Assembly (NCBI RefSeq): GCF_003751225.1 | Contig: NZ_RJKE01000001.1 | Location: 1,178,001 to 1,242,000, forward strand | DNA from: Actinocorallia herbida | Lineage (GTDB): Bacteria > Actinomycetota > Actinomycetes > Streptosporangiales > Streptosporangiaceae | Direction: 5' to 3' | DNA: 64,000 bases | In this document: in pieces, positions 1 to 64,000 of the stretch | Numbering within the stretch: position 1 is the first letter of the stretch | Layout of the letters: each line of letters opens with the position of its first letter | Notes under the pieces: generated by a model | Database searches by the model: none | What the model saw: only the letters and a program-made list of their open reading frames with translations | Told to the model about the DNA's origin: nothing | Program-made: the position numbers and the translations under genes

Positions 1-2
1 CG

Positions 3-1847
3 GCGGTGGCCGCGGCCGGCACGCGGATCGCCGGGCTGCCCCGCGTCGCGGGGGTGGAGGACCCGCGCATGAGCGCGGACGGCCGCACCGCCCTCATCAC
101 GGTCCGCTACGACAGGGCGGTGACCGAGCTGGCGCCGAAGAAGGACCTCGCCCTGCTGGAGGAGGCCGCGCGGGTCCCGGGCGCCCGGTCGGAGTTCGGC
201 GGCCAGGTGCCGGAGAACGTCTCGGCACCTGGCGGACTGTCCGAGGCGCTCGGCGTCACCGCCGCGCTGGTCGTGCTGTTCCTGGCGTTCGGCTCGGTCA
301 TCGCGGCGGGGCTGCCGCTGGCCGTCGCGCTCACCGGGCTCGGCGTGGGCGTCTCGGGCATCACGGTGCTCGCCGCCTTCATCGACGTGAGCACGACGAC
401 CCCGACCCTCGCCGTCATGATCGGGCTCGGGGTCGGGATCGACTACGCGCTCTTCGTGCTCACCCGGTTCCGGGAGAACCTCGCGGAGGGGATGGCCGTG
501 CCGGAGGCCGTCGCGTCCGCCGCCGCCACCGCGGGCCGGTCGGTGCTCTTCGCGGGGCTGACCGTGCTGTTCGCCCTGTGCGGGCTGGCGTTCGCGGGGC
601 TGCCCGTGTTCGTCACGATGGGGTACGCGACCGGGCTCGTGGTCGCCGCGACCATGGCGTCGGCGCTCACCCTGCTGCCCGCGCTGCTCGGCCTGGCCGG
701 GCGCCGGGTGCTGCGCCGCCGCGAGCGCAGGGGCGCGGCCGTCGCGGTCGCCTCGCCGCGGATCGCGGCCTGGGCGGCGCGGGTCGGGCGGCGTCCGCTG
801 CCGTGGCTGCTCGCCGCGCTGACCCTGCTGCTCGCGCTCGCCGCGCCGACCCTCGCGCTGCGCAACTGGCCGAGTGACGCGAGTTCCGAGCCGACCTCCG
901 CCACGGTCCGGCAGGCCTACGACCTCATCGCCGACGCCTACGGGCCCGGCGCGAACGGCCCGCTCGTGGTGGCGCTCGACCTGGGCGAGGGCGCCGACCC
1001 CGCCGCGGTCCGCGACCGGCTCGCCGGGCTGCCGGGCGTGGCCGCGGCGGCCGAACCCGTGGTCTCGCCGGACGGGGCGGCCGCCGCCCTCACCGTCATC
1101 CCGCGGTTCGGTCCGCAGGACGAGCGGGTGGCGCCGCTCGTCGACGCGATCCGGGCCCAGGTGCGGCCGGAAGGCGGCGAGGTCACCGGGCTCACCGCCG
1201 CCTACCGCGACATCAGTGAGCTGATCATGGACCGGCTGCCGGTCGTCGTCCTCGTCGTCGTCGGGACGTCCTGCGCGCTGCTGCTGCTGGTGTTCCGGTC
1301 GATCGCGGTGCCGCTCAAGGCCGCGGTGATGAACCTGCTGTCGGTCGGCGCGGCCTACGGGGTCGTCACCGCGCTGTTCCAGTGGGGCTGGGGCGCCTCG
1401 GCGCTGGGCCTGCCGCACGGCGTGCCGGTCTCCAGCTACGTGCTCCCGCTGATGTTCGCGGTGCTGTTCGGGGTCTCGATGGACTACGAGGTGTTCCTGC
1501 TGTCGCGGGTGCGCGAGGAGTACGAGCGGACCGGCGACGCGCGCGGCTCGGTCGTCGCGGGCCTCGCCTCGACGGGCCGGATCATCACCAGCGCGGCCCT
1601 CATCATGATCGCGGTGTTCGCGGGCTTCATGCTCGACCCCGCGGTGCTCATCAAGCAGATGGGCGTCGGCCTGGCGGTCGCCGTCGCGGTCGACGCGACC
1701 CTGGTCCGGCTGGTCCTCGTGCCCGCGACGATGGCCCTGCTCGGCCGTGCCAACTGGTGGCTTCCCGGTCCGCTGGCCCGGGTCCTGCCGGCCGTCCGCC
1801 CGCGGGCCGCCGAGAAGGACGGCGACGCACTGGAGCTCGTCGGCTGA
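3..1847 (+). CDS. MMPL-family RND transporter, 5' end outside window
   Basis: This is the C-terminal ~614 residues of an MMPL/RND-type membrane exporter, a family that moves lipids, drugs or surface metabolites across the cytoplasmic membrane using proton motive force. The frame is open to the left edge, so the true start and the first membrane segment with most of the first periplasmic loop are missing. Two blocks of hydrophobic helices are separated by a soluble loop. The hallmark charged helix motifs are visible twice: GVGIDYALFVLTRFRE near base 430 and GVSMDYEVFLLSRVREE near base 1470. MMPL proteins of this type are usually 700-750 residues, so roughly 100 residues are lost to the edge. 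The substrate cannot be told. The next gene is a separate regulator about 80 bases downstream on the same strand; a functional link is possible but unproven. Confidence 0.93.
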   Translation, partial: AVAAAGTRIAGLPRVAGVEDPRMSADGRTALITVRYDRAVTELAPKKDLALLEEAARVPGARSEFGGQVPENVSAPGGLSEALGVTAALVVLFLAFGSVIAAGLPLAVALTGLGVGVSGITVLAAFIDVSTTTPTLAVMIGLGVGIDYALFVLTRFRENLAEGMAVPEAVASAAATAGRSVLFAGLTVLFALCGLAFAGLPVFVTMGYATGLVVAATMASALTLLPALLGLAGRRVLRRRERRGAAVAVASPRIAAWAARVGRRPLPWLLAALTLLLALAAPTLALRNWPSDASSEPTSATVRQAYDLIADAYGPGANGPLVVALDLGEGADPAAVRDRLAGLPGVAAAAEPVVSPDGAAAALTVIPRFGPQDERVAPLVDAIRAQVRPEGGEVTGLTAAYRDISELIMDRLPVVVLVVVGTSCALLLLVFRSIAVPLKAAVMNLLSVGAAYGVVTALFQWGWGASALGLPHGVPVSSYVLPLMFAVLFGVSMDYEVFLLSRVREEYERTGDARGSVVAGLASTGRIITSAALIMIAVFAGFMLDPAVLIKQMGVGLAVAVAVDATLVRLVLVPATMALLGRANWWLPGPLARVLPAVRPRAAEKDGDALELVG

Positions 1848-1927
1848 CCCGCGTTCCGAGCCTGCCCCGCTCCCGCGTCCACGCGGGAGCGGCAGCGGGG
1901 GTTCGTGGCGGTTTATCATGCCTCGAA

Positions 1928-4900
1928 ATGGTGGAGATTCGAGCTTTGGGCGCCCTTGAGGCGCGGGTCGGCGGACTCGCCGCAGACCTCGGGGGGACAC
2001 GTCAGCGGGCCGTCCTCGCGCGGCTGCTCGCGGCGCGGGGCCGCATGGTGCCGGTGGACCGGCTGATCGAGGACCTGTGGCCTGGGGAGGCGCCGCCGCG
2101 GGCCCTGGCGGGGGTGCAGGCGTTCGTGTCGCATCTGCGCCGGGCGCTGGAGCCGGACCGGGCGCCGCGGACGCCGGCGGGGGTGCTGGTGACCCGGGCG
2201 CCGGGGTACGCGCTGGCGCTGGACGAGGCCGCCGTCGACGTGTGGCGGTTCGAGGGGCTCGTGGCGCGCGCCGCGGATCCGGCGGAGGCGCGGGCGTGCG
2301 CCGAGGCGGCGCTGGCGCTGTGGCGCGGTCCGGCCTACGCGGAGTTCGCCGATCTGCCCTGGGCCGAGGCCGAGGCGGCGCGGCTCGACGCGCTGCGGCT
2401 CACCGCGGTCGAACGGCGGGCCGCGGCGATGCTGGACGACGGCTCGGCGGCGCAGGCGCTGCCCGACCTCGAGGCGTACACCGCCGAGCATCCGCTGCGC
2501 GAGGAGCTGTGGCGGCTGTTCGCGCTCGGGCTCTACCGGGTGGGCCGCCAGGCCGACGCGCTCGCCGCGCTGCGCAAGGTGCGGACCCTGCTCGACGACG
2601 AACTCGGCGTCGATCCCGGCCCGGCGCTCCAGCGGCTGGAGCACGACATCCTCCGGCAGGACGACGGCCTCACGCCCGTCGCGCCGCCGCGGCCTTCGCC
2701 TCCCGTTAGGACCGGACTCGCGCCGACCGGGCTTGCGCAGACCGAACTCGCGCAGACCGAACTCGCGCCGACCGGACTCGCGCAGGACGCCTCCGGGCAG
2801 GACGGGGTCGAGCCGCTGGTCGGCCGAGAGGACGAGGTCGCCGGGGCGCTGGCGGCCGTCCGGGACGGGCGCAGGATCGTGCTCGTGTCGGGGGAGGCGG
2901 GCGCGGGGAAGACGGCGTTCGCGGACCGGATCTGCCGGGAGCTGGAGGGCGAGGGCTGGCGGCGGGCCCAAGGCCGGACGCCCGAGGTGGACGGCGCCCC
3001 CGCGGCATGGGCGTGGGCCGAGCTGCTGCGCGCCCTGCACGCGGTCCGGCCGGCGCCGGACGCGCTGGCCCCGATGCTCGACGACGCGGCGCCCGCCCCG
3101 CAGGGCGACCCGTCCGTCGCCAGGTTCCGGCTGCACCGGGCCATCGGCGCCTACCTCGCCGAGATCGCCGCCGACGCCCCGCTCGTGGTCGTCCTGGAGG
3201 ACCTGCACAGGGCCGACACCGAGACCCTGGGCCTGCTCGCGGGGCTGCCCGAGCGGGTGCCCGGCGTCCTGTTCGTCGGCACGTTCCGCTCGACCGAGCC
3301 GAGCGAGCCGCTGGCCGACGCGCTCGCCGCGCTGGCCAGGCACGAGCCCGTCCGGGTCGCCCTCGACGGCCTGCGCCCCGACGCCGTCGCCGAGATCGTC
3401 GGCAGGGTGTGCCGCAGGGAGGTCGATCCCGGCACGCTCGCCGCGGTCGCCGAGCGCACCGCGGGCAACCCGTTCTTCGTGCGGGAGACCGCCCGCCTCC
3501 TCGACGCCGAAGGCCCGGACGCCGCCCTGCGCGAGGTGCCCTCCGGCGTCGGCGACGTGCTGCGCAGGCGGGTCGCGCGGCTGCCCGCCACGGCCGCGAC
3601 CGTGCTGCGGACCGCCTCGGTGCTGGGCCGCGAGGTGGACGCCGAGGTGCTCATGCGGGTGTGCGCGCTGGAGGAGGACGCCGTCCTCGACGCCCTGGAG
3701 GCCGCGCTCATCACCGGTCTGATCACCGAGGACGAGTCGGGCCCGCGCTTCGCGCACGTCCTCGTGCGCGACACCCTCTACGGCGAGCTGTCGCGGCTGC
3801 GCAGGGCCCGCGTGCACGGCAGGGTCGCCGACGCGCTGGAGGAGCTGCGGCCCGCCGACAGCGCGGCCCTCGCGCACCACCACCTCGCCGCCGGGACCCG
3901 GCTGGACCGGGCCGTCGTGCACGCCTCGCGCGCCGCCGCCGCGGCCGAGACCCGCTTCGCGCACCGCGCGGCGGTCGACCTGTGGGAGAGCGCCCTGGAG
4001 GCGCACACCCGGATCGACGGGGACGTCTCGGGCCGGATGGAGCTCATGGCCCGGCTCGTCCGCGCGCTGGTCCTGTCCGGCGACGTGATGAAGGCCAGGA
4101 TCCGCCGCGAGGAGGCCGTCCCCGCGCTGGCGGAGCTCGCCGGTGCGGGACCCGCCGACGCGGAGCTCGCCGCCCGCGTCCTCACCGCCTTCGACACCCC
4201 GATGCTGTGGGCCAACCGGCCTTACGGGCTGCGCGACGACGGCCTCATCGCGACCATGGAGGCGGTGCTCGAACGGCTGCCGCGCGGCGAGACCCGGGCC
4301 AGGCTCCTCACCTCGATCGCGCTGGAGCTCGACGGCGACGACTCGGGCCGGGGCGGCCTGGCCGCGGAGGAGGCGGTGGCGCTCGCCCGCGATCTCGGCG
4401 GCGGCGAGGTCCTGGTGCACGCGCTGAACGGCCTGTTCAACAACCGGTACCGGGGCGCGGCGGACGTGACCGCGCGCGAGGAGATAGGCCGGGAGATGCT
4501 GGCGCTCGCCGAGCGGCACTCGCTCGGCGTGTATGCGGCGCTGAGCCATCTGTCGCTGCACCAGAACGCGTGCTGCCGCCTGGACTTCGCGGCCTCCGCC
4601 GAGCTGCACGCGCGGGGCGTGGAGCTGGCCCGCCGCTACGAGCTGCCGCTGCTGCTCAACCTGTCGGCGTGGCGTGGGTGCCTCGTCCTCACCCTCGACG
4701 GTCGCTTCGAGGAGGCGGCGGCCCAGGCCGCGGCCGTGGTCCAGGGCATGGCCGGGACCAGCTCCTTCGGCGCGGAGTCGGCCATCGCCTGGTGCGTCCG
4801 GTTCGCCGTCATGTTCGCGCAGGACCGGCTGCCCGAACTCGTCGAGGAGTCGGAGCTGCTGTGGCTGAACTGGCCGCACGGCGCGGCCTGCGACGCCTAC

Positions 4901-5263
4901 GCGCTGACGCTCGCGGCCGCGGGCAGGGCCGCCGAGGCCAGGGAGGTCTTCACGCGGATCCCGCCGATCCGCCGCGACTACCTCTTCGACCTGCACATGA
5001 CGATCCGGGCGCTGGCCGCCGTCGCGGTCGGTGACGCCGAGACGGCGGAGGACGCCTACCGGCTGCTCCTGCCCTACGCGGACGGCTTCGTGGGCACCTT
5101 CACCACGGCCGTCGCCATCTGCCCGGTCCCGTGGGTGCTCGGTGAGGCGGCCTCCTTCCTCGGCCTGCCCGAGGCCGAGGGGCACTACGCGCACTCCGCC
5201 GAGGTGGCCCGGCGCGCCGGATCGGAGTTCTGGGTCCGGCGCAGTCTGGCCCGCCTGCCCTGA
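1928..5263 (+). CDS. AfsR/SARP-like BTAD regulator with AAA-type ATPase domain
   Basis: A large (1111 aa) transcriptional regulator of the BTAD type. The N-terminal ~95 residues look like the OmpR-type winged helix of SARP proteins (starts MVEIRALGALEARV). They are followed by an alpha-helical bacterial transcriptional activator domain to about residue 250. After a short repetitive linker comes an AAA_16-like ATPase with Walker A GEAGAGKT (residues 322-329) and a Walker B-like stretch ending VVVLEDLH. The last ~450 residues are Ala/Leu/Glu-rich helical repeats, probably TPR-like. No LuxR-type C-terminal helix-turn-helix is seen. ATG 1928 is chosen because the domain begins there; no strong ribosome site precedes it. 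Such proteins usually control secondary metabolism or nearby transport genes. The preceding MMPL gene is a candidate target, by position only. Confidence 0.88.
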   Translation: MVEIRALGALEARVGGLAADLGGTRQRAVLARLLAARGRMVPVDRLIEDLWPGEAPPRALAGVQAFVSHLRRALEPDRAPRTPAGVLVTRAPGYALALDEAAVDVWRFEGLVARAADPAEARACAEAALALWRGPAYAEFADLPWAEAEAARLDALRLTAVERRAAAMLDDGSAAQALPDLEAYTAEHPLREELWRLFALGLYRVGRQADALAALRKVRTLLDDELGVDPGPALQRLEHDILRQDDGLTPVAPPRPSPPVRTGLAPTGLAQTELAQTELAPTGLAQDASGQDGVEPLVGREDEVAGALAAVRDGRRIVLVSGEAGAGKTAFADRICRELEGEGWRRAQGRTPEVDGAPAAWAWAELLRALHAVRPAPDALAPMLDDAAPAPQGDPSVARFRLHRAIGAYLAEIAADAPLVVVLEDLHRADTETLGLLAGLPERVPGVLFVGTFRSTEPSEPLADALAALARHEPVRVALDGLRPDAVAEIVGRVCRREVDPGTLAAVAERTAGNPFFVRETARLLDAEGPDAALREVPSGVGDVLRRRVARLPATAATVLRTASVLGREVDAEVLMRVCALEEDAVLDALEAALITGLITEDESGPRFAHVLVRDTLYGELSRLRRARVHGRVADALEELRPADSAALAHHHLAAGTRLDRAVVHASRAAAAAETRFAHRAAVDLWESALEAHTRIDGDVSGRMELMARLVRALVLSGDVMKARIRREEAVPALAELAGAGPADAELAARVLTAFDTPMLWANRPYGLRDDGLIATMEAVLERLPRGETRARLLTSIALELDGDDSGRGGLAAEEAVALARDLGGGEVLVHALNGLFNNRYRGAADVTAREEIGREMLALAERHSLGVYAALSHLSLHQNACCRLDFAASAELHARGVELARRYELPLLLNLSAWRGCLVLTLDGRFEEAAAQAAAVVQGMAGTSSFGAESAIAWCVRFAVMFAQDRLPELVEESELLWLNWPHGAACDAYALTLAAAGRAAEAREVFTRIPPIRRDYLFDLHMTIRALAAVAVGDAETAEDAYRLLLPYADGFVGTFTTAVAICPVPWVLGEAASFLGLPEAEGHYAHSAEVARRAGSEFWVRRSLARLP
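2711..2785 (+). repeat. five tandem 15-bp units inside the regulator gene
   Basis: Five imperfect 15-bp units of the form ACCGgACTCGCGCcg stand head to tail and in frame. They encode five pentapeptides TGLAP, TGLAQ, TELAQ, TELAP, TGLAQ in the linker between the BTAD and ATPase domains. Units differ at only a few bases, which suggests recent slippage and length variation between strains. Confidence 0.9.
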
Positions 5264-5267
5264 GCCC

Positions 5268-5290
5268 GCGGCCGCCCCGAGGGCGGCCGC
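5268..5290. terminator. bidirectional hairpin between convergent genes
   Basis: A perfect 10-bp inverted repeat (GCGGCCGCCC / GGGCGGCCGC) with a 3-base loop lies just after the regulator stop and before the stop of the convergent hemerythrin gene. There is no T-run, as is common for actinobacterial terminators. Confidence 0.6.
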
Positions 5291-5307
5291 CGCGCCCGGC
5301 CGTCGGC

Positions 5308-5964
5308 TCAGGCGCCGTACACCGCGCGGCTCAGGCGGGTGAAGGACGGGCGGGTGAGCCGCAGGATCAGCCGCATGACGGGCCCGGCCTCCTTCAGCAG
5401 GTGGGCGAGCTCGGGCGGCGTGCTGTAGGCGGCGATGAGGGGCACGACCCACTTCATCTGGCCGAACGGCCCCTTGGCGATCTCCTTCTCGCACCGGTCC
5501 CAGTCGTCCTTCGAGACATAGCGGCGCAGGACGGGGAAGACCGAGGCCTCCTCCTCGGTGATGTGCTCGTCGAGGAGGTCGCGGAGATCGGCCAGCGCGG
5601 TGGCCCTGGCGACGCCGCGGGTCGCCCTGATCCGGTCGAGGCAGGGGTCGATGGCCGCGTGGTCCTCGGTGAGCGGGCCGAGGTCGATCGCGGCTCCGGC
5701 GGAGGCGACGAGCACCGGCCAGACGATCGCGTCCTCGCGGGCGTGGTGCGAGTGGATCTCGTGGAGCAGGTGGTCCAGGTGCCGCTGGAGCGCGGCCTCG
5801 CGCTCGGCGGGGAACGGCAGGTCCCCCTGCTCGGCCGTCAGGGCGGCGAGCCTGCGCGCCTCGCCGCGCATCGCGCGGTGGATGATCGCGAAGGTGGTCA
5901 GGTCTGCTTCCGGCTGCCCGGCGGTGCGGGGCCGCACGGCCGGGGGGCGAATCTCACTGGTCAT
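5308..5964 (-). CDS. hemerythrin HHE domain protein
   Basis: A soluble 218-aa protein with a hemerythrin-like four-helix fold expected to bind a di-iron centre and sense or carry O2, NO or redox signals. The metal-ligand pattern is visible in order: FAIIHRAM, then HLDHLLHEIHSHHAREDAIVWP, then LTEDHAAIDP, then LLDEHITEEEASVFPVL. The tail (about residues 165-218) is basic and has no recognisable domain. The start ATG at 5964 gives MTSEIRPP and removes a long antisense extension that runs into era. It is divergent from era with about 150 bp between the starts. No signal peptide is seen, so it should be cytoplasmic. The exact role (oxygen storage, signalling or NO defence) is not evident. Confidence 0.88.
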   Translation of the reverse strand: MTSEIRPPAVRPRTAGQPEADLTTFAIIHRAMRGEARRLAALTAEQGDLPFPAEREAALQRHLDHLLHEIHSHHAREDAIVWPVLVASAGAAIDLGPLTEDHAAIDPCLDRIRATRGVARATALADLRDLLDEHITEEEASVFPVLRRYVSKDDWDRCEKEIAKGPFGQMKWVVPLIAAYSTPPELAHLLKEAGPVMRLILRLTRPSFTRLSRAVYGA

Positions 5965-6117
5965 GGCGCCACTGTCGCCGGGAGCCCTTGCGGGCCTCTT
6001 GCCGTGCGCTTGCCGCCCGTCTGCGGGGGCGCTCTCCGCCTCGTCGGAGGGGGTGCGGGAGGGTCGCGGGCCGGGTCCCTGGTCGGGCCATCGGCCCGCA
6101 TACGGGAGAATCGGAAC

Positions 6118-7056
6118 GTGACCACGCCAGACCAGCCCGACTTCAGATCCGGATTCGCCTGTTTCGTGGGGCGGCCCAACGTGGGCAAGTCGACGCTGAT
6201 GAACGCGCTGGTGGGCGCGAAGGTGGCGATCACCAGCAATCGGCCGCAGACCACCCGACGGGCGATCCGCGGCATCGTGCACCGCGCCGACGCCCAGCTC
6301 GTCATCGTCGACACCCCGGGGCTGCACCGGCCCCGCACCCTGCTGGGCGAGCGGCTGGACAGCCTCGTGCGCGGCACCCTCACCGAGGTCGACGTGATCG
6401 GCTTCTGCGTCCCGGCCGACGAGAAGGTCGGCGACGGCGACCGCTACATCGCCAGGGAGCTGGCCCAGATCAAGGGCACCCCGGTCGTGGCGATCGTCAC
6501 CAAGGCCGACAAGGTCACCCCGCAGCAGCTCGCCGAGCAGCTCATGGCCGTCGACGCGCTCGGCGCCTGGGCCGAGATCGTGCCCGTCTCGTCGTTCGGC
6601 GGCGTCGGCGGCTCGTCCGTCCAGCCCTACCAGCTCGACGTGGTCGCCGACGTGATCATCGGCAGGCTGCCCGAGGGCCCGCCGCTCTACCCCGAGGGCG
6701 ACCTCACCGACGAGCCCGAGCAGATCCTCGCCGCGGAGTTCATCCGCGAGGCGGCGCTGGAAGGCGTCGAGCAGGAGGTGCCGCACTCGATCGCGGTGGT
6801 CGTCGACGAGATGGCGCCGCGCTCCGGCAGGTCGGACCTCACCGACATCTACGCGCACGTGTTCGTCGAGCGGCCGAGCCAGAAGGCGATCCTCATCGGC
6901 CGCAAGGGCGAGCGGCTGCGCAAGGTCGGCACCCAGGCGCGCAAGCAGATCGAGGCGATGCTGGGCACCCGGGTCTACCTGAACCTCCAGGTCAGCGTGG
7001 CCAAGGACTGGCAGCGCAACCCCAAGCAGCTGCGCAGACTCGGCTTCTACGACTGA
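6118..7056 (+). CDS. era: GTPase Era, 16S rRNA-binding ribosome assembly factor
   Basis: A 312-aa protein matching Era in full. It has the G1 motif GRPNVGKST, the G2-region Thr (QTTRRAIRG), G3 DTPGL and G4 TKAD. The C-terminal KH RNA-binding domain has the typical AILIGRKGERLRKVG stretch and the ending QRNPKQLRRLGFYD. Era binds the 3' end of 16S rRNA and checks 30S maturation. The start GTG 6118 is supported by GGGAG about 9 bases upstream and by the usual short N-terminus before the G1 motif. In Streptomyces-type genomes era lies not far from leuA and recO. Here about 30 kb of other genes stand between era and leuA. Confidence 0.97.
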   Translation: MTTPDQPDFRSGFACFVGRPNVGKSTLMNALVGAKVAITSNRPQTTRRAIRGIVHRADAQLVIVDTPGLHRPRTLLGERLDSLVRGTLTEVDVIGFCVPADEKVGDGDRYIARELAQIKGTPVVAIVTKADKVTPQQLAEQLMAVDALGAWAEIVPVSSFGGVGGSSVQPYQLDVVADVIIGRLPEGPPLYPEGDLTDEPEQILAAEFIREAALEGVEQEVPHSIAVVVDEMAPRSGRSDLTDIYAHVFVERPSQKAILIGRKGERLRKVGTQARKQIEAMLGTRVYLNLQVSVAKDWQRNPKQLRRLGFYD

Positions 7057-7059
7057 TCG

Positions 7060-7079
7060 GGCGGCCGCCGAGGGCCGCC
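7060..7079. terminator. short hairpin between convergent era and GT39 gene
   Basis: GGCGGCC and GGCCGCC pair as a 7-bp stem with a 6-base loop, directly after the era stop and in front of the stop of the convergent membrane protein gene. A weak terminator candidate without a T-run. Confidence 0.4.
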
Positions 7080-7083
7080 GGCG

Positions 7084-8544
7084 CTACTGGTCCGCCGCCG
7101 GACCCGCGGCCGCGTCCGGGACGCCCCCGGTGCGCTCGGTGAGTTCGGGCAGCGGGTCGGCAAGGCGGTAGAGCCCGACCTTGCCGCCCTTGTACCGCCA
7201 CTCCTCGACCAGGACGAAGCCGTCGGCCGCCAGGGCGGCCCGCTTGGCGGGGGCGGTGGACTTGGAGCCGGGCAGGAACGCCACCCGGTTGTCCACGAGC
7301 CAGACCCTGGGCGCCCCGGCCAGCGCCGCGGGGTAGCCGTTCCGGCCCACCTCGCGGCCCTTGAGGTCGCCCGTCCGCCGGGGGGAGACCCGCAGCAGGA
7401 CGTCGTCCAGGCCCCGCCACGCGTCCCGGTAGGTCGCGAGGACGGGCCGGAAGCGGATGTCGGTGAAGACCACCGCGTCGCCGTCCGCCTTGCGGGCCGA
7501 GACGACGTCGGCCAGCGCGCGCAGGTCGTCGACCCTGGCGTCCTGGCGGCGGACGTCGAGCTGGGCGGGCACGGCCGCGGCGACGGCCACGGCGAGCCCG
7601 GCCCAGGCCAGTGGCCGCCATGGCAGGAGGTCGAGGCCCGAGGCCACCAGCAGCGCCGCGGCGGGGACGCAGAACAGCAGGTACCGCTGGACGTACAGGG
7701 GCGAGACCAGCGAGACCCCGAGGAGCAGGCCGGGCGGGAGCAGCAGCCACGGCAGCGCGACGGGCGCGGCGGGTGAGCGCCGGAAGACCGCGTAGCCGGC
7801 CAGGAGGAGCGCGGGCAAGGCGAAGTAGGGCCCCCAGCCGAGCCCTTCGAGCAGGTTGACGATCCCGTTCCAGGTGGGCCGCTCGATCCAGCCGACCTGG
7901 TAGCGCTGCCCCGCGGCGGCGTAGCCCAGCACGGACAGCGGCACCATGGCCGCCGCGGTGGAGATCAGGAAGGGCCGCCAGTCCTTGCGGCGGGCCAGGA
8001 GATGCGCGGGCAGGATCAGCAGCGCGAACAGGTGGGCCGCGCCCAGGAACACGATGGACAGCGCGTACCAGGCCCAGCCGCGCCTGTCCTCGGCCCGGAC
8101 CAGCAGCCAGGACGCCAGCGCCGCCAGGGCCATGACGAGGGCGTACTGGCGGGCCTCCTGCGCGTGCCTGGCCACGAACGGGGACGCGGCCACGAGCAGG
8201 CCGGCGATCAGTCCCGTCCGGTCCGACACCAGCCGCCTGCCGAGCGCGGCGGTCAGGCCCGCGGCGGCCGCGGCGGCCAGCGCGGACGGAAGGCGCAGCG
8301 CGATCACCGAGTCGCCCGCCACCGCGGTCCAGAGCTGCATGACCACGTAGTAGGCGGCGTGGACGGCGTCGATCTCGCCGAGGACGGCGCCGAGCTGCGG
8401 CAGCGAGCGGCCCGCGAGGTCCGCGGTGACCGCCTCGTCCCGCCAGAGCGAGGGGGTGCCGAGCGTCCAGAGCGCCGTCGCGAGGCCCGCCAGGGCGGCG
8501 AGCGCGGGCACGAGGGCGGGGGAGCGGGGCAGACGGGTGTTCAT
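7084..8544 (-). CDS. GT39/PMT-like multi-spanning glycosyltransferase
   Basis: A 486-aa integral membrane protein with about ten hydrophobic segments over residues 8-330 and a soluble C-terminal ~150 residues. The first loop after helix 1 carries PSLWRDEAVTADLA, the acidic loop typical of GT-C enzymes of the protein mannosyltransferase/ArnT type. These use a polyprenyl-phosphate sugar donor on the outer face of the membrane. The acceptor is unknown. The gene starts at ATG 8544, divergent from the zinc-ribbon gene at 8743, with a 198-bp AT-richer intergenic that must hold both promoters. It converges with era. Confidence 0.8.
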   Translation of the reverse strand: MNTRLPRSPALVPALAALAGLATALWTLGTPSLWRDEAVTADLAGRSLPQLGAVLGEIDAVHAAYYVVMQLWTAVAGDSVIALRLPSALAAAAAAGLTAALGRRLVSDRTGLIAGLLVAASPFVARHAQEARQYALVMALAALASWLLVRAEDRRGWAWYALSIVFLGAAHLFALLILPAHLLARRKDWRPFLISTAAAMVPLSVLGYAAAGQRYQVGWIERPTWNGIVNLLEGLGWGPYFALPALLLAGYAVFRRSPAAPVALPWLLLPPGLLLGVSLVSPLYVQRYLLFCVPAAALLVASGLDLLPWRPLAWAGLAVAVAAAVPAQLDVRRQDARVDDLRALADVVSARKADGDAVVFTDIRFRPVLATYRDAWRGLDDVLLRVSPRRTGDLKGREVGRNGYPAALAGAPRVWLVDNRVAFLPGSKSTAPAKRAALAADGFVLVEEWRYKGGKVGLYRLADPLPELTERTGGVPDAAAGPAADQ

Positions 8545-8742
8545 CGCGCGATGAGGCTACAGCCGACCTGACGTAAAAAACGATCCGTCCTGGTTTTTAG
8601 CGGGTTGTCCGGGCCGATCGTGGGCGGGAGCAGGGAGGGAGCGGGGATACCCTTGCGCCCGCACGTCTCTGGCCATATCACCCACATCAGGCCGGATCCC
8701 TCTGTACCTTGACTTTCTCGACCCCTTCGAAGGGAGACCCCT

Positions 8743-9354
8743 ATGTTCGTCCTCTTCGGGGTATCGGTCTGCTTCAGGACCGTGGGCGAGGGCATGTTCC
8801 ACTGCCCGTCCTGCGGCGGCGACCGCCGGTACCGGCGGCGTGCCGGGCGGCGCTATGTGGCGCTGTTCTTCCTCCCCCTGATCCCCCTCGCCCGGCTCGG
8901 CCACACCGTGCAGTGCAAGACCTGCGCGACCCGCTTCAACACCGCGGTGCTGCGGATGCCCACCGCGGCCCGGATGGAGGCGGCCCTGCCCGCCGCCGCC
9001 CGCGCCGCCTGCTGCCTGGCCCTACTGGCCGGGGACCCCGCCGACACCGTCGCCCGGGTCCGGGCGGTGGACGTCGTGCGCGGCTACGGCGAGGACGCCT
9101 ACGGCCCCGACGAGCTCGCGGGGGACCTGGACATGCCGGAGTCCTTCCAGCTCGAGGAGATCGCCGCGACGGGCGCCCAGCTCGCGGTCGAGGCCAAGGA
9201 GTGGTTCCTGGCCCAGATCGTCAGGGTGGCGCTGTGCACGGGTGAGCTGACCGACGGGCAGCGCGAGGAGCTGCACCGGATCGCCGCGACCCTGGGCCTC
9301 AGCCCCGCGCACGGCCTCGGCGTGATCCTCACCACCGAGGGCGCTACGCGATGA
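8743..9354 (+). CDS. zinc-ribbon protein with TerB-like helical domain
   Basis: A 203-aa protein with an N-terminal zinc ribbon (CPSCGGDRRY at residues 23-32 and CKTCATRF around residue 59). A hydrophobic stretch YVALFFLPLIPLARLG lies between the two Cys pairs. The C-terminal half (about 140-203) is helical and reads like a TerB/DnaJ-inhibitor-type domain (LTDGQREELHRIAATLGLSP). Start ATG 8743 follows GAAGGGAGA at good spacing. Its stop overlaps the start of the following DDAH-like gene in an ATGA, so the two are translationally coupled. A role in metal or stress sensing is possible, but no activity can be assigned. Confidence 0.75.
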   Translation: MFVLFGVSVCFRTVGEGMFHCPSCGGDRRYRRRAGRRYVALFFLPLIPLARLGHTVQCKTCATRFNTAVLRMPTAARMEAALPAAARAACCLALLAGDPADTVARVRAVDVVRGYGEDAYGPDELAGDLDMPESFQLEEIAATGAQLAVEAKEWFLAQIVRVALCTGELTDGQREELHRIAATLGLSPAHGLGVILTTEGATR

Positions 9355-10109
9355 CCGGGGCCCCTCGGACGGCCCTGGTCCGGGCACCCGGACCGCGGCT
9401 GGCCGAGGGCCTGGTCACCCATCTCACCCGCGCGCCGGTCGATCTCGGCCTGGCCCGCGCCCAGCACGACGCCTATGTCGCCGCCCTCGCCGACGCCGGC
9501 TTCGCGATCCGCTACGTCGAGCCCGCCGACGACTGCCCGGACGCGGTGTTCGTGGAGGACACCGCGATCGTGTCCGGCGGCCGCGCGATCCTCGCCTCCC
9601 CGGGGGCGCCGGAGCGCAGGCCCGAGGTCGCCGGGACCGAACGCGCGCTGCGCGACCTGGGCCTGGAGATCCACGCCCTGGGCGAGGGCTGCACCCTCGA
9701 CGGTGGCGACGTCCTGCTGGCCGGGGACACCTGGTACGTCGGCAGGTCCGGCCGCACCGACGACGAGGCGCTGTGCCGGTTCGCGCCGCTGATGCCGGGC
9801 CGCCGCGTGGTCGGCGTCAAGGTCGGCGGGGTGCTGCACCTCAAGACCGCGATGACGGCGCTGCCCGACGGCAGCCTCATCGGGTCGCCCGAGCACGTCG
9901 ACACCGCGGGGCTGCCCGGACTGCTCGTCGCGCCGGAGCCCGCGGGCGCCCGGGTGCTGGTCCTCGGCGACGAGCAGGTGATGGTCGCCGCCAGCGCGCC
10001 GCGCACCGCGGCCCGCCTGCGCGCCGACGGCTGGCGAGTCACGGTTCTTGACATCGGCCAGTTCGAGGCGCTCGAAGGCAGTGTGACCTGCCTTTCCATC
10101 CTCATCTGA
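9351..10109 (+). CDS. ddaH: dimethylarginine dimethylaminohydrolase-like enzyme
   Basis: A 252-aa guanidino-group-modifying enzyme of the amidinotransferase/DDAH superfamily. DDAH hydrolyses N-omega-methylated arginine to citrulline and methylamines. Expected residues are present: the acidic motif DAVFVEDTA in the N-terminal part, catalytic His163 in VLHLKTAMT, and the nucleophile Cys247 near the C-terminus in SVTCLSILI. Length and Cys position fit DDAH better than arginine deiminase (about 400 aa). It overlaps the upstream zinc-ribbon gene by 4 bases. A divergent member acting on another guanidine compound cannot be excluded. The proximity of a urea transporter is suggestive of nitrogen scavenging, but that is an inference. 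Confidence 0.85.
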   Translation: MTGAPRTALVRAPGPRLAEGLVTHLTRAPVDLGLARAQHDAYVAALADAGFAIRYVEPADDCPDAVFVEDTAIVSGGRAILASPGAPERRPEVAGTERALRDLGLEIHALGEGCTLDGGDVLLAGDTWYVGRSGRTDDEALCRFAPLMPGRRVVGVKVGGVLHLKTAMTALPDGSLIGSPEHVDTAGLPGLLVAPEPAGARVLVLGDEQVMVAASAPRTAARLRADGWRVTVLDIGQFEALEGSVTCLSILI

Positions 10110-10287
10110 AAAGTACCCTTCCAGTATTTCCCGCAGGGTGAGACTCCTCAACGCGCCCGTATTCACCGTTTGTTCACATGGTGGTACTTCGGTAATGCGC
10201 AATTAACATACGGACTGGACACGCGAAATACGGCTCGCGGAAGTTGTTCCCGACAAACGACGGGGAACCACGCCCGAGGAGAGCAAG

Positions 10288-11511
10288 TTGCGCATTACCC
10301 CCCTGCGGAAAATGGCGGTCCTGGTGGCCGCCTCCGCACTCGCGCTCACGGCCTGCGGCGGCACCGAAGAGGAGTCCGGCGGCGGAGCGGCGAACGCCAA
10401 TGAGATCAAGGTCGGCATCCTGCACTCCCTGAGCGGCACCATGGCCATCAGCGAGGTGACGGTGCACAACTCCGAGCTGATGGCGATCGAGGAGATCAAC
10501 GCCAAGGGCGGCGTGCTCGGCAAGAAGATCGTGCCGGTGGTCGAGGACGGAGCCTCCGACTGGCCGACCTTCGCCGAGAAGGCGCGCAAGCTCATCCGCA
10601 GCGACAAGGTCGCCACCGTCTTCGGCGGCTGGACCAGCGCCAGCCGCAAGGCGATGCTGCCGGTCTTCGAGCAGGAGAAGTCGCTGCTCTGGTACCCCGT
10701 GCAGTACGAGGGCCTGGAGCAGTCGCCGAACATCTTCTACACGGGCGCCACCACCAACCAGCAGATCATCCCGGGCCTGGACTACCTCAAGTCCGAGGGC
10801 AAGAAGAAGATCTTCCTGGTCGGCAGCGACTACGTCTTCCCGCGCACCGCCAACAAGATCATCAAGGCGTACGCCGAGGCCAACGGCATGGAGGTCCTGG
10901 GCGAGGAATACACCCCGCTCGGCCACACCGAATACGGCACGCTCGTCTCCAAGGTAATGGCGGCGAAGCCCGACGCCGTTTTCAACACCCTCAACGGTGA
11001 CAGCAATGTCGCCTTCTTCAAGCAGTTCAAGGCGGCCGGTGGAACTGCGGAGAGCCTGCCGGTCCTTTCTGTGAGCATCGCCGAAGAAGAAGTCGGCGGC
11101 ATCGGCGTCGACAACATCGTCGGCCAGCCCGTGGCCTGGAACTACTACCAGACCACCGAGGGCGACGTTAACTCCAAGTTCGTCGAGGCGTTCAAGGCCA
11201 AGTACGGCTCTGACAAGGTCACCTCCGACCCGATGGAGGCCGGCTACAACGCCGTGTACCTCTGGGCCGCCGCCGTCGAGAAGGCGGGCAGCACCGACGT
11301 CGAGGCGGTCAAGAAGGCCGCGGGCGGCATCGTGCTCGACCTGCCCGAGGGCAAGGTCACCATCGACGGGCCCACCCAGCACGTCTACAAGACCGCCCGG
11401 ATCGGCGTCATCCAGCCGGACGGCCTGATCAAGGAGGTCTGGAACTCCGGCGAGCCGATCCAGCCGGACCCCTACCTCAAGAACTACCCCTGGGCCGCCG
11501 GACTCTCCTAG
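10288..11511 (+). CDS. urtA: urea ABC transporter substrate-binding lipoprotein
   Basis: A 407-aa extracytoplasmic solute receptor of the amide/urea type. The N-terminus is a lipoprotein signal with lipobox LTACGG (Cys about residue 29). The mature part reads [17 protein letters not shown] and later [19 protein letters not shown], both strongly typical of UrtA rather than branched-chain amino-acid binders. The start is TTG 10288, supported by GAGGAGAG about 5-9 bases upstream. It heads urtABCDE. The 178 bp upstream of it are unusually AT-rich for this window (AATTAACATAC and similar) and should hold the promoter and nitrogen control. I could not identify a convincing GlnR box by eye. Confidence 0.95.
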
Positions 11512-11634
11512 GCCCCGCAGCCAGACCGCATGGACACCGGGGCCACCCCGCGCACCGAGCCTTCGCGGGCCCGGCGGGCGGAGTGGCCCTCCCGCATGCA
11601 CTGAGCCTCTTGCACCAAGGAAGGGAGGGGAACC

Positions 11635-12504
11635 ATGCTCAGCCAGCTGCCGATCGGCCTCAGTATCGCCGGCGCGCTCCTGCTCATCGCGCTCGGCCTG
11701 ACGTTCACCTTCGGCCAGATGGGCGTCATCAACATGGCGCACGGCGAGTTCATCATGGCCGGGGCCTACACGGCCTACATGCTCCAGAGCCTCGCCGGCG
11801 ACCAGGCCGTCGTCGTCGCCCTGCCCGTCGCGTTCGTGATCGCGGGCGTGATGGGCCTGATCCTCGAACGGCTCGCCATCCGCAGGTTCTACGGAAGGCC
11901 GCTGGACACCCTGCTGCTCACCTGGGGCGTCAGCCTCGTGCTCCAGCAGGTCGCCCGCGACATCTTCGGCGCCCCCAACGTCAACGTGACCGCGCCGTCC
12001 TGGCTGGAGGGGCGGGTGACGCTCGGGGACGTGGCGATCCCCTACACCCGGCTGTTCATCATGGCCCTGGCGGTCGCCTGCGTCGTGGCGATCTGGGCCT
12101 ACATGAACCGCTCCAAGCAGGGCCGCCGGATGCGCGCGGTCATGCAGAACCGCGAGCTCGCGGCCTGCTCCGGCGTGGTCACCGAGCGGGTCGACCAGAT
12201 CACCTTCTTCATCGGCTCCGGTCTCGCGGGCGTGGCGGGGGTGGCGCTCACCCTCATCGGCCCGGTCGGCCCGACGCTCGGCACCAACTACATCGTCGAC
12301 GCGTTCCTCGTCGTCGTCGCGGGCGGCCTCGGCCAGCTGCGCGGCGCGGTGATCGCGGCGGTCGCGCTCGGCCTGCTCCAGTCCTACACCGAGTTCTGGA
12401 CCGACGCGAGCGCCGCGAAGGTCGTGGTCTTCGCCGCGATCATCGCCTTCCTCCAGGTCCGTCCCCAGGGCCTGTTCGTCCTGCGCTCCCGGGCCCTCAC
12501 GTGA
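11635..12504 (+). CDS. urtB: urea ABC transporter permease UrtB
   Basis: A 289-aa inner-membrane permease of the LivH/UrtB family with about eight hydrophobic segments, starting MLSQLPIGLSIAG. Typical family stretches are FTFGQMGVINMAHGEFIMAG (start) and the later GLGQLRGAVIAA. ATG 11635 follows GAAGGGAGGGG at good spacing. It lies 123 bp after urtA, a gap often seen where the receptor gene is expressed more strongly. Its stop overlaps the urtC start in GTGA. It forms the membrane channel with UrtC. Confidence 0.95.
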   Translation: MLSQLPIGLSIAGALLLIALGLTFTFGQMGVINMAHGEFIMAGAYTAYMLQSLAGDQAVVVALPVAFVIAGVMGLILERLAIRRFYGRPLDTLLLTWGVSLVLQQVARDIFGAPNVNVTAPSWLEGRVTLGDVAIPYTRLFIMALAVACVVAIWAYMNRSKQGRRMRAVMQNRELAACSGVVTERVDQITFFIGSGLAGVAGVALTLIGPVGPTLGTNYIVDAFLVVVAGGLGQLRGAVIAAVALGLLQSYTEFWTDASAAKVVVFAAIIAFLQVRPQGLFVLRSRALT

Positions 12505-13694
12505 CCGGGACCCCGCGGGGCGCGACCCCGCCCACCGAGCACACCCCGCCGGCCGCGAAGGCCAAGACCGGGAGGTTCGACCCCAAGACGCTGCTCACCG
12601 GCCGCCATCGGGGCTACGTCGCCTTCGCCGCGGTCGCGCTGCTGCTGCTCGCGGTCGCGCCCGCCGCGCTCGACCCGTTCCGGCTCAGCCTCCTGGCCAA
12701 GTACCTGTGCCTGGCCATCGCCGCCCTCGGCATCGGACTCGCCTGGGGCCAGGGCGGCATGATGACGCTCGGCCAGGGCGTCTTCTTCGGCCTCGGCGGC
12801 TACGCCATGGGCATGCACCTGAAGCTCAAGGAGGCGGGCGAGGCGGGCCTGCCGGACTTCATGACCTGGAGCGGCGTGGAGGAGCTGCCCGCCGTCTGGG
12901 AGCCCTTCCGCAGCCCGTTCTTCGCGCTGACGATGGTGGTGGTGCTGCCCGTCGTGGTCGCGACCGCGCTCGGCCTGCTGGTCTTCCGCCAGCGGGTGCG
13001 CGGCGCCTACTTCGCCATCCTCAGCCAGGCGCTCGCCGCCGCGTTCGTCATCTGGCTGGTCGGCAACCAGGGCCTCACCGGCGGCACCAACGGCCTGACC
13101 AACTTCTACGACGTCTTCGGCATGTATCCCGAGGACGACTCCACCAAGGTCACCTTCTACTTCGTCGTCGTCATCGCCGTCGGGGTGCTGTACCTGCTGG
13201 CCAGGCAGCTCGTCCGCAGCAGGTTCGGCCGCCTGCTCGTGGCGATCCGCGACGGCGAGGACCGGGTCCGCTTCCTCGGCTACAACCCCGCGACGGTCAA
13301 GACGATCACCTTCGCGGTGTCGGCCGCCATGGCGGGCATCGCGGGCGCCCTCTACGTCCCGGTCGTCGGGATCATCTCCCCGGCGCTGCTGGGCGTGGTC
13401 CCGTCGATCGAGCTGCTCGTCGCGGTGGCGATCGGCGGCAGGTTCTCGCTCGCGGGCGCGCTGCTCGGCGGCGTCCTCATGAACTGGGCCAAGACGACGC
13501 TCTCCGAGAGCTGGCCGGAAGGCTGGATCTACGTCCAGGGCGGCCTGTTCATCCTGGTGATCATGCTCGCGCCCAAGGGCATCGCCGGGCTCGTCCGGCA
13601 GGCGGGCGACCTCCGGGCCAAGCGCCGTGCCGCCACGGCCGAGCCCGCGCACCCGGCGGCCGGGCCCGAGGTCAAGAAGGAGGTGCCGGTGTGA
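12501..13694 (+). CDS. urtC: urea ABC transporter permease UrtC
   Basis: A 397-aa LivM/UrtC-type permease. A charged N-terminal extension of about 40 residues precedes the first membrane helix, followed by roughly nine more. Characteristic stretches are LAWGQGGMMTLGQGVFFGLG and RFLGYNPATVKTITFAVSA. Start GTG 12501 overlaps the urtB stop by four bases. The much longer upstream extension of this frame lies over urtB and is not used. The stop overlaps the urtD start (GTGA). Confidence 0.94.
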   Translation: MTGTPRGATPPTEHTPPAAKAKTGRFDPKTLLTGRHRGYVAFAAVALLLLAVAPAALDPFRLSLLAKYLCLAIAALGIGLAWGQGGMMTLGQGVFFGLGGYAMGMHLKLKEAGEAGLPDFMTWSGVEELPAVWEPFRSPFFALTMVVVLPVVVATALGLLVFRQRVRGAYFAILSQALAAAFVIWLVGNQGLTGGTNGLTNFYDVFGMYPEDDSTKVTFYFVVVIAVGVLYLLARQLVRSRFGRLLVAIRDGEDRVRFLGYNPATVKTITFAVSAAMAGIAGALYVPVVGIISPALLGVVPSIELLVAVAIGGRFSLAGALLGGVLMNWAKTTLSESWPEGWIYVQGGLFILVIMLAPKGIAGLVRQAGDLRAKRRAATAEPAHPAAGPEVKKEVPV

Positions 13695-14482
13695 CCGAGA
13701 CCGTGCGGGAAGAGGCGCCGACGGCCGGGAAGCCGTCCGGCGGACTGCTGGAGATCCGCGACCTGATGGTCGTCTTCGACGGGTTCAAGGCGATCAACGG
13801 GGTCGACCTCACCGTGGGGGAGGGGGAGCTGCGGTTCCTCATCGGCCCCAACGGCGCGGGCAAGACCACGCTGATCGACGTCATCACCGGCCTGACCAAG
13901 CCGACCTCCGGGACGGTGACCTTCGCGGGCGCCTCCCTGGTCGGCCGCAAGGAGCACCAGATCGTGCGGATGGGCGTCGGCCGGACGTTCCAGACCTCGG
14001 TGGTGTTCGAGGAGCTGTCGGTCCTGGAGAACATCGACCTCGCCGCGACGTTCCGAAACCCCCTGGTCAAGCTGCTGCGGCGGCGCCGGGGCGTCTCGGA
14101 CGAGGTCGCCGCGGCCCTGGCGACGATCGGCCTCGAGGATCTCGCCGACAAGCCCGCCGGGATCCTGTCGCACGGCCAGCGGCAGTGGCTGGAGATCGGC
14201 ATGCTCATCGCCCAGGGCCCCAAGCTCCTGCTCCTCGACGAGCCCGTCGCGGGCATGAGCAAGGACGAGCGGGAGCGCACCGGCGAGCTCCTGACGGAGA
14301 TCGCGCGGGACCACACGGTGATCGTCATCGAGCACGACATGGAGTTCCTGCGCCGCTACGCCTCGACCGTCACCGTGCTGCACGAAGGCTCGGTGCTGGT
14401 GGAGGGCGACGTCGCGGCGGTCCAGGCCGACCCCAAGGTCCAGGAGGTCTACCTGGGCCGCAAGAAGGAGGACGCCGCGTGA
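13691..14482 (+). CDS. urtD: urea ABC transporter ATP-binding protein UrtD
   Basis: A 263-aa ABC ATPase of the LivG/UrtD group. Visible motifs are Walker A GPNGAGKTT, the Q-loop region VGRTFQTSVVF, a signature-like LSHGQRQWLEIG (the H in place of G is usual for this group), Walker B LLLLDEPVAGM and the switch His in VIEHDMEF. The start GTG 13691 is coupled to urtC and the stop to urtE. It energises urea import together with UrtE. Confidence 0.95.
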   Translation: MTETVREEAPTAGKPSGGLLEIRDLMVVFDGFKAINGVDLTVGEGELRFLIGPNGAGKTTLIDVITGLTKPTSGTVTFAGASLVGRKEHQIVRMGVGRTFQTSVVFEELSVLENIDLAATFRNPLVKLLRRRRGVSDEVAAALATIGLEDLADKPAGILSHGQRQWLEIGMLIAQGPKLLLLDEPVAGMSKDERERTGELLTEIARDHTVIVIEHDMEFLRRYASTVTVLHEGSVLVEGDVAAVQADPKVQEVYLGRKKEDAA

Positions 14483-15174
14483 TGCTCGAGGTGGAAGGGC
14501 TGGAGGCCGCCTACGGCAGGGCCAGGGTGCTGTTCGGCATCGACTTCGCCGTCGACGCGGGGCAGCTCATGTGCGTGATGGGCCGCAACGGAGTCGGCAA
14601 GACGACCCTGCTGAACGCCGTGATGGGCGTGCTGCCGCCGACCGCGGGCAAGGTCGTCTTCGACGGCAGGGACGTCACCCGCATGAAGACCCACGAGCGG
14701 GTGCGCCTCGGCATGGGCTACGTCCCCCAGGGCCACGAGACGTTCCCTCAGCTCACCGTGCAGGAGAACCTCCAGGTGACCCTGGAGGCGACCCGGCACG
14801 GCGACAGGAAGGCAGTGGACGAGGCGCTGGAGGCGTTCCCCCGGCTCGTTCCCCTGCTGAAGCGCAAGGCGGGCTTCCTGTCGGGCGGCCAGCAGCAGCA
14901 GCTCGCCATCGCGCGGGCGCTGGTGACCCGGCCCCGGATGCTGATCCTCGACGAGCCGACCGAGGGCATCCAGCCGAACATCGTGCTGGAGATCGAGGAC
15001 GCGATCGAGCGGCTGCACGCGAGCGGCCTCGCGATCCTGCTCGTCGAGCAGTACCTGGAGCTCGCGCTGCGGCTGGCGGACCGGTTCGTCATCCTGGAGG
15101 GCGGCCTGGTCGTCCACGCGGGCGCGAAGGACGACCTGCGCGACGAGGGCGTCGGCCGGATGCTCGCGGTCTGA
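14482..15174 (+). CDS. urtE: urea ABC transporter ATP-binding protein UrtE
   Basis: A 230-aa ABC ATPase of the LivF/UrtE group with Walker A GRNGVGKTT, signature LSGGQQQQLAIARAL, Walker B MLILDEPTEGIQ and the switch region ILLVEQYLEL. The EGIQ and EQY forms mark UrtE. Two starts compete in the string GTGATG: GTG 14479 (4-base overlap with urtD) and ATG 14482 (1-base overlap). The ATG is preferred because UrtE proteins normally begin ML-E-V. No urease genes follow. The operon ends at a strong inverted repeat. Confidence 0.94.
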   Translation: MLEVEGLEAAYGRARVLFGIDFAVDAGQLMCVMGRNGVGKTTLLNAVMGVLPPTAGKVVFDGRDVTRMKTHERVRLGMGYVPQGHETFPQLTVQENLQVTLEATRHGDRKAVDEALEAFPRLVPLLKRKAGFLSGGQQQQLAIARALVTRPRMLILDEPTEGIQPNIVLEIEDAIERLHASGLAILLVEQYLELALRLADRFVILEGGLVVHAGAKDDLRDEGVGRMLAV

Positions 15175-15175
15175 C

Positions 15176-15296
15176 CAAGGACGGAAGGCCGGGGCCGTGT
15201 TCACCGGGCCCGGTGGCAGGCTCCTGGGGATCCCGGCTTCGCCGGGGAGCCTGCCACCGGGCCGGGAGAACTCCCGTAACCGGCGTTCCGTCCTTG
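15176..15296. terminator. nested double inverted repeat after urtE
   Basis: Two perfect inverted repeats are nested. The outer arms are CAAGGACGGAA (15176-15186) and TTCCGTCCTTG (15286-15296). The inner arms are 18 bp, GGCCCGGTGGCAGGCTCC (15207-15224) and its exact complement (15246-15263), with CCCGGC-TTC-GCCGGG inside the inner loop. A small GGGAG/CTCCC hairpin lies between the arms. The element fills the gap between the convergent urtE and esterase genes. It is probably a bidirectional terminator, but it is far larger than needed and could be a small mobile palindromic repeat. Confidence 0.75.
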
Positions 15297-15300
15297 CGCG

Positions 15301-16344
15301 TCAGTACTTCGCGGCGCCGAGCGACTTCATCAGGTGCGGCCACGCGTTGCGGAACTCGCGGTTCCAGTAGGCCCAGTTGTGCAGGCCGTCGCCGTAGACG
15401 TTGGCGGTGTGCGGGATGCCGAGCGCCTTGAGCTTGGCGATGAACGACTTGACCGTCACGCCGACGAGCGCCTCGCCGACCCCGCCGACGACCTGGGACT
15501 GGGTGCCGCCGACGACGCCCATGTCGTCGAGGACGTCGCCCCAGGTGGCGTCCAGGGGGCCGGGCTTGCCGGTGGTCCCGGTCGACAGGTACATCCCGAC
15601 GCCCCGCAGGTTCGGCGCGAGGTAGTACGGGTCGTGCGAGAGCCAGTTGGCCCGGTCGCCGACCGGGTCGCCCCACTTCTGCGCCGCGGTCGCGCCGGTC
15701 GACGACGTCATGTCGGCGAGTTCCATCATCGTGGGGATGCCCGGCTTGGTCATGTGCAGGATGCCGCTGAAGGAGGCGGCGTACTTGAACAGCCCCTTGT
15801 GCCGGGCGGCGTAGGTGATGGCGCCCTGGCCGCCGGAGGAGATCCCCATGACGGCGCGGCGGGCGCCGCCGCGGTAGTTGCGCTCGATGATCTGGACGAC
15901 CTCGGCGGTGTGCCAGGTCTCCCAGTTGACGACGCCGCCGCCCTTGGGCCGCAGCCAGTCGGTGAAGCCGGCCGAGACACCGCCCTCGGGCATGACGACC
16001 AGGACGTCCCACGCCGCGGCGTAGTCCTTGAGGTCGGTCATGACGTCCCAGCCCTGGTAGTCGCCGCCCTCGCCGCCGCCGCCGTAGACGTAGAGGACGG
16101 GCCAGGTGCGCGCGGCGTTCTTGCTCCAGCCGAGCGGGAGGAAGAGCCGGATCTTGCACTGCATGAAGGGGATCGACGGGGTGGCCACGGTGAGGTCGAG
16201 CGTTCGCGCCCTGACCTCCTGCTCGCCGACGACGGTCGCGCCGGTGTCGGCGGGGGCCGCGTGTGCCGCACCCGGGCGCACGGCGGTGAGCATGCTGGTG
16301 AGCGCGATACCGCCGAGTGCGGTGCGCCTTGTCACGGAATGCAC
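15301..16344 (-). CDS. secreted alpha/beta-hydrolase esterase (antigen 85/esterase D-like)
   Basis: A 347-aa secreted hydrolase. The N-terminus has a twin-arginine-type signal (TRRTALGGIAL) ending about AHAAPA (residue 31). The body matches the esterase/mycolyltransferase-like fold: LPLGWSKNAARTWPVLYVYGG, the nucleophile elbow GISSGG (Ser169 in GxSxG), an acidic residue further on, and a final catalytic-His stretch DGLHNWAYWNREF. It could remove or transfer acyl groups on a surface glycan. No specific substrate can be read. The start is GTG 16344; a second GTG nine bases in is an alternative. It is divergent from cslA with a 530-bp gap, so it may share regulation with the polysaccharide genes. 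Confidence 0.82.
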   Translation of the reverse strand: MHSVTRRTALGGIALTSMLTAVRPGAAHAAPADTGATVVGEQEVRARTLDLTVATPSIPFMQCKIRLFLPLGWSKNAARTWPVLYVYGGGGEGGDYQGWDVMTDLKDYAAAWDVLVVMPEGGVSAGFTDWLRPKGGGVVNWETWHTAEVVQIIERNYRGGARRAVMGISSGGQGAITYAARHKGLFKYAASFSGILHMTKPGIPTMMELADMTSSTGATAAQKWGDPVGDRANWLSHDPYYLAPNLRGVGMYLSTGTTGKPGPLDATWGDVLDDMGVVGGTQSQVVGGVGEALVGVTVKSFIAKLKALGIPHTANVYGDGLHNWAYWNREFRNAWPHLMKSLGAAKY

Positions 16345-16567
16345 GGATGTGCCCCTCGGGGTGGGCAGAGTCTGGATTTGTTGGACTCTTCGTCTGTTGC
16401 GGGGAAACCTAGCGGATCATCCCGCTAACTCGCCACTCATATCACTCTGGGTGACGGTAATGGACGCTTCGTCCCAGCGACGGGCACGACCGGTGGTTGA
16501 CACCGGTTGACCTATCCACTTGCATTGCAGAATGCGCTGTGAAAGATCAATAGGAGGCACGGGAAGG

Positions 16568-16693
16568 GTGCGGTTTTCCGTCTTTATCAATGGCGAGTGG
16601 AACATTCCGAACCCGGGCGCGCACACTCCTCGCAGGCGGGCGCACAGCGGCCCTGACCGTATGATTCATGGATGGGCCGGAAAGTTCGGATGA
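16568..16693 (+). CDS. possible 41-aa small protein with strong ribosome site
   Basis: GTG 16568 is preceded by a perfect AGGAGG (16552-16557), one of the best ribosome sites in the window. It opens 41 codons beginning VRFSVFINGEWNIPNPG and ending at TGA 16693. The product is short, basic in the middle, and matches nothing I recognise. The strength of the ribosome site is the only real support. Confidence 0.22.
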   Translation: MRFSVFINGEWNIPNPGAHTPRRRAHSGPDRMIHGWAGKFG

Positions 16694-16790
16694 CTTTCGT
16701 GAGCATCATCACGTCCCCCCCGATCGCCTGACGGACAGTAGCGGGGTGATCCGTGGATAAGTCAGAGGGATCTTCGTAATCTGCTGAAAG

Positions 16791-16819
16791 TAACTTCTGG
16801 GCAACGCGGGTCCTATAGG
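16791..16819 (+). promoter_or_regulatory. candidate promoter of cslA operon
   Basis: TATAGG at 16814-16819 is a plausible -10, and GTAACT at 16791-16796 a plausible -35 of an ECF-like type, with a 17-base spacer. This would place transcription about 50 bases before the chosen cslA start. By-eye call only. Confidence 0.25.
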
Positions 16820-16875
16820 GTCTAGACCGTTTCGTGCGGCATGTGCCGCTTTCCGTGTTCGTGGAGAGGCGCTCT

Positions 16876-18789
16876 GTGACCGACATGTCGACCTCATCGT
16901 CGACCTCGCCAGGCGGGCCTGACTTCGAATGGCTCACCGGTGGCGTGCCGCAGGCTGCCCAGCGGCCGCCCGCGCCGCAACAGGCCGCGCCGCCGCGCCC
17001 GCCCCTGCCCCCCCGGCAGGCGCGTCCCGTACCTCCGCAGGGCCAGTACCCCCCGCAGGGCGCGCGCCCTCCGGCCGCCGGCATGCGCGTGGGCCAGGCT
17101 CCGCGCCCCCGTACCGCGGGCCCCCGCCCGCAGCGCCGCCCCGTGCCCCCCGGCCCGCCCGGCGGCGACACCCTGCGGACCATGGAGGATCTTCCTCCGA
17201 TGCCGCGCCGGCCCCAGCCACGGGGCCGCAGGCTGCGTCCGGTACCGCCCATTCCGGACCCTTCCCCGCTGCTCCCGCAGCCGCCGGACGACAAGGAGAA
17301 GTACTCCTATGCCGACCGGTACATCTGGGTCCTGAACATCTTCACCTTCATCAGCTTCGTCTGCCTGGCGATCACGGCGGTGAAGTTCGTCTCGATCAGC
17401 CAGCTGTGGCTCGCGGCGCCGTTCCTGTTCTTCACGGTCCTCAACTACCTGCTGTCACTGCGGCTGGACCTTTTCACGAAGAACTTCGACATCGACCACC
17501 ACCGCGAGATCGTCGACAACTGGCAGCCCGCGCGCTACCCGTCGGTCGACATCTTCCTGCCGGTGTGCGGTGAGCCGATCGAGGTCATTCACAACACCTG
17601 GACCCATGTGCGCCGGGTCGTCGAGTACTACCCCGGCAAGTGCGTGCCCTACGTCCTGGACGACGGCGCCAGCCCCGAGCTCGCCGCGATGGCCGCCGAC
17701 TTCGGCTTCCGCTACGGCTCCCGGCCGAACCGCGGCTGGTACAAGAAGGCCGGCAACCTCCAGTTCGGCTACCACAGCTCCGACGGCGACTTCATGCTGA
17801 TCCTGGACGCCGACTTCGCGCCCCGGCACGACATCCTCAACGAGGTCCTGCCGGTCATGGACGACGACCCCCGGATCGGCATCGTCCAGACCCCGCAGTT
17901 CTTCCGCGTCCTGGACCACCAGACGTGGGTGGAGCGCGGCGCGGGCGCCTCGCAGGAGCTCTTCTACCGCTCCGTCCAGGTCTCCCGGCAGCGCCGCAAC
18001 GGCTCGATCTGCGTCGGCTCCTGCGCGGTCTACCGCCGCGCCGCGCTGAACGAGAACAACGGCACCACGCTGATCGAGCACTCCGAGGACATCCACACCG
18101 GCTACGACCTCCAGGTCCTCGGGTGGAGCACCAAGTACGTCCCGATCGCGCTGTCGGCCGGGGTGTGCCCGGACAACGCCGGCGCCTTCCACAACCAGCA
18201 GTACCGCTGGTGCATGGGCTCCTTCTCGCTGCTCGGCGCGAAGAAGTTCTGGAAGGCCCCGCTGCCGTTCTCCACGAAGATGTCCTTCGCCGCGGGAATG
18301 CTCTACTACCTGCACACCGCGCTCTTCACGTTCGTCGCGCCGATCCTGCCGATCATGATGCTCATCGGCGCGCCGCACCTGATGAACCTGAAGCACATGG
18401 TCTGGCTGGTCCCCAGCCTCATCTACGCGTCGATCATCTTCCCCGCGTGGCACCGCGCGCCCTTCCGCCTCGAGGCGTGGGCCGTCGGCTTCATGCAGGG
18501 CTGGGCGCACGTGTTCGCGCTGTGGGACATGGTGCGCGGCCGTGAGATGGGCTGGAAGCCGTCCGGTTCCAACGGCGTCAAGAAGAACAAGATGGGCCGC
18601 GTCTACAAGTCGTACGTGTTCTTCAGCGGCGGCTGCGCGGCGATCTGGCTCGGCCTGGCCTGCTGGCGCATGGCCACCATGTACCCGCCGGACGTGGCGA
18701 TGGCGCTGGCGACCGCGCTGTTCTACGCCGTCGTCGTCGGCCGGGTGCTGGTCTCGCCGCGCGAATACCGGGACGTGGTGGACGACTGA
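16876..18789 (+). CDS. cslA: CslA-like processive beta-glycosyltransferase (cellulose synthase-like, GT2)
   Basis: A 637-aa membrane glycosyltransferase expected to polymerise a beta-glycan from a nucleotide sugar and pass it through the membrane. The first ~140 residues are a Pro/Gln/Arg-rich disordered cytoplasmic tail, as in Streptomyces CslA. Two helices follow, then the catalytic domain with FLPVCGEP, YVLDDG, the DxD in LILDADF (D311, D313), the base motif SED (403-405, in place of the usual TED) and QQYRW (441-445), and further C-terminal helices. No PilZ domain is seen, so direct c-di-GMP binding is not indicated. Start GTG 16876 is 6 bases after GGAGAGG; ATG 16885 is the alternative. 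It overlaps the GH26 lipoprotein gene by one base (TGATG). In Streptomyces the partner gene is a single glxA; here the four GlxA-like genes lie about 8 kb downstream. Confidence 0.92.
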   Translation: MTDMSTSSSTSPGGPDFEWLTGGVPQAAQRPPAPQQAAPPRPPLPPRQARPVPPQGQYPPQGARPPAAGMRVGQAPRPRTAGPRPQRRPVPPGPPGGDTLRTMEDLPPMPRRPQPRGRRLRPVPPIPDPSPLLPQPPDDKEKYSYADRYIWVLNIFTFISFVCLAITAVKFVSISQLWLAAPFLFFTVLNYLLSLRLDLFTKNFDIDHHREIVDNWQPARYPSVDIFLPVCGEPIEVIHNTWTHVRRVVEYYPGKCVPYVLDDGASPELAAMAADFGFRYGSRPNRGWYKKAGNLQFGYHSSDGDFMLILDADFAPRHDILNEVLPVMDDDPRIGIVQTPQFFRVLDHQTWVERGAGASQELFYRSVQVSRQRRNGSICVGSCAVYRRAALNENNGTTLIEHSEDIHTGYDLQVLGWSTKYVPIALSAGVCPDNAGAFHNQQYRWCMGSFSLLGAKKFWKAPLPFSTKMSFAAGMLYYLHTALFTFVAPILPIMMLIGAPHLMNLKHMVWLVPSLIYASIIFPAWHRAPFRLEAWAVGFMQGWAHVFALWDMVRGREMGWKPSGSNGVKKNKMGRVYKSYVFFSGGCAAIWLGLACWRMATMYPPDVAMALATALFYAVVVGRVLVSPREYRDVVDD

Positions 18790-19919
18790 TGCGCTCCGGC
18801 AAGACCCTGCGCGCGGCGGCCGTGCTGATGGCCGCCGCGCTCGCGCTGGCGGCCTGCGGCGACCCCGCCCTGGACCGCGACGCCTACCACGCGGCCGATC
18901 CGGTCGACGACATCCCGCCGGTCAAGCCGGTGGACCTCCGCAAGCTCATCTGGCCGGACAAGGACTACATCGGCCTGGCCTACGACGGCACGATCGATTC
19001 CGGGCTGGAGCGGCGCAAGGCCTTCGGCGACCTCGTCGGCCGCCCGCACAACCTCCTCAAGTACTTCGAGGAGTTCGGCGGGGACTTCAAGGACGAGGAG
19101 AACAAGAGGATCTGGGACGCGGGCGCCCTGCCGTTCGCCGACGTCGAGCCGTACGACGGCACCCTTCGGGATTTCGCCGACGGCAAGTACGACGCGGACA
19201 TCAGGAGGTACGCGGCCGAGGTCAAGGCCGCCAACATCCCGGTGGCCTACTCCTGGGGCCACGAGATGAACGGCTGGTGGTACCCGTGGGGGTACTGCTC
19301 GGACTCCGGCCACCTGGAGAAGGACGGCAGCGAGAAGTCCGAGGACGACCTCGGCGACGCCTGCAAGGACGAGTCCAAGGAGAACACCCCCGAGGACTTC
19401 GTCGACGCCTGGAAGCACATCCACGACGTCTTCACCGAGACCGGCGTCGGCAACGTCATCTGGGTCTGGAGCCCCAACACCGCCCAGGGCGATGGCCTGC
19501 CCCCGGTGAAGAAGTTCTACCCGGGTGACGAGTACGTCGACTGGATCGGCGTCTCCGGCTACATGTACAAGGACAAGGACAACCCCGCCGACCGCAGCAA
19601 CATCTTCATGGGCGTCTTCGGCGACCTCTACAAGGAGCTGCGCGCCTTCACCGAGAAGCCCATCGTGATCGCCGAGACCGGCTCCACCGCGGACAAGGCC
19701 AAGGCGAACGACGTCCACCGCCTCCTCAAGGGCTCCGTGAGGTTCAAGGACATCCTCGGCTACGTCTGGTTCGACGTGAAGAAGGTGGAGTTCGGGAACG
19801 AGACGGACTTCCGCGTCGAGGCACGAGCCGACGCCGTCAAGCGCTACCGCAAGGACCTCACGACGCCGTGGGGCCAGAAACTCGGCTTCGACCCAGAACA
19901 GCTGATCAATGACGACTGA
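18789..19919 (+). CDS. GH26-type glycoside hydrolase lipoprotein 1
   Basis: A 376-aa exported lipoprotein (signal MRSGKTLRAAAVLMAAALAL, lipobox LAACGD). The mature part is a (beta/alpha)8 GH26-type domain. The acid/base Glu lies in GHEMNGWWYPWG (E159) and the nucleophile Glu in IVIAETGS (E296); both are conserved in beta-mannanases and related GH26 enzymes. An extra acidic, Lys-rich insertion with two Cys (around residues 170-200) follows the first motif. It shares one base with the cslA stop and overlaps the next membrane protein by 11 bases, so the three genes almost certainly form one transcript. Likely role: trimming or release of the polymer made by CslA on the outer face of the membrane. 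GH26 members also cut xylan and mixed glucans, so substrate is open. Confidence 0.85.
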   Translation: MRSGKTLRAAAVLMAAALALAACGDPALDRDAYHAADPVDDIPPVKPVDLRKLIWPDKDYIGLAYDGTIDSGLERRKAFGDLVGRPHNLLKYFEEFGGDFKDEENKRIWDAGALPFADVEPYDGTLRDFADGKYDADIRRYAAEVKAANIPVAYSWGHEMNGWWYPWGYCSDSGHLEKDGSEKSEDDLGDACKDESKENTPEDFVDAWKHIHDVFTETGVGNVIWVWSPNTAQGDGLPPVKKFYPGDEYVDWIGVSGYMYKDKDNPADRSNIFMGVFGDLYKELRAFTEKPIVIAETGSTADKAKANDVHRLLKGSVRFKDILGYVWFDVKKVEFGNETDFRVEARADAVKRYRKDLTTPWGQKLGFDPEQLINDD

Positions 19920-21462
19920 GACCCGGCACGAGGTACCTTCCCCGAGGGAGGACCACGAGGAGCCGAAGAAGTACCGCTCCAACGTACGACCGGCGCCCTA
20001 CCGGATCCCCTCCGCGCCTCCCATCGCGTGGGCTCCGGGCAACAGCAAGCGCCGCGCCTGGCTGAGCCGCATCGTGCTGTTCGGCCTGCTGATCATGCAG
20101 GCCATCCTGACGCTGCGGCTGCGCAACACGGTGTACGAGGGCGAGACCTCGATCCTGCCGTCGAACGGCGACTTCCACGGCGGCACCGCGCTGTACCCGG
20201 CGCTGTCCGAGGCGGTCCAGACCGCCCTCGGCGTGCAGGGCATGCGGGCGTTCAGCCTGATCTTCATGATCTGCGCGACGGGCCTGCTGTACTCGTTCTC
20301 CACCCGCCTGTTCAACGAGCGGGTGGGCCTCGCCGCGGCGGGTTCCTACAGCGTGATCGCGCCGACCCTCGTCGCGGGCGCGCTGGCCACCGAGGACGCC
20401 CTCGCGGTGCTGCTGCTCGCCGGGGCCATGTGGCTCGTCGTGCTGAGCCGCAGCGGGCCGGCCTGGCCGCTGTTCGCCGCGGCGCCCGTCGCGGTGCTCG
20501 CCGTCGCCGTCAAGTACGGCGCGGTGTTCTACCTTCCGTCGATCCTGCTGCTGGCCGTGCTGGTCACCACGCGGCACACGTCGGTCGGCCAGGCGTTCGT
20601 CCGTTCCTCCGGGCTGCTCGTCGCGCTGCTCATCGGGCTCGGCCTGTACGCGTCAGGCGCCTCCGGCGCGCCCGCGGCGGTGCCCCTCGGCGACCTGGCG
20701 AGCGGCTGGATCTACTGGCTCGGCACCTTCCTCGCCTTCGGCCTGTTCGGCGCCGGCTTCTACATCTGGAAGGCCCGGATGGGCGAGGTGCCGGTCGGCG
20801 CCGACGCCGAGCCCGGCCGCGGCTGGCGGGTCGCGCTGAGCCTGGCCTTCCTGCTGCCCGGCCTCATCGCGCCGCTGCTGCTCGTCGGCACCGCCTTCGA
20901 GGACAGCCTCTGGAGGCTCCAGTTCGCCTTCGCCGGGCTGCTGGGCGCGACGATGACGGGCGTCGGCCTCGTCCGCATGATCGGCAGGCACTTCCGCTTC
21001 CCCCAGGTCGGCATCATCGCCGCGATCGCGCTGCTCGCCCTCGGCATGGCCCAGTCGGAGTACGAGTACACGCTCTGGCCGAACTACACGAACCTGGCGA
21101 AGGTGCTCGACGAGAGCGTCGAGCCGGCCGGGAAATACCTGGCGGCCTCGCCTGAAGAAACCTTCAGCAGCTATATGAAGGAATACCGTCCCGCGCAGTG
21201 GACCTCCCTGTCCACGGTCGTCGACAAGGGCTTGGACGACGGCGGTCTCGCCCAGATCAAGGGCGCGCTGCGCAAGGGGACCTACGAAATGATCGTCGTG
21301 CAGTACCCGGCCGCCACTCCGGTGGACGAGGCACTGCTCGCACAGCTCAGGGCAGGCACCGGTGACTACCGAGTGCTGACCGGTGTGCCCTTCCGGCTCG
21401 GCTGGACCGTGGGCGCACATCAACTGTGGGTCAAGAATCTGGCCGGCCCCGCGGCGCCCTGA
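19909..21462 (+). CDS. GT-C/ArnT-like multi-spanning membrane protein
   Basis: A 517-aa membrane protein. A ~50-residue charged cytoplasmic tail is followed by about ten hydrophobic segments (from LSRIVLFGLLIMQAIL onwards) and a soluble C-terminal ~110 residues. The layout resembles GT-C glycosyltransferases of the GT39/GT83 type. In the first loop the usual acidic pair is represented by GETSILPSNGDFHGG, so sugar transfer from a polyprenyl-phosphate donor is plausible but not certain. The start ATG 19909 lies inside the end of the GH26 gene (11-base overlap), which argues for tight coupling. It may decorate or help export the glycan made by the neighbouring CslA-like synthase. Confidence 0.72.
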   Translation: MTTETRHEVPSPREDHEEPKKYRSNVRPAPYRIPSAPPIAWAPGNSKRRAWLSRIVLFGLLIMQAILTLRLRNTVYEGETSILPSNGDFHGGTALYPALSEAVQTALGVQGMRAFSLIFMICATGLLYSFSTRLFNERVGLAAAGSYSVIAPTLVAGALATEDALAVLLLAGAMWLVVLSRSGPAWPLFAAAPVAVLAVAVKYGAVFYLPSILLLAVLVTTRHTSVGQAFVRSSGLLVALLIGLGLYASGASGAPAAVPLGDLASGWIYWLGTFLAFGLFGAGFYIWKARMGEVPVGADAEPGRGWRVALSLAFLLPGLIAPLLLVGTAFEDSLWRLQFAFAGLLGATMTGVGLVRMIGRHFRFPQVGIIAAIALLALGMAQSEYEYTLWPNYTNLAKVLDESVEPAGKYLAASPEETFSSYMKEYRPAQWTSLSTVVDKGLDDGGLAQIKGALRKGTYEMIVVQYPAATPVDEALLAQLRAGTGDYRVLTGVPFRLGWTVGAHQLWVKNLAGPAAP

Positions 21463-21499
21463 GCACTTCCATCCACGACCCCCTGGAGCACCATCCGTC

Positions 21500-22762
21500 A
21501 TGACGACCCTCCGACCACTACTGGCACTCACGCTCCCCGTGGTGTTCGCGGCCGGTTGCGCCTCGCCCACCACGGAGACGGCAGCCCCGAAGGACAAGCC
21601 GACCTACGCCATCGACCGCGACGCCAGCGGCCGTGACGTCTACACCGAGGAGACCCCCGAGGCGAAGTCCCCGGCGGCCTCCGGCGGCTCGAACGACAGC
21701 GCCGGCTCCTCCGCGGAGGACCCGGCGGTCGATCTCGGCCTCGACGAGGCCGACGGCACCGATGGCGCCGACCGCAAGGCCAAGAAGAAGGTCTACAACT
21801 ACAACCCGCCGAAGAACTTCAAGCGCTACAACGCGCCCGGCGTCGTCAACGTCAACAAGCACATCTACCCGAAGCGTGACATCTTCGGCGTCTTCACCGA
21901 CCAGGCGCGCAACCAGATCGCGGACCGCAACGCGCTCGCCAAGAAGGTCGGCATGAAGCCGAACATGATCAAGAGCTTCTACAACTGGGGCAACCCGGTC
22001 GACCCGAACTGGGCGCGCAGCATCTGGAACGCCGGCGCCTACCCGCAGCTGGAGCTCGAGGCACAGGACCCCGCGGTCGCCTCGGTCGCCTCGGTCGCGG
22101 CGGGCCAGGAGGACGAGTACATCCGCGCGCTGGCCCAGAGCATCAAGACCGCGAACGTGCCGATCGTGTTCAGCCCGTTCCACGAGATGAACGGCGACTG
22201 GTACCCGTGGGGCCACTGCGGGCCGACCTCCAAGCCGGAGTCGAACGCCTGCCAGGTCGGCACCACTCCGGCGCAGTTCCGCGCCGCGTGGAAGCGGATG
22301 CACAACATCTTCAAGCAGGTCGGCGCCACCAACGCGATCTGGGTGTGGCAGACCAACCAGATCGGCGCGCGCCCGCAGGTGCGGCTCAAGCAGTTCTACC
22401 CGGGCAACGCCTACGTGGACTGGGCCGGCACGGTGGGCTACTACTACCCCGAAAAGGGCTGGTACGCCTCCTGGAACGAGATCTTCGCGCCCACGCTCAA
22501 GGAGATCAAGAAGGTCACCAACAAGCCGATCTTCATTCCGGAGATGGGCATGGAGCCGAGCAAGAAGTACCGTGCCCGGGACGTCAAGAACTTCCTGAAG
22601 GCCGTCTCCGCTCGCCGGGACGTCATCGGCTTCCTGTGGTTCAACTACAACAAGCCGACCGAGACCGACTTCCGGATCGAGGCCAGCGCGGCGTCCCTCA
22701 AGGCGTTCAAGTACTGGATCAAGCAGGGCACCTACGGCTTCGACCCCCGCAAGGTGAAGTAG
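21500..22762 (+). CDS. GH26-type glycoside hydrolase lipoprotein 2
   Basis: A 420-aa lipoprotein (lipobox FAAGCA, Cys about residue 20). A ~90-residue Ser/Glu/Asp-rich linker is followed by a GH26-type catalytic domain. The acid/base motif is PFHEMNGDWYPWGHCG (E229), closest of the three to classical mannanases, and the nucleophile motif is IFIPEMGM (E348). The long linker would let the enzyme reach away from the membrane. Start ATG 21500 follows GGAG by 11 bases and gives a proper lipoprotein signal; a longer upstream frame has none. It lies 37 bp after the GT-C gene and is probably in the same transcript. Confidence 0.86.
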   Translation: MTTLRPLLALTLPVVFAAGCASPTTETAAPKDKPTYAIDRDASGRDVYTEETPEAKSPAASGGSNDSAGSSAEDPAVDLGLDEADGTDGADRKAKKKVYNYNPPKNFKRYNAPGVVNVNKHIYPKRDIFGVFTDQARNQIADRNALAKKVGMKPNMIKSFYNWGNPVDPNWARSIWNAGAYPQLELEAQDPAVASVASVAAGQEDEYIRALAQSIKTANVPIVFSPFHEMNGDWYPWGHCGPTSKPESNACQVGTTPAQFRAAWKRMHNIFKQVGATNAIWVWQTNQIGARPQVRLKQFYPGNAYVDWAGTVGYYYPEKGWYASWNEIFAPTLKEIKKVTNKPIFIPEMGMEPSKKYRARDVKNFLKAVSARRDVIGFLWFNYNKPTETDFRIEASAASLKAFKYWIKQGTYGFDPRKVK

Positions 22763-23148
22763 CAGGGAAGAACTGAGGACGGCAGGCATGGGACCCAGGC
22801 GCGCACGGTTCGACGCGAGGTGCTCACTCGCGGCGGCCGCCCCCGCGCCCCCGAACCGCCGCCGTCCCCCGCGCACGGCTCCGCCGCTGGAGTCCGTGCC
22901 CTCCGCGGTACCCCGAGGGGACGGCCGGGCCCGCCCGGTGTCGACGTCACCGAGGTACCGTGCCGCGATCGACATGGCGCCGCGGGCACTCCGTGCCGGC
23001 CTGCGCGTCGTGGAGGTCGATCGCGAACCCCGTCACCGGAGCCCGCGCCCCGCGACCCGGCCGACCGGCCGGGCCGGGCGGGCCCCACGTTCGGCGTGAC
23101 GGTCTAGGCTCGTCGTCGTCGCTCCACCCCGGAAGGCCTGGAGGCCCC
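22763..23148. other. 386-bp intergenic with possible gene relic
   Basis: No convincing intact gene. On the + strand around 22974-23030 one frame reads RALRAGLRVVEV, which resembles a stretch common in polyprenol-phosphate mannosyltransferase (GT2) proteins. Nothing else around it matches, and both strands are open by virtue of high GC. It is either a decayed fragment or chance. The region separates two GH26 genes, so the third may have its own promoter here. Confidence 0.35.
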
Positions 23149-24138
23149 ATGCAGTTCCGTTTCCTCGTAGCGTCCGCGCTTCCGCTGGCCCTGGTGGCCG
23201 GCTGCTCCTCGACCGGCGGCACGGTGGAGCCCAGCTCGTCGCAGACGGTCGAACACGAAGCCGGCCAGTCGGGCGGCGCCGAGTCCGCGGAGCGGGCCGC
23301 CAAGCGCGAGTACCTGGGCATCTACTCCGAGGGCGCGCAGAAGAACAAGCCCGCCGCCCAGGCCAAGTACTGGAAGAAGAAGGTCGGCCGCGCGCCCAAC
23401 ATCACCAAGCAGTTCCAGGCCTGGTACGCCCCCTACCCGACCGCGTGGGCCAAGGAGGCCCAGAAGGTCGGCGCGATGCCGCAGATCGAGTGGGAGCCGC
23501 ACGGCAAGGGCCTCATGGCCGACATCGCCGCGGGCGAGAGCGACGACTACCTGATCGAGTACGCGAACGCCGTCAAGGCCGCCAAGGTCCCGATCTCGAT
23601 CAGCTTCGCGCACGAGATGAACGGCTGGTGGTACGACTGGGGCACGAAGGGGACCAAGCCGGCCACCTTCGTCAAGGCCTGGCGCCACGTCGTGGACGTC
23701 TTCGACAAGCAGGGTGCGACCAACGTCAAGTGGCTGTGGGCGCCCAACGTCATCTTCCCGATGCCCAAGGTCGGCCTGAAGCAGTACTACCCGGGCGACA
23801 AGTACGTCGACTGGATCGGCGTCATCGGGTACTACCGCAACAAGCAGTCGCAGAAGACCTTCAGCACCATCTTCGAGCCGACGATCAAGAAGATCAAGAC
23901 GTTCTCGAAGAAGCCGATCCTGCTGGCCGAGACCGGCGTGCAGACGGGTCAGGGCCGGGACAAGAAGATCTCCGACCTGCTGTCCAAGGTCGCGAAGCGC
24001 AAGGACATCATCGGTCTCATCTGGTTCAGTATGGACAAGAGGAAAACAGAAGGTACCGATTACCGTCTGGAAGTAAACAAGTCGTCGCTGAAGACGTTCC
24101 GCTCCTACGTGACCAAGTACCCTTTCGGCCGTCCCTGA
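23149..24138 (+). CDS. GH26-type glycoside hydrolase lipoprotein 3
   Basis: A 329-aa lipoprotein, the shortest of the three GH26-type proteins here (lipobox LVAGCS). A short Ser/Glu-rich linker leads to the catalytic domain, with SFAHEMNGWWYDWG (acid/base E156) and LLAETGVQ (nucleophile E261). Lys-rich segments are frequent. Start ATG 23149 follows GGAGG at about 5 bases; the frame upstream of it has no signal peptide. The codons near the end include AAA and GTA-type codons rare elsewhere in the window, but the coding frame is intact. It is followed 22 bp later by manA. Confidence 0.84.
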   Translation: MQFRFLVASALPLALVAGCSSTGGTVEPSSSQTVEHEAGQSGGAESAERAAKREYLGIYSEGAQKNKPAAQAKYWKKKVGRAPNITKQFQAWYAPYPTAWAKEAQKVGAMPQIEWEPHGKGLMADIAAGESDDYLIEYANAVKAAKVPISISFAHEMNGWWYDWGTKGTKPATFVKAWRHVVDVFDKQGATNVKWLWAPNVIFPMPKVGLKQYYPGDKYVDWIGVIGYYRNKQSQKTFSTIFEPTIKKIKTFSKKPILLAETGVQTGQGRDKKISDLLSKVAKRKDIIGLIWFSMDKRKTEGTDYRLEVNKSSLKTFRSYVTKYPFGRP

Positions 24139-24160
24139 TGTTGTAAATCGGAACGGAACG

Positions 24161-25291
24161 ATGATCGAGCTGCTCAGGCTGGACAACCCCATCCGGGGTT
24201 ACGCGTGGGGTTCGCGGACTGTGCTGGCGCGGCTGCTCGGGCGGTCCACGCCCAGCGGCGGCCCCGAGGCCGAGCTGTGGATCGGCGCCCACCCGGGCGA
24301 TCCGTCGCGGATCGCGGGGTCGGGCTCCCTGCTCGATCAGATCGCGCTCGACCCCGGTCCGATGCTCGGGCCGGGGGCCGATCGCCTTCCGTTCCTGCTG
24401 AAGGTGCTGGCCGTGGAGTCGGCGCTGTCCATCCAGGTGCATCCCGACGCCGCGCAGGCCGTCGAGGGGTACCAGCGCGAGGAGCAGTGCGGGCCGCCGG
24501 TCGGCGACCCCAAGCGCTGTTACCACGACGACTGGCCCAAGCCCGAGCTGCTCTACGCGGTGACCCCGTTCGAGGCGCTGTGCGGCTTCCGCCCTCCGGC
24601 GGAGTCCGCGGCGCAGCTGCGCGCGCTGGGCGGGCCGCGGCTGGCCCGCGTGGCAGGGCTCCTGGAGCGCGAAGGCAACCGGGAGGCCGTCGTCGCGCTC
24701 ACCGACTGGCCCCACGAGGACCGCGCCGCGCTCGTCGCGGAGGCGGGGCGTGCCGGGGGATGGGTCGCCGACCTCGCCGGGCGGCACCCGTCGGACCCCG
24801 GCGTCGTGGTCGCGCTGATGCTGCACCATGTGACGCTGGAGCCGGGCCAGGCGCTGTTCGCCAGGCCCCGCACGATGCACGCCTACCTGCGCGGCACCGC
24901 CGTGGAGATCATGGCGAGCTCCGACAACGTGCTGCGCGGCGGGCTCACGCCCAAGCACGTGGACCTGCCCGAGCTGCTCGCCGTCACCGACTTCGCCGCG
25001 TCCCCGCCCGAACTCGTGCCCGCGGTGCGCCAGCCGAACGGCGAAGACCTGTACCCCGCGCCGTGCACCCAGTTCCAGCTCACCCGGCTGCGTCTGGAGC
25101 CGGGCGCGGCCGTGCGCGTCGCGGACCCGGGTCCGGGCGCGCTGCTGTGCCTGGAGGGGGAGCTGGAGGTCGTGCGCGGCGCGGTCCGCGAGCGGCTCGG
25201 CCGGGGCGAGGCGCTGTTCCTGCCGCACCTCGGCGGCCCCGTGACGGTCACCGGCGACGGGCTCGGCTTCCGCGCGGGAGTGCCTTCCTGA
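24161..25291 (+). CDS. manA: mannose-6-phosphate isomerase, class I
   Basis: A 376-aa cytoplasmic zinc enzyme that interconverts fructose-6-phosphate and mannose-6-phosphate, the entry step to GDP-mannose and polyprenyl-phosphate mannose. The zinc ligands are visible: Gln92 and His94 in SIQVHPD, Glu129 in WPKPELLYAV, and a later His in the cupin half. GGLTPKHVDLPELL and the C-terminal beta-rich domain are typical. Start ATG 24161 sits 22 bases after the third GH26 gene. Its position among GH26 hydrolases and a CslA-like synthase is the strongest hint here that the locus handles a mannose-containing polymer. manA alone is also a housekeeping gene, so the link is inference. Confidence 0.93.
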   Translation: MIELLRLDNPIRGYAWGSRTVLARLLGRSTPSGGPEAELWIGAHPGDPSRIAGSGSLLDQIALDPGPMLGPGADRLPFLLKVLAVESALSIQVHPDAAQAVEGYQREEQCGPPVGDPKRCYHDDWPKPELLYAVTPFEALCGFRPPAESAAQLRALGGPRLARVAGLLEREGNREAVVALTDWPHEDRAALVAEAGRAGGWVADLAGRHPSDPGVVVALMLHHVTLEPGQALFARPRTMHAYLRGTAVEIMASSDNVLRGGLTPKHVDLPELLAVTDFAASPPELVPAVRQPNGEDLYPAPCTQFQLTRLRLEPGAAVRVADPGPGALLCLEGELEVVRGAVRERLGRGEALFLPHLGGPVTVTGDGLGFRAGVPS

Positions 25292-25298
25292 CGGGCTC

Positions 25299-25325
25299 CT
25301 CCGCCGGTCGGGCGGAGAAGTTTCA
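25299..25325 (+). terminator. hairpin after manA
   Basis: CTCCGCC and GGCGGAG (25299-25305 / 25311-25317) pair as a 7-bp stem with a 5-base loop, followed by AAGTTTCATT. It probably ends the cslA-to-manA transcript and separates it from the oxidase region. Confidence 0.5.
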
Positions 25326-25363
25326 TTACGGACACGCTCCAGGGTTCCGGCCCGCTCGACTGG

Positions 25364-25393
25364 TAGCATCCGCAGCACTGACCATTCTGGTCA
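25364..25393 (+). promoter_or_regulatory. candidate promoter with overlapping palindromic operator
   Basis: TAGCAT at 25364-25369 is a good actinobacterial -10. Ten bases downstream stands a perfect palindrome, TGACCA-TTC-TGGTCA (25379-25393), placed over the expected transcription start as an operator would be. It would drive the short genes and possibly the oxidase array that follow. Confidence 0.35.
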
Positions 25394-25437
25394 CAGGGTG
25401 ATCCGAAGAACCGAGCGTTGAGCAGGTGTCGTCCCCG

Positions 25438-25530
25438 ATGTCCGTTATGGGCTGGAAGGCCGCCCCCCGGGGCGCTACCGCCGTGCGTGACTCGGACGGG
25501 ACGAAAATTCTGGTCTCTCCCGACAACTAA
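25438..25530 (+). CDS. possible short DUF397-like protein
   Basis: A 30-codon frame from ATG 25438 (or 34 codons from GTG 25426) that includes GATAVRDSDGTKILVSPDN. This resembles the C-terminal half of DUF397 proteins, whose conserved core reads VAVRDSKDPDG-plus-hydrophobics. Normal DUF397 proteins are about 60 residues, so this is either a truncated member or a small peptide of similar sequence. The ribosome site is weak. It lies just after the candidate promoter and operator. No XRE-type regulator, the usual partner, is seen nearby. Confidence 0.3.
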   Translation: MSVMGWKAAPRGATAVRDSDGTKILVSPDN

Positions 25531-25628
25531 TCGCCTTCCCGGCGCATCCAAGCCGTGGAGGCGATTTCTGTTTCCCGGGGGACCCCGGGGGGCTGAGGAG
25601 CCCCTGAGATGAGAGGAGAGACAAGGCC

Positions 25629-25922
25629 GTGCGGTTCCCTTCGATGTCCGGCAGATCGCTCTCCTCGCGCGCGTCCCTGTACTCCCCGAAGGTCGCACGC
25701 GCGCCTCGTCTCCTTGCGGCCTGGCTCCGGCCGGGCCCCGCGACGCACGTTCCGGGCCCCGTGAGGCGGCCCGCGTCCCAACGGCCGCTCGGATCCGCCG
25801 CCCCCGCGCGTCAGGTCCGACCGGCCGCCCCGCCGCTCTCGGGCGGCCCGTTGGAGTTCGTCAGGGAGGCGGCGCCCCCTCGCCAGGCCGCCCCCGTGTT
25901 CATATCGGGTGATTCGCAGTGA
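25629..25922 (+). CDS. 97-aa basic Ala/Pro-rich hypothetical protein, coupled to next gene
   Basis: GTG 25629 follows a strong GAGGAGAG (25613-25620) and opens 97 codons. The stop overlaps the start of the following excalibur-like gene in GTGA. The product is rich in Ala, Pro, Arg and Ser, with few acidic residues and no clear signal or membrane segment. I recognise no family. The ribosome site plus the 4-base overlap, a pattern used by real operons throughout this window, are the reasons to list it. Composition alone would suggest a non-coding frame, and the complementary strand is also open, so doubt remains. Confidence 0.35.
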   Translation: MRFPSMSGRSLSSRASLYSPKVARAPRLLAAWLRPGPATHVPGPVRRPASQRPLGSAAPARQVRPAAPPLSGGPLEFVREAAPPRQAAPVFISGDSQ

Positions 25923-26383
25923 CACGCAACAAGCTGATCTCCCTCGTCGTGGCAGGCGCCGTCGTGGTGGCCGCCGTCGTCGTGGGCGCCTTTCTGGTGC
26001 TCGGACGCGATGAGGAAAAGAGCACGAAGCCGGTGTCGGCGCCCACGGCCCTCGCCGAGGACGTCCCGACCGACGTCGTGACCGGCGAGCCGGACACCTC
26101 CTCGCCCGAGCCGGTCGCGCCGGGCGTCACCATGACGCCCCCCGACCCGAAGGCCGTGGCCCAGGCCAAGGCGAGCCCGATCCCCGTGCCCGAGAACGTC
26201 GACGGGTGCGACCACGCCTATGGCGTTTCGATCTGTGTGCCGTGGGAGTTCCCCAAGGGGGTCGACTCCCAGGCGGAGAAGTGCGAGTACCTGAAGGTCC
26301 GCGGTTTCACGAGGCTGGAGGTCCCGGGCCGGGACCGGCACGGCCTCGACCCGGACAAGAACAAGATCGCCTGTGACAACTGA
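25919..26383 (+). CDS. membrane-anchored protein with excalibur-like Ca-binding tail
   Basis: A 154-aa protein with one N-terminal membrane segment (residues 7-28) followed by a Pro/Thr/Glu-rich linker. The globular end has four Cys and the final stretch DRHGLDPDKNKIACDN, close to the excalibur calcium-binding pattern (DxDxDGxxCE-like). It should face outside the cell. It is translationally coupled to the small gene before it and lies 24 bp before the first GlxA-like oxidase, so it may be co-expressed with it. A scaffold or calcium-dependent wall association is possible; this is inference. Confidence 0.68.
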   Translation: MTRNKLISLVVAGAVVVAAVVVGAFLVLGRDEEKSTKPVSAPTALAEDVPTDVVTGEPDTSSPEPVAPGVTMTPPDPKAVAQAKASPIPVPENVDGCDHAYGVSICVPWEFPKGVDSQAEKCEYLKVRGFTRLEVPGRDRHGLDPDKNKIACDN

Positions 26384-26407
26384 CGAGAGGCCTTGGGGGT
26401 CTAGCGC

Positions 26408-28555
26408 ATGACGTTCCACCGGAGGACCCGCTCGGTCCTTTTCGCCTCCGCGGTCGGCGCGGCGGCGGTCATTCCCGGTCTGAGTTCCCAGGCCGTCGCG
26501 GCGCCCACGCCCGCCGTGCAGAACGCGGGCCTGGAGCGCCTGGCCGGTGACTTTCCCGAGTGCTGGGAGCAGTACACGACGGGCGAGAACACCGGCGAGT
26601 TCCGGCTCGCCAAGGGCGCGGGCGGCAAGAACGCGGTCGAGGTCGAGCTGACCCAGCGCACCAGCGGCTTCAAGGCCGTCGTGCAGGACAAGGCGTGCGC
26701 CGTCAAGGTGATGCCGGGCCGCCAGTACGACCTCGAGCTGCGGTACAAGTCGACCTCCGACTCCCCGGAGATCGTGCTGTTCCGCAAGGCCGCGGGCAAG
26801 TGGGCGCGGTGGGAGACCCTGCCGCCGCTGTCGGCGTCCAAGACCTTCCGTGACGCCACGGTCCGCACCCCCGTCGTGCCGGAGGGCACCGAGGAGATCA
26901 GGTTCGGCCTCGCGCTGTCGGAGCCCGGCACGCTCACCACCGACAACTACAAGATCGCCTCCGCCGCCGGCGAGCTGAAGTGCAAGGGCCCCGAGTGCAA
27001 GAAGGGCAAGTGGGTCGTCCGCTCCTTCGCCGGGGACAAGGGCGTGCGCGCGATCCACAGCGTGCTGCTGCACAACGGCAAGGTGCTCATGATCGCCGGA
27101 TCCGGCAACGGCGCCGGCCGGTTCGAGCAGGGCAGGTTCACCACCAAGGTCTACAACCCCAAGACCAACAAGTTCACCAACGTCAAGACCCCGTACGACA
27201 TGTTCTGCGCGGGCCACGTGCAGCTCCCGGACGGCCGCGTCCTGGTGATGAGCGGCACCGAGGAGTACGCCCAGTACGACCCGCAGACCGGTGCGGAGAC
27301 CGCGGGCTGGATCGGGTCGAAGAAGTCCTACATCTTCAACCCGAAGACCAACAAGTACGAGAAGGCCAACGACCTGATCGACGGGCACTGGTACCCGTCG
27401 GCCACGATCCTCGGCAACGGCGACGTCTACTCCGTCGGCGGTTACGCCGCCCAGCGGGCCGCGAACAACGGCAACCTGGTGTCCCCGATCGCCGAGCGCT
27501 ACTCCGTCAAGCAGAGGCGCTGGCTCAACGAGAACGAGGTGGCCCAGCCCGGGATCAACTGGGCGACCTACCCCTCGCTGATGCTCACCCAGGACGGCAA
27601 GCTGTTCTACAACGGCAGCAGCGTCTTCAGCCACCCGGTGAACGCCGACGGCTCGCTGCGCGGCCCCGGCTTCCTGAACCCGACCACCGGCGCCTGGGGC
27701 GCGCTGCCGAACAACGGCAACCTGCGCGCCGCCGCCTCACGCGACATGTCGGCGTCGCTGCTGCTGCCGCCCGCGCAGGACCAGAAGGTCATGATCATCG
27801 GTGGCAAGAACTTCGCGGACAACAACGCCAAGGCCATCCGCTACACCGACGTCATCAACCTCAAGGCCGGCAACCCGCGCTACACCGCGGGGCCGAACCT
27901 GCCCTACGGCACCGTCGAGATCGGCCAGACCACGCAGGCCCAGGGCGGCGGCGCGGGCAAGACCTACGTCTCGGCCGTGATCCTCGCCGACGGCAAGGTG
28001 TTCGAGACCGGCGGCTCGCAGTACACCCGCTCCGAGCACGTCCACGAGGCGTCGATCCTCGACCCGACCAAGCAGGCCAAGAACATGAAGTGGACGTCCG
28101 TCGCCGCCGACCCGGTCGCGAGGACCTACCACAACACCGCGGTCCTGCTCCCGGACGGCCGGGTCCTGGCCGTCGGCAGCAACCCCGACTACCCGGGCGC
28201 CGACGGCGACAGCTTCTTCGACACCCGCATCTCGATCTACTCGCCGCCCTACCTCTACAAGGGCGCGCGGCCGAAGATCACGTCGGTGAAGAAGGGCTGG
28301 AAATACGGCGCCAAGCCGGTGATCAAGACCAACAGCAAGATCACCAAGGCCTACCTGCTCCGGCCGATCGCGGTCACCCACTCCTCGGACCCGAACCAGC
28401 GCCTCGTGAACCTGCCGGTCAAGTCGCTCGGCGGCAACAGCTACCGGCTGACGATGGACAAGCGGGCCAACATCGCGCCCCCCGGCTGGTACATGCTCGT
28501 CGTCCGGACCGCGGGCGGTCAGCCCTCGGTCGCCAAATGGGTGCACATCAGCTAG
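26408..28555 (+). CDS. secreted GlxA-like copper-radical oxidase 1
   Basis: A 715-aa secreted galactose/glyoxal-oxidase-like enzyme that would oxidise an alcohol or aldehyde group to the aldehyde or acid and release H2O2. Signal peptide to about AVAAPT (residue 33). Residues ~35-185 form a beta-sandwich that looks like a CenC-type carbohydrate-binding module (NAGLERLAGDFPECW), then a seven-bladed Kelch domain and a C-terminal DUF1929-type domain. The active site is complete: Cys267 in YDMFCAG and Tyr329 in HWYPSA (thioether cofactor), axial Tyr574 and His575 in RTYHNT, and His658 in VTHSSDPNQ. Spacings agree with fungal galactose oxidase. It starts 24 bp after the excalibur-like gene, so it probably shares its promoter, and it is the first of four tandem paralogues. 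Substrate unknown; a surface glycan is likely. Confidence 0.93.
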   Translation: MTFHRRTRSVLFASAVGAAAVIPGLSSQAVAAPTPAVQNAGLERLAGDFPECWEQYTTGENTGEFRLAKGAGGKNAVEVELTQRTSGFKAVVQDKACAVKVMPGRQYDLELRYKSTSDSPEIVLFRKAAGKWARWETLPPLSASKTFRDATVRTPVVPEGTEEIRFGLALSEPGTLTTDNYKIASAAGELKCKGPECKKGKWVVRSFAGDKGVRAIHSVLLHNGKVLMIAGSGNGAGRFEQGRFTTKVYNPKTNKFTNVKTPYDMFCAGHVQLPDGRVLVMSGTEEYAQYDPQTGAETAGWIGSKKSYIFNPKTNKYEKANDLIDGHWYPSATILGNGDVYSVGGYAAQRAANNGNLVSPIAERYSVKQRRWLNENEVAQPGINWATYPSLMLTQDGKLFYNGSSVFSHPVNADGSLRGPGFLNPTTGAWGALPNNGNLRAAASRDMSASLLLPPAQDQKVMIIGGKNFADNNAKAIRYTDVINLKAGNPRYTAGPNLPYGTVEIGQTTQAQGGGAGKTYVSAVILADGKVFETGGSQYTRSEHVHEASILDPTKQAKNMKWTSVAADPVARTYHNTAVLLPDGRVLAVGSNPDYPGADGDSFFDTRISIYSPPYLYKGARPKITSVKKGWKYGAKPVIKTNSKITKAYLLRPIAVTHSSDPNQRLVNLPVKSLGGNSYRLTMDKRANIAPPGWYMLVVRTAGGQPSVAKWVHIS

Positions 28556-28578
28556 CACCCCCACAGTCCTTCCCGCGC

Positions 28579-28608
28579 GCGTGACGGCGGCCCCCGCCGC
28601 CGTCACGC
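28579..28608 (+). terminator. strong hairpin between oxidase genes 1 and 2
   Basis: A perfect 13-bp stem (GCGTGACGGCGGC / GCCGCCGTCACGC) with a CCCC loop, 24 bp after the stop of oxidase 1. It implies that oxidase 2 has its own promoter in the 60 bp that follow, or that read-through is limited. Confidence 0.7.
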
Positions 28609-28669
28609 TTCGCACCTTCGCGGGACGCGCGGCGCGCGTCACGTGCACGAAAAGTTCGGAGTTTCCCCT

Positions 28670-30826
28670 ATGCGGTACACACGCCCCCGAGCGTCCGCGA
28701 TCATGTTCGCCTCCGCCGTCGGAGCCACCGCCCTGTTCTCGGGCGCGGTTCCCGCGGCCAACGCCGCCCCTTCGCCGAAGGTCCAGAACCCGGGCCTGGA
28801 GAAGGTGTCGGGCGGTCTGCCGGAGTGCTGGGCCAAGTACTCGACCGGCACCAACACCGGCACCTTCGCCTCGGTGAAGGGCGGCAACAAGAGCGCCAAG
28901 GCCGCGACGGTGTCCGTCACCGCGCACCGCGGCGGCTTCAAGGCCCTGCTCCAGAAGCCGGGCTGCGCCATCAAGGTCAACCCGGGCAAGAAGTACGACC
29001 TCCAGCTGTCCTACAAGACGGACTCGGAGAAGACGGCCCTGACGGTCTTCCGGCAGAAGAAGAACGGCGCCTGGGTGAAGTGGCACACCTTCCCCCACCT
29101 GCCGTCGTCCAAGAACTACCGCCTGTCCGTGGGCCGCACCCCCGCGGTCCCGGCGGGCACCAAGGCGATCCGGTTCGGCCAGGGCCTCTACGGCACCGGC
29201 ACCCTGACCACCGACAACTACAAGATCTCCCCGGCCAAGGGCACCGCCAAGTGCGTCGGCTCGGAGTGCACCAAGGGCCACTGGATCGTCCAGGACTTCG
29301 GTAACGGAGGTGTCCGGGCGATCCACAGCGTCCTGCTGCACAACGGCAAGGTGCTGCTCATCGCGGGCTCCGGCAACGACCCGGACAACTTCAACGCCGG
29401 CACGTTCACCACCAAGGTCTACGACCCGAAGACCAACAGGTTCACGAACGTGCCGACCCCGTACGACATGTTCTGCGCGGGCCACGTGCAGCTCGCCGAC
29501 GGGCGGGTGCTCGTCGTGAGCGGCACCGAGGAGTACGCCCAGTACGACCCGCAGACCGGCGCGGAGACCGCGGGCTGGAAGGGCTCGAAGAAGTCCTACA
29601 TCTTCGACCCGGCCACCAACCGGTACACCAAGGCCAACGACATGGTCGACGGCCACTGGTACCCGTCGGCGACGATCCTGCCGAACGGCGACGTCTACTC
29701 CGTCGGCGGCTACGCCTACGAGCGGGCCGGCGGCGACGTCGGCGGCAACAAGGTGTCGCTGGTCAGCGAGCTGTTCTCGGCGAGCAAGAAGCGGTGGCTG
29801 CCCGAGAACCAGGTCGCGCAGACCGGTATCAACTGGGCGACCTACCCGTCGCTGCACCTGACGACGAAGGCGGCCCCGCTGTTCTACAGCGGCGTCAGCG
29901 TCTTCAGCCACCCGGTGAACGCCGACGGCTCGCTGCGCGGTCCCGGCTTCCTCGACCCGTACACGGGCGCGTGGCAGGCGCTGCCGAACAACGGCGGCCT
30001 GCGCAGGGCCGACGCGCGGGACCAGGCGGCCTCGGTGCTGCTGCCCCCCGCGCAGGACCAGCGGGTGATGGTCGTGGGCGGCAAGGACTTCAGCAAGCCC
30101 GACGCGGCGATCCGGCTGACCGACGTCATCAACCTGAAGTCGGCGAACCCGAAGTACACCGCGGGACCGAACCTGCCTCTCGGCACCGTCCACTACGGCG
30201 ACGGCACCGACGCGCCCGTGGGCAGGCAGACCGGCGCCCAGGGCAAGACGTACGTCTCGACGGTCCTGCTGCCGGACGGCAAGGTGCTGGAGACCGGCGG
30301 CTCCCAGGCGGCCCGTGCCGAGCACGTGCACGAGACGTCGATCCTCGACCCGGTGCCGTCGGTGTCGAAGATGAAGTGGAAGTCGGTCGCGCCGGACCCG
30401 GTGAGCCGCAGCTACCACGCCTCGGCGGTGCTGCTCCCGGACGGCCGGGTCCTGGCCGTCGGCAGCAACCCGTGGGACAACTCCTTCGACACCCGGATCT
30501 CCATCTACGCCCCGCCGTACCTGTACAAGGGCGGTGAGACGCCGAAGATCACGTCCTACCAGAAGGGCCTGAGCACCGGCGCCAAGACCACGATCAGCAC
30601 GAGCACGCCGATCACCAAGGCGTCGCTGATCCGGCCGATCGCGGTCACCCACTCCTCCGACCCCAACCAGCGGTCCATCAACGTGCCGGTGAAGGCGCTC
30701 GGCGGCGGCAAGTACCGGCTGAGCATCGACGCCCGCAAGAGCATGGTGCCGCCCGGCTGGTACATGCTGTTCGTCCAGACGAAGACCGGCAAGCCCTCCG
30801 AGGCGCGCTGGGTGCACATCAAGTAA
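28670..30826 (+). CDS. secreted GlxA-like copper-radical oxidase 2
   Basis: A 718-aa paralogue of the first oxidase, same order of parts: signal peptide ending near ANAAPS, N-terminal carbohydrate-binding-like domain (NPGLEKVSGGLPECW), Kelch domain, C-terminal DUF1929-type domain. Cofactor and ligands are all kept: FCAGHVQLADG, DGHWYPSATIL, SRSYHASAVLL, VTHSSDPNQR. Compared with oxidase 1 the N-terminal domain contains many more Lys residues (FRQKKNGAWVKWHTFP) and the region after the cofactor Tyr has an insertion YERAGGDVGGNK. It is clearly closest to oxidase 3 (shared DPVPSVSKMKWKSVA and GSNPWDNSFDTR). Start ATG 28670 is preferred over GTG 28643 because it begins MRYTRPR like the other paralogues. 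Confidence 0.93.
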   Translation: MRYTRPRASAIMFASAVGATALFSGAVPAANAAPSPKVQNPGLEKVSGGLPECWAKYSTGTNTGTFASVKGGNKSAKAATVSVTAHRGGFKALLQKPGCAIKVNPGKKYDLQLSYKTDSEKTALTVFRQKKNGAWVKWHTFPHLPSSKNYRLSVGRTPAVPAGTKAIRFGQGLYGTGTLTTDNYKISPAKGTAKCVGSECTKGHWIVQDFGNGGVRAIHSVLLHNGKVLLIAGSGNDPDNFNAGTFTTKVYDPKTNRFTNVPTPYDMFCAGHVQLADGRVLVVSGTEEYAQYDPQTGAETAGWKGSKKSYIFDPATNRYTKANDMVDGHWYPSATILPNGDVYSVGGYAYERAGGDVGGNKVSLVSELFSASKKRWLPENQVAQTGINWATYPSLHLTTKAAPLFYSGVSVFSHPVNADGSLRGPGFLDPYTGAWQALPNNGGLRRADARDQAASVLLPPAQDQRVMVVGGKDFSKPDAAIRLTDVINLKSANPKYTAGPNLPLGTVHYGDGTDAPVGRQTGAQGKTYVSTVLLPDGKVLETGGSQAARAEHVHETSILDPVPSVSKMKWKSVAPDPVSRSYHASAVLLPDGRVLAVGSNPWDNSFDTRISIYAPPYLYKGGETPKITSYQKGLSTGAKTTISTSTPITKASLIRPIAVTHSSDPNQRSINVPVKALGGGKYRLSIDARKSMVPPGWYMLFVQTKTGKPSEARWVHIK

Positions 30827-30834
30827 GGCCCGAC

Positions 30835-30864
30835 GCGGCGGCGGCTCTCCGGAGCCGCCGCCGC
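30835..30864 (+). terminator. strong hairpin between oxidase genes 2 and 3
   Basis: GCGGCGGCGGCTC and its complement pair as a 13-bp stem with a 4-base loop, only 8 bp after the stop of oxidase 2. As between 1 and 2, this argues that the array is not one simple operon. Confidence 0.68.
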
Positions 30865-30920
30865 TCCGGTTCGCGGACCCCCACCCCACCCCGCAGCACG
30901 ACAGAAGTCCTGGAGCCCCC

Positions 30921-33062
30921 ATGCGGTACGCATATTCCCGTACCTCCGCGGTCCTCGCGGCCTCCGCGGTCGGCGCGACGGCGCTGCTCGCGGGCGCGGT
31001 GCCCGCGGCGAACGCCGCGCCGTCCCCCAAGGTGCAGAACCCCGGCCTCGAACAGGTCGCGGGCGGCCTGCCCAAGTGCTGGGAGAAGTACTCCACGGGA
31101 AGCAGCACGGGCACCTTCGCCTCGGTGGCGGGCGGCAACAAGAGCGCCAAGGCCGCGACGGTGGAGGTCACCGCCTACCGCAGCGGCGCCAAGGCGCTGC
31201 TCCAGGCACCGAACTGCGCGATCAAGGTCAATCCCGGCAAGAAGTACGACCTCCAGCTCGCCTACAAGACGACGTCGGAGAAGACCGCCCTGACCGTCTT
31301 CCGGCAGAAGAAGAACGGCGCCTGGGTGAAGTGGCACACCTTCCCCCAGCTGCCTTCCGCGAAGGGCTTCCGCCTGTCCGTCGGCCGCACCCCCGCGGTT
31401 CCGGCGGGCACCAAGGCGATCAGGTTCGGTCAGGCGATCCAGAGCACCGGCACGCTGACGACCGACAACTACCAGATCTCGCTCGCCAAGGGCACCGCGA
31501 AGTGCGCCGGCTCGGAGTGCACCAAGGGCCACTGGGTCGTCCAGGACTTCGGCGGCGCCGGAGTCAAGTCGGTCCACACGGTCCTGCTGTACAACGGCAA
31601 GGTCCTCATGATCGCCGGGTCGGGCAACAACATCAACGAGTTCAAGAACCCGAAGACCAAGCTCTACGACCCGAAGACGAACAAGCTCACCGACATCCCG
31701 ACGCCGTACGACATGTTCTGCGCGGGCCACGTGCAGCTCCCCGACGGACGCGTCCTGGTCATGGGCGGCACCGACGAGTACTCCGACTACAACGTCACGC
31801 CCGACACCGGGTGGATCGGATCGCGGAAGTCGTACCTGTTCAACCCGAAGACCAACCGGTACGAGGCGGTCAACCTCATGGCCGACGGGCACTGGTACCC
31901 GTCGGCGACGCTCCTGGCCAACGGCGACGTGTACTCCGTCGGAGGCTACGCCGACGAGCGGCAGAACGACGCGGACCAGGGCAACCTCATCTCGCTCGTC
32001 GCCGAACGCTACTCGTGGTCCAAGAAGCGGTGGCTCAAGGAAGACGAGGTCGAGCAGCCGTACATCGACTGGGCCACCTACCCGGCGCTGCACCTCAACA
32101 CCACCAAGGCCGATCTGTTCTACAGCGGCAGCTATGTCTTCGGCCCGGCGCAGTACCCGGACGGGACGCTGCGCGGGCCCGGCTTCCTGGACCCCGACAC
32201 CGGCGCGTGGGGTCCGCTGGCGGGCAACGGCGGGCTGCGCATGCCCAGGGCCCGCGACCAGTCGGCCGCGGTGCTGCTGCCGCCCGCGCAGAACCAGCGG
32301 TACATGGTCATCGGAGGCAAGGACTTCGCCAACGCGGACTCCGCGATCCGGCTGACCGACGTCATCGACCTGCGCAAGGCCAAGCCGCGCTACGCGGCGG
32401 GCCCGGATCTGCCGCACGGCACCATCTACTACGGCGACGGCACCGACGCGCCCGGCCGCAAGCAGACGGGCGCGCAGGGCAAGACCTATGTGTCCGCGGT
32501 GATCCTCCCCGACGGCAAGGTGCTGGAGACCGGCGGCTCCGAGCTGACCCGGTCCAACCACGTGCACGAGACCTCGATCCTCGACCCGGTGCCGTCGGTG
32601 TCGAAGATGAAGTGGAAGTCCGTCGCGGCCGACCCGGTGAGCCGCAGCTACCACGCCTCGGCCCTGCTGCTCCCGGACGGCCGGGTCCTGGCCGTCGGCA
32701 GCAACCCGTGGGACAACTCGTTCGACACCCGGATCTCCATCTACTCGCCGCCCTACCTTTACAAGGGCGGCGACGCACCCAAGATCACGTCCTACCAGAA
32801 GGGCCTGACCACGGGCGCGAAGACGACGGTCTCCAGCAGCAGCCCGATCACCAAGGCGGCGCTGATCCGGCCGATGGCGGTGACGCACTCGTCCGACCCG
32901 AACCAGCGGTCCGTCGACCTGCCGGTGAAGGCGCTCGGCGGCGGCAAGTACCGCCTGACGATCGACAAGCGCAAGACCATCGTGCCGCCCGGCTGGTACA
33001 TGCTGTTCGTCCAGACCAAGTCCGGCAAGCCCTCCGAAGCCCGTTGGGTGCACATCAAGTGA
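30921..33062 (+). CDS. secreted GlxA-like copper-radical oxidase 3
   Basis: A 713-aa paralogue, most similar to oxidase 2 over the N-terminal domain and the last 200 residues, which suggests a recent tandem duplication. The signal peptide ends near ANAAPS. Active-site stretches are YDMFCAGHVQLPDG, DGHWYPSATLLANG, SRSYHASALLL and VTHSSDPNQRS, all intact. The middle of the Kelch domain differs most: a shortened loop (TDEYSDYNVTPDTG) where oxidases 1 and 2 have EEYAQYDPQTGAETAG, and SYVFGPAQYPDG where the others have SVFSHPVNADG. Such loop changes near the copper site would be expected to alter substrate choice. ATG 30921 follows TGGAG by 6 bases. A 650-bp gap follows it. Confidence 0.93.
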   Translation: MRYAYSRTSAVLAASAVGATALLAGAVPAANAAPSPKVQNPGLEQVAGGLPKCWEKYSTGSSTGTFASVAGGNKSAKAATVEVTAYRSGAKALLQAPNCAIKVNPGKKYDLQLAYKTTSEKTALTVFRQKKNGAWVKWHTFPQLPSAKGFRLSVGRTPAVPAGTKAIRFGQAIQSTGTLTTDNYQISLAKGTAKCAGSECTKGHWVVQDFGGAGVKSVHTVLLYNGKVLMIAGSGNNINEFKNPKTKLYDPKTNKLTDIPTPYDMFCAGHVQLPDGRVLVMGGTDEYSDYNVTPDTGWIGSRKSYLFNPKTNRYEAVNLMADGHWYPSATLLANGDVYSVGGYADERQNDADQGNLISLVAERYSWSKKRWLKEDEVEQPYIDWATYPALHLNTTKADLFYSGSYVFGPAQYPDGTLRGPGFLDPDTGAWGPLAGNGGLRMPRARDQSAAVLLPPAQNQRYMVIGGKDFANADSAIRLTDVIDLRKAKPRYAAGPDLPHGTIYYGDGTDAPGRKQTGAQGKTYVSAVILPDGKVLETGGSELTRSNHVHETSILDPVPSVSKMKWKSVAADPVSRSYHASALLLPDGRVLAVGSNPWDNSFDTRISIYSPPYLYKGGDAPKITSYQKGLTTGAKTTVSSSSPITKAALIRPMAVTHSSDPNQRSVDLPVKALGGGKYRLTIDKRKTIVPPGWYMLFVQTKSGKPSEARWVHIK

Positions 33063-33712
33063 CCCGGGGGTCGCGGGGGAAGAGCCGGGACGGGTGTGTC
33101 GGCAGTGGCGATCAGGCACGACTTCATCACGAATTCCCTTCATTTCCATAGAGGATTCGGCGCCGGCCGTTCCCGACGGATGCCGAACGCTCACCGGAAG
33201 TGCGAGACGCCGGAGGCGGCCGGGGGAAGATCACTCGGCGCGCGGGCTTGATGGCGATTCGCCGGGAAAGGCGGGCGGCCTTCCGTCCGGCGGCGCCGGC
33301 GGCGGGGGAGCGGGGTGTGGCGCATGCCATGACGGGCCGCCTCACCCGCTCGTCCGGACCCGCACGCCATGGCGCTGACCTGGGGTCATCGTCGATCGGA
33401 TGTGCCGGGCGACCGGGACCGGACCGGCTCGGCCCCGGCCTTCGGTGCTTCCGCACCCGAGAAATGCGGAGATCATCTCGGGTGCGGATCGGGCTCTGCC
33501 GCGGGTGTCTTTCCTCGGCCGTTCCTGAATGCGTTCCCCTCGCCATCCCGTCGTGTTGACTCTTTGTGCGCGCGCCGGATGATCAATGGGTCGACGCCAT
33601 TTCTCGGCGGCCGATCATCCGGTCGTCTCGGGGGCGTGCGGGTGGTGGCTGCGATGAGGTACAACAATCGTGAACGGATTGGACAAATCCGACATGAGTG
33701 ATTGAGGAGCCG
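33063..33712. other. 650-bp intergenic before oxidase 4
   Basis: The longest gap inside the oxidase array. I see no gene with convincing composition on either strand. It holds a perfect 12-bp inverted repeat (33451-33487) and, close to oxidase 4, an AT-richer stretch (33650-33700) with GGATTGGACAAATCC that is likely promoter or operator sequence. Oxidase 4 therefore appears to be separately controlled. Confidence 0.6.
33451..33487. repeat. perfect 12-bp inverted repeat
   Basis: CCGCACCCGAGA (33451-33462) and TCTCGGGTGCGG (33476-33487) form a 12-bp stem around a 13-base loop. It lies 390 bp after oxidase 3 and 226 bp before oxidase 4, so it is oddly placed for a terminator; a regulatory site or a small RNA terminator are alternatives. 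Confidence 0.6.
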
Positions 33713-35923
33713 ATGCGGTACGAACGTCGAGGGACCCCTGCCGTCTTTGTCGCCTCCGCGGTCGGCGCCACCGCGCTGCTCGCGGGCGGACCCGCCGCGG
33801 CGGCCGCCGCGCCCGCGCCCAAGGTGCGCAACGCGGGGCTGGAACAGGTCTCCGGCGGACTGCCGCAGTGCTGGGCGAAGTACACGACGGGCGACAACGC
33901 GGGCTCGGTCGCCTCGGTCGCGGGCGGGCAGAAGAGCGGCCGGGCCGCGACGGTCACGGTCACCCGGCACCGCAGCGGCGCCCGCGCCCTCCTCCAGTCC
34001 CCGGGCTGCGCCATCAAGGTCAACCCCGGCAAGAAGTACGACCTCCAGCTCGCCTACAAGACGACTTCGGACAAGTCGGCGCTGACGGTCCTGCGGCAGA
34101 AGAAGAACGGCTCCTGGGTGAAGTGGTACACCTTCCCCTACCTGCCTTCCTCGACGGGCTTCCGGGCGTCCGTCGGCCGGACCCCGGCCGTCCCGGCGGG
34201 CACCAAGGCGATCAGGTTCGGCCAGGGCCTGTTCGGCACGGGCACGCTGACGACAGACAACTACAAGATCTCCCTGGCCAAGGGCACCGCCAAGTGCGCC
34301 GGCTCGGAGTGCACCAAGGGCCACTGGATCGTCAACGACTTCGGTGACGGCGGCGTGCGCGCCATGCACAGCGTCGTGCTCAACAACGGCAAGGTGCTGC
34401 TCATCGCGGGATCGGGCAACGGAGGCGCCCGCTTCAAGCGCGGCGAGTTCGTCACCAAGGTCTACGACCCGAAGACCAACACGTTCACGAACGTGCCGAC
34501 CCCGTACGACATGTTCTGCGCGGGCCACGTCCAGCTCCCCGACGGCAGGGTCCTGGTCCTCGGCGGCACCGAGGACTTCGCCGAGTTCAGCGGCGGGGTC
34601 TCCGACGAGGGCATCGGCTACGTCTACGAGTCCAAGGGCTGGAGCGGGGCGAAGAAGTCCTACATCTTCGACCCGGCCACCAACCGGTACTCCAGGGTCA
34701 ACGACATGGTCGACGGCCACTGGTACCCGTCGGCGACGCTCCTGGGCAACGGCGACGTCTACTCCGTCGGCGGCTACGACTACGAGCGCGGGCCGAACGA
34801 GGAGAGCGTCATCTCGCCCTACTCCGAGCGGTTCTCCTGGGCGACCCGCAAGTGGCTCGGCGACGCCAAGGTCCCCGAGACCGACATCAACTGGGCGACC
34901 TACCCGTCGCTGGTGCTCGCCGCCAACGGCAAGCTCTTCTACAACGGCAGCAGCGTCTTCGGGCACCCGTCGTACTACGGCAACGGCAAGATCGTCGGCC
35001 CCGGCTACCTCGACCCCGCGACCGGCGCCTACCGGGAGATCGGCGGCACCCGCGACGACGCGGGCGACAACGCGGGCCTGCGCTACGCGGCCGCGCGCGA
35101 CCAGTCGGCCTCGCTGCTGCTCCCGCCCGCCCAGGACCAGCGCGTCATGGTCATCGGAGGCAAGGACTTCACCGACGCCGCGGGCTTCGGCCTCCGCGCG
35201 ACCGACGTCATCGACCTGCGCAAGGGGAACTCCGCGAACTACGCGGACGGCCCGAACCTGCCCTACGGCAAGGTGGAGATCGGCGGCCAGATCGTCCAGC
35301 AGGGCGGCGGCAAGGGCAAGGTGTACGTGTCCGCGGTGATCCTCGCCGACGGCAAGGTGATGGAGACCGGCGGCTCCCAGTACAACCGGGCCGAGCACGT
35401 GCACGAGGCGTCGATCCTCGACCCGGCGAAGTCCACGGGGTCGATGAGGTGGAAGTCCGTCGCGGCCGACCCCGTCGCCAGGACGTACCACAGCAGCGCC
35501 GTCCTGCTCCCGGACGGCCGGGTCATGGCGATCGGCAGTAACCCGGACATCTCGGTGGCGGCCGACGGCGGAGACAGCTACTTCGACACCCGCATCTCGA
35601 TCTACTACCCGCCGTACCTGTACACCAAGGGCGAGGCCCCGAAGGTCACCAAGGCCTCCAAGCGGTGGTCCTACGGCAGCGCGCCCACGATCACGACGAG
35701 CACGCCCGTCACGTCGGCGTACCTGGTCCGCCCGATCGCGGTCACGCACTCCTCCGACCCGAACCAGCGCGCGGTGAAGCTGCCGCTCAAGTCCCTCGGC
35801 GGCAACCGCTACCGGCTCGACGTCACCGGCAGCCGCAACATCGCCCCGCCCGGCTGGTACATGCTGTTCGTGAAGAACAAGAGCGGCAAGCCGTCCGCCG
35901 CGAGCTGGGTCCGCATCGGCTGA
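33713..35923 (+). CDS. secreted GlxA-like copper-radical oxidase 4
   Basis: A 736-aa paralogue and the most divergent of the four. The signal peptide ends in an Ala-rich run near AAAAPA. The N-terminal binding-like domain, Kelch and DUF1929-type parts are in the same order. Active-site motifs are intact: YDMFCAGHVQLPDG, DGHWYPSATLLGNG, ARTYHSSAVLL and VTHSSDPNQRA. Differences are a long insertion FAEFSGGVSDEGIGYVYESKG after the cofactor Cys, and GHPSYYGNGKIVG plus GGTRDDAGDNAG in later blades, all in loops expected to face the active-site entrance. Start ATG 33713 is 4-5 bases after GAGGAG; GTG 33698 is an alternative. It ends 12 bp from the convergent GH12 gene. Confidence 0.93.
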   Translation: MRYERRGTPAVFVASAVGATALLAGGPAAAAAAPAPKVRNAGLEQVSGGLPQCWAKYTTGDNAGSVASVAGGQKSGRAATVTVTRHRSGARALLQSPGCAIKVNPGKKYDLQLAYKTTSDKSALTVLRQKKNGSWVKWYTFPYLPSSTGFRASVGRTPAVPAGTKAIRFGQGLFGTGTLTTDNYKISLAKGTAKCAGSECTKGHWIVNDFGDGGVRAMHSVVLNNGKVLLIAGSGNGGARFKRGEFVTKVYDPKTNTFTNVPTPYDMFCAGHVQLPDGRVLVLGGTEDFAEFSGGVSDEGIGYVYESKGWSGAKKSYIFDPATNRYSRVNDMVDGHWYPSATLLGNGDVYSVGGYDYERGPNEESVISPYSERFSWATRKWLGDAKVPETDINWATYPSLVLAANGKLFYNGSSVFGHPSYYGNGKIVGPGYLDPATGAYREIGGTRDDAGDNAGLRYAAARDQSASLLLPPAQDQRVMVIGGKDFTDAAGFGLRATDVIDLRKGNSANYADGPNLPYGKVEIGGQIVQQGGGKGKVYVSAVILADGKVMETGGSQYNRAEHVHEASILDPAKSTGSMRWKSVAADPVARTYHSSAVLLPDGRVMAIGSNPDISVAADGGDSYFDTRISIYYPPYLYTKGEAPKVTKASKRWSYGSAPTITTSTPVTSAYLVRPIAVTHSSDPNQRAVKLPLKSLGGNRYRLDVTGSRNIAPPGWYMLFVKNKSGKPSAASWVRIG

Positions 35924-35935
35924 GCCGAGGGGGCG

Positions 35936-36970
35936 CTAGCGAGCGGCGCCGCGCCGCCACCACCACGCCCCGGCCGCCGCGCCCGCGACCACGGGCAGCA
36001 CGATGAGGAACGGCAGGGGCACGCCCGAGGCCCCGCCGTCGCCCGCGGCCTTCTGCTTCGGCGCGGGCTCGGCCTGTGGCGGCACGGACTGCGCCGGGGT
36101 CGCGGGCGGCGGGGTGGCGGTCGGGTTCGGCATCGGCGCGCCCGTCAGGTCGGGGCCGGTCGGCTTCGCCTGCCCGGGATCGCCGACGTGCAGGGCGAAC
36201 GCGTCGGTGCGCAGGCCCACCCCGCCGCGGGTGATCTCGAACCCGGCCTGGACCTTGCACAGGTAGGCGTCCTGCCGCTGGAAGCCGCGGTCCGCGGCGT
36301 CCTTGGCGAACGGCTTGAGGTCGAAGTCGGTGATCGCGGTGGTGTGTTCGCGCATGTCGTAGATGAGCCCGACCTGACCGGTGGGGCCGGTGAACCGGTA
36401 CAGGTCGTAGACCCGGCCGCCCAGGCTCACCCCGTCGGCGATCTTCCACTCGGGGGAGGGGTCGATGCCCGGACTGGTCAGCCAGATCATGATCTCCAGC
36501 GCGCCGCCGTTGGCCACGATGTACGGGGCGGTCGACGTGCAGGCGCCGGCGTCGGGGTGGTACCAGACGTCGTAGGAGGCGTTGTAGTCGCCGTCGGCGG
36601 TCCCGATCGCCCAGGTGGTGCGGACGTCCTTGGGGCTGTCCACGCGCAGTGGGAGGCGCGTGTCGGAGAGCGCGGTGCCGATGTTCGGGTACGCGCCGGG
36701 CGGCGCCCCGTTCTGGAGGTTGCCCCAGTCCAGCGAGCTGGCGCTGACGCTGAAGCCCGCCTTCCCCTCGAAGGTGACACAGATCTCACCGTTGCTGTTC
36801 CACCGGTTGGCCTGGACCGCGTAGCCGCCCTCGACGAACCCCGGCTCGCCGGTGTTGCAGCGGGTCTCGGCATGGGCCGCGGAGCCCCACGGGCACAGGG
36901 CCGCAACCAGCGCGATCGCGGCAGCGCCGCCCAGTGTCGCTCGCAAGAACCTGCCTTCCTTCGGGGCCAT
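35936..36970 (-). CDS. membrane-anchored GH12 endo-beta-glucanase
   Basis: A 344-aa exported enzyme. Signal peptide to about AHAETR (residue 36), then a GH12 beta-jelly-roll catalytic domain: GGYAVQANRWNS, DVWYHPD, nucleophile Glu159 in LEIMIWL and acid/base Glu245 in AGFEITRGG. GH12 enzymes cut beta-1,4-glucan or xyloglucan. Unlike freely secreted GH12 cellulases, it has a Pro-rich stalk (271-310) and a C-terminal membrane helix (about 318-337) followed by RRGAAR, so the enzyme should stay on the outer face of the membrane. Start ATG 36970 follows GATGAGG; ATG 36982 is possible but lacks a ribosome site. A tethered beta-glucanase next to a CslA-like synthase and GlxA-like oxidases fits cutting of self-made glycan. 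Confidence 0.85.
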   Translation of the reverse strand: MAPKEGRFLRATLGGAAAIALVAALCPWGSAAHAETRCNTGEPGFVEGGYAVQANRWNSNGEICVTFEGKAGFSVSASSLDWGNLQNGAPPGAYPNIGTALSDTRLPLRVDSPKDVRTTWAIGTADGDYNASYDVWYHPDAGACTSTAPYIVANGGALEIMIWLTSPGIDPSPEWKIADGVSLGGRVYDLYRFTGPTGQVGLIYDMREHTTAITDFDLKPFAKDAADRGFQRQDAYLCKVQAGFEITRGGVGLRTDAFALHVGDPGQAKPTGPDLTGAPMPNPTATPPPATPAQSVPPQAEPAPKQKAAGDGGASGVPLPFLIVLPVVAGAAAGAWWWRRGAAR

Positions 36971-37060
36971 CGGATGCCTCATCGAAGCACAACGCGGACC
37001 CTTCGCATGTGGGTTCCCGGTACAGATCACACCTCCGCCCGTTTCGTTAACCGCGCGGAA

Positions 37061-37146
37061 ATCTGCTACTTTCGCAGATGTGCTGTTCGGCCTGCTCCTC
37101 CTTAGCGGCCGCGACGAGGCCTGAAGGACGGGCTTCCTCGTCGCGG
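37061..37146 (+). promoter_or_regulatory. leuA leader with two hairpins (candidate attenuator)
   Basis: A small stem ATCTGC/GCAGAT (37061-37066/37074-37079) stands directly before the leader start. A perfect 11-bp stem CCGCGACGAGG/CCTCGTCGCGG (37109-37119/37136-37146) begins inside the end of the leader frame. Ribosome stalling at the Leu codons would change pairing here. Leucine-rich leaders and conserved structures upstream of leuA are known in Actinobacteria. There is no T-run, so control of translation start is as likely as termination. Confidence 0.6.
37080..37124 (+). CDS. leucine-rich leader peptide of leuA
   Basis: Fourteen codons from GTG 37080 to TGA 37124 read VLFGLLLLSGRDEA: five leucines in the first eight codons, including the rare CTT. 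It lies 78 bp before leuA and its last codons form one arm of the strong hairpin. This is the expected make-up of an attenuation peptide that senses charged tRNA-Leu. The ribosome site is weak and a start further upstream is possible. Confidence 0.6.
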   Translation: MLFGLLLLSGRDEA

Positions 37147-37169
37147 AGCTGAGTGTTGCCCGTCATTGA

Positions 37170-38924
<1,755 letters not shown>

Positions 38925-39013
38925 CCCGCTCGACGAAGTTTCAGGGAAACACCCTCTCCCGCCCCTGACCCGGCCGCGACCAGGCGAGACCCGCCGCCCG
39001 CGCGCCGTGCGGA

Positions 39014-39054
39014 AAGGCCCCCGGCAAGTGATGATCTCACTCACCGGGGGCCTT
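39014..39054 (+). terminator. terminator after leuA
   Basis: AAGGCCCCCGG (39014-39024) pairs with CCGGGGGCCTT (39044-39054), and AGTGA/TCACT extend the stem inside, leaving a small loop. Confidence 0.75.
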
Positions 39055-39083
39055 CCTACGTCCGTCCGCCCGCTTCCCACCCG

Positions 39084-39108
39084 GGCGTCCCGCACAGTGC
39101 GGGACGCC
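39084..39108 (-). terminator. terminator after ubiA (minus strand)
   Basis: GGCGTCCCGC and GCGGGACGCC pair as a 10-bp stem with loop ACAGT, immediately beyond the stop of the minus-strand ubiA gene. Confidence 0.65.
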
Positions 39109-40017
39109 TCAGAGGAAGACCGACGCCCCGTACACCGCCGCCCAGACGCAGCCGACGACCAGGATGACCCGGTCGCCCAGCAGAACGTCCTCGGGTGCTC
39201 CGCCCTCACCCTTGTCGACGATCAGCGCGTACCGCAGGACCGCGAGCGTCATCGGCACGATGGACAGCATCCGCAGCTGGCCGATGGCCGACGGGTCGGG
39301 CTCCAGGGCCCACAGGCAGTAGGAGAGCATCATCAGCGCGGCCGCGCCCTGCCACACGAAGCGCAGGTAGCTCTCGCTGTACTCGCTGAGCAGCTTGCGG
39401 GTGTGCTTGGCGTCGTCGCCGAGCTTGGCGAGCTCCGAGGCGCGCTTGGCGCCGACCACGAACAGCGAGCCGAAGCCGACGGTGACCAGGAACCACTGCG
39501 ACGGCGCGACCTCGGTGGCGGTGCCGCCGGCCAGGCCCCGCATGAGGAAGCCGGACGCGACCACCGCGATGTCCAGCACCGCGACGTGCTTGAGCCGGAC
39601 GCAGTAGAGGATCTGCACCACGGCGTAGACCGCGAGGATCAGCGCGGTCTGGACGTTCAGGAGCAGCAGCGAGCCGACCACGGAGAGCAGCGAGAGGCTG
39701 AGCCCGACGCCGTAGGCCACCGGGACGGGCACGATCCCGGACGCGACGGGCCGGAACCGCTTGGTGGGATGGGCCCGGTCGGCGTCGGCGTCCATGGCGT
39801 CGTTGAGGAGGTAGATCCCCGAGGCGGCGCAGCAGAACAGCACGAAGACCAGGGCGGTCCTGCCGAGGACCGCGGCCTCGAAGATCCGGGCGCCGGCGAC
39901 GGGCGCGGCGAGGACGAGGACGTTCTTGGTCCATTGCTTGGGTCTGGCGGTGCGGAGCAACCCCTTGTAGAGGCCGAGCCTCGTGGGGAGTGGAGCAGTG
40001 TCGAGGGTGAGACTCAC
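39109..40017 (-). CDS. ubiA: UbiA-family decaprenyl-phosphate phosphoribosyltransferase
   Basis: A 302-aa membrane prenyltransferase with about eight helices. The first Asp-rich motif is NDAMDADADRAHPTKRFRP (N72, D73, D76, D80), which matches the decaprenyl-phosphate 5-phosphoribosyltransferase branch (mycobacterial Rv3806c type) rather than quinone prenyltransferases. That enzyme joins phosphoribosyl pyrophosphate to decaprenyl phosphate, on the path to lipid-linked arabinose. The start GTG 40017 follows GGAAAGGA. It lies 23 bp after a GT-C-like membrane protein gene on the same strand, so the two are probably co-transcribed. Use in wall arabinan or another ribo/arabino-glycan of this organism is inferred. 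Confidence 0.88.
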   Translation of the reverse strand: MSLTLDTAPLPTRLGLYKGLLRTARPKQWTKNVLVLAAPVAGARIFEAAVLGRTALVFVLFCCAASGIYLLNDAMDADADRAHPTKRFRPVASGIVPVPVAYGVGLSLSLLSVVGSLLLLNVQTALILAVYAVVQILYCVRLKHVAVLDIAVVASGFLMRGLAGGTATEVAPSQWFLVTVGFGSLFVVGAKRASELAKLGDDAKHTRKLLSEYSESYLRFVWQGAAALMMLSYCLWALEPDPSAIGQLRMLSIVPMTLAVLRYALIVDKGEGGAPEDVLLGDRVILVVGCVWAAVYGASVFL

Positions 40018-40040
40018 TGCGGGGGGTCCTTTCCAGCAGC

Positions 40041-42095
40041 CTAGCGCCGGGTGTCGGGGTCTGCCTCTAGGCGGAACAGCTTGCCGTTCGGGGGCGGGTT
40101 GTAGCGGGGGGCGACGCCGCCGAGATCGGTGACGAAGGTGAACGAGGGATCGTCGGCGAGCTTGTCGCGGACGGCGTCCCAGACTTCGGAACGGTCGAGC
40201 AGCACGTGGTCGGCGTGCACCTCGCGCAGTTCCCTGATGAGCGTCGGGACGTCGGGGGGAGGCTCGACCACGACGAGGTCCCGCTGCATCCAGGTGCCCC
40301 GCAGGGGCTGCAGCAGCGACTGGAGGTTGCCGCGGGCGACGGCGATGACGGTTCCGTTCGGGAGGGAGTCGAGCGCGCCGAACTCCGTCCAGGGCCAGAC
40401 CCGCTTGGCCCGGTCGGGCGCGACGGTGAGCGCGAGCGCCCGCTCGAGGGGGAGACCGCCGGTCCGGTCGAACATCTCCTTGTCGGCGGGGTCGCCGGTG
40501 GTGATGGGGACGTGCCGGTGGCCGGTGAACACCGCGAGGGCGACGCTCGCGGCGAGCACGAACCGCAGCCCCGCCGAGGAGACCCGGGCGAAGGAGCGGC
40601 CCTCGGCGAGCCGCGCGGTGAAGTAGACCGCGAAGATCAGCAGGCAGCCGTAACCGAGCAGCACGTACCTGCCCCACCAGGGGGCGAGGCTCGGGCCGTA
40701 GGTGGCGGCGATGCCGAGCAGGAGCAGGGAGCCGACCCCGGCCTTCCGCCAGGAGTTCTTGATCCAGAGCAGGATGCCGAGGACCGAGACCGGAAGGACG
40801 AACGTCATCCAGGCGATGCCGAGGCCGCCGAGCCGCACGTCGTAGACCTGGGTGGTGACCAGGTCGGTGAACGGCTGGGACCAGGACGCCCAGAGCTGCT
40901 CGGGCAGCGACATCGCGCGCAGTTCGAGCGGGACGTTGGTGTTCATGACCACGTCCTCGACGCTGCCCAGCCCCTCGAAGCCCAGCATGGTGACGGGGTA
41001 GAAGGGGTTGTCGTAGTGCAGCCAGGTGCGCAGGTACCAGTACCCGCCGATGACGGCGATCGGCACGATCAGCGCGGGGGCGGCCCGGAAGTAGGGCCAC
41101 AGGCCGAGGCGGTGCCGTCCGGAGAGGTAGGCGACGGCCACGATCGCCGCGCAGCCCGCCACGCCCATCACCGCGAGGTTGCTGGACTTGGTGGCGGTGG
41201 CCGCGCCGAGCGCGAAGCCGAGCACGAGCATCGACCGGGTGACGGTCTCGGTGGGGCGTCCCGACAGTTCCGCGGCGCCGCGCATGCTCGCCAGGACGGC
41301 GAGGGCGGCGAGGCCGAACGCGGCGCTCTGCACATCGACGTAGTAGGTGTTCGCCTGGGCGAAGACCGACGGCGTCAGCAGGAAGGCGGTGCCGACGAGC
41401 AGGGCGGGCGCCCGCTTGAGGCCGAGGCGGCGGGCGAGCGCGACGAGAGCGACACCGGCCAGCAGGTAGCCCGGCAGGAGGTACAGGATGCCGTAGTCGG
41501 GGAACCCGAGGAAGACCATCGGCCACCCGGCGAGGGACTCGACGCCCATCGGGTAGGCGTCGGCCCAGATGACCTCGGTGGCTCTGCCGACCTCGCCGGC
41601 CTGGACCCACGCCGACGGCGCGACCAAGTGGTACATGAGGCCGTCCCAGTCGCTGGCCGGGAGCCGTACGCCCAGCCAGGCGCGGAGGCCGTAGACGAAC
41701 GCGGTGAGGAGCATCAGGGCGAAGACGATGCCGTGCGGCCCCCAGCCGGTGAAGGCGCGGCGCAGCCAGAGCAGCGCCCGCCTGCGGAACATGTGGGGGT
41801 GGCGTCTCGCCTCGCGCAGCCCGGCGAACATGCCGAGGCCGCCGAACACCCAGGCCCCGAGGGTCAGGGGGACCGGTTGGTAGAGCCGGATGATTGCGCC
41901 GACAACTACAGTGAGTAGCATGATTGCGCCAAGGGTGAATACCCAGAACGCGATTATGGCGTCCGAGGCCCGCGTGGGCCTGGTCCATACCGTCAGTCCG
42001 AAAGCACCGGCCAGGACTCCGAAAGTGGCGGTGAGCAGGAGCGCCGCAGCCGGCACCACTGTGGATCTCCTTCCCGTCGAGCGCAGGGGGAGCAT
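40041..42095 (-). CDS. large GT-C-type membrane protein
   Basis: A 684-aa membrane protein with about 13 hydrophobic segments over residues 12-500 and a soluble C-terminal ~160 residues. In the first large loop WLGVRLPASDWDGLMYHLVAPSA supplies Asp residues in the position where GT-C enzymes hold their catalytic acid. The residues after it (WADAYPMGVESLAGWP) are also typical of lipid-linked sugar-using transferases. The donor is probably a polyprenyl-phosphate sugar; the linked ubiA gene could supply a polyprenyl-phosphopentose. The start ATG 42095 is 90 bp from the divergent GtrA-like gene, so both share a control region. The 5' end of the gene has noticeably lower GC and a repeated ATGATTGCGCC (about 41891 and 41920). 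Confidence 0.75.
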   Translation of the reverse strand: MLPLRSTGRRSTVVPAAALLLTATFGVLAGAFGLTVWTRPTRASDAIIAFWVFTLGAIMLLTVVVGAIIRLYQPVPLTLGAWVFGGLGMFAGLREARRHPHMFRRRALLWLRRAFTGWGPHGIVFALMLLTAFVYGLRAWLGVRLPASDWDGLMYHLVAPSAWVQAGEVGRATEVIWADAYPMGVESLAGWPMVFLGFPDYGILYLLPGYLLAGVALVALARRLGLKRAPALLVGTAFLLTPSVFAQANTYYVDVQSAAFGLAALAVLASMRGAAELSGRPTETVTRSMLVLGFALGAATATKSSNLAVMGVAGCAAIVAVAYLSGRHRLGLWPYFRAAPALIVPIAVIGGYWYLRTWLHYDNPFYPVTMLGFEGLGSVEDVVMNTNVPLELRAMSLPEQLWASWSQPFTDLVTTQVYDVRLGGLGIAWMTFVLPVSVLGILLWIKNSWRKAGVGSLLLLGIAATYGPSLAPWWGRYVLLGYGCLLIFAVYFTARLAEGRSFARVSSAGLRFVLAASVALAVFTGHRHVPITTGDPADKEMFDRTGGLPLERALALTVAPDRAKRVWPWTEFGALDSLPNGTVIAVARGNLQSLLQPLRGTWMQRDLVVVEPPPDVPTLIRELREVHADHVLLDRSEVWDAVRDKLADDPSFTFVTDLGGVAPRYNPPPNGKLFRLEADPDTRR

Positions 42096-42184
42096 CGCTC
42101 AACTGGGACGGAAGAGTATCCCAAGGGTTACCTTGGTTGGTCCGTATTGCCGAGAAATATGTGACTTTGCCCTAGGATCCACGG

Positions 42185-42634
42185 GTGGACCGATACCGGA
42201 ATTTGCTCGGCGAGCTCGCGCGCTTCGGCGGCGTGGGCGTGATCTGCGTCGCCATCAACTACCTGCTGTTCAACGTGCTCATGGGCTATGGCCTGGGCGC
42301 GCTCACCGCGAACTCCCTCGCCATGGTGGTCTCCACGACCGTGGGATTCCTCGCCAGCCGCTACTGGACCTTCCGTCACATCCGCACTGCGGGTGTAGCG
42401 CGTGAATACACGCTGTTCTTCGTGATGAATGGTGTGGGATACGTCATCACGCAGGCGGTGCTGGCCATCGCGGCGGCCATGTCACTTGATGGGAAACTGT
42501 GGTCAAATATCGCCTTGACGCTAGGTATCGGGTTGGCGACGATCTTCCGCTACTGGGGCTACAAGCGCTGGGTCTTCGTCGGCGGGGAGACCGAAGTCGC
42601 GTCTGCCGAGCAGTCCCCGCTTGTTCAGCGCTGA
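42185..42634 (+). CDS. GtrA-family small membrane protein
   Basis: A 149-aa protein with four membrane helices of the GtrA/DPMS-accessory family. Typical features are LARFGGVGVICVAINYLLFN at the start, the Asn-Ser and Arg in the second helix pair (NSLAMVVSTTVGFLASRYWTF) and the C-terminal FRYWGYKRWVF. Members move or help flip polyprenyl-phosphate sugars. GTG 42185 is the start. The divergent GT-C gene suggests that the pair handles the same lipid-linked sugar. Confidence 0.88.
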   Translation: MDRYRNLLGELARFGGVGVICVAINYLLFNVLMGYGLGALTANSLAMVVSTTVGFLASRYWTFRHIRTAGVAREYTLFFVMNGVGYVITQAVLAIAAAMSLDGKLWSNIALTLGIGLATIFRYWGYKRWVFVGGETEVASAEQSPLVQR

Positions 42635-42671
42635 CCGTCCCGAAAATGTCACACCCTCGCCCGCCGGGCGC

Positions 42672-42926
42672 TCAGCCGTCCAGTACGTGGTGGACGAGCT
42701 CGCGCAGGGCGCCCGACAGCTCGGACTCACGCACAGTGATCGTCTCGCCGTCGATGTCTATCTCGTAGGTGAACCGGTCGGGGGTCCGGCGGGCCGGCCC
42801 GCCGCGCGCGGCGGACGGGTCGACCCGCGCGACGAGCGCGCGCAGCACCGGATCGGCGGCGGTGTCGGAACTGCCCCGCCGTTCGATCCCGGCGAAGCCG
42901 CCGGTGCGCACGACGGTCACCTTCAT
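42672..42926 (-). CDS. emfourin-like protealysin inhibitor
   Basis: An 84-aa protein beginning MKVTVVRTGGFAGIERRG and ending in a helical RESELSGALRELVHHVLDG. This matches emfourin, the intracellular inhibitor that binds the active site of protealysin-type M4 proteases. Its start ATG 42926 overlaps the stop of the protease gene (ATGA), so inhibitor and protease are made together, as known for protealysin-emfourin pairs. Confidence 0.85.
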   Translation of the reverse strand: MKVTVVRTGGFAGIERRGSSDTAADPVLRALVARVDPSAARGGPARRTPDRFTYEIDIDGETITVRESELSGALRELVHHVLDG

Positions 42927-43951
42927 CGGCGGACTCCCACCGCCGTCCAGGCGTGCACGACCGCCTCGTGTTCGGGCGAGCCTGCCCCGTACCGCGCGGA
43001 CGCGCTCGCCGTCGTCGCCGCGGCGAACCCCGTGAAGTCGGAGTCGGGGTAGAGGGCGCCGCCCGTCAGCGTGTCGAACCAGATCTGCCCGGCGCGCTCC
43101 CAGGCGTGCCCGCCGAGCTCGGCGGCCAGCAGGTAGAACGCCCGGTTGGGGATCCCCGAGTTGATGTGCACGCCCCCGTTGTCCTGGTGGGTGCGGACAT
43201 AGGCGTCCATATGGCCGGGCTGCGGGTCGCGGCCCAGCTCCGGGTCGTCGTAGGCGGTGCCCGGCGCCTTGAGCGAGCGCAGCGCCACCCCCTGGACCGA
43301 CGGGCCGAACAGCCCCGCGCCGATGAGCCAGTCGGCCTCGTCGGCGGTCTGCCCGAGGTGGTGCTGCTTGACCAGTGAGCCGAACACGTCGGACATCGAC
43401 TCGTTGAGCGCGCCGGGCTGCCCGTAGTAGGCGAGGTCCGCGGTGTGCTGGGTGACGCCGTGCGCCAGCTCGTGCGCGGTGACGTCGAGGGGGCCGGTGA
43501 AGGCCAGGAACAGCCTCCCGTCGCCGTCCCCGTAGACCATCTGGGCGCCGTCCCAGAAGGCGTTGTCGTAGTCGGCGCCGTAGTGGACCGTGGAGATCAT
43601 CTCCATCCCGGCGTTGTCGATGGAGTCGCGGTCGAAGACGTCCTCGAAGAAGCGGTACGTCGCGCCGAGCCAGTCGTAGGCTTGGTCGGCGGCGGGGTCG
43701 CCCGTCGGCTCCCGGCCCTCGGTGCGGACGGTCTTGCCGGGCAGCTCCTCAAGGTTCATCGCGTCCTTGATGGTCCGGTCGGGCTCGTCCCTGCGCCCGT
43801 TGCCCTGCCCGCCCGGTCCCGCCAGCCGTCTCTCGGTGCGGGTCGCCGCGTCCAGCCGGAGGGTGCGCAGCGCCAGTGCGCGCAGCTCCGGGTCGGTGGA
43901 ACTCTCCAGGACCCGTTCCAGGATGTGCGGGGGCACGATCGTGCATCTCAT
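42923..43951 (-). CDS. protealysin-like M4 zinc metalloprotease
   Basis: A 342-aa thermolysin-family protease without a secretion signal. The N-terminus MRCTIVPPHILERVLES is the short protealysin-type propeptide, which marks the branch made as a cytoplasmic precursor. The catalytic site has HELAH (160-164, zinc ligands and general base) and the third ligand Glu184 in ALNESMSDVF. A later His in GGVHINSGIPNRAFY completes the transition-state site. ATG 43951 gives the normal propeptide start; GTG 43960 is an alternative. The frame is intact. Its stop overlaps the emfourin inhibitor gene. Such proteases often act on cell contact or during invasion; the role in this organism is unknown. Confidence 0.92.
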   Translation of the reverse strand: MRCTIVPPHILERVLESSTDPELRALALRTLRLDAATRTERRLAGPGGQGNGRRDEPDRTIKDAMNLEELPGKTVRTEGREPTGDPAADQAYDWLGATYRFFEDVFDRDSIDNAGMEMISTVHYGADYDNAFWDGAQMVYGDGDGRLFLAFTGPLDVTAHELAHGVTQHTADLAYYGQPGALNESMSDVFGSLVKQHHLGQTADEADWLIGAGLFGPSVQGVALRSLKAPGTAYDDPELGRDPQPGHMDAYVRTHQDNGGVHINSGIPNRAFYLLAAELGGHAWERAGQIWFDTLTGGALYPDSDFTGFAAATTASASARYGAGSPEHEAVVHAWTAVGVRR

Positions 43952-44097
43952 GCGGTCCACCGTGTCACGGCGGGGTGCCGGGGCCCAGGGAAATCGCCGT
44001 GCCGCGGCCGGATCCGGTCGCTTTCCGTATCCGGATGATCACCAGGTGGCGGTACGGGCGCCCGATTCACGGCGGGCCATGCGGGACAATGGGCGAT

Positions 44098-44874
44098 GTG
44101 ACGATCTATCGCGATGAGGGCATTGTGCTGCGCACCCAGAAGCTGGGGGAGGCCGACCGGATCGTCACCGTCCTCACCCGGCGGACCGGCAAGATCCGGG
44201 CCGTCGCCAAGGGCGTCCGCAAGACCAGGTCGAAGTTCGGCGCCCGCCTTGAGCCGTTCACCCACGTGGACCTCCAGCTGTACGAGAAGCGCTCGCTCGA
44301 CCTGATCTCCCAGGCCGAGACGATCCGGCCCTACGGCGAGCCGCTCGTTCACGACTACCCCCGCTACACCGCGGGCGTGGCGATGCTGGAGGCCGCCGAG
44401 AAGCTCACCGCCGAGGAGCGCGAGCCGGCGCTGCGGCAGTTCCTGCTGCTCGTCGGGGCCCTGCGCACCCTCGGCGACCTCAGTCACGAGCCCCGGCTGG
44501 TGCTCGACGCGTTCCTGCTGCGGTCCCTGTCCGTCGCGGGATGGGCGCCCGCGCTCGACGAGTGCGCGCGTTGCGGCGGCCGGGCCGGCATCCGCGGCTT
44601 CTCCCTCCCGGCGGGCGGCGCGCTGTGCCTGGCCTGCCGGGTGCCGGGCTCGGCCACACCGGCCCCCGAGACCTTCGAACTCATGATCGCGCTGCTGCGC
44701 GGCGACTGGGAATCCGCCGACGGCAGTGATGATCGACACCGGGTAGAGTGCAGCGGCCTCGTGGCCGCCTACCTGCAATGGCACCTGGAACACGGGATCA
44801 GATCGCTGCGCCACGTCGAGAGGAGCAAGACAGTTGAGGTTCCGCGCACCGGACCCGCACCCGAGCGGAGCTAA
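44098..44874 (+). CDS. recO: DNA repair protein RecO
   Basis: A 258-aa recombination mediator that loads RecA through RecFOR. The N-terminal OB fold has [20 protein letters not shown] and [17 protein letters not shown]; a helical domain and a zinc-binding pair CARCGG ... CLAC follow. GTG 44098 gives the usual short lead (VTIYRDEG); ATG 44089 in the same frame is possible. Its end overlaps uppS by 41 bases, an unusually long coupling. Confidence 0.95.
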
Positions 44875-45616
44875 GCCACCGGAACTGCCCAAGGAGCTGA
44901 TCCCGCGGCATGTGGCGATCGTCATGGACGGCAACGGCCGCTGGGCCAAGGAACGCGGCCTGGCCCGCACCGAGGGCCACAAGCAGGGCGAGTACTCCCT
45001 GTTCGACGTGGTCGAGGGCGCGATCGAGCTCGGCGTGCCCTATCTGTCGGCCTACGCCTTCTCCACCGAGAACTGGCGCCGCTCGCCCGAGGAGGTCCGC
45101 TTCCTCATGGGCTTCAACCGCGAGGTGCTGCGCCGCCGCCGCGACCAGCTCAACTCCCTGGGCGTCCGGGTGGTCTGGGCGGGCCGCAAGCCCAAGCTCT
45201 GGCGCTCGGTGATCTCGGAGCTGGAGACGGCCGAGGAGATCACCCGGAACAACGACGTCCTCACCCTCCAGTTCTGCGTGAACTACGGAGGCCGGGCCGA
45301 GATCGCCGACGCGATGGCCGCGATGGGCCGCGACGTCAAGGCCGGGAAGCTCAACCCGGAGAAGATCGGCGAGAAGACCGTGGCGAAGTACCTGTACCAG
45401 CCGTCGGTGCCGGACGTGGATCTCTTCCTGCGGCCGTCGGGGGAGCAGCGCACGTCGAACTTCCTGGCCTGGCAGTCGGCCTACGCCGAGATGGTCTTCA
45501 TGGACACCCTCTGGCCCGACTTCGACCGGCGGCACTTCTGGTACGCCTGCGAGGTCTACGCGAGCCGGGACCGCCGTTACGGCGGCGCGGAACCCAATCC
45601 TGTAATTACTACCTGA
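44834..45616 (+). CDS. uppS: isoprenyl (undecaprenyl-type) diphosphate synthase
   Basis: A 260-aa cis-prenyltransferase that makes the polyprenyl carrier for peptidoglycan and other wall glycans. Conserved blocks are [13 protein letters not shown] (catalytic Asp), [11 protein letters not shown] and [18 protein letters not shown], ending with the typical DFDRRHFW. It starts with TTG 44834 after GAGGAGC and is nested 41 bases into recO. The product may serve as the carrier for the lipid-linked sugars implied by the UbiA, GtrA and GT-C genes nearby. Confidence 0.96.
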
Positions 45617-45638
45617 TTAGTGTAGTATCTCGTCCAGT

Positions 45639-45677
45639 GAGGGGCACCGCTCTCACGGCGCGCGACCGGTGCCCCTC
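45639..45677 (+). terminator. terminator after uppS
   Basis: GAGGGGCACCG (45639-45649) and CGGTGCCCCTC (45667-45677) form an 11-bp stem, followed by CTTCTGTTCC. Confidence 0.75.
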
Positions 45678-45764
45678 CTTCTGTTCCCCCGCTGTGCTTC
45701 TCCGGCAGGGACGTGCAGGAAAAAGGCACAGGTTTGTCAGGGCATGCCGATAGGGTGCCGCGTC

Positions 45765-46604
45765 ATGAGCTTCCCCCCATCCGGTCCGCCCTATCCCGGG
45801 GACCCCAACCAGCCGCAGCCCCCGTACGGGCAGCCTCCGCAGCCCTACCAGCAGTACGGGCAGCCGGGCGGACCCCAGGACGCCTACGGCCAGCCCCCGC
45901 AGCAGCCGGGCCCCTACGGGCAGCCGGGCGGCCCCGGCACCCCGCCGCCGTTCCCCGGCGCCCAGGGCACGCCTCCGCCCTTCCCCGGGGCCCCCGTCCC
46001 CGGCGGCAACCCCTTCGACCCTCCGGGCGGCTATCCGCCGCCACCTCCGCGCCGCGGTGGGAACAAGATCGCGAAGAAACTCGCCGGGTTCGGCGGTGTG
46101 ATCATCGCGATCGTCGTGCTGATCGCTGTGAAGCTGGGCCTGGGCGCCGGTCTGAATGCCGCCGGCGACGCCCTGGACGAGCCCGACCGTGTCGGCCCTT
46201 CCCAGGAGATCACCGAGGCCGCGTCGATGGATCCGTGGGACCTCAAGGTCGGCGACTGCTTCATGGACGACCAGAGCACGACCCCGACGACGACGGAGGA
46301 CGGCCAGACCGTCTACCGGATCGACGCGCTGCCCTGCACCGACGCGCACAACGCCCAGGTGTTCACCTCGCTGTCCCTGTCCGGCGCCTTCCCCGGCGGT
46401 CAGGCGATCGTCGACAAGTGCAGCAAGAAGCTCGAAGGGTGGATCGACGGGCACGCCGCGGCGACCAAGAAGCTGGCGAAGCTGGACCCGAACTTCGGCG
46501 CCCTCGCCTACTTCCCGGAGGAGACCGGCTGGGAGATCGGCAGCAACCGGATCACGTGCAGCATCTATACGAACAAGAACATCACCTTCAAGCTGCCCAC
46601 CTGA
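45765..46604 (+). CDS. membrane protein with septum-formation domain
   Basis: A 279-aa protein. Residues 1-98 are a Pro/Gly/Gln/Tyr-rich cytoplasmic tail built of imperfect PYGQP-type repeats. One membrane helix (about 108-129) follows, then an external domain: DLKVGDCFMD, ALPCTDAHNAQVF, FPGGQAIVDKCSKKL and a final ITCSIY. This is the pattern of the septum-formation-related domain, with four Cys that probably form two disulfides. Function is not established; a role at the cell envelope or division site is likely. ATG 45765 is chosen; ATG 45744 is in frame. A strong terminator follows. Confidence 0.75.
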   Translation: MSFPPSGPPYPGDPNQPQPPYGQPPQPYQQYGQPGGPQDAYGQPPQQPGPYGQPGGPGTPPPFPGAQGTPPPFPGAPVPGGNPFDPPGGYPPPPPRRGGNKIAKKLAGFGGVIIAIVVLIAVKLGLGAGLNAAGDALDEPDRVGPSQEITEAASMDPWDLKVGDCFMDDQSTTPTTTEDGQTVYRIDALPCTDAHNAQVFTSLSLSGAFPGGQAIVDKCSKKLEGWIDGHAAATKKLAKLDPNFGALAYFPEETGWEIGSNRITCSIYTNKNITFKLPT

Positions 46605-46639
46605 GGGTCGGCAAGGTAAAGAGTAAAGAGATCGGTCAA

Positions 46640-46675
46640 GCCGCCTCCGGAAGATCCGGAGGCGGCTTTTTCTTT
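46640..46675 (+). terminator. strong Rho-independent terminator
   Basis: GCCGCCTCCGGA-AGA-TCCGGAGGCGGC (46640-46666) is a perfect 12-bp stem with a 3-base loop followed by TTTTTCTTT, the clearest classical terminator of the window. Confidence 0.92.
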
Positions 46676-47151
46676 ACCTTCGCGCAGGTCGCCCCGGCGC
46701 CAGGGCAAAGGACGCCTTGGGGAAGCGGCCGCGCGCCGCGGCAGGGGCCCTGAGGGGTCGACTCCCTGGTCAGGTCGCTGGATGAGGCCGTCGCGACGCG
46801 GGGGGAGCGGCCCCTCGAAGGGTGGTCGCGGCCATGATCGGGAAATCCGTACAAATCTCGTTACCCCTTTGAGATATGGGGTTTCGCGCCCTCCTGCATA
46901 CCGGAGTGAAGCGGACATTTGACGCCTCCTTGACGGATATGGTTAACTAACCGTTATCAAGACAAGAACGGGCAAACCAGCCCCGGGTCTTGGTCTGACA
47001 AAGCGGCTTTCAGCCCGCATCATGCGCGGTCCTTCGCCCCCGGCGTACGACGCGCGACAGCCCGGACTCCTTCAAGGAGCCGACGGCCACGAGATCCCGA
47101 TCCGATCACGCCGCCCGGGCTGAGCCCTGTCACCCGATCAAAGGAACGATC
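46676..47151 (+). other. 476-bp leader/intergenic before the RlpA-like gene
   Basis: A long gap with AT-rich islands unlike the rest of the window (46850-46990). It holds a candidate promoter around 46930 and about 190 bases of probable untranslated leader. In the leader, AGCCCGG (47059-47065) can pair with CCGGGCT (47115-47121) around an inner CTCCT-TCA-AGGAG hairpin. Long leaders before wall-remodelling genes of this kind are often c-di-AMP (ydaO) riboswitches in Actinobacteria. I could not find the conserved core of that class by eye, so this is left as an unnamed structured leader. Confidence 0.5.
46930..46958 (+). promoter_or_regulatory. candidate promoter of the RlpA-like gene
   Basis: TTGACG (46930-46935) as -35 and GTTATC (46953-46958) as a weak -10 with a 17-base spacer. 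The spacer holds the short palindrome GGTTA-AC-TAACC (46941-46952), a possible operator. Confidence 0.4.
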
Positions 47152-47757
47152 TTGTCGAAGCGTGCTCTCACCCTGTCCCTGACCGGCGTCGTGGCCCTCG
47201 CGGCCGTCACCACCGGCGTCGTCGCCAATGCCGACGACTCGGCGGCTCCCGCGTCCGCGACCGCTGCCGTCTCGACGAAGAGCGCCGCCTCCTCCGCTCC
47301 GTCCGCCGCCGAGAAGAAGGCCGCCGACGAGGCGAAGAAGGAGAAGGCCGAGGCCAAGGCCAAGGTCCTGTGGTCCGGCACCACGACCGCGTCCTACTTC
47401 TGGGACGACGGCTCCGGCGTCGCCGGCGACACCGGCGCCCCGGCGTCCGGCAAGCCGATGCAGAAGGGCATGTTCGCCTCGCCGTCCTGGCCGATGAACA
47501 CCAAGGTGAAGGTCACCTACAAGGACCGCTCCGTCACCGGCTTCGTCGGCGACCGCGGCCCGGGCGAGCCGTCGCACCGCGGCGTCATGCTCGACCTCGA
47601 CACCTACACCTTCCGGTACCTGTACGACGGCGGCAAGCCGTCCAACGTCTACAGCGCGGGCGTCGACGAAGGCCACCTGAAGGGCGTCAAGGTCGAGGTC
47701 CTCCAGTGGGGCAGCGGCGCCGGCACCAAGGGCGCCTGGCAGCCCTTCGGCTCCTGA
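47152..47757 (+). CDS. secreted RlpA-like double-psi beta-barrel protein
   Basis: A 201-aa exported protein starting with TTG 47152 after AAAGGAACG. Signal peptide to about VVANADD (residue 28), then an Ala/Lys/Glu-rich stretch likely forming a helix (residues 35-72), then a DPBB domain: ASYFWDDG, FASPSWPMNTKVKVTY, and the conserved FVGDRGPG with the catalytic-type Asp, followed by RGVMLDLD. RlpA/expansin-like folds bind or cut peptidoglycan or cellulose-like glycans. The GDRGPG acid is kept. Long structured leader upstream. Confidence 0.82.
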   Translation: MSKRALTLSLTGVVALAAVTTGVVANADDSAAPASATAAVSTKSAASSAPSAAEKKAADEAKKEKAEAKAKVLWSGTTTASYFWDDGSGVAGDTGAPASGKPMQKGMFASPSWPMNTKVKVTYKDRSVTGFVGDRGPGEPSHRGVMLDLDTYTFRYLYDGGKPSNVYSAGVDEGHLKGVKVEVLQWGSGAGTKGAWQPFGS

Positions 47758-47822
47758 CCTTGATCTGGAACGTTCCGATCTACCCTCCGGCGTTCCGATC
47801 CGCCTGACCCTCCGACGCGAAA

Positions 47823-47891
47823 GCCCCGGCCGCCCCCCGGCCGGGGCCTTCGCGCACCAGAAGGGGCCGTCCCGATGGGACGGCCCCTTCT
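47823..47891. terminator. pair of hairpins between convergent RlpA-like gene and glyS
   Basis: Two stems stand side by side: GCCCCGGCCG/CGGCCGGGGC (47823-47847, 10 bp) and the perfect 15-bp AGAAGGGGCCGTCCC / GGGACGGCCCCTTCT (47859-47873 / 47877-47891) with loop GAT. They end transcripts from both sides. Confidence 0.8.
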
Positions 47892-47905
47892 GTTGCGTAC
47901 GGGAT

Positions 47906-49294
47906 CTAGCAGCCGATGAGCTGGGCGGCGAGGAAGCCCTCGACCTGGTCCAGGCTGATCCGCTCCTGCTTCATGCTGTCGCGCTCACGAATGGTCACCG
48001 TCTGGTCTTCCAGCGTGTCGAAGTCGACGGTGACGCAGAACGGGGTGCCGATCTCGTCCTGGCGGCGGTAGCGGCGGCCGATGCCGCTGGCGTCGTCGAA
48101 CTCGACGTTCCAGTGCTTGCGCAGCCGGGCGGCGAGGTCGCGGGCCTTGGGGGAGAGGTCGGTGTTGCGGGACAGCGGCAGCACCGCGACCTTGACCGGG
48201 GCCAGCCGCGGGTCGAGCCGCAGCGAGATCCGGGTCTCCATCTGGCCCTTGGCGTTGGGCGCCTGGTCCTCGGTGTAGGCGTCCATGAGGAAGGTCAGCA
48301 TCGCCCGGTCGACGCCCGCCGCGGGCTCGATCACGAACGGGGTGTAGCGCTCGCCGCTGGCCTGGTCGAAGAAGTTCAGCTCCTTGCCGGAGGCCGCGGA
48401 GTGCGCGTTCAGGTCGTAGTCGGTGCGGTTGGCGATGCCCTCGAGCTCGCCCCACTCCGAACCCTGGAAGCCGAAGCGGTACTCGATGTCCACGGTCCGC
48501 TTGGAGTAGTGGCTCAGCTTCTCCTTGGCGTGCTCGTAGAACCGGAGGTTCTCCTCGCGGATGCCCAGGTCGCGGTACCACGCCATGCGGGTGTCGATCC
48601 AGTACTGGTGCCACTCCTCGTCCGTGCCCGGCTGGACGAAGAACTCCATCTCCATCTGCTCGAACTCGCGGGTCCGGAAGATGAAGTTGCCCGGGGTGAT
48701 CTCGTTGCGGAACGACTTGCCGATCTGGCCGATGCCGAAGGGCACCTTGCGGCGGGCCGCCTGCTCGACGTTCTTGTAGTTGATGAAGATGCCCTGGGCG
48801 GTCTCCGGCCGCAGGTAGGCCAGGCCCGAGGCGTCCTCGACGGGGCCGAGGTAGGTCTTGAGCAGGCCGCTGAACTGCTTGGGCTCGGTGAACGCGCCCT
48901 TGGTGCCGCAGTTCACACAGGTGAGGTCGGCGAGGCCGTGCTCCGGCGGGCGGCCGTGCTTCTCCTCGTACGCCTCCTCCAGGTGGTCGGCGCGGTACCG
49001 CTTGTGGCAGTTCTGGCACTCGGTCAGCGGGTCCGTGAACGTCTGGACGTGGCCGCTCGCCTCCCACACCTCACGGTTGAGGATGACGCAGGAGTCGAGG
49101 CCGACGACGTCGTCGCGGCCCTGCACCATGGACTTCCACCACTGGCGCTTGACGTTGTTCTTGAGCTCGATACCGAGCGGGCCGTAGTCCCAGGACGCAC
49201 GGAGCCCGCCGTAGATCTCGCTCGAGGGGAACACGATGCCCCTCTTCTGGGACAGCGAGACGATCTTTTCCATCACATCGGAACGGCGGGCCAT
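47906..49294 (-). CDS. glyS: glycine--tRNA ligase (alpha2 class II type)
   Basis: A 462-aa class II aminoacyl-tRNA synthetase charging tRNA-Gly. It starts [23 protein letters not shown] after six residues (MARRSD). Motif 2 reads [25 protein letters not shown] and motif 3 lies near [16 protein letters not shown]; the anticodon-binding domain follows (KVAVLPLS). A zinc-ribbon insertion has CQNC and CVNC. ATG 49294 follows GGAGA. Normal length and frame; housekeeping gene. Confidence 0.97.
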
Positions 49295-49388
49295 GAGTAT
49301 GTCTCCAGCAGGGAACCCCGGTAATTGACGGTTTTGAGTCTAGGGCACCGGGGTAGGACGCCACGTCGATTAACCCCGTGGCGGCCGG

Positions 49389-50645
49389 TCAGTAGACGAG
49401 TCCGTCGACGATGTTGCTGTCCACGTGCAGCTTGATCCCTCCGTGCTTCTCCGCGTGCCCGCCCCGGTACTGCTTGATCCGCCGGTGCGGGTGCCACAGG
49501 TCGTCGGGCACGTGCTTCTCCCCGTGCACCCGCCTGCGGCCGTCCCAGCGGGCGAACCAGATGGCGTCGGGCCTGGTGAAGTCCTCCTCGAGGCCCGCCA
49601 CGCGGTCGGCCTCGGCGAGGTCCTTGATCCCGGAGGAGACGCTGCTGTAGACGCCGGACCGGTAGTCCAGTTCGTGCAGGCGGTCCGTCCAGGCGTGCAT
49701 GAACCTGAGGACGGCCTTGCGGCAGCCCTTGTCCTTGCGGCTGTAGGCCTCGATGTCGAAGTAGAGCGGCTGCCCTTCGGGGATGCCGAGCTCGTCGGCC
49801 TTGGCGACCGCGTCCTCGGCGCTGAGCGCGCCCTTCTCCGTGGCGTCGTCCTTGCCGAAGCGGGCGCGGAAGGGGGAACAGGGCGCCTGCGGGCCCACGT
49901 AGGTGGGGATCAGGCGGTAGCCCATCGCCCGGACGTCCTTCACCCAGGACCTGGTGAGCCGGGGCTGGGCGCAGCCGCGCGCGGCGCCGCCGATGTAGAT
50001 GTTGGCGATGGAGTACGCCTCCCGCCACGCGCGCATGGTGCGCCGGGAGGGGGCGGAGCAGGTGTCGAACCCCGGCCCGCGGTGCCAGGACCGCGGCCGT
50101 TCCTCGGGCTCGTCGAACTCCTCGGACTCGGGCTCGGGCGGGGCGCCGGGCCCTGCCGTCGCGCTGCGCAGGGTGCGCTCCAGGAGCGCGCGGTCGGCGC
50201 CGTAGACCCCGGTGATCCGCACGCCGGACTGCGGCAGGTCGAGCGTCATCTGCCGGTCGACGGCAGGGGCCACCTTCAGCGTGCTGAGCGCGGTCCGGGC
50301 GGCGCGCCGCCCGGGGTCGGGCGCCCGGCGCTCGGCGGCGGGCAGCGCGGTGACGTGGATCGCCTCGGTCCTGCCGACGACCCGGGCCGGGCAGTGCGGC
50401 TCGCCGCTCGGGGCGCCGAGGTAGACGGCGTGCTCGTCGAACCGGACGCACCGGTGCGGATCCCCGTCGAGGCGGTAGACGGGCCAGCCCTTGGGGACGG
50501 CGATCCGCAGTCCCCCGTACTCGACGGTGTGGGCGGGGGCCTCCGGCAGCGCGGTCGCGTCCGGGCCCGGGGAGATCGCGGCGATCCCCACGATGGCGGA
50601 GACCGCGCCGAGGCCCCCGATGGAAAGGATGACGGCTCTGCGCAT
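49389..50645 (-). CDS. exported DUF1906 (glycoside-hydrolase-like) protein
   Basis: A 418-aa exported protein. The N-terminus MRRAVILSIGGLGAVSAIVGIAAI is an uncleaved anchor or signal. Residues ~30-170 are a domain of unknown type. From FDTCSAPSRRTMRAW onwards a DUF1906 (Rv2525c-like) TIM-barrel follows: YIGG, GYRLIPTYVGPQAPC, PLYFDIEAYS, SGVYSSVSSG and DAIWFARWDG. This fold is related to wall-acting glycoside hydrolases, and the family Asp and Glu (FDIE) are kept. Start ATG 50645 follows GGGGGAA; an upstream extension lacks a ribosome site. Probable role at the cell wall. Confidence 0.82.
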   Translation of the reverse strand: MRRAVILSIGGLGAVSAIVGIAAISPGPDATALPEAPAHTVEYGGLRIAVPKGWPVYRLDGDPHRCVRFDEHAVYLGAPSGEPHCPARVVGRTEAIHVTALPAAERRAPDPGRRAARTALSTLKVAPAVDRQMTLDLPQSGVRITGVYGADRALLERTLRSATAGPGAPPEPESEEFDEPEERPRSWHRGPGFDTCSAPSRRTMRAWREAYSIANIYIGGAARGCAQPRLTRSWVKDVRAMGYRLIPTYVGPQAPCSPFRARFGKDDATEKGALSAEDAVAKADELGIPEGQPLYFDIEAYSRKDKGCRKAVLRFMHAWTDRLHELDYRSGVYSSVSSGIKDLAEADRVAGLEEDFTRPDAIWFARWDGRRRVHGEKHVPDDLWHPHRRIKQYRGGHAEKHGGIKLHVDSNIVDGLVY

Positions 50646-50719
50646 TGTGCGTTCCCCCCAAGCGGATCTTGCCATTGATCACCGGAGGGGAGCGGGGGCA
50701 AACCCGGCCCGGCCAGGCC

Positions 50720-50992
50720 TTACCCGGGCTTGATCACTTCGTAGGCGCCGGGTTCGTCGACGGCGAGGGCGGAGAGCGGGACGAAGTACTGCCGGACGGC
50801 GCCGAGCGCGCGGCGGTAGAAGCCGGCGCCCTCCCACCGGGTGACCAGGGCCCACAGCTCCGGGTCGTCCACGCAGCGGCCGAGGTCGCCGCCGAGGTAG
50901 CCGGGGGCCGCCTCCCAGGCGGCGAGAACGGGGGCGATGCGGGCGGTGAAGTCGGCGTCGTCGGCGACGCGGTACCTGGTGATCGCGATCAT
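50720..50992 (-). CDS. antibiotic biosynthesis monooxygenase (ABM) fold protein
   Basis: A 90-aa ferredoxin-like alpha/beta protein beginning MIAITRYRVADDADFTARIAPVL, with ALVTRWEGAGFYRRAL. This is the layout of the ABM family of small cofactor-free oxygenases or heme-degrading-like proteins; no activity can be inferred. It is divergent from the next gene with only 26 bp between the starts. Confidence 0.78.
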   Translation of the reverse strand: MIAITRYRVADDADFTARIAPVLAAWEAAPGYLGGDLGRCVDDPELWALVTRWEGAGFYRRALGAVRQYFVPLSALAVDEPGAYEVIKPG

Positions 50993-51018
50993 CGGGCCAT
51001 CCTGGCACCCTGGGCGGC

Positions 51019-51300
51019 ATGGCTTTGCGCGATGTGGTGGAACGGCACAGTGCGACGACCGTGGTGTTCCTGCACCGGCTGCCGCCGTGGGTGCTCCCGC
51101 TGGTGGTGGCCGTGCTCATGGTGGTCGGGCTGTTCGTGCGCTCGTGGGCGGGCGCGCTGGCGATGCTCGTGCTGGCGTTGTTCCTCGGCTGGTTCGCCTA
51201 TCTTTCGTGGCCGGGCCTGCCGTGGACGGCGCGGCTTCTGCGGGTGGCGGCCGTGGTCCTGCTCCTGGCCTTCGCGGTGGGCGATATCACTCGATTTTGA
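51019..51300 (+). CDS. small membrane protein, DUF6703-like
   Basis: A 93-aa protein with three hydrophobic helices (about 24-40, 44-62, 70-88) and no other motif. It looks like the small actinobacterial membrane protein family DUF6703. Its stop codon TGA forms the first three bases of the Zur box of the zinc operon. Confidence 0.7.
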   Translation: MALRDVVERHSATTVVFLHRLPPWVLPLVVAVLMVVGLFVRSWAGALAMLVLALFLGWFAYLSWPGLPWTARLLRVAAVVLLLAFAVGDITRF

Positions 51301-51312
51301 CAATCGTTTTCA
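51298..51312. promoter_or_regulatory. Zur box upstream of znuA
   Basis: TGACAATCGTTTTCA is a 15-bp 7-1-7 near-palindrome that agrees closely with the Streptomyces Zur box (TGAAAATnATTTTCA-like). It ends 19 bp before the znuA start, and zur is the last gene of the operon, so zinc-loaded Zur should repress its own operon from here. Confidence 0.82.
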
Positions 51313-51331
51313 TTTTCCGCATGATGGGGGT

Positions 51332-52288
51332 ATGAAGCGCCCCCTTCTGACATCAGCCGTTCTGTCCGGATTGTTCCTGGCGACCGCCGCGTGCGGCGGC
51401 ACGGGCGCGGGCGCCGACGGTGACCGGACCACGGTGACCGCCTCCTTCTACCCGATGGCCTGGCTCGCCGAGCGGGTCGGCGGCGACCACGTGGCCGTCA
51501 CCGCGCTCACCTCGCCCGGCGCCGAGCCGCACGACCTCGAGCTCTCGCCGCGCCAGATCGGGGAGCTGAGCGAGACCGGCCTCGCGCTGTACGTCAAGGA
51601 CCTCCAGCCCGCCGTGGACGACGCGATCGCCCAGCACGCCGCCGACCGCGCGCTGGACGCCGGATCCGTCGTCGACCTGCTCCCCTCCGACGGCCACGCG
51701 CACGAGGACGAGCACACGGGCGGGGGCGAGGACGCCCACGCCGGAGAAGAGGGCCACGCCCACGAGGGCGAGCACGACCCGCACTTCTGGACGGACCCGA
51801 GCCGGATGGCGACCGTCGCCACCGCGCTGGGCGACCGCCTCGCCGAGGCCGACCCGGGCAACGCCGCCGACTACAAGGCCAACGCCCAGAAGACCGCCGA
51901 CGAGCTGACCGCCCTGGACGGCGAGTTCAAGGACGGGCTCGCCTCCTGCGAGGACCGGACGATCGTCACCGGCCACACCGCGTTCACCTACCTCGCCGAC
52001 CGGTACGACCTGGAGCAGGTCGGCGTCTCCGGGCTCGACCCCGAGGCCGAGCCGTCGCCGCGCCGCCTCGCCGAACTCGTCGAGCGCATCAGGTCCAGCG
52101 GCGTGCGCACGGTCTTCACCGAGACCCTCGCCAGCCCCAAGGTCGCCCAGACCCTCGCCGACTCCGCGGGCGTCAAGACCGCGGTGCTCGACCCCGTCGA
52201 GGGCGTCGCCGAGGGCTCCGCAGACGACTACCTGTCCCTCCAGCGCGCGAACCTCGCCGCCCTGCGGACGGCGCTGTCGTGCTCCTGA
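51332..52288 (+). CDS. znuA: zinc ABC transporter substrate-binding lipoprotein
   Basis: A 318-aa cluster A-I metal receptor. Lipobox TAACGG (Cys21). Metal ligands are His67 (GAEPHDLELS), His151 (HDPHFWTDP), a later His (VTGHTAFTYL) and an Asp or Glu near the end. A His/Glu/Asp-rich loop (122-148, about ten His) precedes the second ligand, the mark of zinc- rather than manganese-specific receptors. ATG 51332 gives the lipoprotein signal; a frame upstream crosses the Zur box. It is the first gene of znuA-znuC-znuB-zur. Confidence 0.94.
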   Translation: MKRPLLTSAVLSGLFLATAACGGTGAGADGDRTTVTASFYPMAWLAERVGGDHVAVTALTSPGAEPHDLELSPRQIGELSETGLALYVKDLQPAVDDAIAQHAADRALDAGSVVDLLPSDGHAHEDEHTGGGEDAHAGEEGHAHEGEHDPHFWTDPSRMATVATALGDRLAEADPGNAADYKANAQKTADELTALDGEFKDGLASCEDRTIVTGHTAFTYLADRYDLEQVGVSGLDPEAEPSPRRLAELVERIRSSGVRTVFTETLASPKVAQTLADSAGVKTAVLDPVEGVAEGSADDYLSLQRANLAALRTALSCS

Positions 52289-52317
52289 ACCGGACCGCGC
52301 GCTCAAGGAGGGCGACG

Positions 52318-53130
52318 ATGACGACGACCACCGAGGCACCGGCCGCGGCCGGTGCCACCCCGGTCTTCCGGCTGACGGGCGGCAGGGTCCGCCTGGACGG
52401 CCGCGAGATCCTGCACGGCATCGACCTGGAGGTGGCGCCCGGCGAGGTCGTCGCCCTCATGGGGCCCAACGGCTCGGGCAAGTCCACCCTCGTGCGGGCG
52501 CTGCTGGGGCTCGTCCCGCTCAGTGGCGGCACCCGAGAGCTGTTCGGCGCGCGGCGCTTCCGCGACTGGGGACGGATCGGCTACGTGCCGCAGCGGCTCA
52601 GCGTCGGCGGCGGCGTGCCGGTGACCGTCCGGGAGATCGTCTCCTCGGGGCGGATCGCCCGGCGCGCGCGCTGGCGGCCCGCCTCGGCCGCCGACCGGCA
52701 CGCCGTCGACCACGCGATGGAGGCCGTCGGCATCGCCCACCTCGCCCGGCAGAGCGCGGGCGGGCTGTCGGGCGGCCAGCAGCAGCGGGTCCTCATCGCC
52801 CGCGCGCTCGCCGGGCAGCCCGACGTGATCGTCATGGACGAGCCGCTCGCCGGGGTCGACGCCGCCAACCAGGACGCGCTCGCCGCGACCCTCACCCGGC
52901 TCGTCGCCGACGGCGTCACCGTGCTGCTCGTGCTGCACGAGCTCGGTCCGCTCGCCGGGCTCATCACCCGCAGCGTGGTGCTGGAGCACGGCGAGATCGT
53001 GCACGAGGGGGAGGCGCCGGAGCCGTCCGGCGACTGCGCGGAGCCCGGCCACGACCACGTGCACCCGCACGCGGAGCCGGCCGGGGCCTCCCTGTGGGAC
53101 ACGGGGTTCCGTGCCGCCAAGGACTGCTGA
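52318..53130 (+). CDS. znuC: zinc ABC transporter ATP-binding protein
   Basis: A 270-aa ABC ATPase with Walker A GPNGSGKST, signature LSGGQQQRVLIARAL, Walker B VIVMDEPLAGVD and the switch region LVLHELGPL. The C-terminus carries a His-rich tail (HDHVHPHAEP), a zinc-binding feature seen in ZnuC. Start ATG 52318 after AAGGAGGG is preferred over 52279. It lies 29 bp after znuA. Confidence 0.94.
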   Translation: MTTTTEAPAAAGATPVFRLTGGRVRLDGREILHGIDLEVAPGEVVALMGPNGSGKSTLVRALLGLVPLSGGTRELFGARRFRDWGRIGYVPQRLSVGGGVPVTVREIVSSGRIARRARWRPASAADRHAVDHAMEAVGIAHLARQSAGGLSGGQQQRVLIARALAGQPDVIVMDEPLAGVDAANQDALAATLTRLVADGVTVLLVLHELGPLAGLITRSVVLEHGEIVHEGEAPEPSGDCAEPGHDHVHPHAEPAGASLWDTGFRAAKDC

Positions 53131-53150
53131 GCCGAGAAGGACTGAGACAA

Positions 53151-54032
53151 GTGCTCGCCTATGACTTCATGCAGCGCGCCCTGCTGGCCGCGCTGCTCAT
53201 CGGCCTCGCCGCGCCCGCCGTGGGCACGTTCCTCGTGCAGCGGCGGCTGTCGCTGCTCGGCGACGGCATCGGCCACATCGCCCTCACCGGCGTCGCCCTC
53301 GGCCTGGTCACCAGCACCTCGCCGCTGCTCGGCGCGGTCGTGGTGTCGGTGCTCGGCGCGATCCTCATCGAGCTGATGCGCTCGTCGGGGCGGACCGGCG
53401 GCGACCTCGCGCTCGCGCTGCTGTTCTACGGCGGCCTCGCGGGCGGCGTGCTGGTCACCAACTTCGCGCCGGGCGGCAGCACCTCCAACCTGCTGTCGTA
53501 CCTGTTCGGCTCGATCAGCAGCGTCTCGCGCGAGGACCTGTACGTGATCGCCGGCCTGGTCGTCGCGGTGTTCGCCGTGCTCGCGGTGTTCGGCAGGGAG
53601 CTGTTCCTGCTGTGCCAGGACGAGGAGATGGCCCGCGCGTCCGGCGTGCGGGTGCGCTTCCTCAGCATCCTGCTCGCGGTCGTCGCCGCGCTCACCATCG
53701 TGGTGGCGATGCGGGTGGTCGGGCTGCTGCTCGTCAGCGCGCTCATGGTCGTGCCGGTCGCCGCGGCCCAGCAGCTCACGCGCGGCTTCAAGGCGACCGC
53801 GGCGCTCGCCATGGTCTTCGGCGTGCTGTCCGCCCTCGGCGGGCTCACCGCGTCCTACCAGTTCAGCGTGGGGGAGGTGAACATCTCGCCGGGGCCGGCC
53901 ATCGTGGTGACCGCACTCGCCCTGTTCACCGTCTCGGCGGTGCTCGGCCCGCTCACCCGACGTCGCGCGGCGCGGGCGGTGCGCGGGCCGCTAGAGTCAG
54001 GGCGAGAAACCGCGCTAGAGGAGGCCTCATGA
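53151..54032 (+). CDS. znuB: zinc ABC transporter permease
   Basis: A 293-aa ABC-3 family permease with about eight helices, beginning VLAYDFMQRALLAALLIGL. It has the family stretches LSLLGDGIGHIALTGVALG and MRVVGLLLVSALMVVPVAAA. GTG 53151 is the start. The stop overlaps the zur start (ATGA). It forms the channel of the zinc importer. Confidence 0.94.
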   Translation: MLAYDFMQRALLAALLIGLAAPAVGTFLVQRRLSLLGDGIGHIALTGVALGLVTSTSPLLGAVVVSVLGAILIELMRSSGRTGGDLALALLFYGGLAGGVLVTNFAPGGSTSNLLSYLFGSISSVSREDLYVIAGLVVAVFAVLAVFGRELFLLCQDEEMARASGVRVRFLSILLAVVAALTIVVAMRVVGLLLVSALMVVPVAAAQQLTRGFKATAALAMVFGVLSALGGLTASYQFSVGEVNISPGPAIVVTALALFTVSAVLGPLTRRRAARAVRGPLESGRETALEEAS

Positions 54033-54409
54033 CGACCGCCAGACGCGACGCCGTTCGCCGCGCCCTGGCAGGGGGAGAAGGCTTCCGCAGCGCCCAGGAC
54101 ATCTACGCGGTCCTGCGCGCCGAAGGCTCCAAGATCGGCCTGACCACGGTCTACCGCGCGCTCCAGGCGCTGTCGGAGTCCGGCGAGGTCGACGTGCTGC
54201 GCACCGCCGACGGGGAGGCCGTCTACCGGGCCTGTTCCAGCGTCGAGCACCACCATCACCTGGTGTGCCGCTCCTGCGGCAGGACGATCGAGGTGGCCGG
54301 TCCCGCGGTGGAGAAATGGGCCGACGCCCTCGCCGCCGAGCACGGATTCACCGAAATGACGCACACGATCGAGATCTTCGGTACCTGCCCGGATTGCGGC
54401 GCGTCCTGA
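54029..54409 (+). CDS. zur: zinc uptake regulator, Fur family
   Basis: A 126-aa Fur-family repressor. The winged helix includes IGLTTVYRALQALSESGEVD. The dimer and metal-binding part has HHHHLVCRSCGRTIEV and a final CPDCG, giving the two CxxC structural zinc pairs, and a His-rich regulatory site. It represses when zinc is sufficient. It is coupled to znuB by a 4-base overlap, so the operon makes its own repressor; the matching operator is upstream of znuA. Confidence 0.95.
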   Translation: MTTARRDAVRRALAGGEGFRSAQDIYAVLRAEGSKIGLTTVYRALQALSESGEVDVLRTADGEAVYRACSSVEHHHHLVCRSCGRTIEVAGPAVEKWADALAAEHGFTEMTHTIEIFGTCPDCGAS

Positions 54410-54484
54410 GACGGCCGTAGCGGGTGGCCGGTTCGCCCGATGGGGCGGGCGCGGCCGGATTAGGCTGGGTGTCAGCGGGTCCGT

Positions 54485-54509
54485 CTCCGCCCATGTCGGG
54501 TGGGCGGAG
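54485..54509. terminator. hairpin between convergent zur and GH15 gene
   Basis: CTCCGCCCA (54485-54493) and TGGGCGGAG (54501-54509) with a 7-base loop; wobble and one more G-C pair extend the stem outward. Confidence 0.6.
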
Positions 54510-54568
54510 GCGGAACCGCCACCGCAGGACGGCGGCCTCGTGAGCCACCGTCCCGGGACGATTCCGTT

Positions 54569-56461
54569 CTAACTGAACGGATACAGGCGCTGGCCGCGAT
54601 CGGCGCCGATGACCTGCATCACCGCGTTGATCAGGGCCAGGTGGGTGAACGCCTGAGGGAAGTTGCCGAGGTGCCGACCCGTGTGCGGGTCGATCTCCTC
54701 GGCGTACAGCTGAAGGTGCGAGGCGTAGCTCAGCAGCTTCTGGCACAGCGTCCTGGCGCGCTCGGTCTCGCCGATCATCACCAGGGCCGAGACCAGCCAG
54801 AACGAGCAGATCGTGAACGTGCCCTCTTCGGACACGAACCCGTCGTCCGTCTCGTCGGTGCGGTACCTGAGCACCAGGTCGTCCTCGGTGAGCTCCTCGG
54901 CGATCGCCAGGACCGTCTCGCGCACCCTCTTGTCGTCGGCGGGCAGGAAGCCCACCAGCGGGATGAGCAGCACCGAGGCGTCCAGCGACTTGGCGCCGTA
55001 GTGCGCGGTGAAGACACCCCGCTCGTCCAGGGCACCGGCCAGGACGTCGTCGCGGATCTCGTCGGCCGCGCGCTGCCAGCGCTCGGCCCGCGCGTGCTCG
55101 TCGGCGCCGCGCAGCCGCGCCAGCTGGGCGCCGCGCTGGGCGGCGAGCCAGCAGAACACCTTCGAGGACGTGAAGTGCTGCGGCGCGCCGCGCACCTCCC
55201 ACATGCCGCAGTCCGGCTCGCGCCAGTGCAGCAGTGCCTCCTCGACCTGGGTGACGACGATCTTCCAGAGCCTGTCGTCGAGCCTGTCGCGCTTGCGGAC
55301 GAACAGGTAGATCGACCCCGTGATGGCGCCCCACACGTCGTGCTGCGCCTGGGTGTAGGCCCCGTTGCCGATCCGGACGGGCTTGGCGTTGTCGTAGCCC
55401 GACAGGTGGTCGAGCTCCGACTCGGGGAGCTCCGACCTTCCGTCCACCCCGTACATGATCTGGAGGCGTCCGTCGGACTCCTCCGCCACGTCGGTGATGA
55501 AGTGGAAGAAGTCGTTGGCCTCCCAGTCGTAACCGAGGGTGTAGAACGCCCACAGCGTCATGGTGCTGTCGCGGATCCACGTGTACCGGTAGTCCCAGTT
55601 GCGGTCCCCGCCGGGTGTCTCGGGCAGCGAGGTCGTCGCCGCCGCGGCCACCGCGCCGGTCGGCGCGTAGGTGAGACCCTTCAGGGTGAGGGCGCTCCTT
55701 TGGAGAAACGACCTCCAGGGATGGTCGGGAAAGTCGCCCCGGTCCAGCCAGTGCTGCCAGTGGTGGATGGTCCACCGCAGCCGTTCCTCGGCTTCGGTGA
55801 GGTCCTTCGGCGCGCCGTGGGTGCTCCACGACAGCGCGACGAAGCGTGACTCGCCCTCCTTCAGGAGGGTGCGGCTGGTGGCCAGCGAGCCCTCGAAGCC
55901 GACGTTCATGTCGGTCGTCAGGTGCAGGCTGAGCCCGCCCCCGACGGCGACGGCGGCCTGGTAGCCCTGGTCGGTGTAGTTCCACCGGGCCGGGGTGCGG
56001 CCGTACTCGAACACCGGCATGCAGTCCATGCGGACCTGCACGTTGCCGCTGACGCACTTGACCTTGCGCAGCAGCACATGGTCGGCGTCGTAGTCGGTGG
56101 GGGCGCGGCGGTGCGACTCCGAGCGCTCGTCCTCATGGTGCCAAGGGCCCATGAGCAGGGCGTCGGTGACGACGAGCCAGCCCCCGCGGGTCCACCAAGT
56201 GGTCTCCATGACCATGGTGCCCGGAATGTAACGCTGAGCGGCGGGGACTTCCACCCCGGCCGGAGCGATCCGGAAGTATCCGGCGTCTCGGTCGAGGATG
56301 GAGCCGAACACGCTGGGCGAGTCGATCCTGGGAAGGCACAGCCATTCCACGTTGCCGCTCGGCGCTATCAGCGCGGTCGTCTCGCAGTCCGACAGGAACC
56401 CGAAGTCCGCGATGGGCGCGAACGGTTCACTGCCGGGCCCCAGGGCCCCACGACGTCGCAC
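54569..56461 (-). CDS. GH15-family (glucoamylase/trehalase-like) glycoside hydrolase
   Basis: A 630-aa cytoplasmic enzyme of the GH15 type seen in actinobacterial trehalases and glucoamylase-like proteins. The N-terminal beta-sandwich is typical (PIADFGFLSDCETTALIAPS, VEWLCLPRIDSPSVFGSILD). The catalytic (alpha/alpha)6 barrel has GGDRNWDYRYTWIRDS, a Glu in CGMWEVRG as likely general acid, and LGNFPQAFTHLALINA near the end. The start is GTG 56461, chosen because a near-perfect ribosome site GGGAGGTGA ends about 5 bases before it; a frame to 56500 would put this site inside the gene. Trehalose or an alpha-glucan is the likely substrate. No signal peptide. Confidence 0.88.
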   Translation of the reverse strand: MRRRGALGPGSEPFAPIADFGFLSDCETTALIAPSGNVEWLCLPRIDSPSVFGSILDRDAGYFRIAPAGVEVPAAQRYIPGTMVMETTWWTRGGWLVVTDALLMGPWHHEDERSESHRRAPTDYDADHVLLRKVKCVSGNVQVRMDCMPVFEYGRTPARWNYTDQGYQAAVAVGGGLSLHLTTDMNVGFEGSLATSRTLLKEGESRFVALSWSTHGAPKDLTEAEERLRWTIHHWQHWLDRGDFPDHPWRSFLQRSALTLKGLTYAPTGAVAAAATTSLPETPGGDRNWDYRYTWIRDSTMTLWAFYTLGYDWEANDFFHFITDVAEESDGRLQIMYGVDGRSELPESELDHLSGYDNAKPVRIGNGAYTQAQHDVWGAITGSIYLFVRKRDRLDDRLWKIVVTQVEEALLHWREPDCGMWEVRGAPQHFTSSKVFCWLAAQRGAQLARLRGADEHARAERWQRAADEIRDDVLAGALDERGVFTAHYGAKSLDASVLLIPLVGFLPADDKRVRETVLAIAEELTEDDLVLRYRTDETDDGFVSEEGTFTICSFWLVSALVMIGETERARTLCQKLLSYASHLQLYAEEIDPHTGRHLGNFPQAFTHLALINAVMQVIGADRGQRLYPFS

Positions 56462-56676
56462 GGCCTCACCTCCCTCGTACTCTGCTTCCCCGGTTTTCAC
56501 GGGTGGGCACGCTCCAATCCAGTGTGAAAAGAACGCAAAGTTTCTGGAACAACACGATTGGCTTAGACCACAGCACCCCCTCTGACCAGCCGATTTGCCC
56601 TCATGGAGAATGGGGTGAAGGGGCCTGAACAGGGCAACAGGTACAGTTCACGACCAAAGGGTGGAAGGAGCTGGCC

Positions 56677-59349
<2,673 letters not shown>

Positions 59350-59354
59350 CCGGA

Positions 59355-59385
59355 TCGGCCCGGCACCTTCGCGGTGCCGGGCCGA
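59355..59385 (+). terminator. terminator after ppdK
   Basis: TCGGCCCGGCACC (59355-59367) and GGTGCCGGGCCGA (59373-59385) form a perfect 13-bp stem with loop TTCGC, 5 bp after the stop. Confidence 0.8.
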
Positions 59386-59417
59386 ACCGCCTGATCTCCG
59401 CGTCCATCTCACATAGT

Positions 59418-60155
59418 GTGAGTGCCACGATGGCGATGGACGCGGACGCGATGGAACAGCAGGCAGAGCGGCATGGGGACGGGCGGGGGCCCACGTCCCG
59501 CACCAAGCGGGGCAGGCGAAAGAAGCGCGACAAGCGGCGCAAGCCGCGGTTTCTGGTGTGGACGGGCAGGATCCTGTTCGTCGTGATCTCGGTCGTCGTG
59601 CTCACCCCGCTCGTCGTCGGCTGGCGGGTCTGGTACGAGGCGCGCCAGGACCACCGGTCCGCCTCCGACGCGATCGTCGTGCTCGGCGCGGCCCAGTACG
59701 ACGGGCGGCCCTCGTCGTACCTGGAGTACCGGCTCCGGCACGCCAAGGAGCTGTACGACGAGGACGTCGCCCCCAAGATCGTCACCGTCGGCGGCAAGCA
59801 GACCGGCGACCGGGTGACCGAGGCCGCCGCCGGACGCGACTTCCTCATCGGGCTCGGGGTTCCCGCCGCCGACGTCGTCGCGGTGGAGAGCGGCCGCGAC
59901 ACGCTGCAGAGCATGGTCGCGGTGGGCAAGGAGTACAAGAAGCACGGCTGGGAGACCGGCGTGGTCGTCACCGACCCGTGGCACAGCCTCCGCTCGCAGA
60001 AGATGGCCTCGGACAACGGCATCGAAGCCGTGTCGTCGCCTACGCGCAGCGGTCCGAGCGTCCTCACCCGCGACACGCAGCTCCAGTCCATCGTCCGCGA
60101 GACGGGCGGCTACCTCTACTACGTGTTGCTGGGCCGTAGTCGCGCCAAGACGTGA
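59418..60155 (+). CDS. YdcF/SanA-like DUF218 membrane protein
   Basis: A 245-aa protein. A strongly basic cytoplasmic tail (residues 25-45, [13 protein letters not shown]) is followed by one membrane helix (about 48-68). The external DUF218 domain has [33 protein letters not shown] and [16 protein letters not shown]. Family members are tied to vancomycin sensitivity and wall biology; chemistry is unknown. The start is GTG 59418 or ATG 59430; neither has a ribosome site, and CATAGT just before suggests possible leaderless translation. Confidence 0.85.
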
Positions 60156-60195
60156 ACGACACGGAAGCTTCACCTCGGCGCACTATCCTCGGCGG

Positions 60196-61410
60196 ATGAA
60201 CGGCTACACCTCCTTCGACATCGAGCGCTGGGCCCCCGAGGTGCCCAAGCGCCGCGACCGGACGGCCTTCGAGCGCGACCGCGCCCGGGTGCTGCACAGC
60301 GCGGCGCTGCGGCGGCTGTCGTCCAAGACCCAGGTGGGCGACCCCGGCTCCAACGACTTCCAGCGCACCCGCCTCACCCACTCCCTGGAGTGCGGCCAGG
60401 TCGGCCGCGAGCTCGGCAAGTCCCTCGGCTGCGACCCCGACCTCGTCGAGACCGCGTGCCTCGCGCACGACCTCGGCCACCCGCCGTTCGGCCACAACGG
60501 CGAGAAGGCCCTGGACGTCTTCGCCACCGCGTGCGGCGGGTTCGAGGGCAACGCGCAGAGCCTGCGGCTGCTCACCCGGCTGGAGCACAAGTCGTTCGCC
60601 GAGGACGGGCGCAGCGTCGGGCTCAACCTGACCCGCGCGTCCCTGGACGGCACGATGAAGTACCCCTGGCGGCGGCGCGACAATCCGGCCAAGTACGGCG
60701 TCTACGACGACGACCTCGAGGTCGCGCTGTGGGTCAGGTCGGAGGCGCCCGAGGGCAGGACGTGCTTCGAGGCCCAGGTGATGGACTGGTCCGACGACGT
60801 CGCCTACTCCGTCCACGACCTCGAGGACGCGCTCGTCACGGGCTCGGTCCACCTGGGGATGCTGGCCGACCCCGTCCTGCGCAAGGACGTCGCGGCCGTG
60901 GCGGCGAAGATGTACGGGAGCGAGGGCGACGCGCCGGAGCTGGAGGAGCGCTTCACGATCCTGCTGGACCAGCCGTTCTGGCCGGGCGAGATCGACCACA
61001 CCGCCTCGGCCTACGCCGCGCTGAAGAACCTCACGAGCTGGCTCATCGGCCGGTTCTGCATGGGCGCGGAGGAGGCGACGCGCGACGCCTACGGACCCGG
61101 CCCCCTCACCCGGTACGAGGCCGACCTGATCGTCCCGCGGCACATCCGGCAGGAGGTGTCGCTGCTCAAGGCGGTCACCGCGCACTACGTGTGGATCAGC
61201 TACGAGGCGAGCCGGGCCAGGCAGCGCCAGGTGATCGCCGAGCTGGCCGAGGCGGTCGCCGCGGGCGCGCCGGGCACCCTCGACCCGCTGTACCGGTGGG
61301 CCTACGCCGACGCCGCCGACGCCCCGGCGCGGCGCCGCGTCGTGGTCGACCAGATCGCGTCCCTGACCGACATCAGCGCGCTGGCCTGGCACGCGAGGCT
61401 CTGCGGCTGA
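60196..61410 (+). CDS. dgt: deoxyguanosinetriphosphate triphosphohydrolase-like protein
   Basis: A 404-aa HD-domain phosphohydrolase that removes triphosphate from dNTPs and so limits nucleotide pools. Metal-binding HD residues lie in [27 protein letters not shown] and [17 protein letters not shown], in the order typical of the short actinobacterial Dgt type. ATG 60196 start. In many actinobacteria dnaG follows dgt; here an FAD oxidoreductase does. Confidence 0.94.
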
Positions 61411-61499
61411 CACGCCGGGGGCCTCCGCGCCGCCGGAGAGTTGTCCACAGCGGCTTGTGCCCGTCCCGCATCCGGTGTGGCAGTGTGGGCCATGTGGGG

Positions 61500-61525
61500 G
61501 TCGGCGGCGCACCCGCGCCGCCGAC
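61500..61525. repeat. 11-bp perfect hairpin upstream of the FAD oxidoreductase
   Basis: GTCGGCGGCGC (61500-61510) and GCGCCGCCGAC (61515-61525) around loop ACCC. It is 90 bp after dgt and 28 bp before the next start, so it may end the dgt transcript or sit in the leader of the next gene. Confidence 0.5.
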
Positions 61526-61552
61526 GGTTCGGCACATGACGGGGAGAGCACG

Positions 61553-62782
61553 ATGCCGGAGACCAGGAGCACTCATGTGATCGTCGGCGCGGGCCTGGCG
61601 GGGGCCAAGGCCGCGGAGACGCTGCGCGCGGAGGGCTTTGACGGGCGGATCGTCCTGATCGGACGGGAGAACGAGCGCCCGTACGAGCGGCCTCCGCTGA
61701 GCAAGGAAGTCCTGCTGGGAAAGAAGGACGACGACTCGGTCTACGTCCACGAGGCCGGCTGGTACGCCGAGCACGACGTGGAGCTGCGGGAGGGCGTCGA
61801 GGCGCAGGCGCTCGACCTCGCGGAACGCCGGGTGGGCCTCTCTGACGGCTCGTCCGTGGAGTACACCAGGCTGCTGCTGGCCATGGGCGCGACCCCACGC
61901 CGCCTGCGGGTCCCCGGCGCGAACCTGGAGGGCGTCAGCACGCTGCGCACCAGGGCCGATTCGCTGGCGCTGCGCGCGCGGATCTCCGGGGGCGGCCTGC
62001 GCGTGGCCATCGTCGGCGGGGGCTGGATCGGCCTGGAGGTCGCGGCCGCGGCCCGCACCTACGGCAACGAGGTGACGGTGCTGGAGGCCGAGGCCACCCC
62101 GCTGCACGTCCCCCTCGGCCCCGAGGTCGGCGCCCTGTTCGCCGACCTGCACCGGGCGCACGGCGTCGAGATCCGCTGCGGCGAGGGCCTGTTCGCGCTG
62201 CGCGGCGAGGGCTCGGTCGACCATGTGACGACCTCGCTCGGCCACGAGATCCCGGCCGACCTCGTCCTCATGGGCGTCGGCGCGGTCCCGGAGGATTCCC
62301 TGGCCCGGGCGGCCGGCCTCAAGTGCGAGAACGGCGTCCTGGTCGACTCCTCCCTGCGCACCGACGACCCCGATGTCTACGCCGCCGGCGACGTCGCCTC
62401 CGCCTACCACCCCCTCTACCGCCGCCACCTCCGCGTCGAGCACTGGGCGAACGCCCTCAACGCCGGCCCCGCCGCCGCCCGGTCCATGCTGGGCCAGGAC
62501 GTCACGTACGACCGGGTCCCCTACTTCTTCTCCGACCAGTACGACCTCGGCATGGAGTTCTCCGGCTACGCGACCCCCGGCGCCTACGACAAGGTCGTCT
62601 TCCGCGGCGACCCCGCCTCCGGCGAGTACATCGCCTTCTGGCTCTCCCAGGGAGCCGTGGTCGCCGCCATGAACGCCAACATCTGGGACGTCACCGATCC
62701 CCTCCAGTCCCTCATCCGCTCCGGGAAGAAGGTCGAAGAGTCCCGCCTCACCGACCCAGCGGTCCCCCTCGCCGACCTCTGA
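61553..62782 (+). CDS. FAD-dependent ferredoxin/rubredoxin reductase-like oxidoreductase
   Basis: A 409-aa flavoprotein of the ferredoxin-NAD(P) reductase type used with ring-hydroxylating oxygenases or P450s. FAD-binding GAGLAGAKAAETLR at the start, then RPYERPPLSKEVL, the NAD-binding VGGGWIGLEVAAAA in the middle, and the second FAD motif VYAAGDVAS. The C-terminal domain has EHWANALNAG. ATG 61553 follows GGGGAGAG. No ferredoxin or oxygenase gene lies next to it, so its partner is elsewhere. Confidence 0.9.
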   Translation: MPETRSTHVIVGAGLAGAKAAETLRAEGFDGRIVLIGRENERPYERPPLSKEVLLGKKDDDSVYVHEAGWYAEHDVELREGVEAQALDLAERRVGLSDGSSVEYTRLLLAMGATPRRLRVPGANLEGVSTLRTRADSLALRARISGGGLRVAIVGGGWIGLEVAAAARTYGNEVTVLEAEATPLHVPLGPEVGALFADLHRAHGVEIRCGEGLFALRGEGSVDHVTTSLGHEIPADLVLMGVGAVPEDSLARAAGLKCENGVLVDSSLRTDDPDVYAAGDVASAYHPLYRRHLRVEHWANALNAGPAAARSMLGQDVTYDRVPYFFSDQYDLGMEFSGYATPGAYDKVVFRGDPASGEYIAFWLSQGAVVAAMNANIWDVTDPLQSLIRSGKKVEESRLTDPAVPLADL

Positions 62783-62869
62783 CCCCGGGTGCCCACGGCC
62801 GCCCGCCCGAGGCGCGGCGGCCCGAGCGTCCTTCTGCACCGGGGCCGAGCACGGCCGCCTCAGCGGCCC

Positions 62870-63116
62870 CGTACCCGGACCCGGGCAGATCGTCGAAGGC
62901 CGCCGCGGAGTCGGCGGTGACGAGGGTGCGCACGGCGGTCGGGCGACGACCGGGGCGCGGTCGTGCTCGTTCGCCCACGCCGACGGACACGGCCGGGAGG
63001 GGGTGTCCGGAGAGCAGGCCGCGCGTGGGCCGACCTGGCGTACATCGTGTTCGCCGGGTAGGTCGCCGCTCTGCCGCGTTCAGCGCACCGGAGGCGAGAA
63101 TCAGGCGTCCGGCCAC
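62870..63116 (-). pseudogene. decayed PIN-domain toxin (VapC-like) relic
   Basis: From GTG 63116 the minus strand reads VAGRLILASGALNAAER, which resembles the start of a VapC PIN domain (LILDTGALIAAER). The catalytic Asp has become Ala. About 50 codons later it reads RTLVTADSAAAFDDLPG, matching the end of such toxins (VVVTAD...F.DLPGV). The middle, with the other acidic residues, is missing or out of frame, and the span (about 80 codons) is well short of the usual 130. It overlaps the antitoxin-like relic as intact pairs do. Confidence 0.5.
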
Positions 63117-63338
63117 GTCGGCCGCGGCTTCGCTGCCACGCCCTCGCGTGCCGCGGCCGCACCCTGGGCGTGGTCCTCATCCGGCGAGCACCGCGAGCCG
63201 GAGAGGAGCTCCTTGACCAAGCGTCCGGCGGCGGAGATCCCCTTCTCGCCGGGGGCACCACGAACGTCTCGCCTCGCTCCACCGCTGTCGCCACCTGGCG
63301 ACCTTCGGTGCGCTCTCGGGAACACTGATCGGCTTCAT
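63101..63338 (-). pseudogene. decayed Phd/YefM-type antitoxin relic
   Basis: From ATG 63338 the minus strand reads MKPISVPESA, then in another frame VATAVERGETFVV, then in a third GRLVKELLSGS ... DEDHAQGAAAAREG ... PTWPDA and a stop. These pieces follow each other in the order of a Phd-type antitoxin (MKPISVSEA..., VERGETFVVTRRGRPVARL, acidic toxin-binding tail), so at least two frameshifts have broken it. Confidence 0.5.
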
Positions 63339-63475
63339 GAACCGGATCATCCGACCACCCCGAGGGCTTGCGGCACGTTCCTGCTGGTTCCTGCCGGTGC
63401 GTACCGGTGCGTGCCGGGTGGCCGGGCGGGTAGCGGCTGGGGCGGCTGAGATAGCGAGGTGCGGTCGGGAGGCGG

Positions 63476-63805
63476 TCAGGGGGCGTCGCGGGAGGAGAGG
63501 CCGGGGGTGGGGGAGAGGACATGGATGATCTTGGTGACGGCGTGGGCGAGGTCGGTGGCCGGGCCGAGGGGGTCGCCCCAGGACCAGTGGAGGAGCCAGC
63601 GGCCGTCGGGGCCGCGCCGGGCGGTGATCCGCTCGTTGAGGAGGGGGCCGCGGGCGCCACCGGGGCCACCGACGAGGCCGGGGTTCGTGATGTGCAGGTA
63701 CGGGGGCTCGCCTCCGTACTCGGGGCGCGTGGTGAGCCCGCTCTGCCGGAGTCCCGCCGCGAGCGCGTCCAGGTGCGCCCGCATCACCGCCGTGCCGCCG
63801 TCCAT
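63476..63805 (-). CDS. small hypothetical protein of actinobacterial type
   Basis: A 109-aa cytoplasmic protein from ATG 63805 (ribosome site GGGGGG about 5 bases upstream). It reads MDGGTAVMRAHLDALAAGLRQSGL, then PYLHITNPG, and in the second half WLLHWSWGDPLGPATDLAHAVTKIIHVL. Proteins of this look are widespread in Streptomyces-like genomes beside XRE-type regulators, with no known function. Upstream, in the last 190 bp of the window, two palindromic elements suggest that the gene or its neighbour is under repressor control. Confidence 0.6.
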   Translation of the reverse strand: MDGGTAVMRAHLDALAAGLRQSGLTTRPEYGGEPPYLHITNPGLVGGPGGARGPLLNERITARRGPDGRWLLHWSWGDPLGPATDLAHAVTKIIHVLSPTPGLSSRDAP

Positions 63806-63814
63806 GATTCCCCC

Positions 63815-63861
63815 CACTTGAGATCGCTTCCGACGTCCGCTGTCGCGAACCACCTCAAGTG
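63815..63861. promoter_or_regulatory. spaced inverted repeat CACTTGAG / CTCAAGTG
   Basis: CACTTGAG (63815-63822) and CTCAAGTG (63854-63861) are exact complements 31 bp apart, just upstream of the small minus-strand gene. Possible paired operator half-sites. Confidence 0.4.
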
Positions 63862-63916
63862 AACAGGCGACCCCGAACCGTGACGACCCCCATTCCGGCA
63901 CCCGCGCCGCCCGGCC

Positions 63917-63937
63917 GATGTGCCACTTCGGCACATC
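63917..63937. promoter_or_regulatory. palindrome GATGTGCC-N5-GGCACATC
   Basis: A perfect 8-bp inverted repeat with spacer ACTTC (63917-63937), 112 bp upstream of the small minus-strand gene and close to the window edge. It has the size and symmetry of a dimeric repressor site. Confidence 0.45.
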
Positions 63938-64000
63938 CCCGGACGCCCCGCACACCACCGCGCACAATGGGCCCGGGTCGACCACGTGCCGTCATCGCCA

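Follow-up and report, generated by a model that had tools for sequence, protein, structure and literature searches.

A cellulose-synthase-like glycosyltransferase coupled to a lichenase-type GH26 lipoprotein in a probable surface β-glucan operon of Actinocorallia and many Streptomyces relatives

Which polymer is made by a synthase whose gene runs into that of a membrane-tethered glycan hydrolase? A gene cluster of Actinocorallia herbida raises this question. It lies in the window, that is, the whole 64,000-nucleotide stretch of DNA analysed here, within a 9.8 Mb genome held in a single contig. The first-pass annotation had listed in this cluster a CslA-like synthase, three GH26 lipoproteins, a GT-C protein, ManA, oxidases, a GH12 glucanase and a secreted esterase. 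All of these genes are present (Table 1), as evidenced by a strong coding signal (GC3 0.92-0.98) and family matches. Both overlaps that had been reported are also exact, 1 bp between the stop of the cellulose-synthase-like gene (CSL) and the GH26a start, and 11 bp between GH26a and GT-C. GH26b does not overlap GT-C, because its lipobox places the start further downstream. An alternative in-frame start of CSL is possible near 16876, and a scan for sigma-70 promoters found none.

Table 1. Features of the cluster, in window positions
Feature	Position	Strand	Remarks
Secreted alpha/beta-hydrolase ("esterase", EST)	15301..16344	-	PF00756, twin-arginine-like signal
CSL, cellulose-synthase-like GT2	16834..18789	+	DxD, HSED, QQYRW; no PilZ
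GH26a lipoprotein, lichenase branch	18789..19919	+	acid/base E159, nucleophile E296
GT-C membrane glycosyltransferase	19909..21462	+	PMT_2
GH26b lipoprotein	21500..22762	+	start moved from 21383 by lipobox
GH26c lipoprotein	23149..24138	+	start moved from 22960 by lipobox
manA, mannose-6-phosphate isomerase	24161..25291	+	family match
Terminator-like hairpin directly 3' of manA	25299..25317	+	consensus match only
EXCAL (our label), small membrane-anchored protein	25919..26383	+	
GlxA-like secreted copper-radical oxidase 1	26408..28555	+	
GlxA-like oxidase 2	28643..30826	+	
GlxA-like oxidase 3	30921..33062	+	
GlxA-like oxidase 4	33698..35923	+	
GH12 endoglucanase, C-terminal membrane helix	35936..37030	-	conserved in 3/3 Actinocorallia

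We compared three Actinocorallia genomes, namely the window's own and those of its nearest named relatives, Actinocorallia sp. API 0066 and Actinocorallia populi. The order from the esterase gene to leuA is kept in all three, with the same three GH26 genes, GT-C, manA, the small anchored protein, the oxidases and GH12 preceding leuA. The other two clusters carry three or four oxidases, and in A. populi a polyprenyl-phosphate-sugar-synthase-like GT2 is inserted between GH26b and GH26c. Since the order is identical in the three genomes, the grouping is not due to chance. The esterase gene is divergent from the synthase gene in all of them. Its product is of the secreted type, as annotated, but its nearest structures are those of the corynomycolyl-transferase PS1/Cmt1 (PS1, E 8e-43) and antigen 85; to our knowledge, Actinocorallia is not known to have mycolic acids.

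CSL displays the hallmarks of a processive GT2 β-glycan synthase, that is, DxD (LDADF), (T/S)ED and QxxRW motifs, together with multiple membrane helices judged from sequence only; its N-terminus is proline-rich. Maximum-likelihood analysis of 40 GT2 proteins, with two long branches (NodC and a Streptomyces GT2) kept, united CSL with its distant relatives in a single clade (support 98/98), separate from both CslA and BcsA/BgsA. All but one of the actinobacterial members of this clade have HSED where CslA, BcsA and BgsA have TED. A search with the trimmed CSL core detected the clade in 16 of the 198 genomes sampled across the class, and in 13 of 91 genera.

This topology, along with only 25% identity over 325 residues to the canonical Streptomyces CslA encoded next to GlxA, rules CSL out as a CslA orthologue, contrary to the link drawn in the first-pass annotation. 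The cluster does resemble the CslA-GlxA-CslZ system in its processive GT2, its nearby copper-radical oxidases, its secreted glucanase and its setting as an actinobacterial surface glycan (PMC11022532). Nevertheless, CSL belongs to another clade, GT-C is present, and the four Actinocorallia oxidases are of a distinct subfamily. The two oxidases scanned against the GlxA equivalog NF052501 scored 371 and 350 bits (cut-off 800 bits), and no match above the cut-off exists in the genome. Neither are the oxidases coupled to the synthase, since the first lies 7.6 kb downstream of CSL, which is coupled to GH26 instead. No CslZ-type glucanase was found at the locus, where GH26 and GH12 are the sole hydrolase families. 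Although a cellulose-synthase-like GT2 near GlxA-like oxidases invites the comparison, orthology with the CslA-GlxA(-CslZ) cellulose system is thus extremely improbable; a similar function is possible.

The Bcs system (bcsA-bcsB-bcsZ) offers another parallel, in that the synthase has its own glucanase, periplasmic or extracellular, and BcsA is the nearest solved structure to CSL. However, CSL scored 159 bits against the CelA equivalog TIGR03030, far below its cut-off of 699 bits, and a Pfam-type family scan matched no PilZ domain in it, so that it falls outside the Bcs cellulose synthases. The locus also lacks BcsB, and its hydrolase is a GH26 lipoprotein. Also comparable are the GT2 β-glucan synthases BgsA of Sinorhizobium (PMC5567048) and RiGT2 of Romboutsia (PMC10374906). 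BgsA likewise has no canonical PilZ, and the GH26 of the cluster suggests a lichenase-cleavable product. It groups with BcsA in the GT2 tree, apart from CSL, which excludes orthology, and its HlyD-type partner has no counterpart at the CSL locus.

We then asked how far the association of synthase and hydrolase extends beyond the genus. Loci were chosen by the synthase alone: a contig scan yielded 79 and an order search added one, giving 80 distinct loci (83 rows in the neighbourhood listing, three of them repeats). The scan loci come mostly from Streptomyces, Kitasatospora, Streptacidiphilus and Actinacidiphila, with Sphaerisporangium, Planotetraspora and Actinocorallia besides. A synthase-adjacent GH26 was present in 80/80 distinct loci and GT-C in 79/80. 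As the loci were not selected for GH26, this co-occurrence is far beyond chance. CSL and GH26 overlap at the stop/start junction in 77 of 81 rows (two loci counted twice), by 4 bp in 45 and by 1 bp in 32; the synthase and the lipoprotein are therefore translationally coupled. The more distant CSL loci (n=14, 31-50% identity) retain GH26 in nine and GT-C in seven. Three of them (L160, L165 and L166) carry AT3-SGNH acyltransferases, which suggests O-acylated polymers in those lineages. Purely fortuitous co-occurrence, against which the first-pass proposal was to be checked, is thereby rejected for the CSL-GH26-GT-C core, but not for the oxidases, which join CSL solely in Actinocorallia across the 80 loci and the 14 distant ones. 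This triad is common to many Streptomyces relatives and broader than the Actinocorallia cluster. Many Streptomyces triads sit between what we take, from the sequences, to be rpoA-rplQ-truA and two ribosomal protein genes, often with truA on one side and rplM on the other. In Streptomyces albiflavescens, two triads stand in tandem (L068:4000-14216).

Biomass degradation typically involves GH26, GH12 and oxidases, and the cluster could accordingly be read as catabolic, directed at plant β-glucan, with the synthase adjacent by chance. We consider this very unlikely: the stop/start overlap that binds GH26 to the synthase holds across families, the hydrolases are lipid- or membrane-tethered, and the interval from EST to GH12 shows neither a sugar importer nor a sugar-responsive regulator. 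The coupling, along with GH12 beside the synthase in other genera, instead supports the earlier proposal of a self-made β-glycan with tethered hydrolases.

The GH26 partner provides a direct enzymatic handle on the product. The top fold matches of the GH26a model (pLDDT 93, built with 43 aligned sequences) were all to CtLic26A, the Clostridium thermocellum lichenase (Z 33.1, with an rmsd of 1.9 A across 269 residues), followed by a GH26 xylanase (Z 25.1) and by mannanases (Z 24.8 or less). Sequence searches ranked the enzymes similarly: E was about 1e-22 to 1e-23 for the lichenase, and mannanases reached about 1e-5 to 1e-9. A published phylogeny of GH26 places lichenases on a branch of their own, distinct from both mannanase branches (PMC6556568). 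By sequence and modelled fold, the GH26s of the cluster belong with CtLic26A, a likeness that predicts specificity without certainty. Of 94 GH26 rows, 92 retain both catalytic Glu residues and 93 the lipobox Cys. CtLic26A itself is a biomass-degrading enzyme, whereas its relatives in the cluster, at 27-29% identity, are synthase-tied lipoproteins.

Two further observations concern this family. The residue preceding the acid/base Glu (position 158 of GH26a) is Asp instead of His in 31 of 94 rows, about a third, and these rows often have Glu-Lys replacing Tyr-Pro after that Glu; such variation may point to a difference in specificity. The same genome encodes a fourth GH26 (L033:9341-10879, about 4.77 Mb), which is 82% identical to GH26b and has no synthase nearby.

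The GH26 and manA content had been taken as a hint of a mannan or glucomannan. In such a system CSL would use GDP-mannose, GH26 would be a mannanase and the adjacent manA would supply the precursor. Most characterised GH26 enzymes are indeed mannanases, and a polyprenyl-phosphate-sugar synthase of the mannose-synthase kind is encoded at one locus of Actinocorallia (L025) and, in about half of the loci, downstream of CSL. This reading is nonetheless improbable, given that the GH26s are nearest to the lichenase and that manA, the sole copy in the genome and seen beside CSL in Actinocorallia loci only, is probably a housekeeping gene. The companion hydrolases also argue against it. GH12 is a β-glucanase family; it closes the far side of the oxidase array in 3/3 Actinocorallia genomes, and a GH12 lipoprotein with an extra C-terminal domain adjoins CSL in six Streptomycetaceae loci. 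GH16 β-glucanase domains accompany two distant CSLs, one of which also has a sugar-nucleotide pyrophosphorylase, and a UDP-glucose dehydrogenase gene lies downstream of CSL in 22 loci. The lichenase-type GH26, the GH12 and GH16 companions, the UDP-glucose dehydrogenase and the single-copy manA make a β-glucan, either cellulose-like or (1,3;1,4)-linked, more likely than a mannan.

GT-C, the third member of the triad, shows the GT-C fold: it matches PMT_2, and its model (pLDDT 68) resembles OST, ALG9, ALG12 and ArnT; a sequence search of the PDB returned nothing relevant. Of the 83 rows, which represent 80 distinct loci, 49 have a polyprenyl-phosphate-sugar synthase gene downstream of or near CSL. 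A GtrA call was made at 14 of 79 loci, and 2 of the 14 distant loci have both genes. The presence of these two functions near CSL in relatives indicates that GT-C there probably modifies the chain by adding a lipid-linked sugar. The fold and these companions recall the GtrA/GtrB/GT-C three-component systems, but here GT-C is linked to a processive synthase and GH26, and the window's own CSL locus lacks the other two parts. Moreover, the DE motif of the first outer loop, found in 48 of 54 rows, reads GE in the window and in both other Actinocorallia main loci, which casts doubt on GT-C activity in this genus. Elsewhere in the window, the region downstream of leuA (40041-42634) encodes a GtrA-type flippase together with a PMT-type GT-C, an arrangement conserved in A. 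populi (L176).

The explanation that we favour, with moderate confidence, is that the genes of the core (16834-22762, or extending to 24138) form an operon for a surface polysaccharide, a β-glucan that is edited by GH26. From the gene content, its conservation, the coupling, the clade, the fold and the retained catalytic residues, we infer a sugar, a linkage, an order of steps and a role for the oxidases. CSL would build a β-linked glucan, with UDP-glucose as the likeliest nucleotide-sugar donor, and extrude the chain through its own membrane channel. The co-translated lichenase-branch lipoproteins, tethered just outside the membrane, would cut or edit the emerging chain, by analogy with BcsZ, CslZ and CcsZ in known cellulose systems. 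On the outside, GT-C may add a lipid-linked sugar, probably supplied in most relatives by the polyprenyl-phosphate-sugar synthase and a GtrA flippase; in Actinocorallia this step may be altered or lost, as the catalytic Asp is changed. The tethered GH12 glucanase would act on the same polymer, and the four secreted GlxA-like oxidases with EXCAL, the Actinocorallia addition, may oxidise the glycan or its fragments.

The cluster would thus act like known synthase-plus-hydrolase polysaccharide systems, and what sets it apart is the distinct synthase clade and the lichenase-type GH26. In the literature found, the established synthase-made β-glycans of Streptomyces hyphae are only the CslA-GlxA glucan and PNAG, and our data point to a further synthase class, with a built-in hydrolase, in many Streptomycetaceae and Streptosporangiaceae. 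The open-access literature, including that on cell-wall mannans of these genera, yielded no description of a CSL-GH26-GT-C operon, which is weak evidence with subscription papers outside the scope of the search.

The oxidases need separate consideration. All four retain the copper-radical residues: C267, Y574, H575, H658, W328 and the candidate cross-link Tyr Y308 (oxidase 1 numbering) are invariant in eight homologues, the copper-ligand, Cys and Trp positions being matched to GlxA (4unm) and galactose oxidase, and Y308 placed by motif only. The small anchored protein preceding them, EXCAL, had been described as calcium-binding-like, a label to which no Pfam match lends support. Its C-terminal domain forms the C-terminal part of a related oxidase in Streptomyces, and in Actinocorallia EXCAL is a separate protein; given this fusion, EXCAL and the oxidases are probably functionally paired.

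The array looks like a unit of its own. It is quite possible, if somewhat short of an even chance, that two independent systems are neighbours here, namely the glycan operon from EST to GH26c and an oxidase/EXCAL array acting on another wall polymer. The terminator-like hairpin after manA (eight such consensus matches were found versus 4.4 expected) suggests that the oxidases form a separate unit of transcription, and the gap between manA and EXCAL exceeds 600 bp. Besides the restriction of CSL-associated oxidases to Actinocorallia, a fifth GlxA-like oxidase of the same genome, with its own EXCAL gene, stands far from any CSL (L034:9941-12662, about 6.89 Mb), and the related Streptomyces oxidase is preceded by a different GT2 and a PMT-type GT-C. 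Against independence, the three Actinocorallia genomes share one gene order, and the array is bounded on its far side by GH12, elsewhere a direct CSL neighbour. It is on this order, conserved within a single genus, and on the adjoining GH12 that the link of the oxidases to the glucan operon rests.

A bolder proposal can be made, which we hold only tentatively and think rather doubtful as a whole: the CSL clade would make up an actinobacterial class of bacterial mixed-linkage (1,3;1,4)-β-glucan synthases, the third such class. A co-translated lichenase-type lipoprotein would edit the chain as it is synthesised, and in Actinocorallia a dedicated array of four copper-radical oxidases would oxidise it. 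Were the product a mixed-linkage glucan, these bacteria would be a new bacterial source of it, with a new type of synthase, and the Actinocorallia version would provide a natural oxidase set that may act on β-glucan.

Finally, a separate locus of Streptomyces-type genomes (L049-L052, e.g., L050:9691-16251) encodes another GT2 beside a PMT-type GT-C, along with a GlxA-like oxidase to which the EXCAL domain is fused, and possibly represents another oxidised-glycan system.

Follow-up and report, generated by a model that had tools for sequence, protein, structure and literature searches.

In Streptomyces, CslA and GlxA synthesize cellulose in vitro (PMC11022532), and an endoglucanase gene is convergent on glxA beside the cslA-glxA genes (PMC3543389). 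What purpose a radical copper oxidase serves in glycan synthesis is a question that this system already raises. In another actinomycete genus, the wps-1 exopolysaccharide cluster of Actinoplanes contains a GH26 gene and is needed for sporangium formation (PMC13390465). Here we describe a locus of Actinocorallia herbida in which four AA5 oxidase genes stand beside a GT2 membrane synthase and several glycoside hydrolases, and which is very probably a glycan-synthesis locus equipped with AA5 oxidases. The window analyzed, a stretch of 64,000 nucleotides, corresponds to 1.18-1.24 Mb of the 9.8-Mb genome, and its nearest named records belong to Actinocorallia sp. API 0066 and A. populi.

Four tandem copper-radical oxidases and their relation to GlxA

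Four complete AA5-type copper-radical oxidase genes lie head to tail at 26408-35923 on the + strand. Their uninterrupted open reading frames (26408-28555, 28643-30826, 30921-33062, and 33698-35923 for copies 1 to 4) show a strong GC-frame signal with GC3 of 0.96-0.98, and all four products score above the PF09118 cut-off of 25 (66-76 bits), which confirms the first-pass annotation of four full-length tandem oxidases of 713-736 aa. Counted from a common ATG (MRY-/MTF-), the proteins are 715, 718, 713, and 736 aa long, the likely start codons of copies 2 and 4 being the ATGs at 28670 and 33713. In each protein, a signal peptide and an N-terminal domain some 160 residues long precede the Kelch propeller and the GO-like E-set domain.

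All four copies have the cofactor Cys (FCAG), the Trp-Tyr pair (WYPS), the axial Tyr-His, and the final His (VTHSSDPNQ); in copy 1, these residues are C267, W328, Y329, Y574, H575, and H658. The set aligns with the copper-radical residues of GlxA (4unm) and is unvaried across all 13 aligned Actinocorallia AA5 proteins. The earlier proposal that all four copies are active is supported in that all four look functional, with a putative Tyr-Cys cross-link and putative oxidase activity. A model of copy 3 (pLDDT 86.8) has the fold of a Kelch propeller plus GO-like E-set domain and matches AA5 structures with Z 38-50. The nearest solved structure to the array proteins is S. lividans GlxA, to which the catalytic part of copy 3 (residues 195-713) compares with Z of about 50 over 470 residues, an rmsd of 1.8 A, and 36% identity. 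Against PF07250, the glyoxal oxidase N-terminal family (cut-off 37.5), copy 1 scores 40.3 and copies 2-4 score 33.7-36.5.

The array proteins had also been called GlxA-like, a label that fails when taken strictly. Their scores for the NCBIfam equivalog NF052501 are 350-372 bits against a cut-off of 800, and GlxA falls in another clade of the tree than the array copies. The inserted domain 2 of GlxA (residues 143-260, between the cofactor Cys and Tyr) is absent: chain residues 115-228 of 4unm, between the two matched stretches, have no counterpart, just 8 query residues lying there, and the array copies carry an N-terminal CBM-like sandwich instead. Nor is the neighboring synthase of the CslA type, as the local GT2 is 25% identical to S. 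coeruleorubidus CslA over 325 aa. The sisters of the array in the tree are a fifth Actinocorallia AA5 protein and, next, AA5 proteins of Streptomyces, Acrocarpospora, and Longimycelium that share the N-terminal domain. Likewise, the statement that Streptomyces normally has one glxA proved incomplete, as many Streptomyces have two or three AA5 genes, one of them from a clade nearer to the Actinocorallia array.

A Trp directly precedes the cofactor Tyr in every copy (W328-Y329 in copy 1), which is a second shell of the GlxA/AA5_1 type. A second-shell role of Trp has been described for W288/W509, and the Trp before the cofactor Tyr in GlxA and the fungal oxidase FgrAldOx is a possible basis of their shared aldehyde-oxidase behavior (PMC13094651). 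By analogy with these two enzymes, we would predict aldehyde-type chemistry for the array oxidases.

The N-terminal domain of copy 3 (31026-31511, + strand) was folded alone with pLDDT 87.2, and the resulting beta-sandwich matches solved CBM4/16/22 domains with Z 12-15 over 132-146 residues, while a sequence search of the PDB found no relative of it. Its counterparts lie at 26510-26989, 28775-29260, and 33818-34303 on the same strand. The model thus points to a CBM4/16/22-like fold with a putative role in sugar binding.

The surrounding cluster and its distribution

The cluster runs, in order, from a divergent esterase gene through GT2, GH26, PMT-like GT-C, GH26, GH26, phosphomannose isomerase (PMI), a small secreted protein, and the four AA5 genes to a convergent GH12 gene and leuA. 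The earlier description, from which the wider cluster was absent, suggested specialized substrates or large-scale peroxide production on one glycan, and the array does very probably sit in a glycan locus. All genes between the esterase and GH12 genes are on the + strand.

The GT2 gene (16834-18789) encodes a cellulose-synthase-like membrane protein, a predicted beta-glycan synthase with intact DDG, DAD, SED, and QQYRW motifs, with which the corresponding proteins of the two other Actinocorallia share 96% and 87% identity. Its nearest solved relatives are cellulose synthases, and its score for the CelA model TIGR03030 is 159 bits, below the cut-off of 699. Divergent from it, the secreted esterase (15301-16344, - strand; PF00756, 97 bits) is matched by homologues at the equivalent place in A. 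populi and API 0066 (68% and 79%). The three GH26 lipoproteins are encoded at 18789-19919 (lipobox LAAC, PF02156 56.6 bits), 21500-22762 (AAGC, 59.2 bits), and 23149-24138 (VAGC, 57.7 bits). They belong to GH26 by score (56-59 bits against a cut-off of 20.2) and by their catalytic Glu pair, kept in HEMNG and AETG/PEMG motifs; the nearest PDB entry to the 21500-22762 product is GH26 endoglucanase H, followed by GH26 mannanases. Between the first two lies the gene for a polytopic GT-C membrane glycosyltransferase of the PMT/ArnT-like type (19909-21462; PF13231, 33.9 bits; at least eight TM-like stretches). The convergent GH12 gene (35936-37030, - strand; PF01670, 59.6 bits) encodes an endoglucanase-like protein with a signal peptide and a C-terminal TM anchor, whose nearest PDB entries are GH12 cellulases and which keeps the EIMIWL and GFE motifs.

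The type I PMI (24161-25291; PF20511, 96.8 bits) is the sole enzyme of its type in this genome and may therefore also have a housekeeping role; API 0066 has a counterpart of it and a second PMI, of an about 49% type. A possible short open reading frame and a hairpin occur downstream at 25400-25600, ahead of the gene for the small secreted or anchored protein (25919-26383). This protein matched no Pfam family and has, by eye, an excalibur-like Cys/Asp C-terminus. The fifth AA5 gene of the genome, at 6.89 Mb with no synthase adjoining, also lies behind a small excalibur-like gene. A. populi likewise has an orphan AA5 after such a gene (L024:9305-12166; the locus in the other species is L006:9941-12662), and the excalibur-like product before the orphan AA5 is about 40% identical to the small protein of the cluster. 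As this pairing recurs in two species, it suggests a partnership between the small protein and these oxidases. A few kb past leuA, at 40041-42634 of the window, a divergent pair encodes a polytopic protein of the PMT-like type and a member of the GtrA family. The pair is kept in A. populi and may supply a lipid-linked sugar step.

The cluster is conserved in the same order in API 0066, with four AA5 genes, and in A. populi, with three. Of 251 genomes sampled in the family, 29 encode at least one PF09118 protein, and tandem arrays occur in the three Actinocorallia only; of 395 genomes sampled in the class, 89 gave matches, and outside Actinocorallia no genome had as many as three within 10 kb. 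Among the sampled family and class genomes, arrays of at least three AA5 genes are thus limited to Actinocorallia, and our literature search found no paper on Actinocorallia polysaccharides or AA5 arrays. Other genera of the family have the GT2 and PMT-like pair without AA5 or PMI, and at one such locus (L114) a GH26 gene separates the two. The AA5 genes, the remaining GH26 genes, and the PMI therefore look added in Actinocorallia. As such, the oxidases look like an add-on that the core GT2/PMT-like pair does not need, a point against the account favored below. API 0066 also has a second GT2 and PMT-like pair without AA5 (L117:6399-10050; from 386540 onward on its contig), 58% and 29% identical to that of the cluster.

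Divergence and control of the four copies

In the tree, copies 1-4 pair one-to-one with the API 0066 copies, and the three copies of A. populi group by themselves. Ortholog proteins of A. herbida and API 0066 are 77-86% identical, and their dN/dS of 0.25-0.39, a rough figure given GC3 near 0.97, places the array copies under purifying selection. Copies 2 and 3 had been taken for recent duplicates. They are not, because each has its own API 0066 ortholog, to which it is 82-83% identical, compared with 76% between the two copies.

Differences between the copies are massed in the middle of the catalytic domain, where pN is mostly 0.19-0.39 between copies and 0.03-0.17 between orthologs, about two to four times more. 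This segment gives strong support to the ortholog pairs of copies 1, 3, and 4 and rejects a grouping of copies 2 and 3 within one genome (p 8e-8 here and 1.5e-10 in API 0066). In the N-terminal domain and C-terminal segments, the orthology of copies 2 and 3 (and of copy 4 in the N-terminal domain) is not recovered, nor is it clearly rejected (p 0.05-0.16), and the N-terminal domains of copies 2-4 have pN of 0.09-0.11 (columns 120-240), as low between copies as between species. These patterns tentatively suggest gene conversion of the N-terminal domains and C-termini. Sliding identity hinted that copy 2 is a mosaic with its middle from copy 1 and its ends from copy 3, but a clade of copies 1 and 2 in the middle segment was disfavored (p 0.03), and the mosaic origin was not upheld. 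Positive selection was also considered, since pN equals or exceeds pS in some paralog segments; at a GC3 near 0.97 this signal is unreliable, and we set it aside. Two loop types occur near the YH motif and before GKTY, one in copies 1 and 4 and the other in copies 2 and 3. The proposal that the copies are specialized fits these data, in that the copies have stayed distinct and differ mostly in that middle part.

The first-pass annotation further read the intergenic regions as signs of separate control. The hairpins between copies 1 and 2 (28582-28612, + strand; z -2.7) and between copies 2 and 3 (30836-30866, + strand; z -4.1) are real, each with a 13-bp stem, and have counterparts in API 0066 (z -4.95 and -2.9). 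They are not classical terminators, as both lack a T-tract and a terminator scan listed none there; partial termination or RNA stabilization would fit them. In A. populi, the first AA5 gap holds a clear intrinsic terminator, a long stem followed by a T run (L023:7585-7790). The gap of roughly 650 bp before copy 4 is present (635-650 bp), but it is not a conserved feature, being about 85 bp in API 0066, and a promoter of copy 4's own was rejected, the single sigma-70-like match at 33556 being at chance level.

Readings of the locus and comparison with known systems

From these features we infer what the glycan is, in which order the steps run, what the substrates are, and that the copies are specialized. 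In the account that we somewhat favor, a synthase-dependent system would produce a secreted beta-mannan or glucomannan, which four specialized oxidases would bind and oxidize. The GT2 synthase would polymerize and extrude a beta-1,4-linked chain, with mannan or glucomannan as the likeliest candidates and the phosphomannose isomerase of the cluster as supplier, and the GT-C enzyme would transfer sugars from a lipid carrier. The anchored GH26 lipoproteins and the anchored GH12 could trim or edit the emerging chain. The four secreted oxidases may grip the polymer by their CBM-like N-terminal domain and use O2 on the polymer or its end aldehydes, with release of H2O2. The resulting aldehyde or acid groups could cross-link or tailor the polymer, and four copies would be retained because their catalytic faces differ. 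As a more tentative and rather doubtful extension, the product may be an oxidized, possibly cross-linked mannan wall, built by a dedicated synthase and four position- or stage-specific oxidases with a common CBM-like domain and different active-site faces; this would be a bacterial mannan synthase-oxidase system, with CslA-GlxA cellulose as only one case of such systems.

Mannose is indicated by the three GH26 genes together with the PMI. The donor specificity of a GT2 is not readable from sequence; the GH26 family also has enzymes acting on other glycans, the GH12 gene indicates glucan, the best PDB match of one GH26 is endoglucanase H, and the PMI may double as a housekeeping enzyme. It is conceivable, if rather unlikely, that the polymer is a cellulose-like beta-glucan in parallel to CslA-GlxA, with the PMI and GH26 proteins incidental or acting on a minor mannose component. 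Cellulose synthases are the nearest solved relatives of the GT2, a cellulase-like GH12 is its neighbor, and CslA-GlxA provides a precedent (PMC11022532). However, the CelA score of the GT2 is far below its cut-off and its identity to CslA low, and three GH26 genes and the PMI are kept in three species. It is still less probable that the set serves degradation, with GH26, GH12, and oxidases attacking plant mannan or cellulose and AA5 giving H2O2 to peroxidases or LPMOs. GH26 and GH12 are classic plant-polymer hydrolase families and three DyP-type peroxidase genes occur elsewhere in the genome, but the GT2 and GT-C genes stand within the same tight same-strand run, and no sugar transporter or regulator is among the genes annotated from GT2 to GH12. 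The hydrolases are also membrane-anchored, and lipobox GH26 proteins together with a TM-anchored GH12 would be expected of synthesis-coupled rather than foraging enzymes.

Compatible with either glycan, the four genes might be redundant dosage copies that raise oxidase output without being specialized, which we consider possible but on the unlikely side. The first-shell residues are identical in all copies, copy number varies (four, four, and three), the A. populi copies group in their own clade, and the N-terminal domains and C-termini look homogenized, all of which redundancy would accommodate. The copy-specific middle regions kept between species and the split of the loop types between copies 1/4 and 2/3 argue against redundancy.

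Among characterized AA5 enzymes, galactose oxidase (1gof; bacterial 9g43) shares the fold (Z 41-43) and copper ligands with the array proteins, but its second-shell Trp lies elsewhere in the sequence, and identity is about 26%. FgrAldOx (9n3u), an AA5_1 aldehyde (glyoxal) oxidase, shares the Trp directly before the cofactor Tyr, but is 24% identical over 447 aligned residues and has a WSC domain rather than a CBM-like one. Closer relatives are the AA5 proteins of Streptomyces, Acrocarpospora, and Longimycelium with the same N-terminal and catalytic domains (44-48% identical to copy 1). Unlike the array, these are single genes with another GT2 type and no adjoining GH26, PMI, or GH12 relative. 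The Streptomyces gene follows GT2, PMT-like, and GT2/GtrA genes (S. coeruleorubidus L052:5918-12397), recurs at many further Streptomyces loci (L025-L099), apparently in an operon separate from cslA-glxA, and we found no literature description of this second Streptomyces type. Actinoplanes wps-1 is one recent precedent for GH26 in an actinomycete surface-glycan cluster, but it follows a Wzx/Wzy pathway, and neither galactose oxidase nor GlxA is mentioned in its description (PMC13390465).

The locus points to a bacterial mannan-type surface glycan, which is checkable by simple sugar analysis, and its four natural oxidase variants, with three more in A. populi, are available for probing oxidase action on a nascent polymer. 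The parallel with cslA-glxA is one of layout and oxidase family: a GT2, an AA5 oxidase, and a convergent endoglucanase gene (here GH12, toward copy 4), with the second-shell Trp of the WY pair and the catalytic fold also shared. In contrast to the array proteins, Streptomyces GlxA is single and TM-anchored, contains the inserted domain 2, and lacks a CBM-like domain at its N-terminus. Actinocorallia adds three GH26 proteins, a PMI, a GT-C, and four oxidases beside a GT2 distant from CslA, and its predicted product is mannan-like rather than cellulose. A remotely related second synthase locus has thus recruited and multiplied another AA5 clade, CBM-like domain included, and the Actinocorallia locus is a new version of the known theme of a GT2 with a copper-radical oxidase, as represented by CslA-GlxA.
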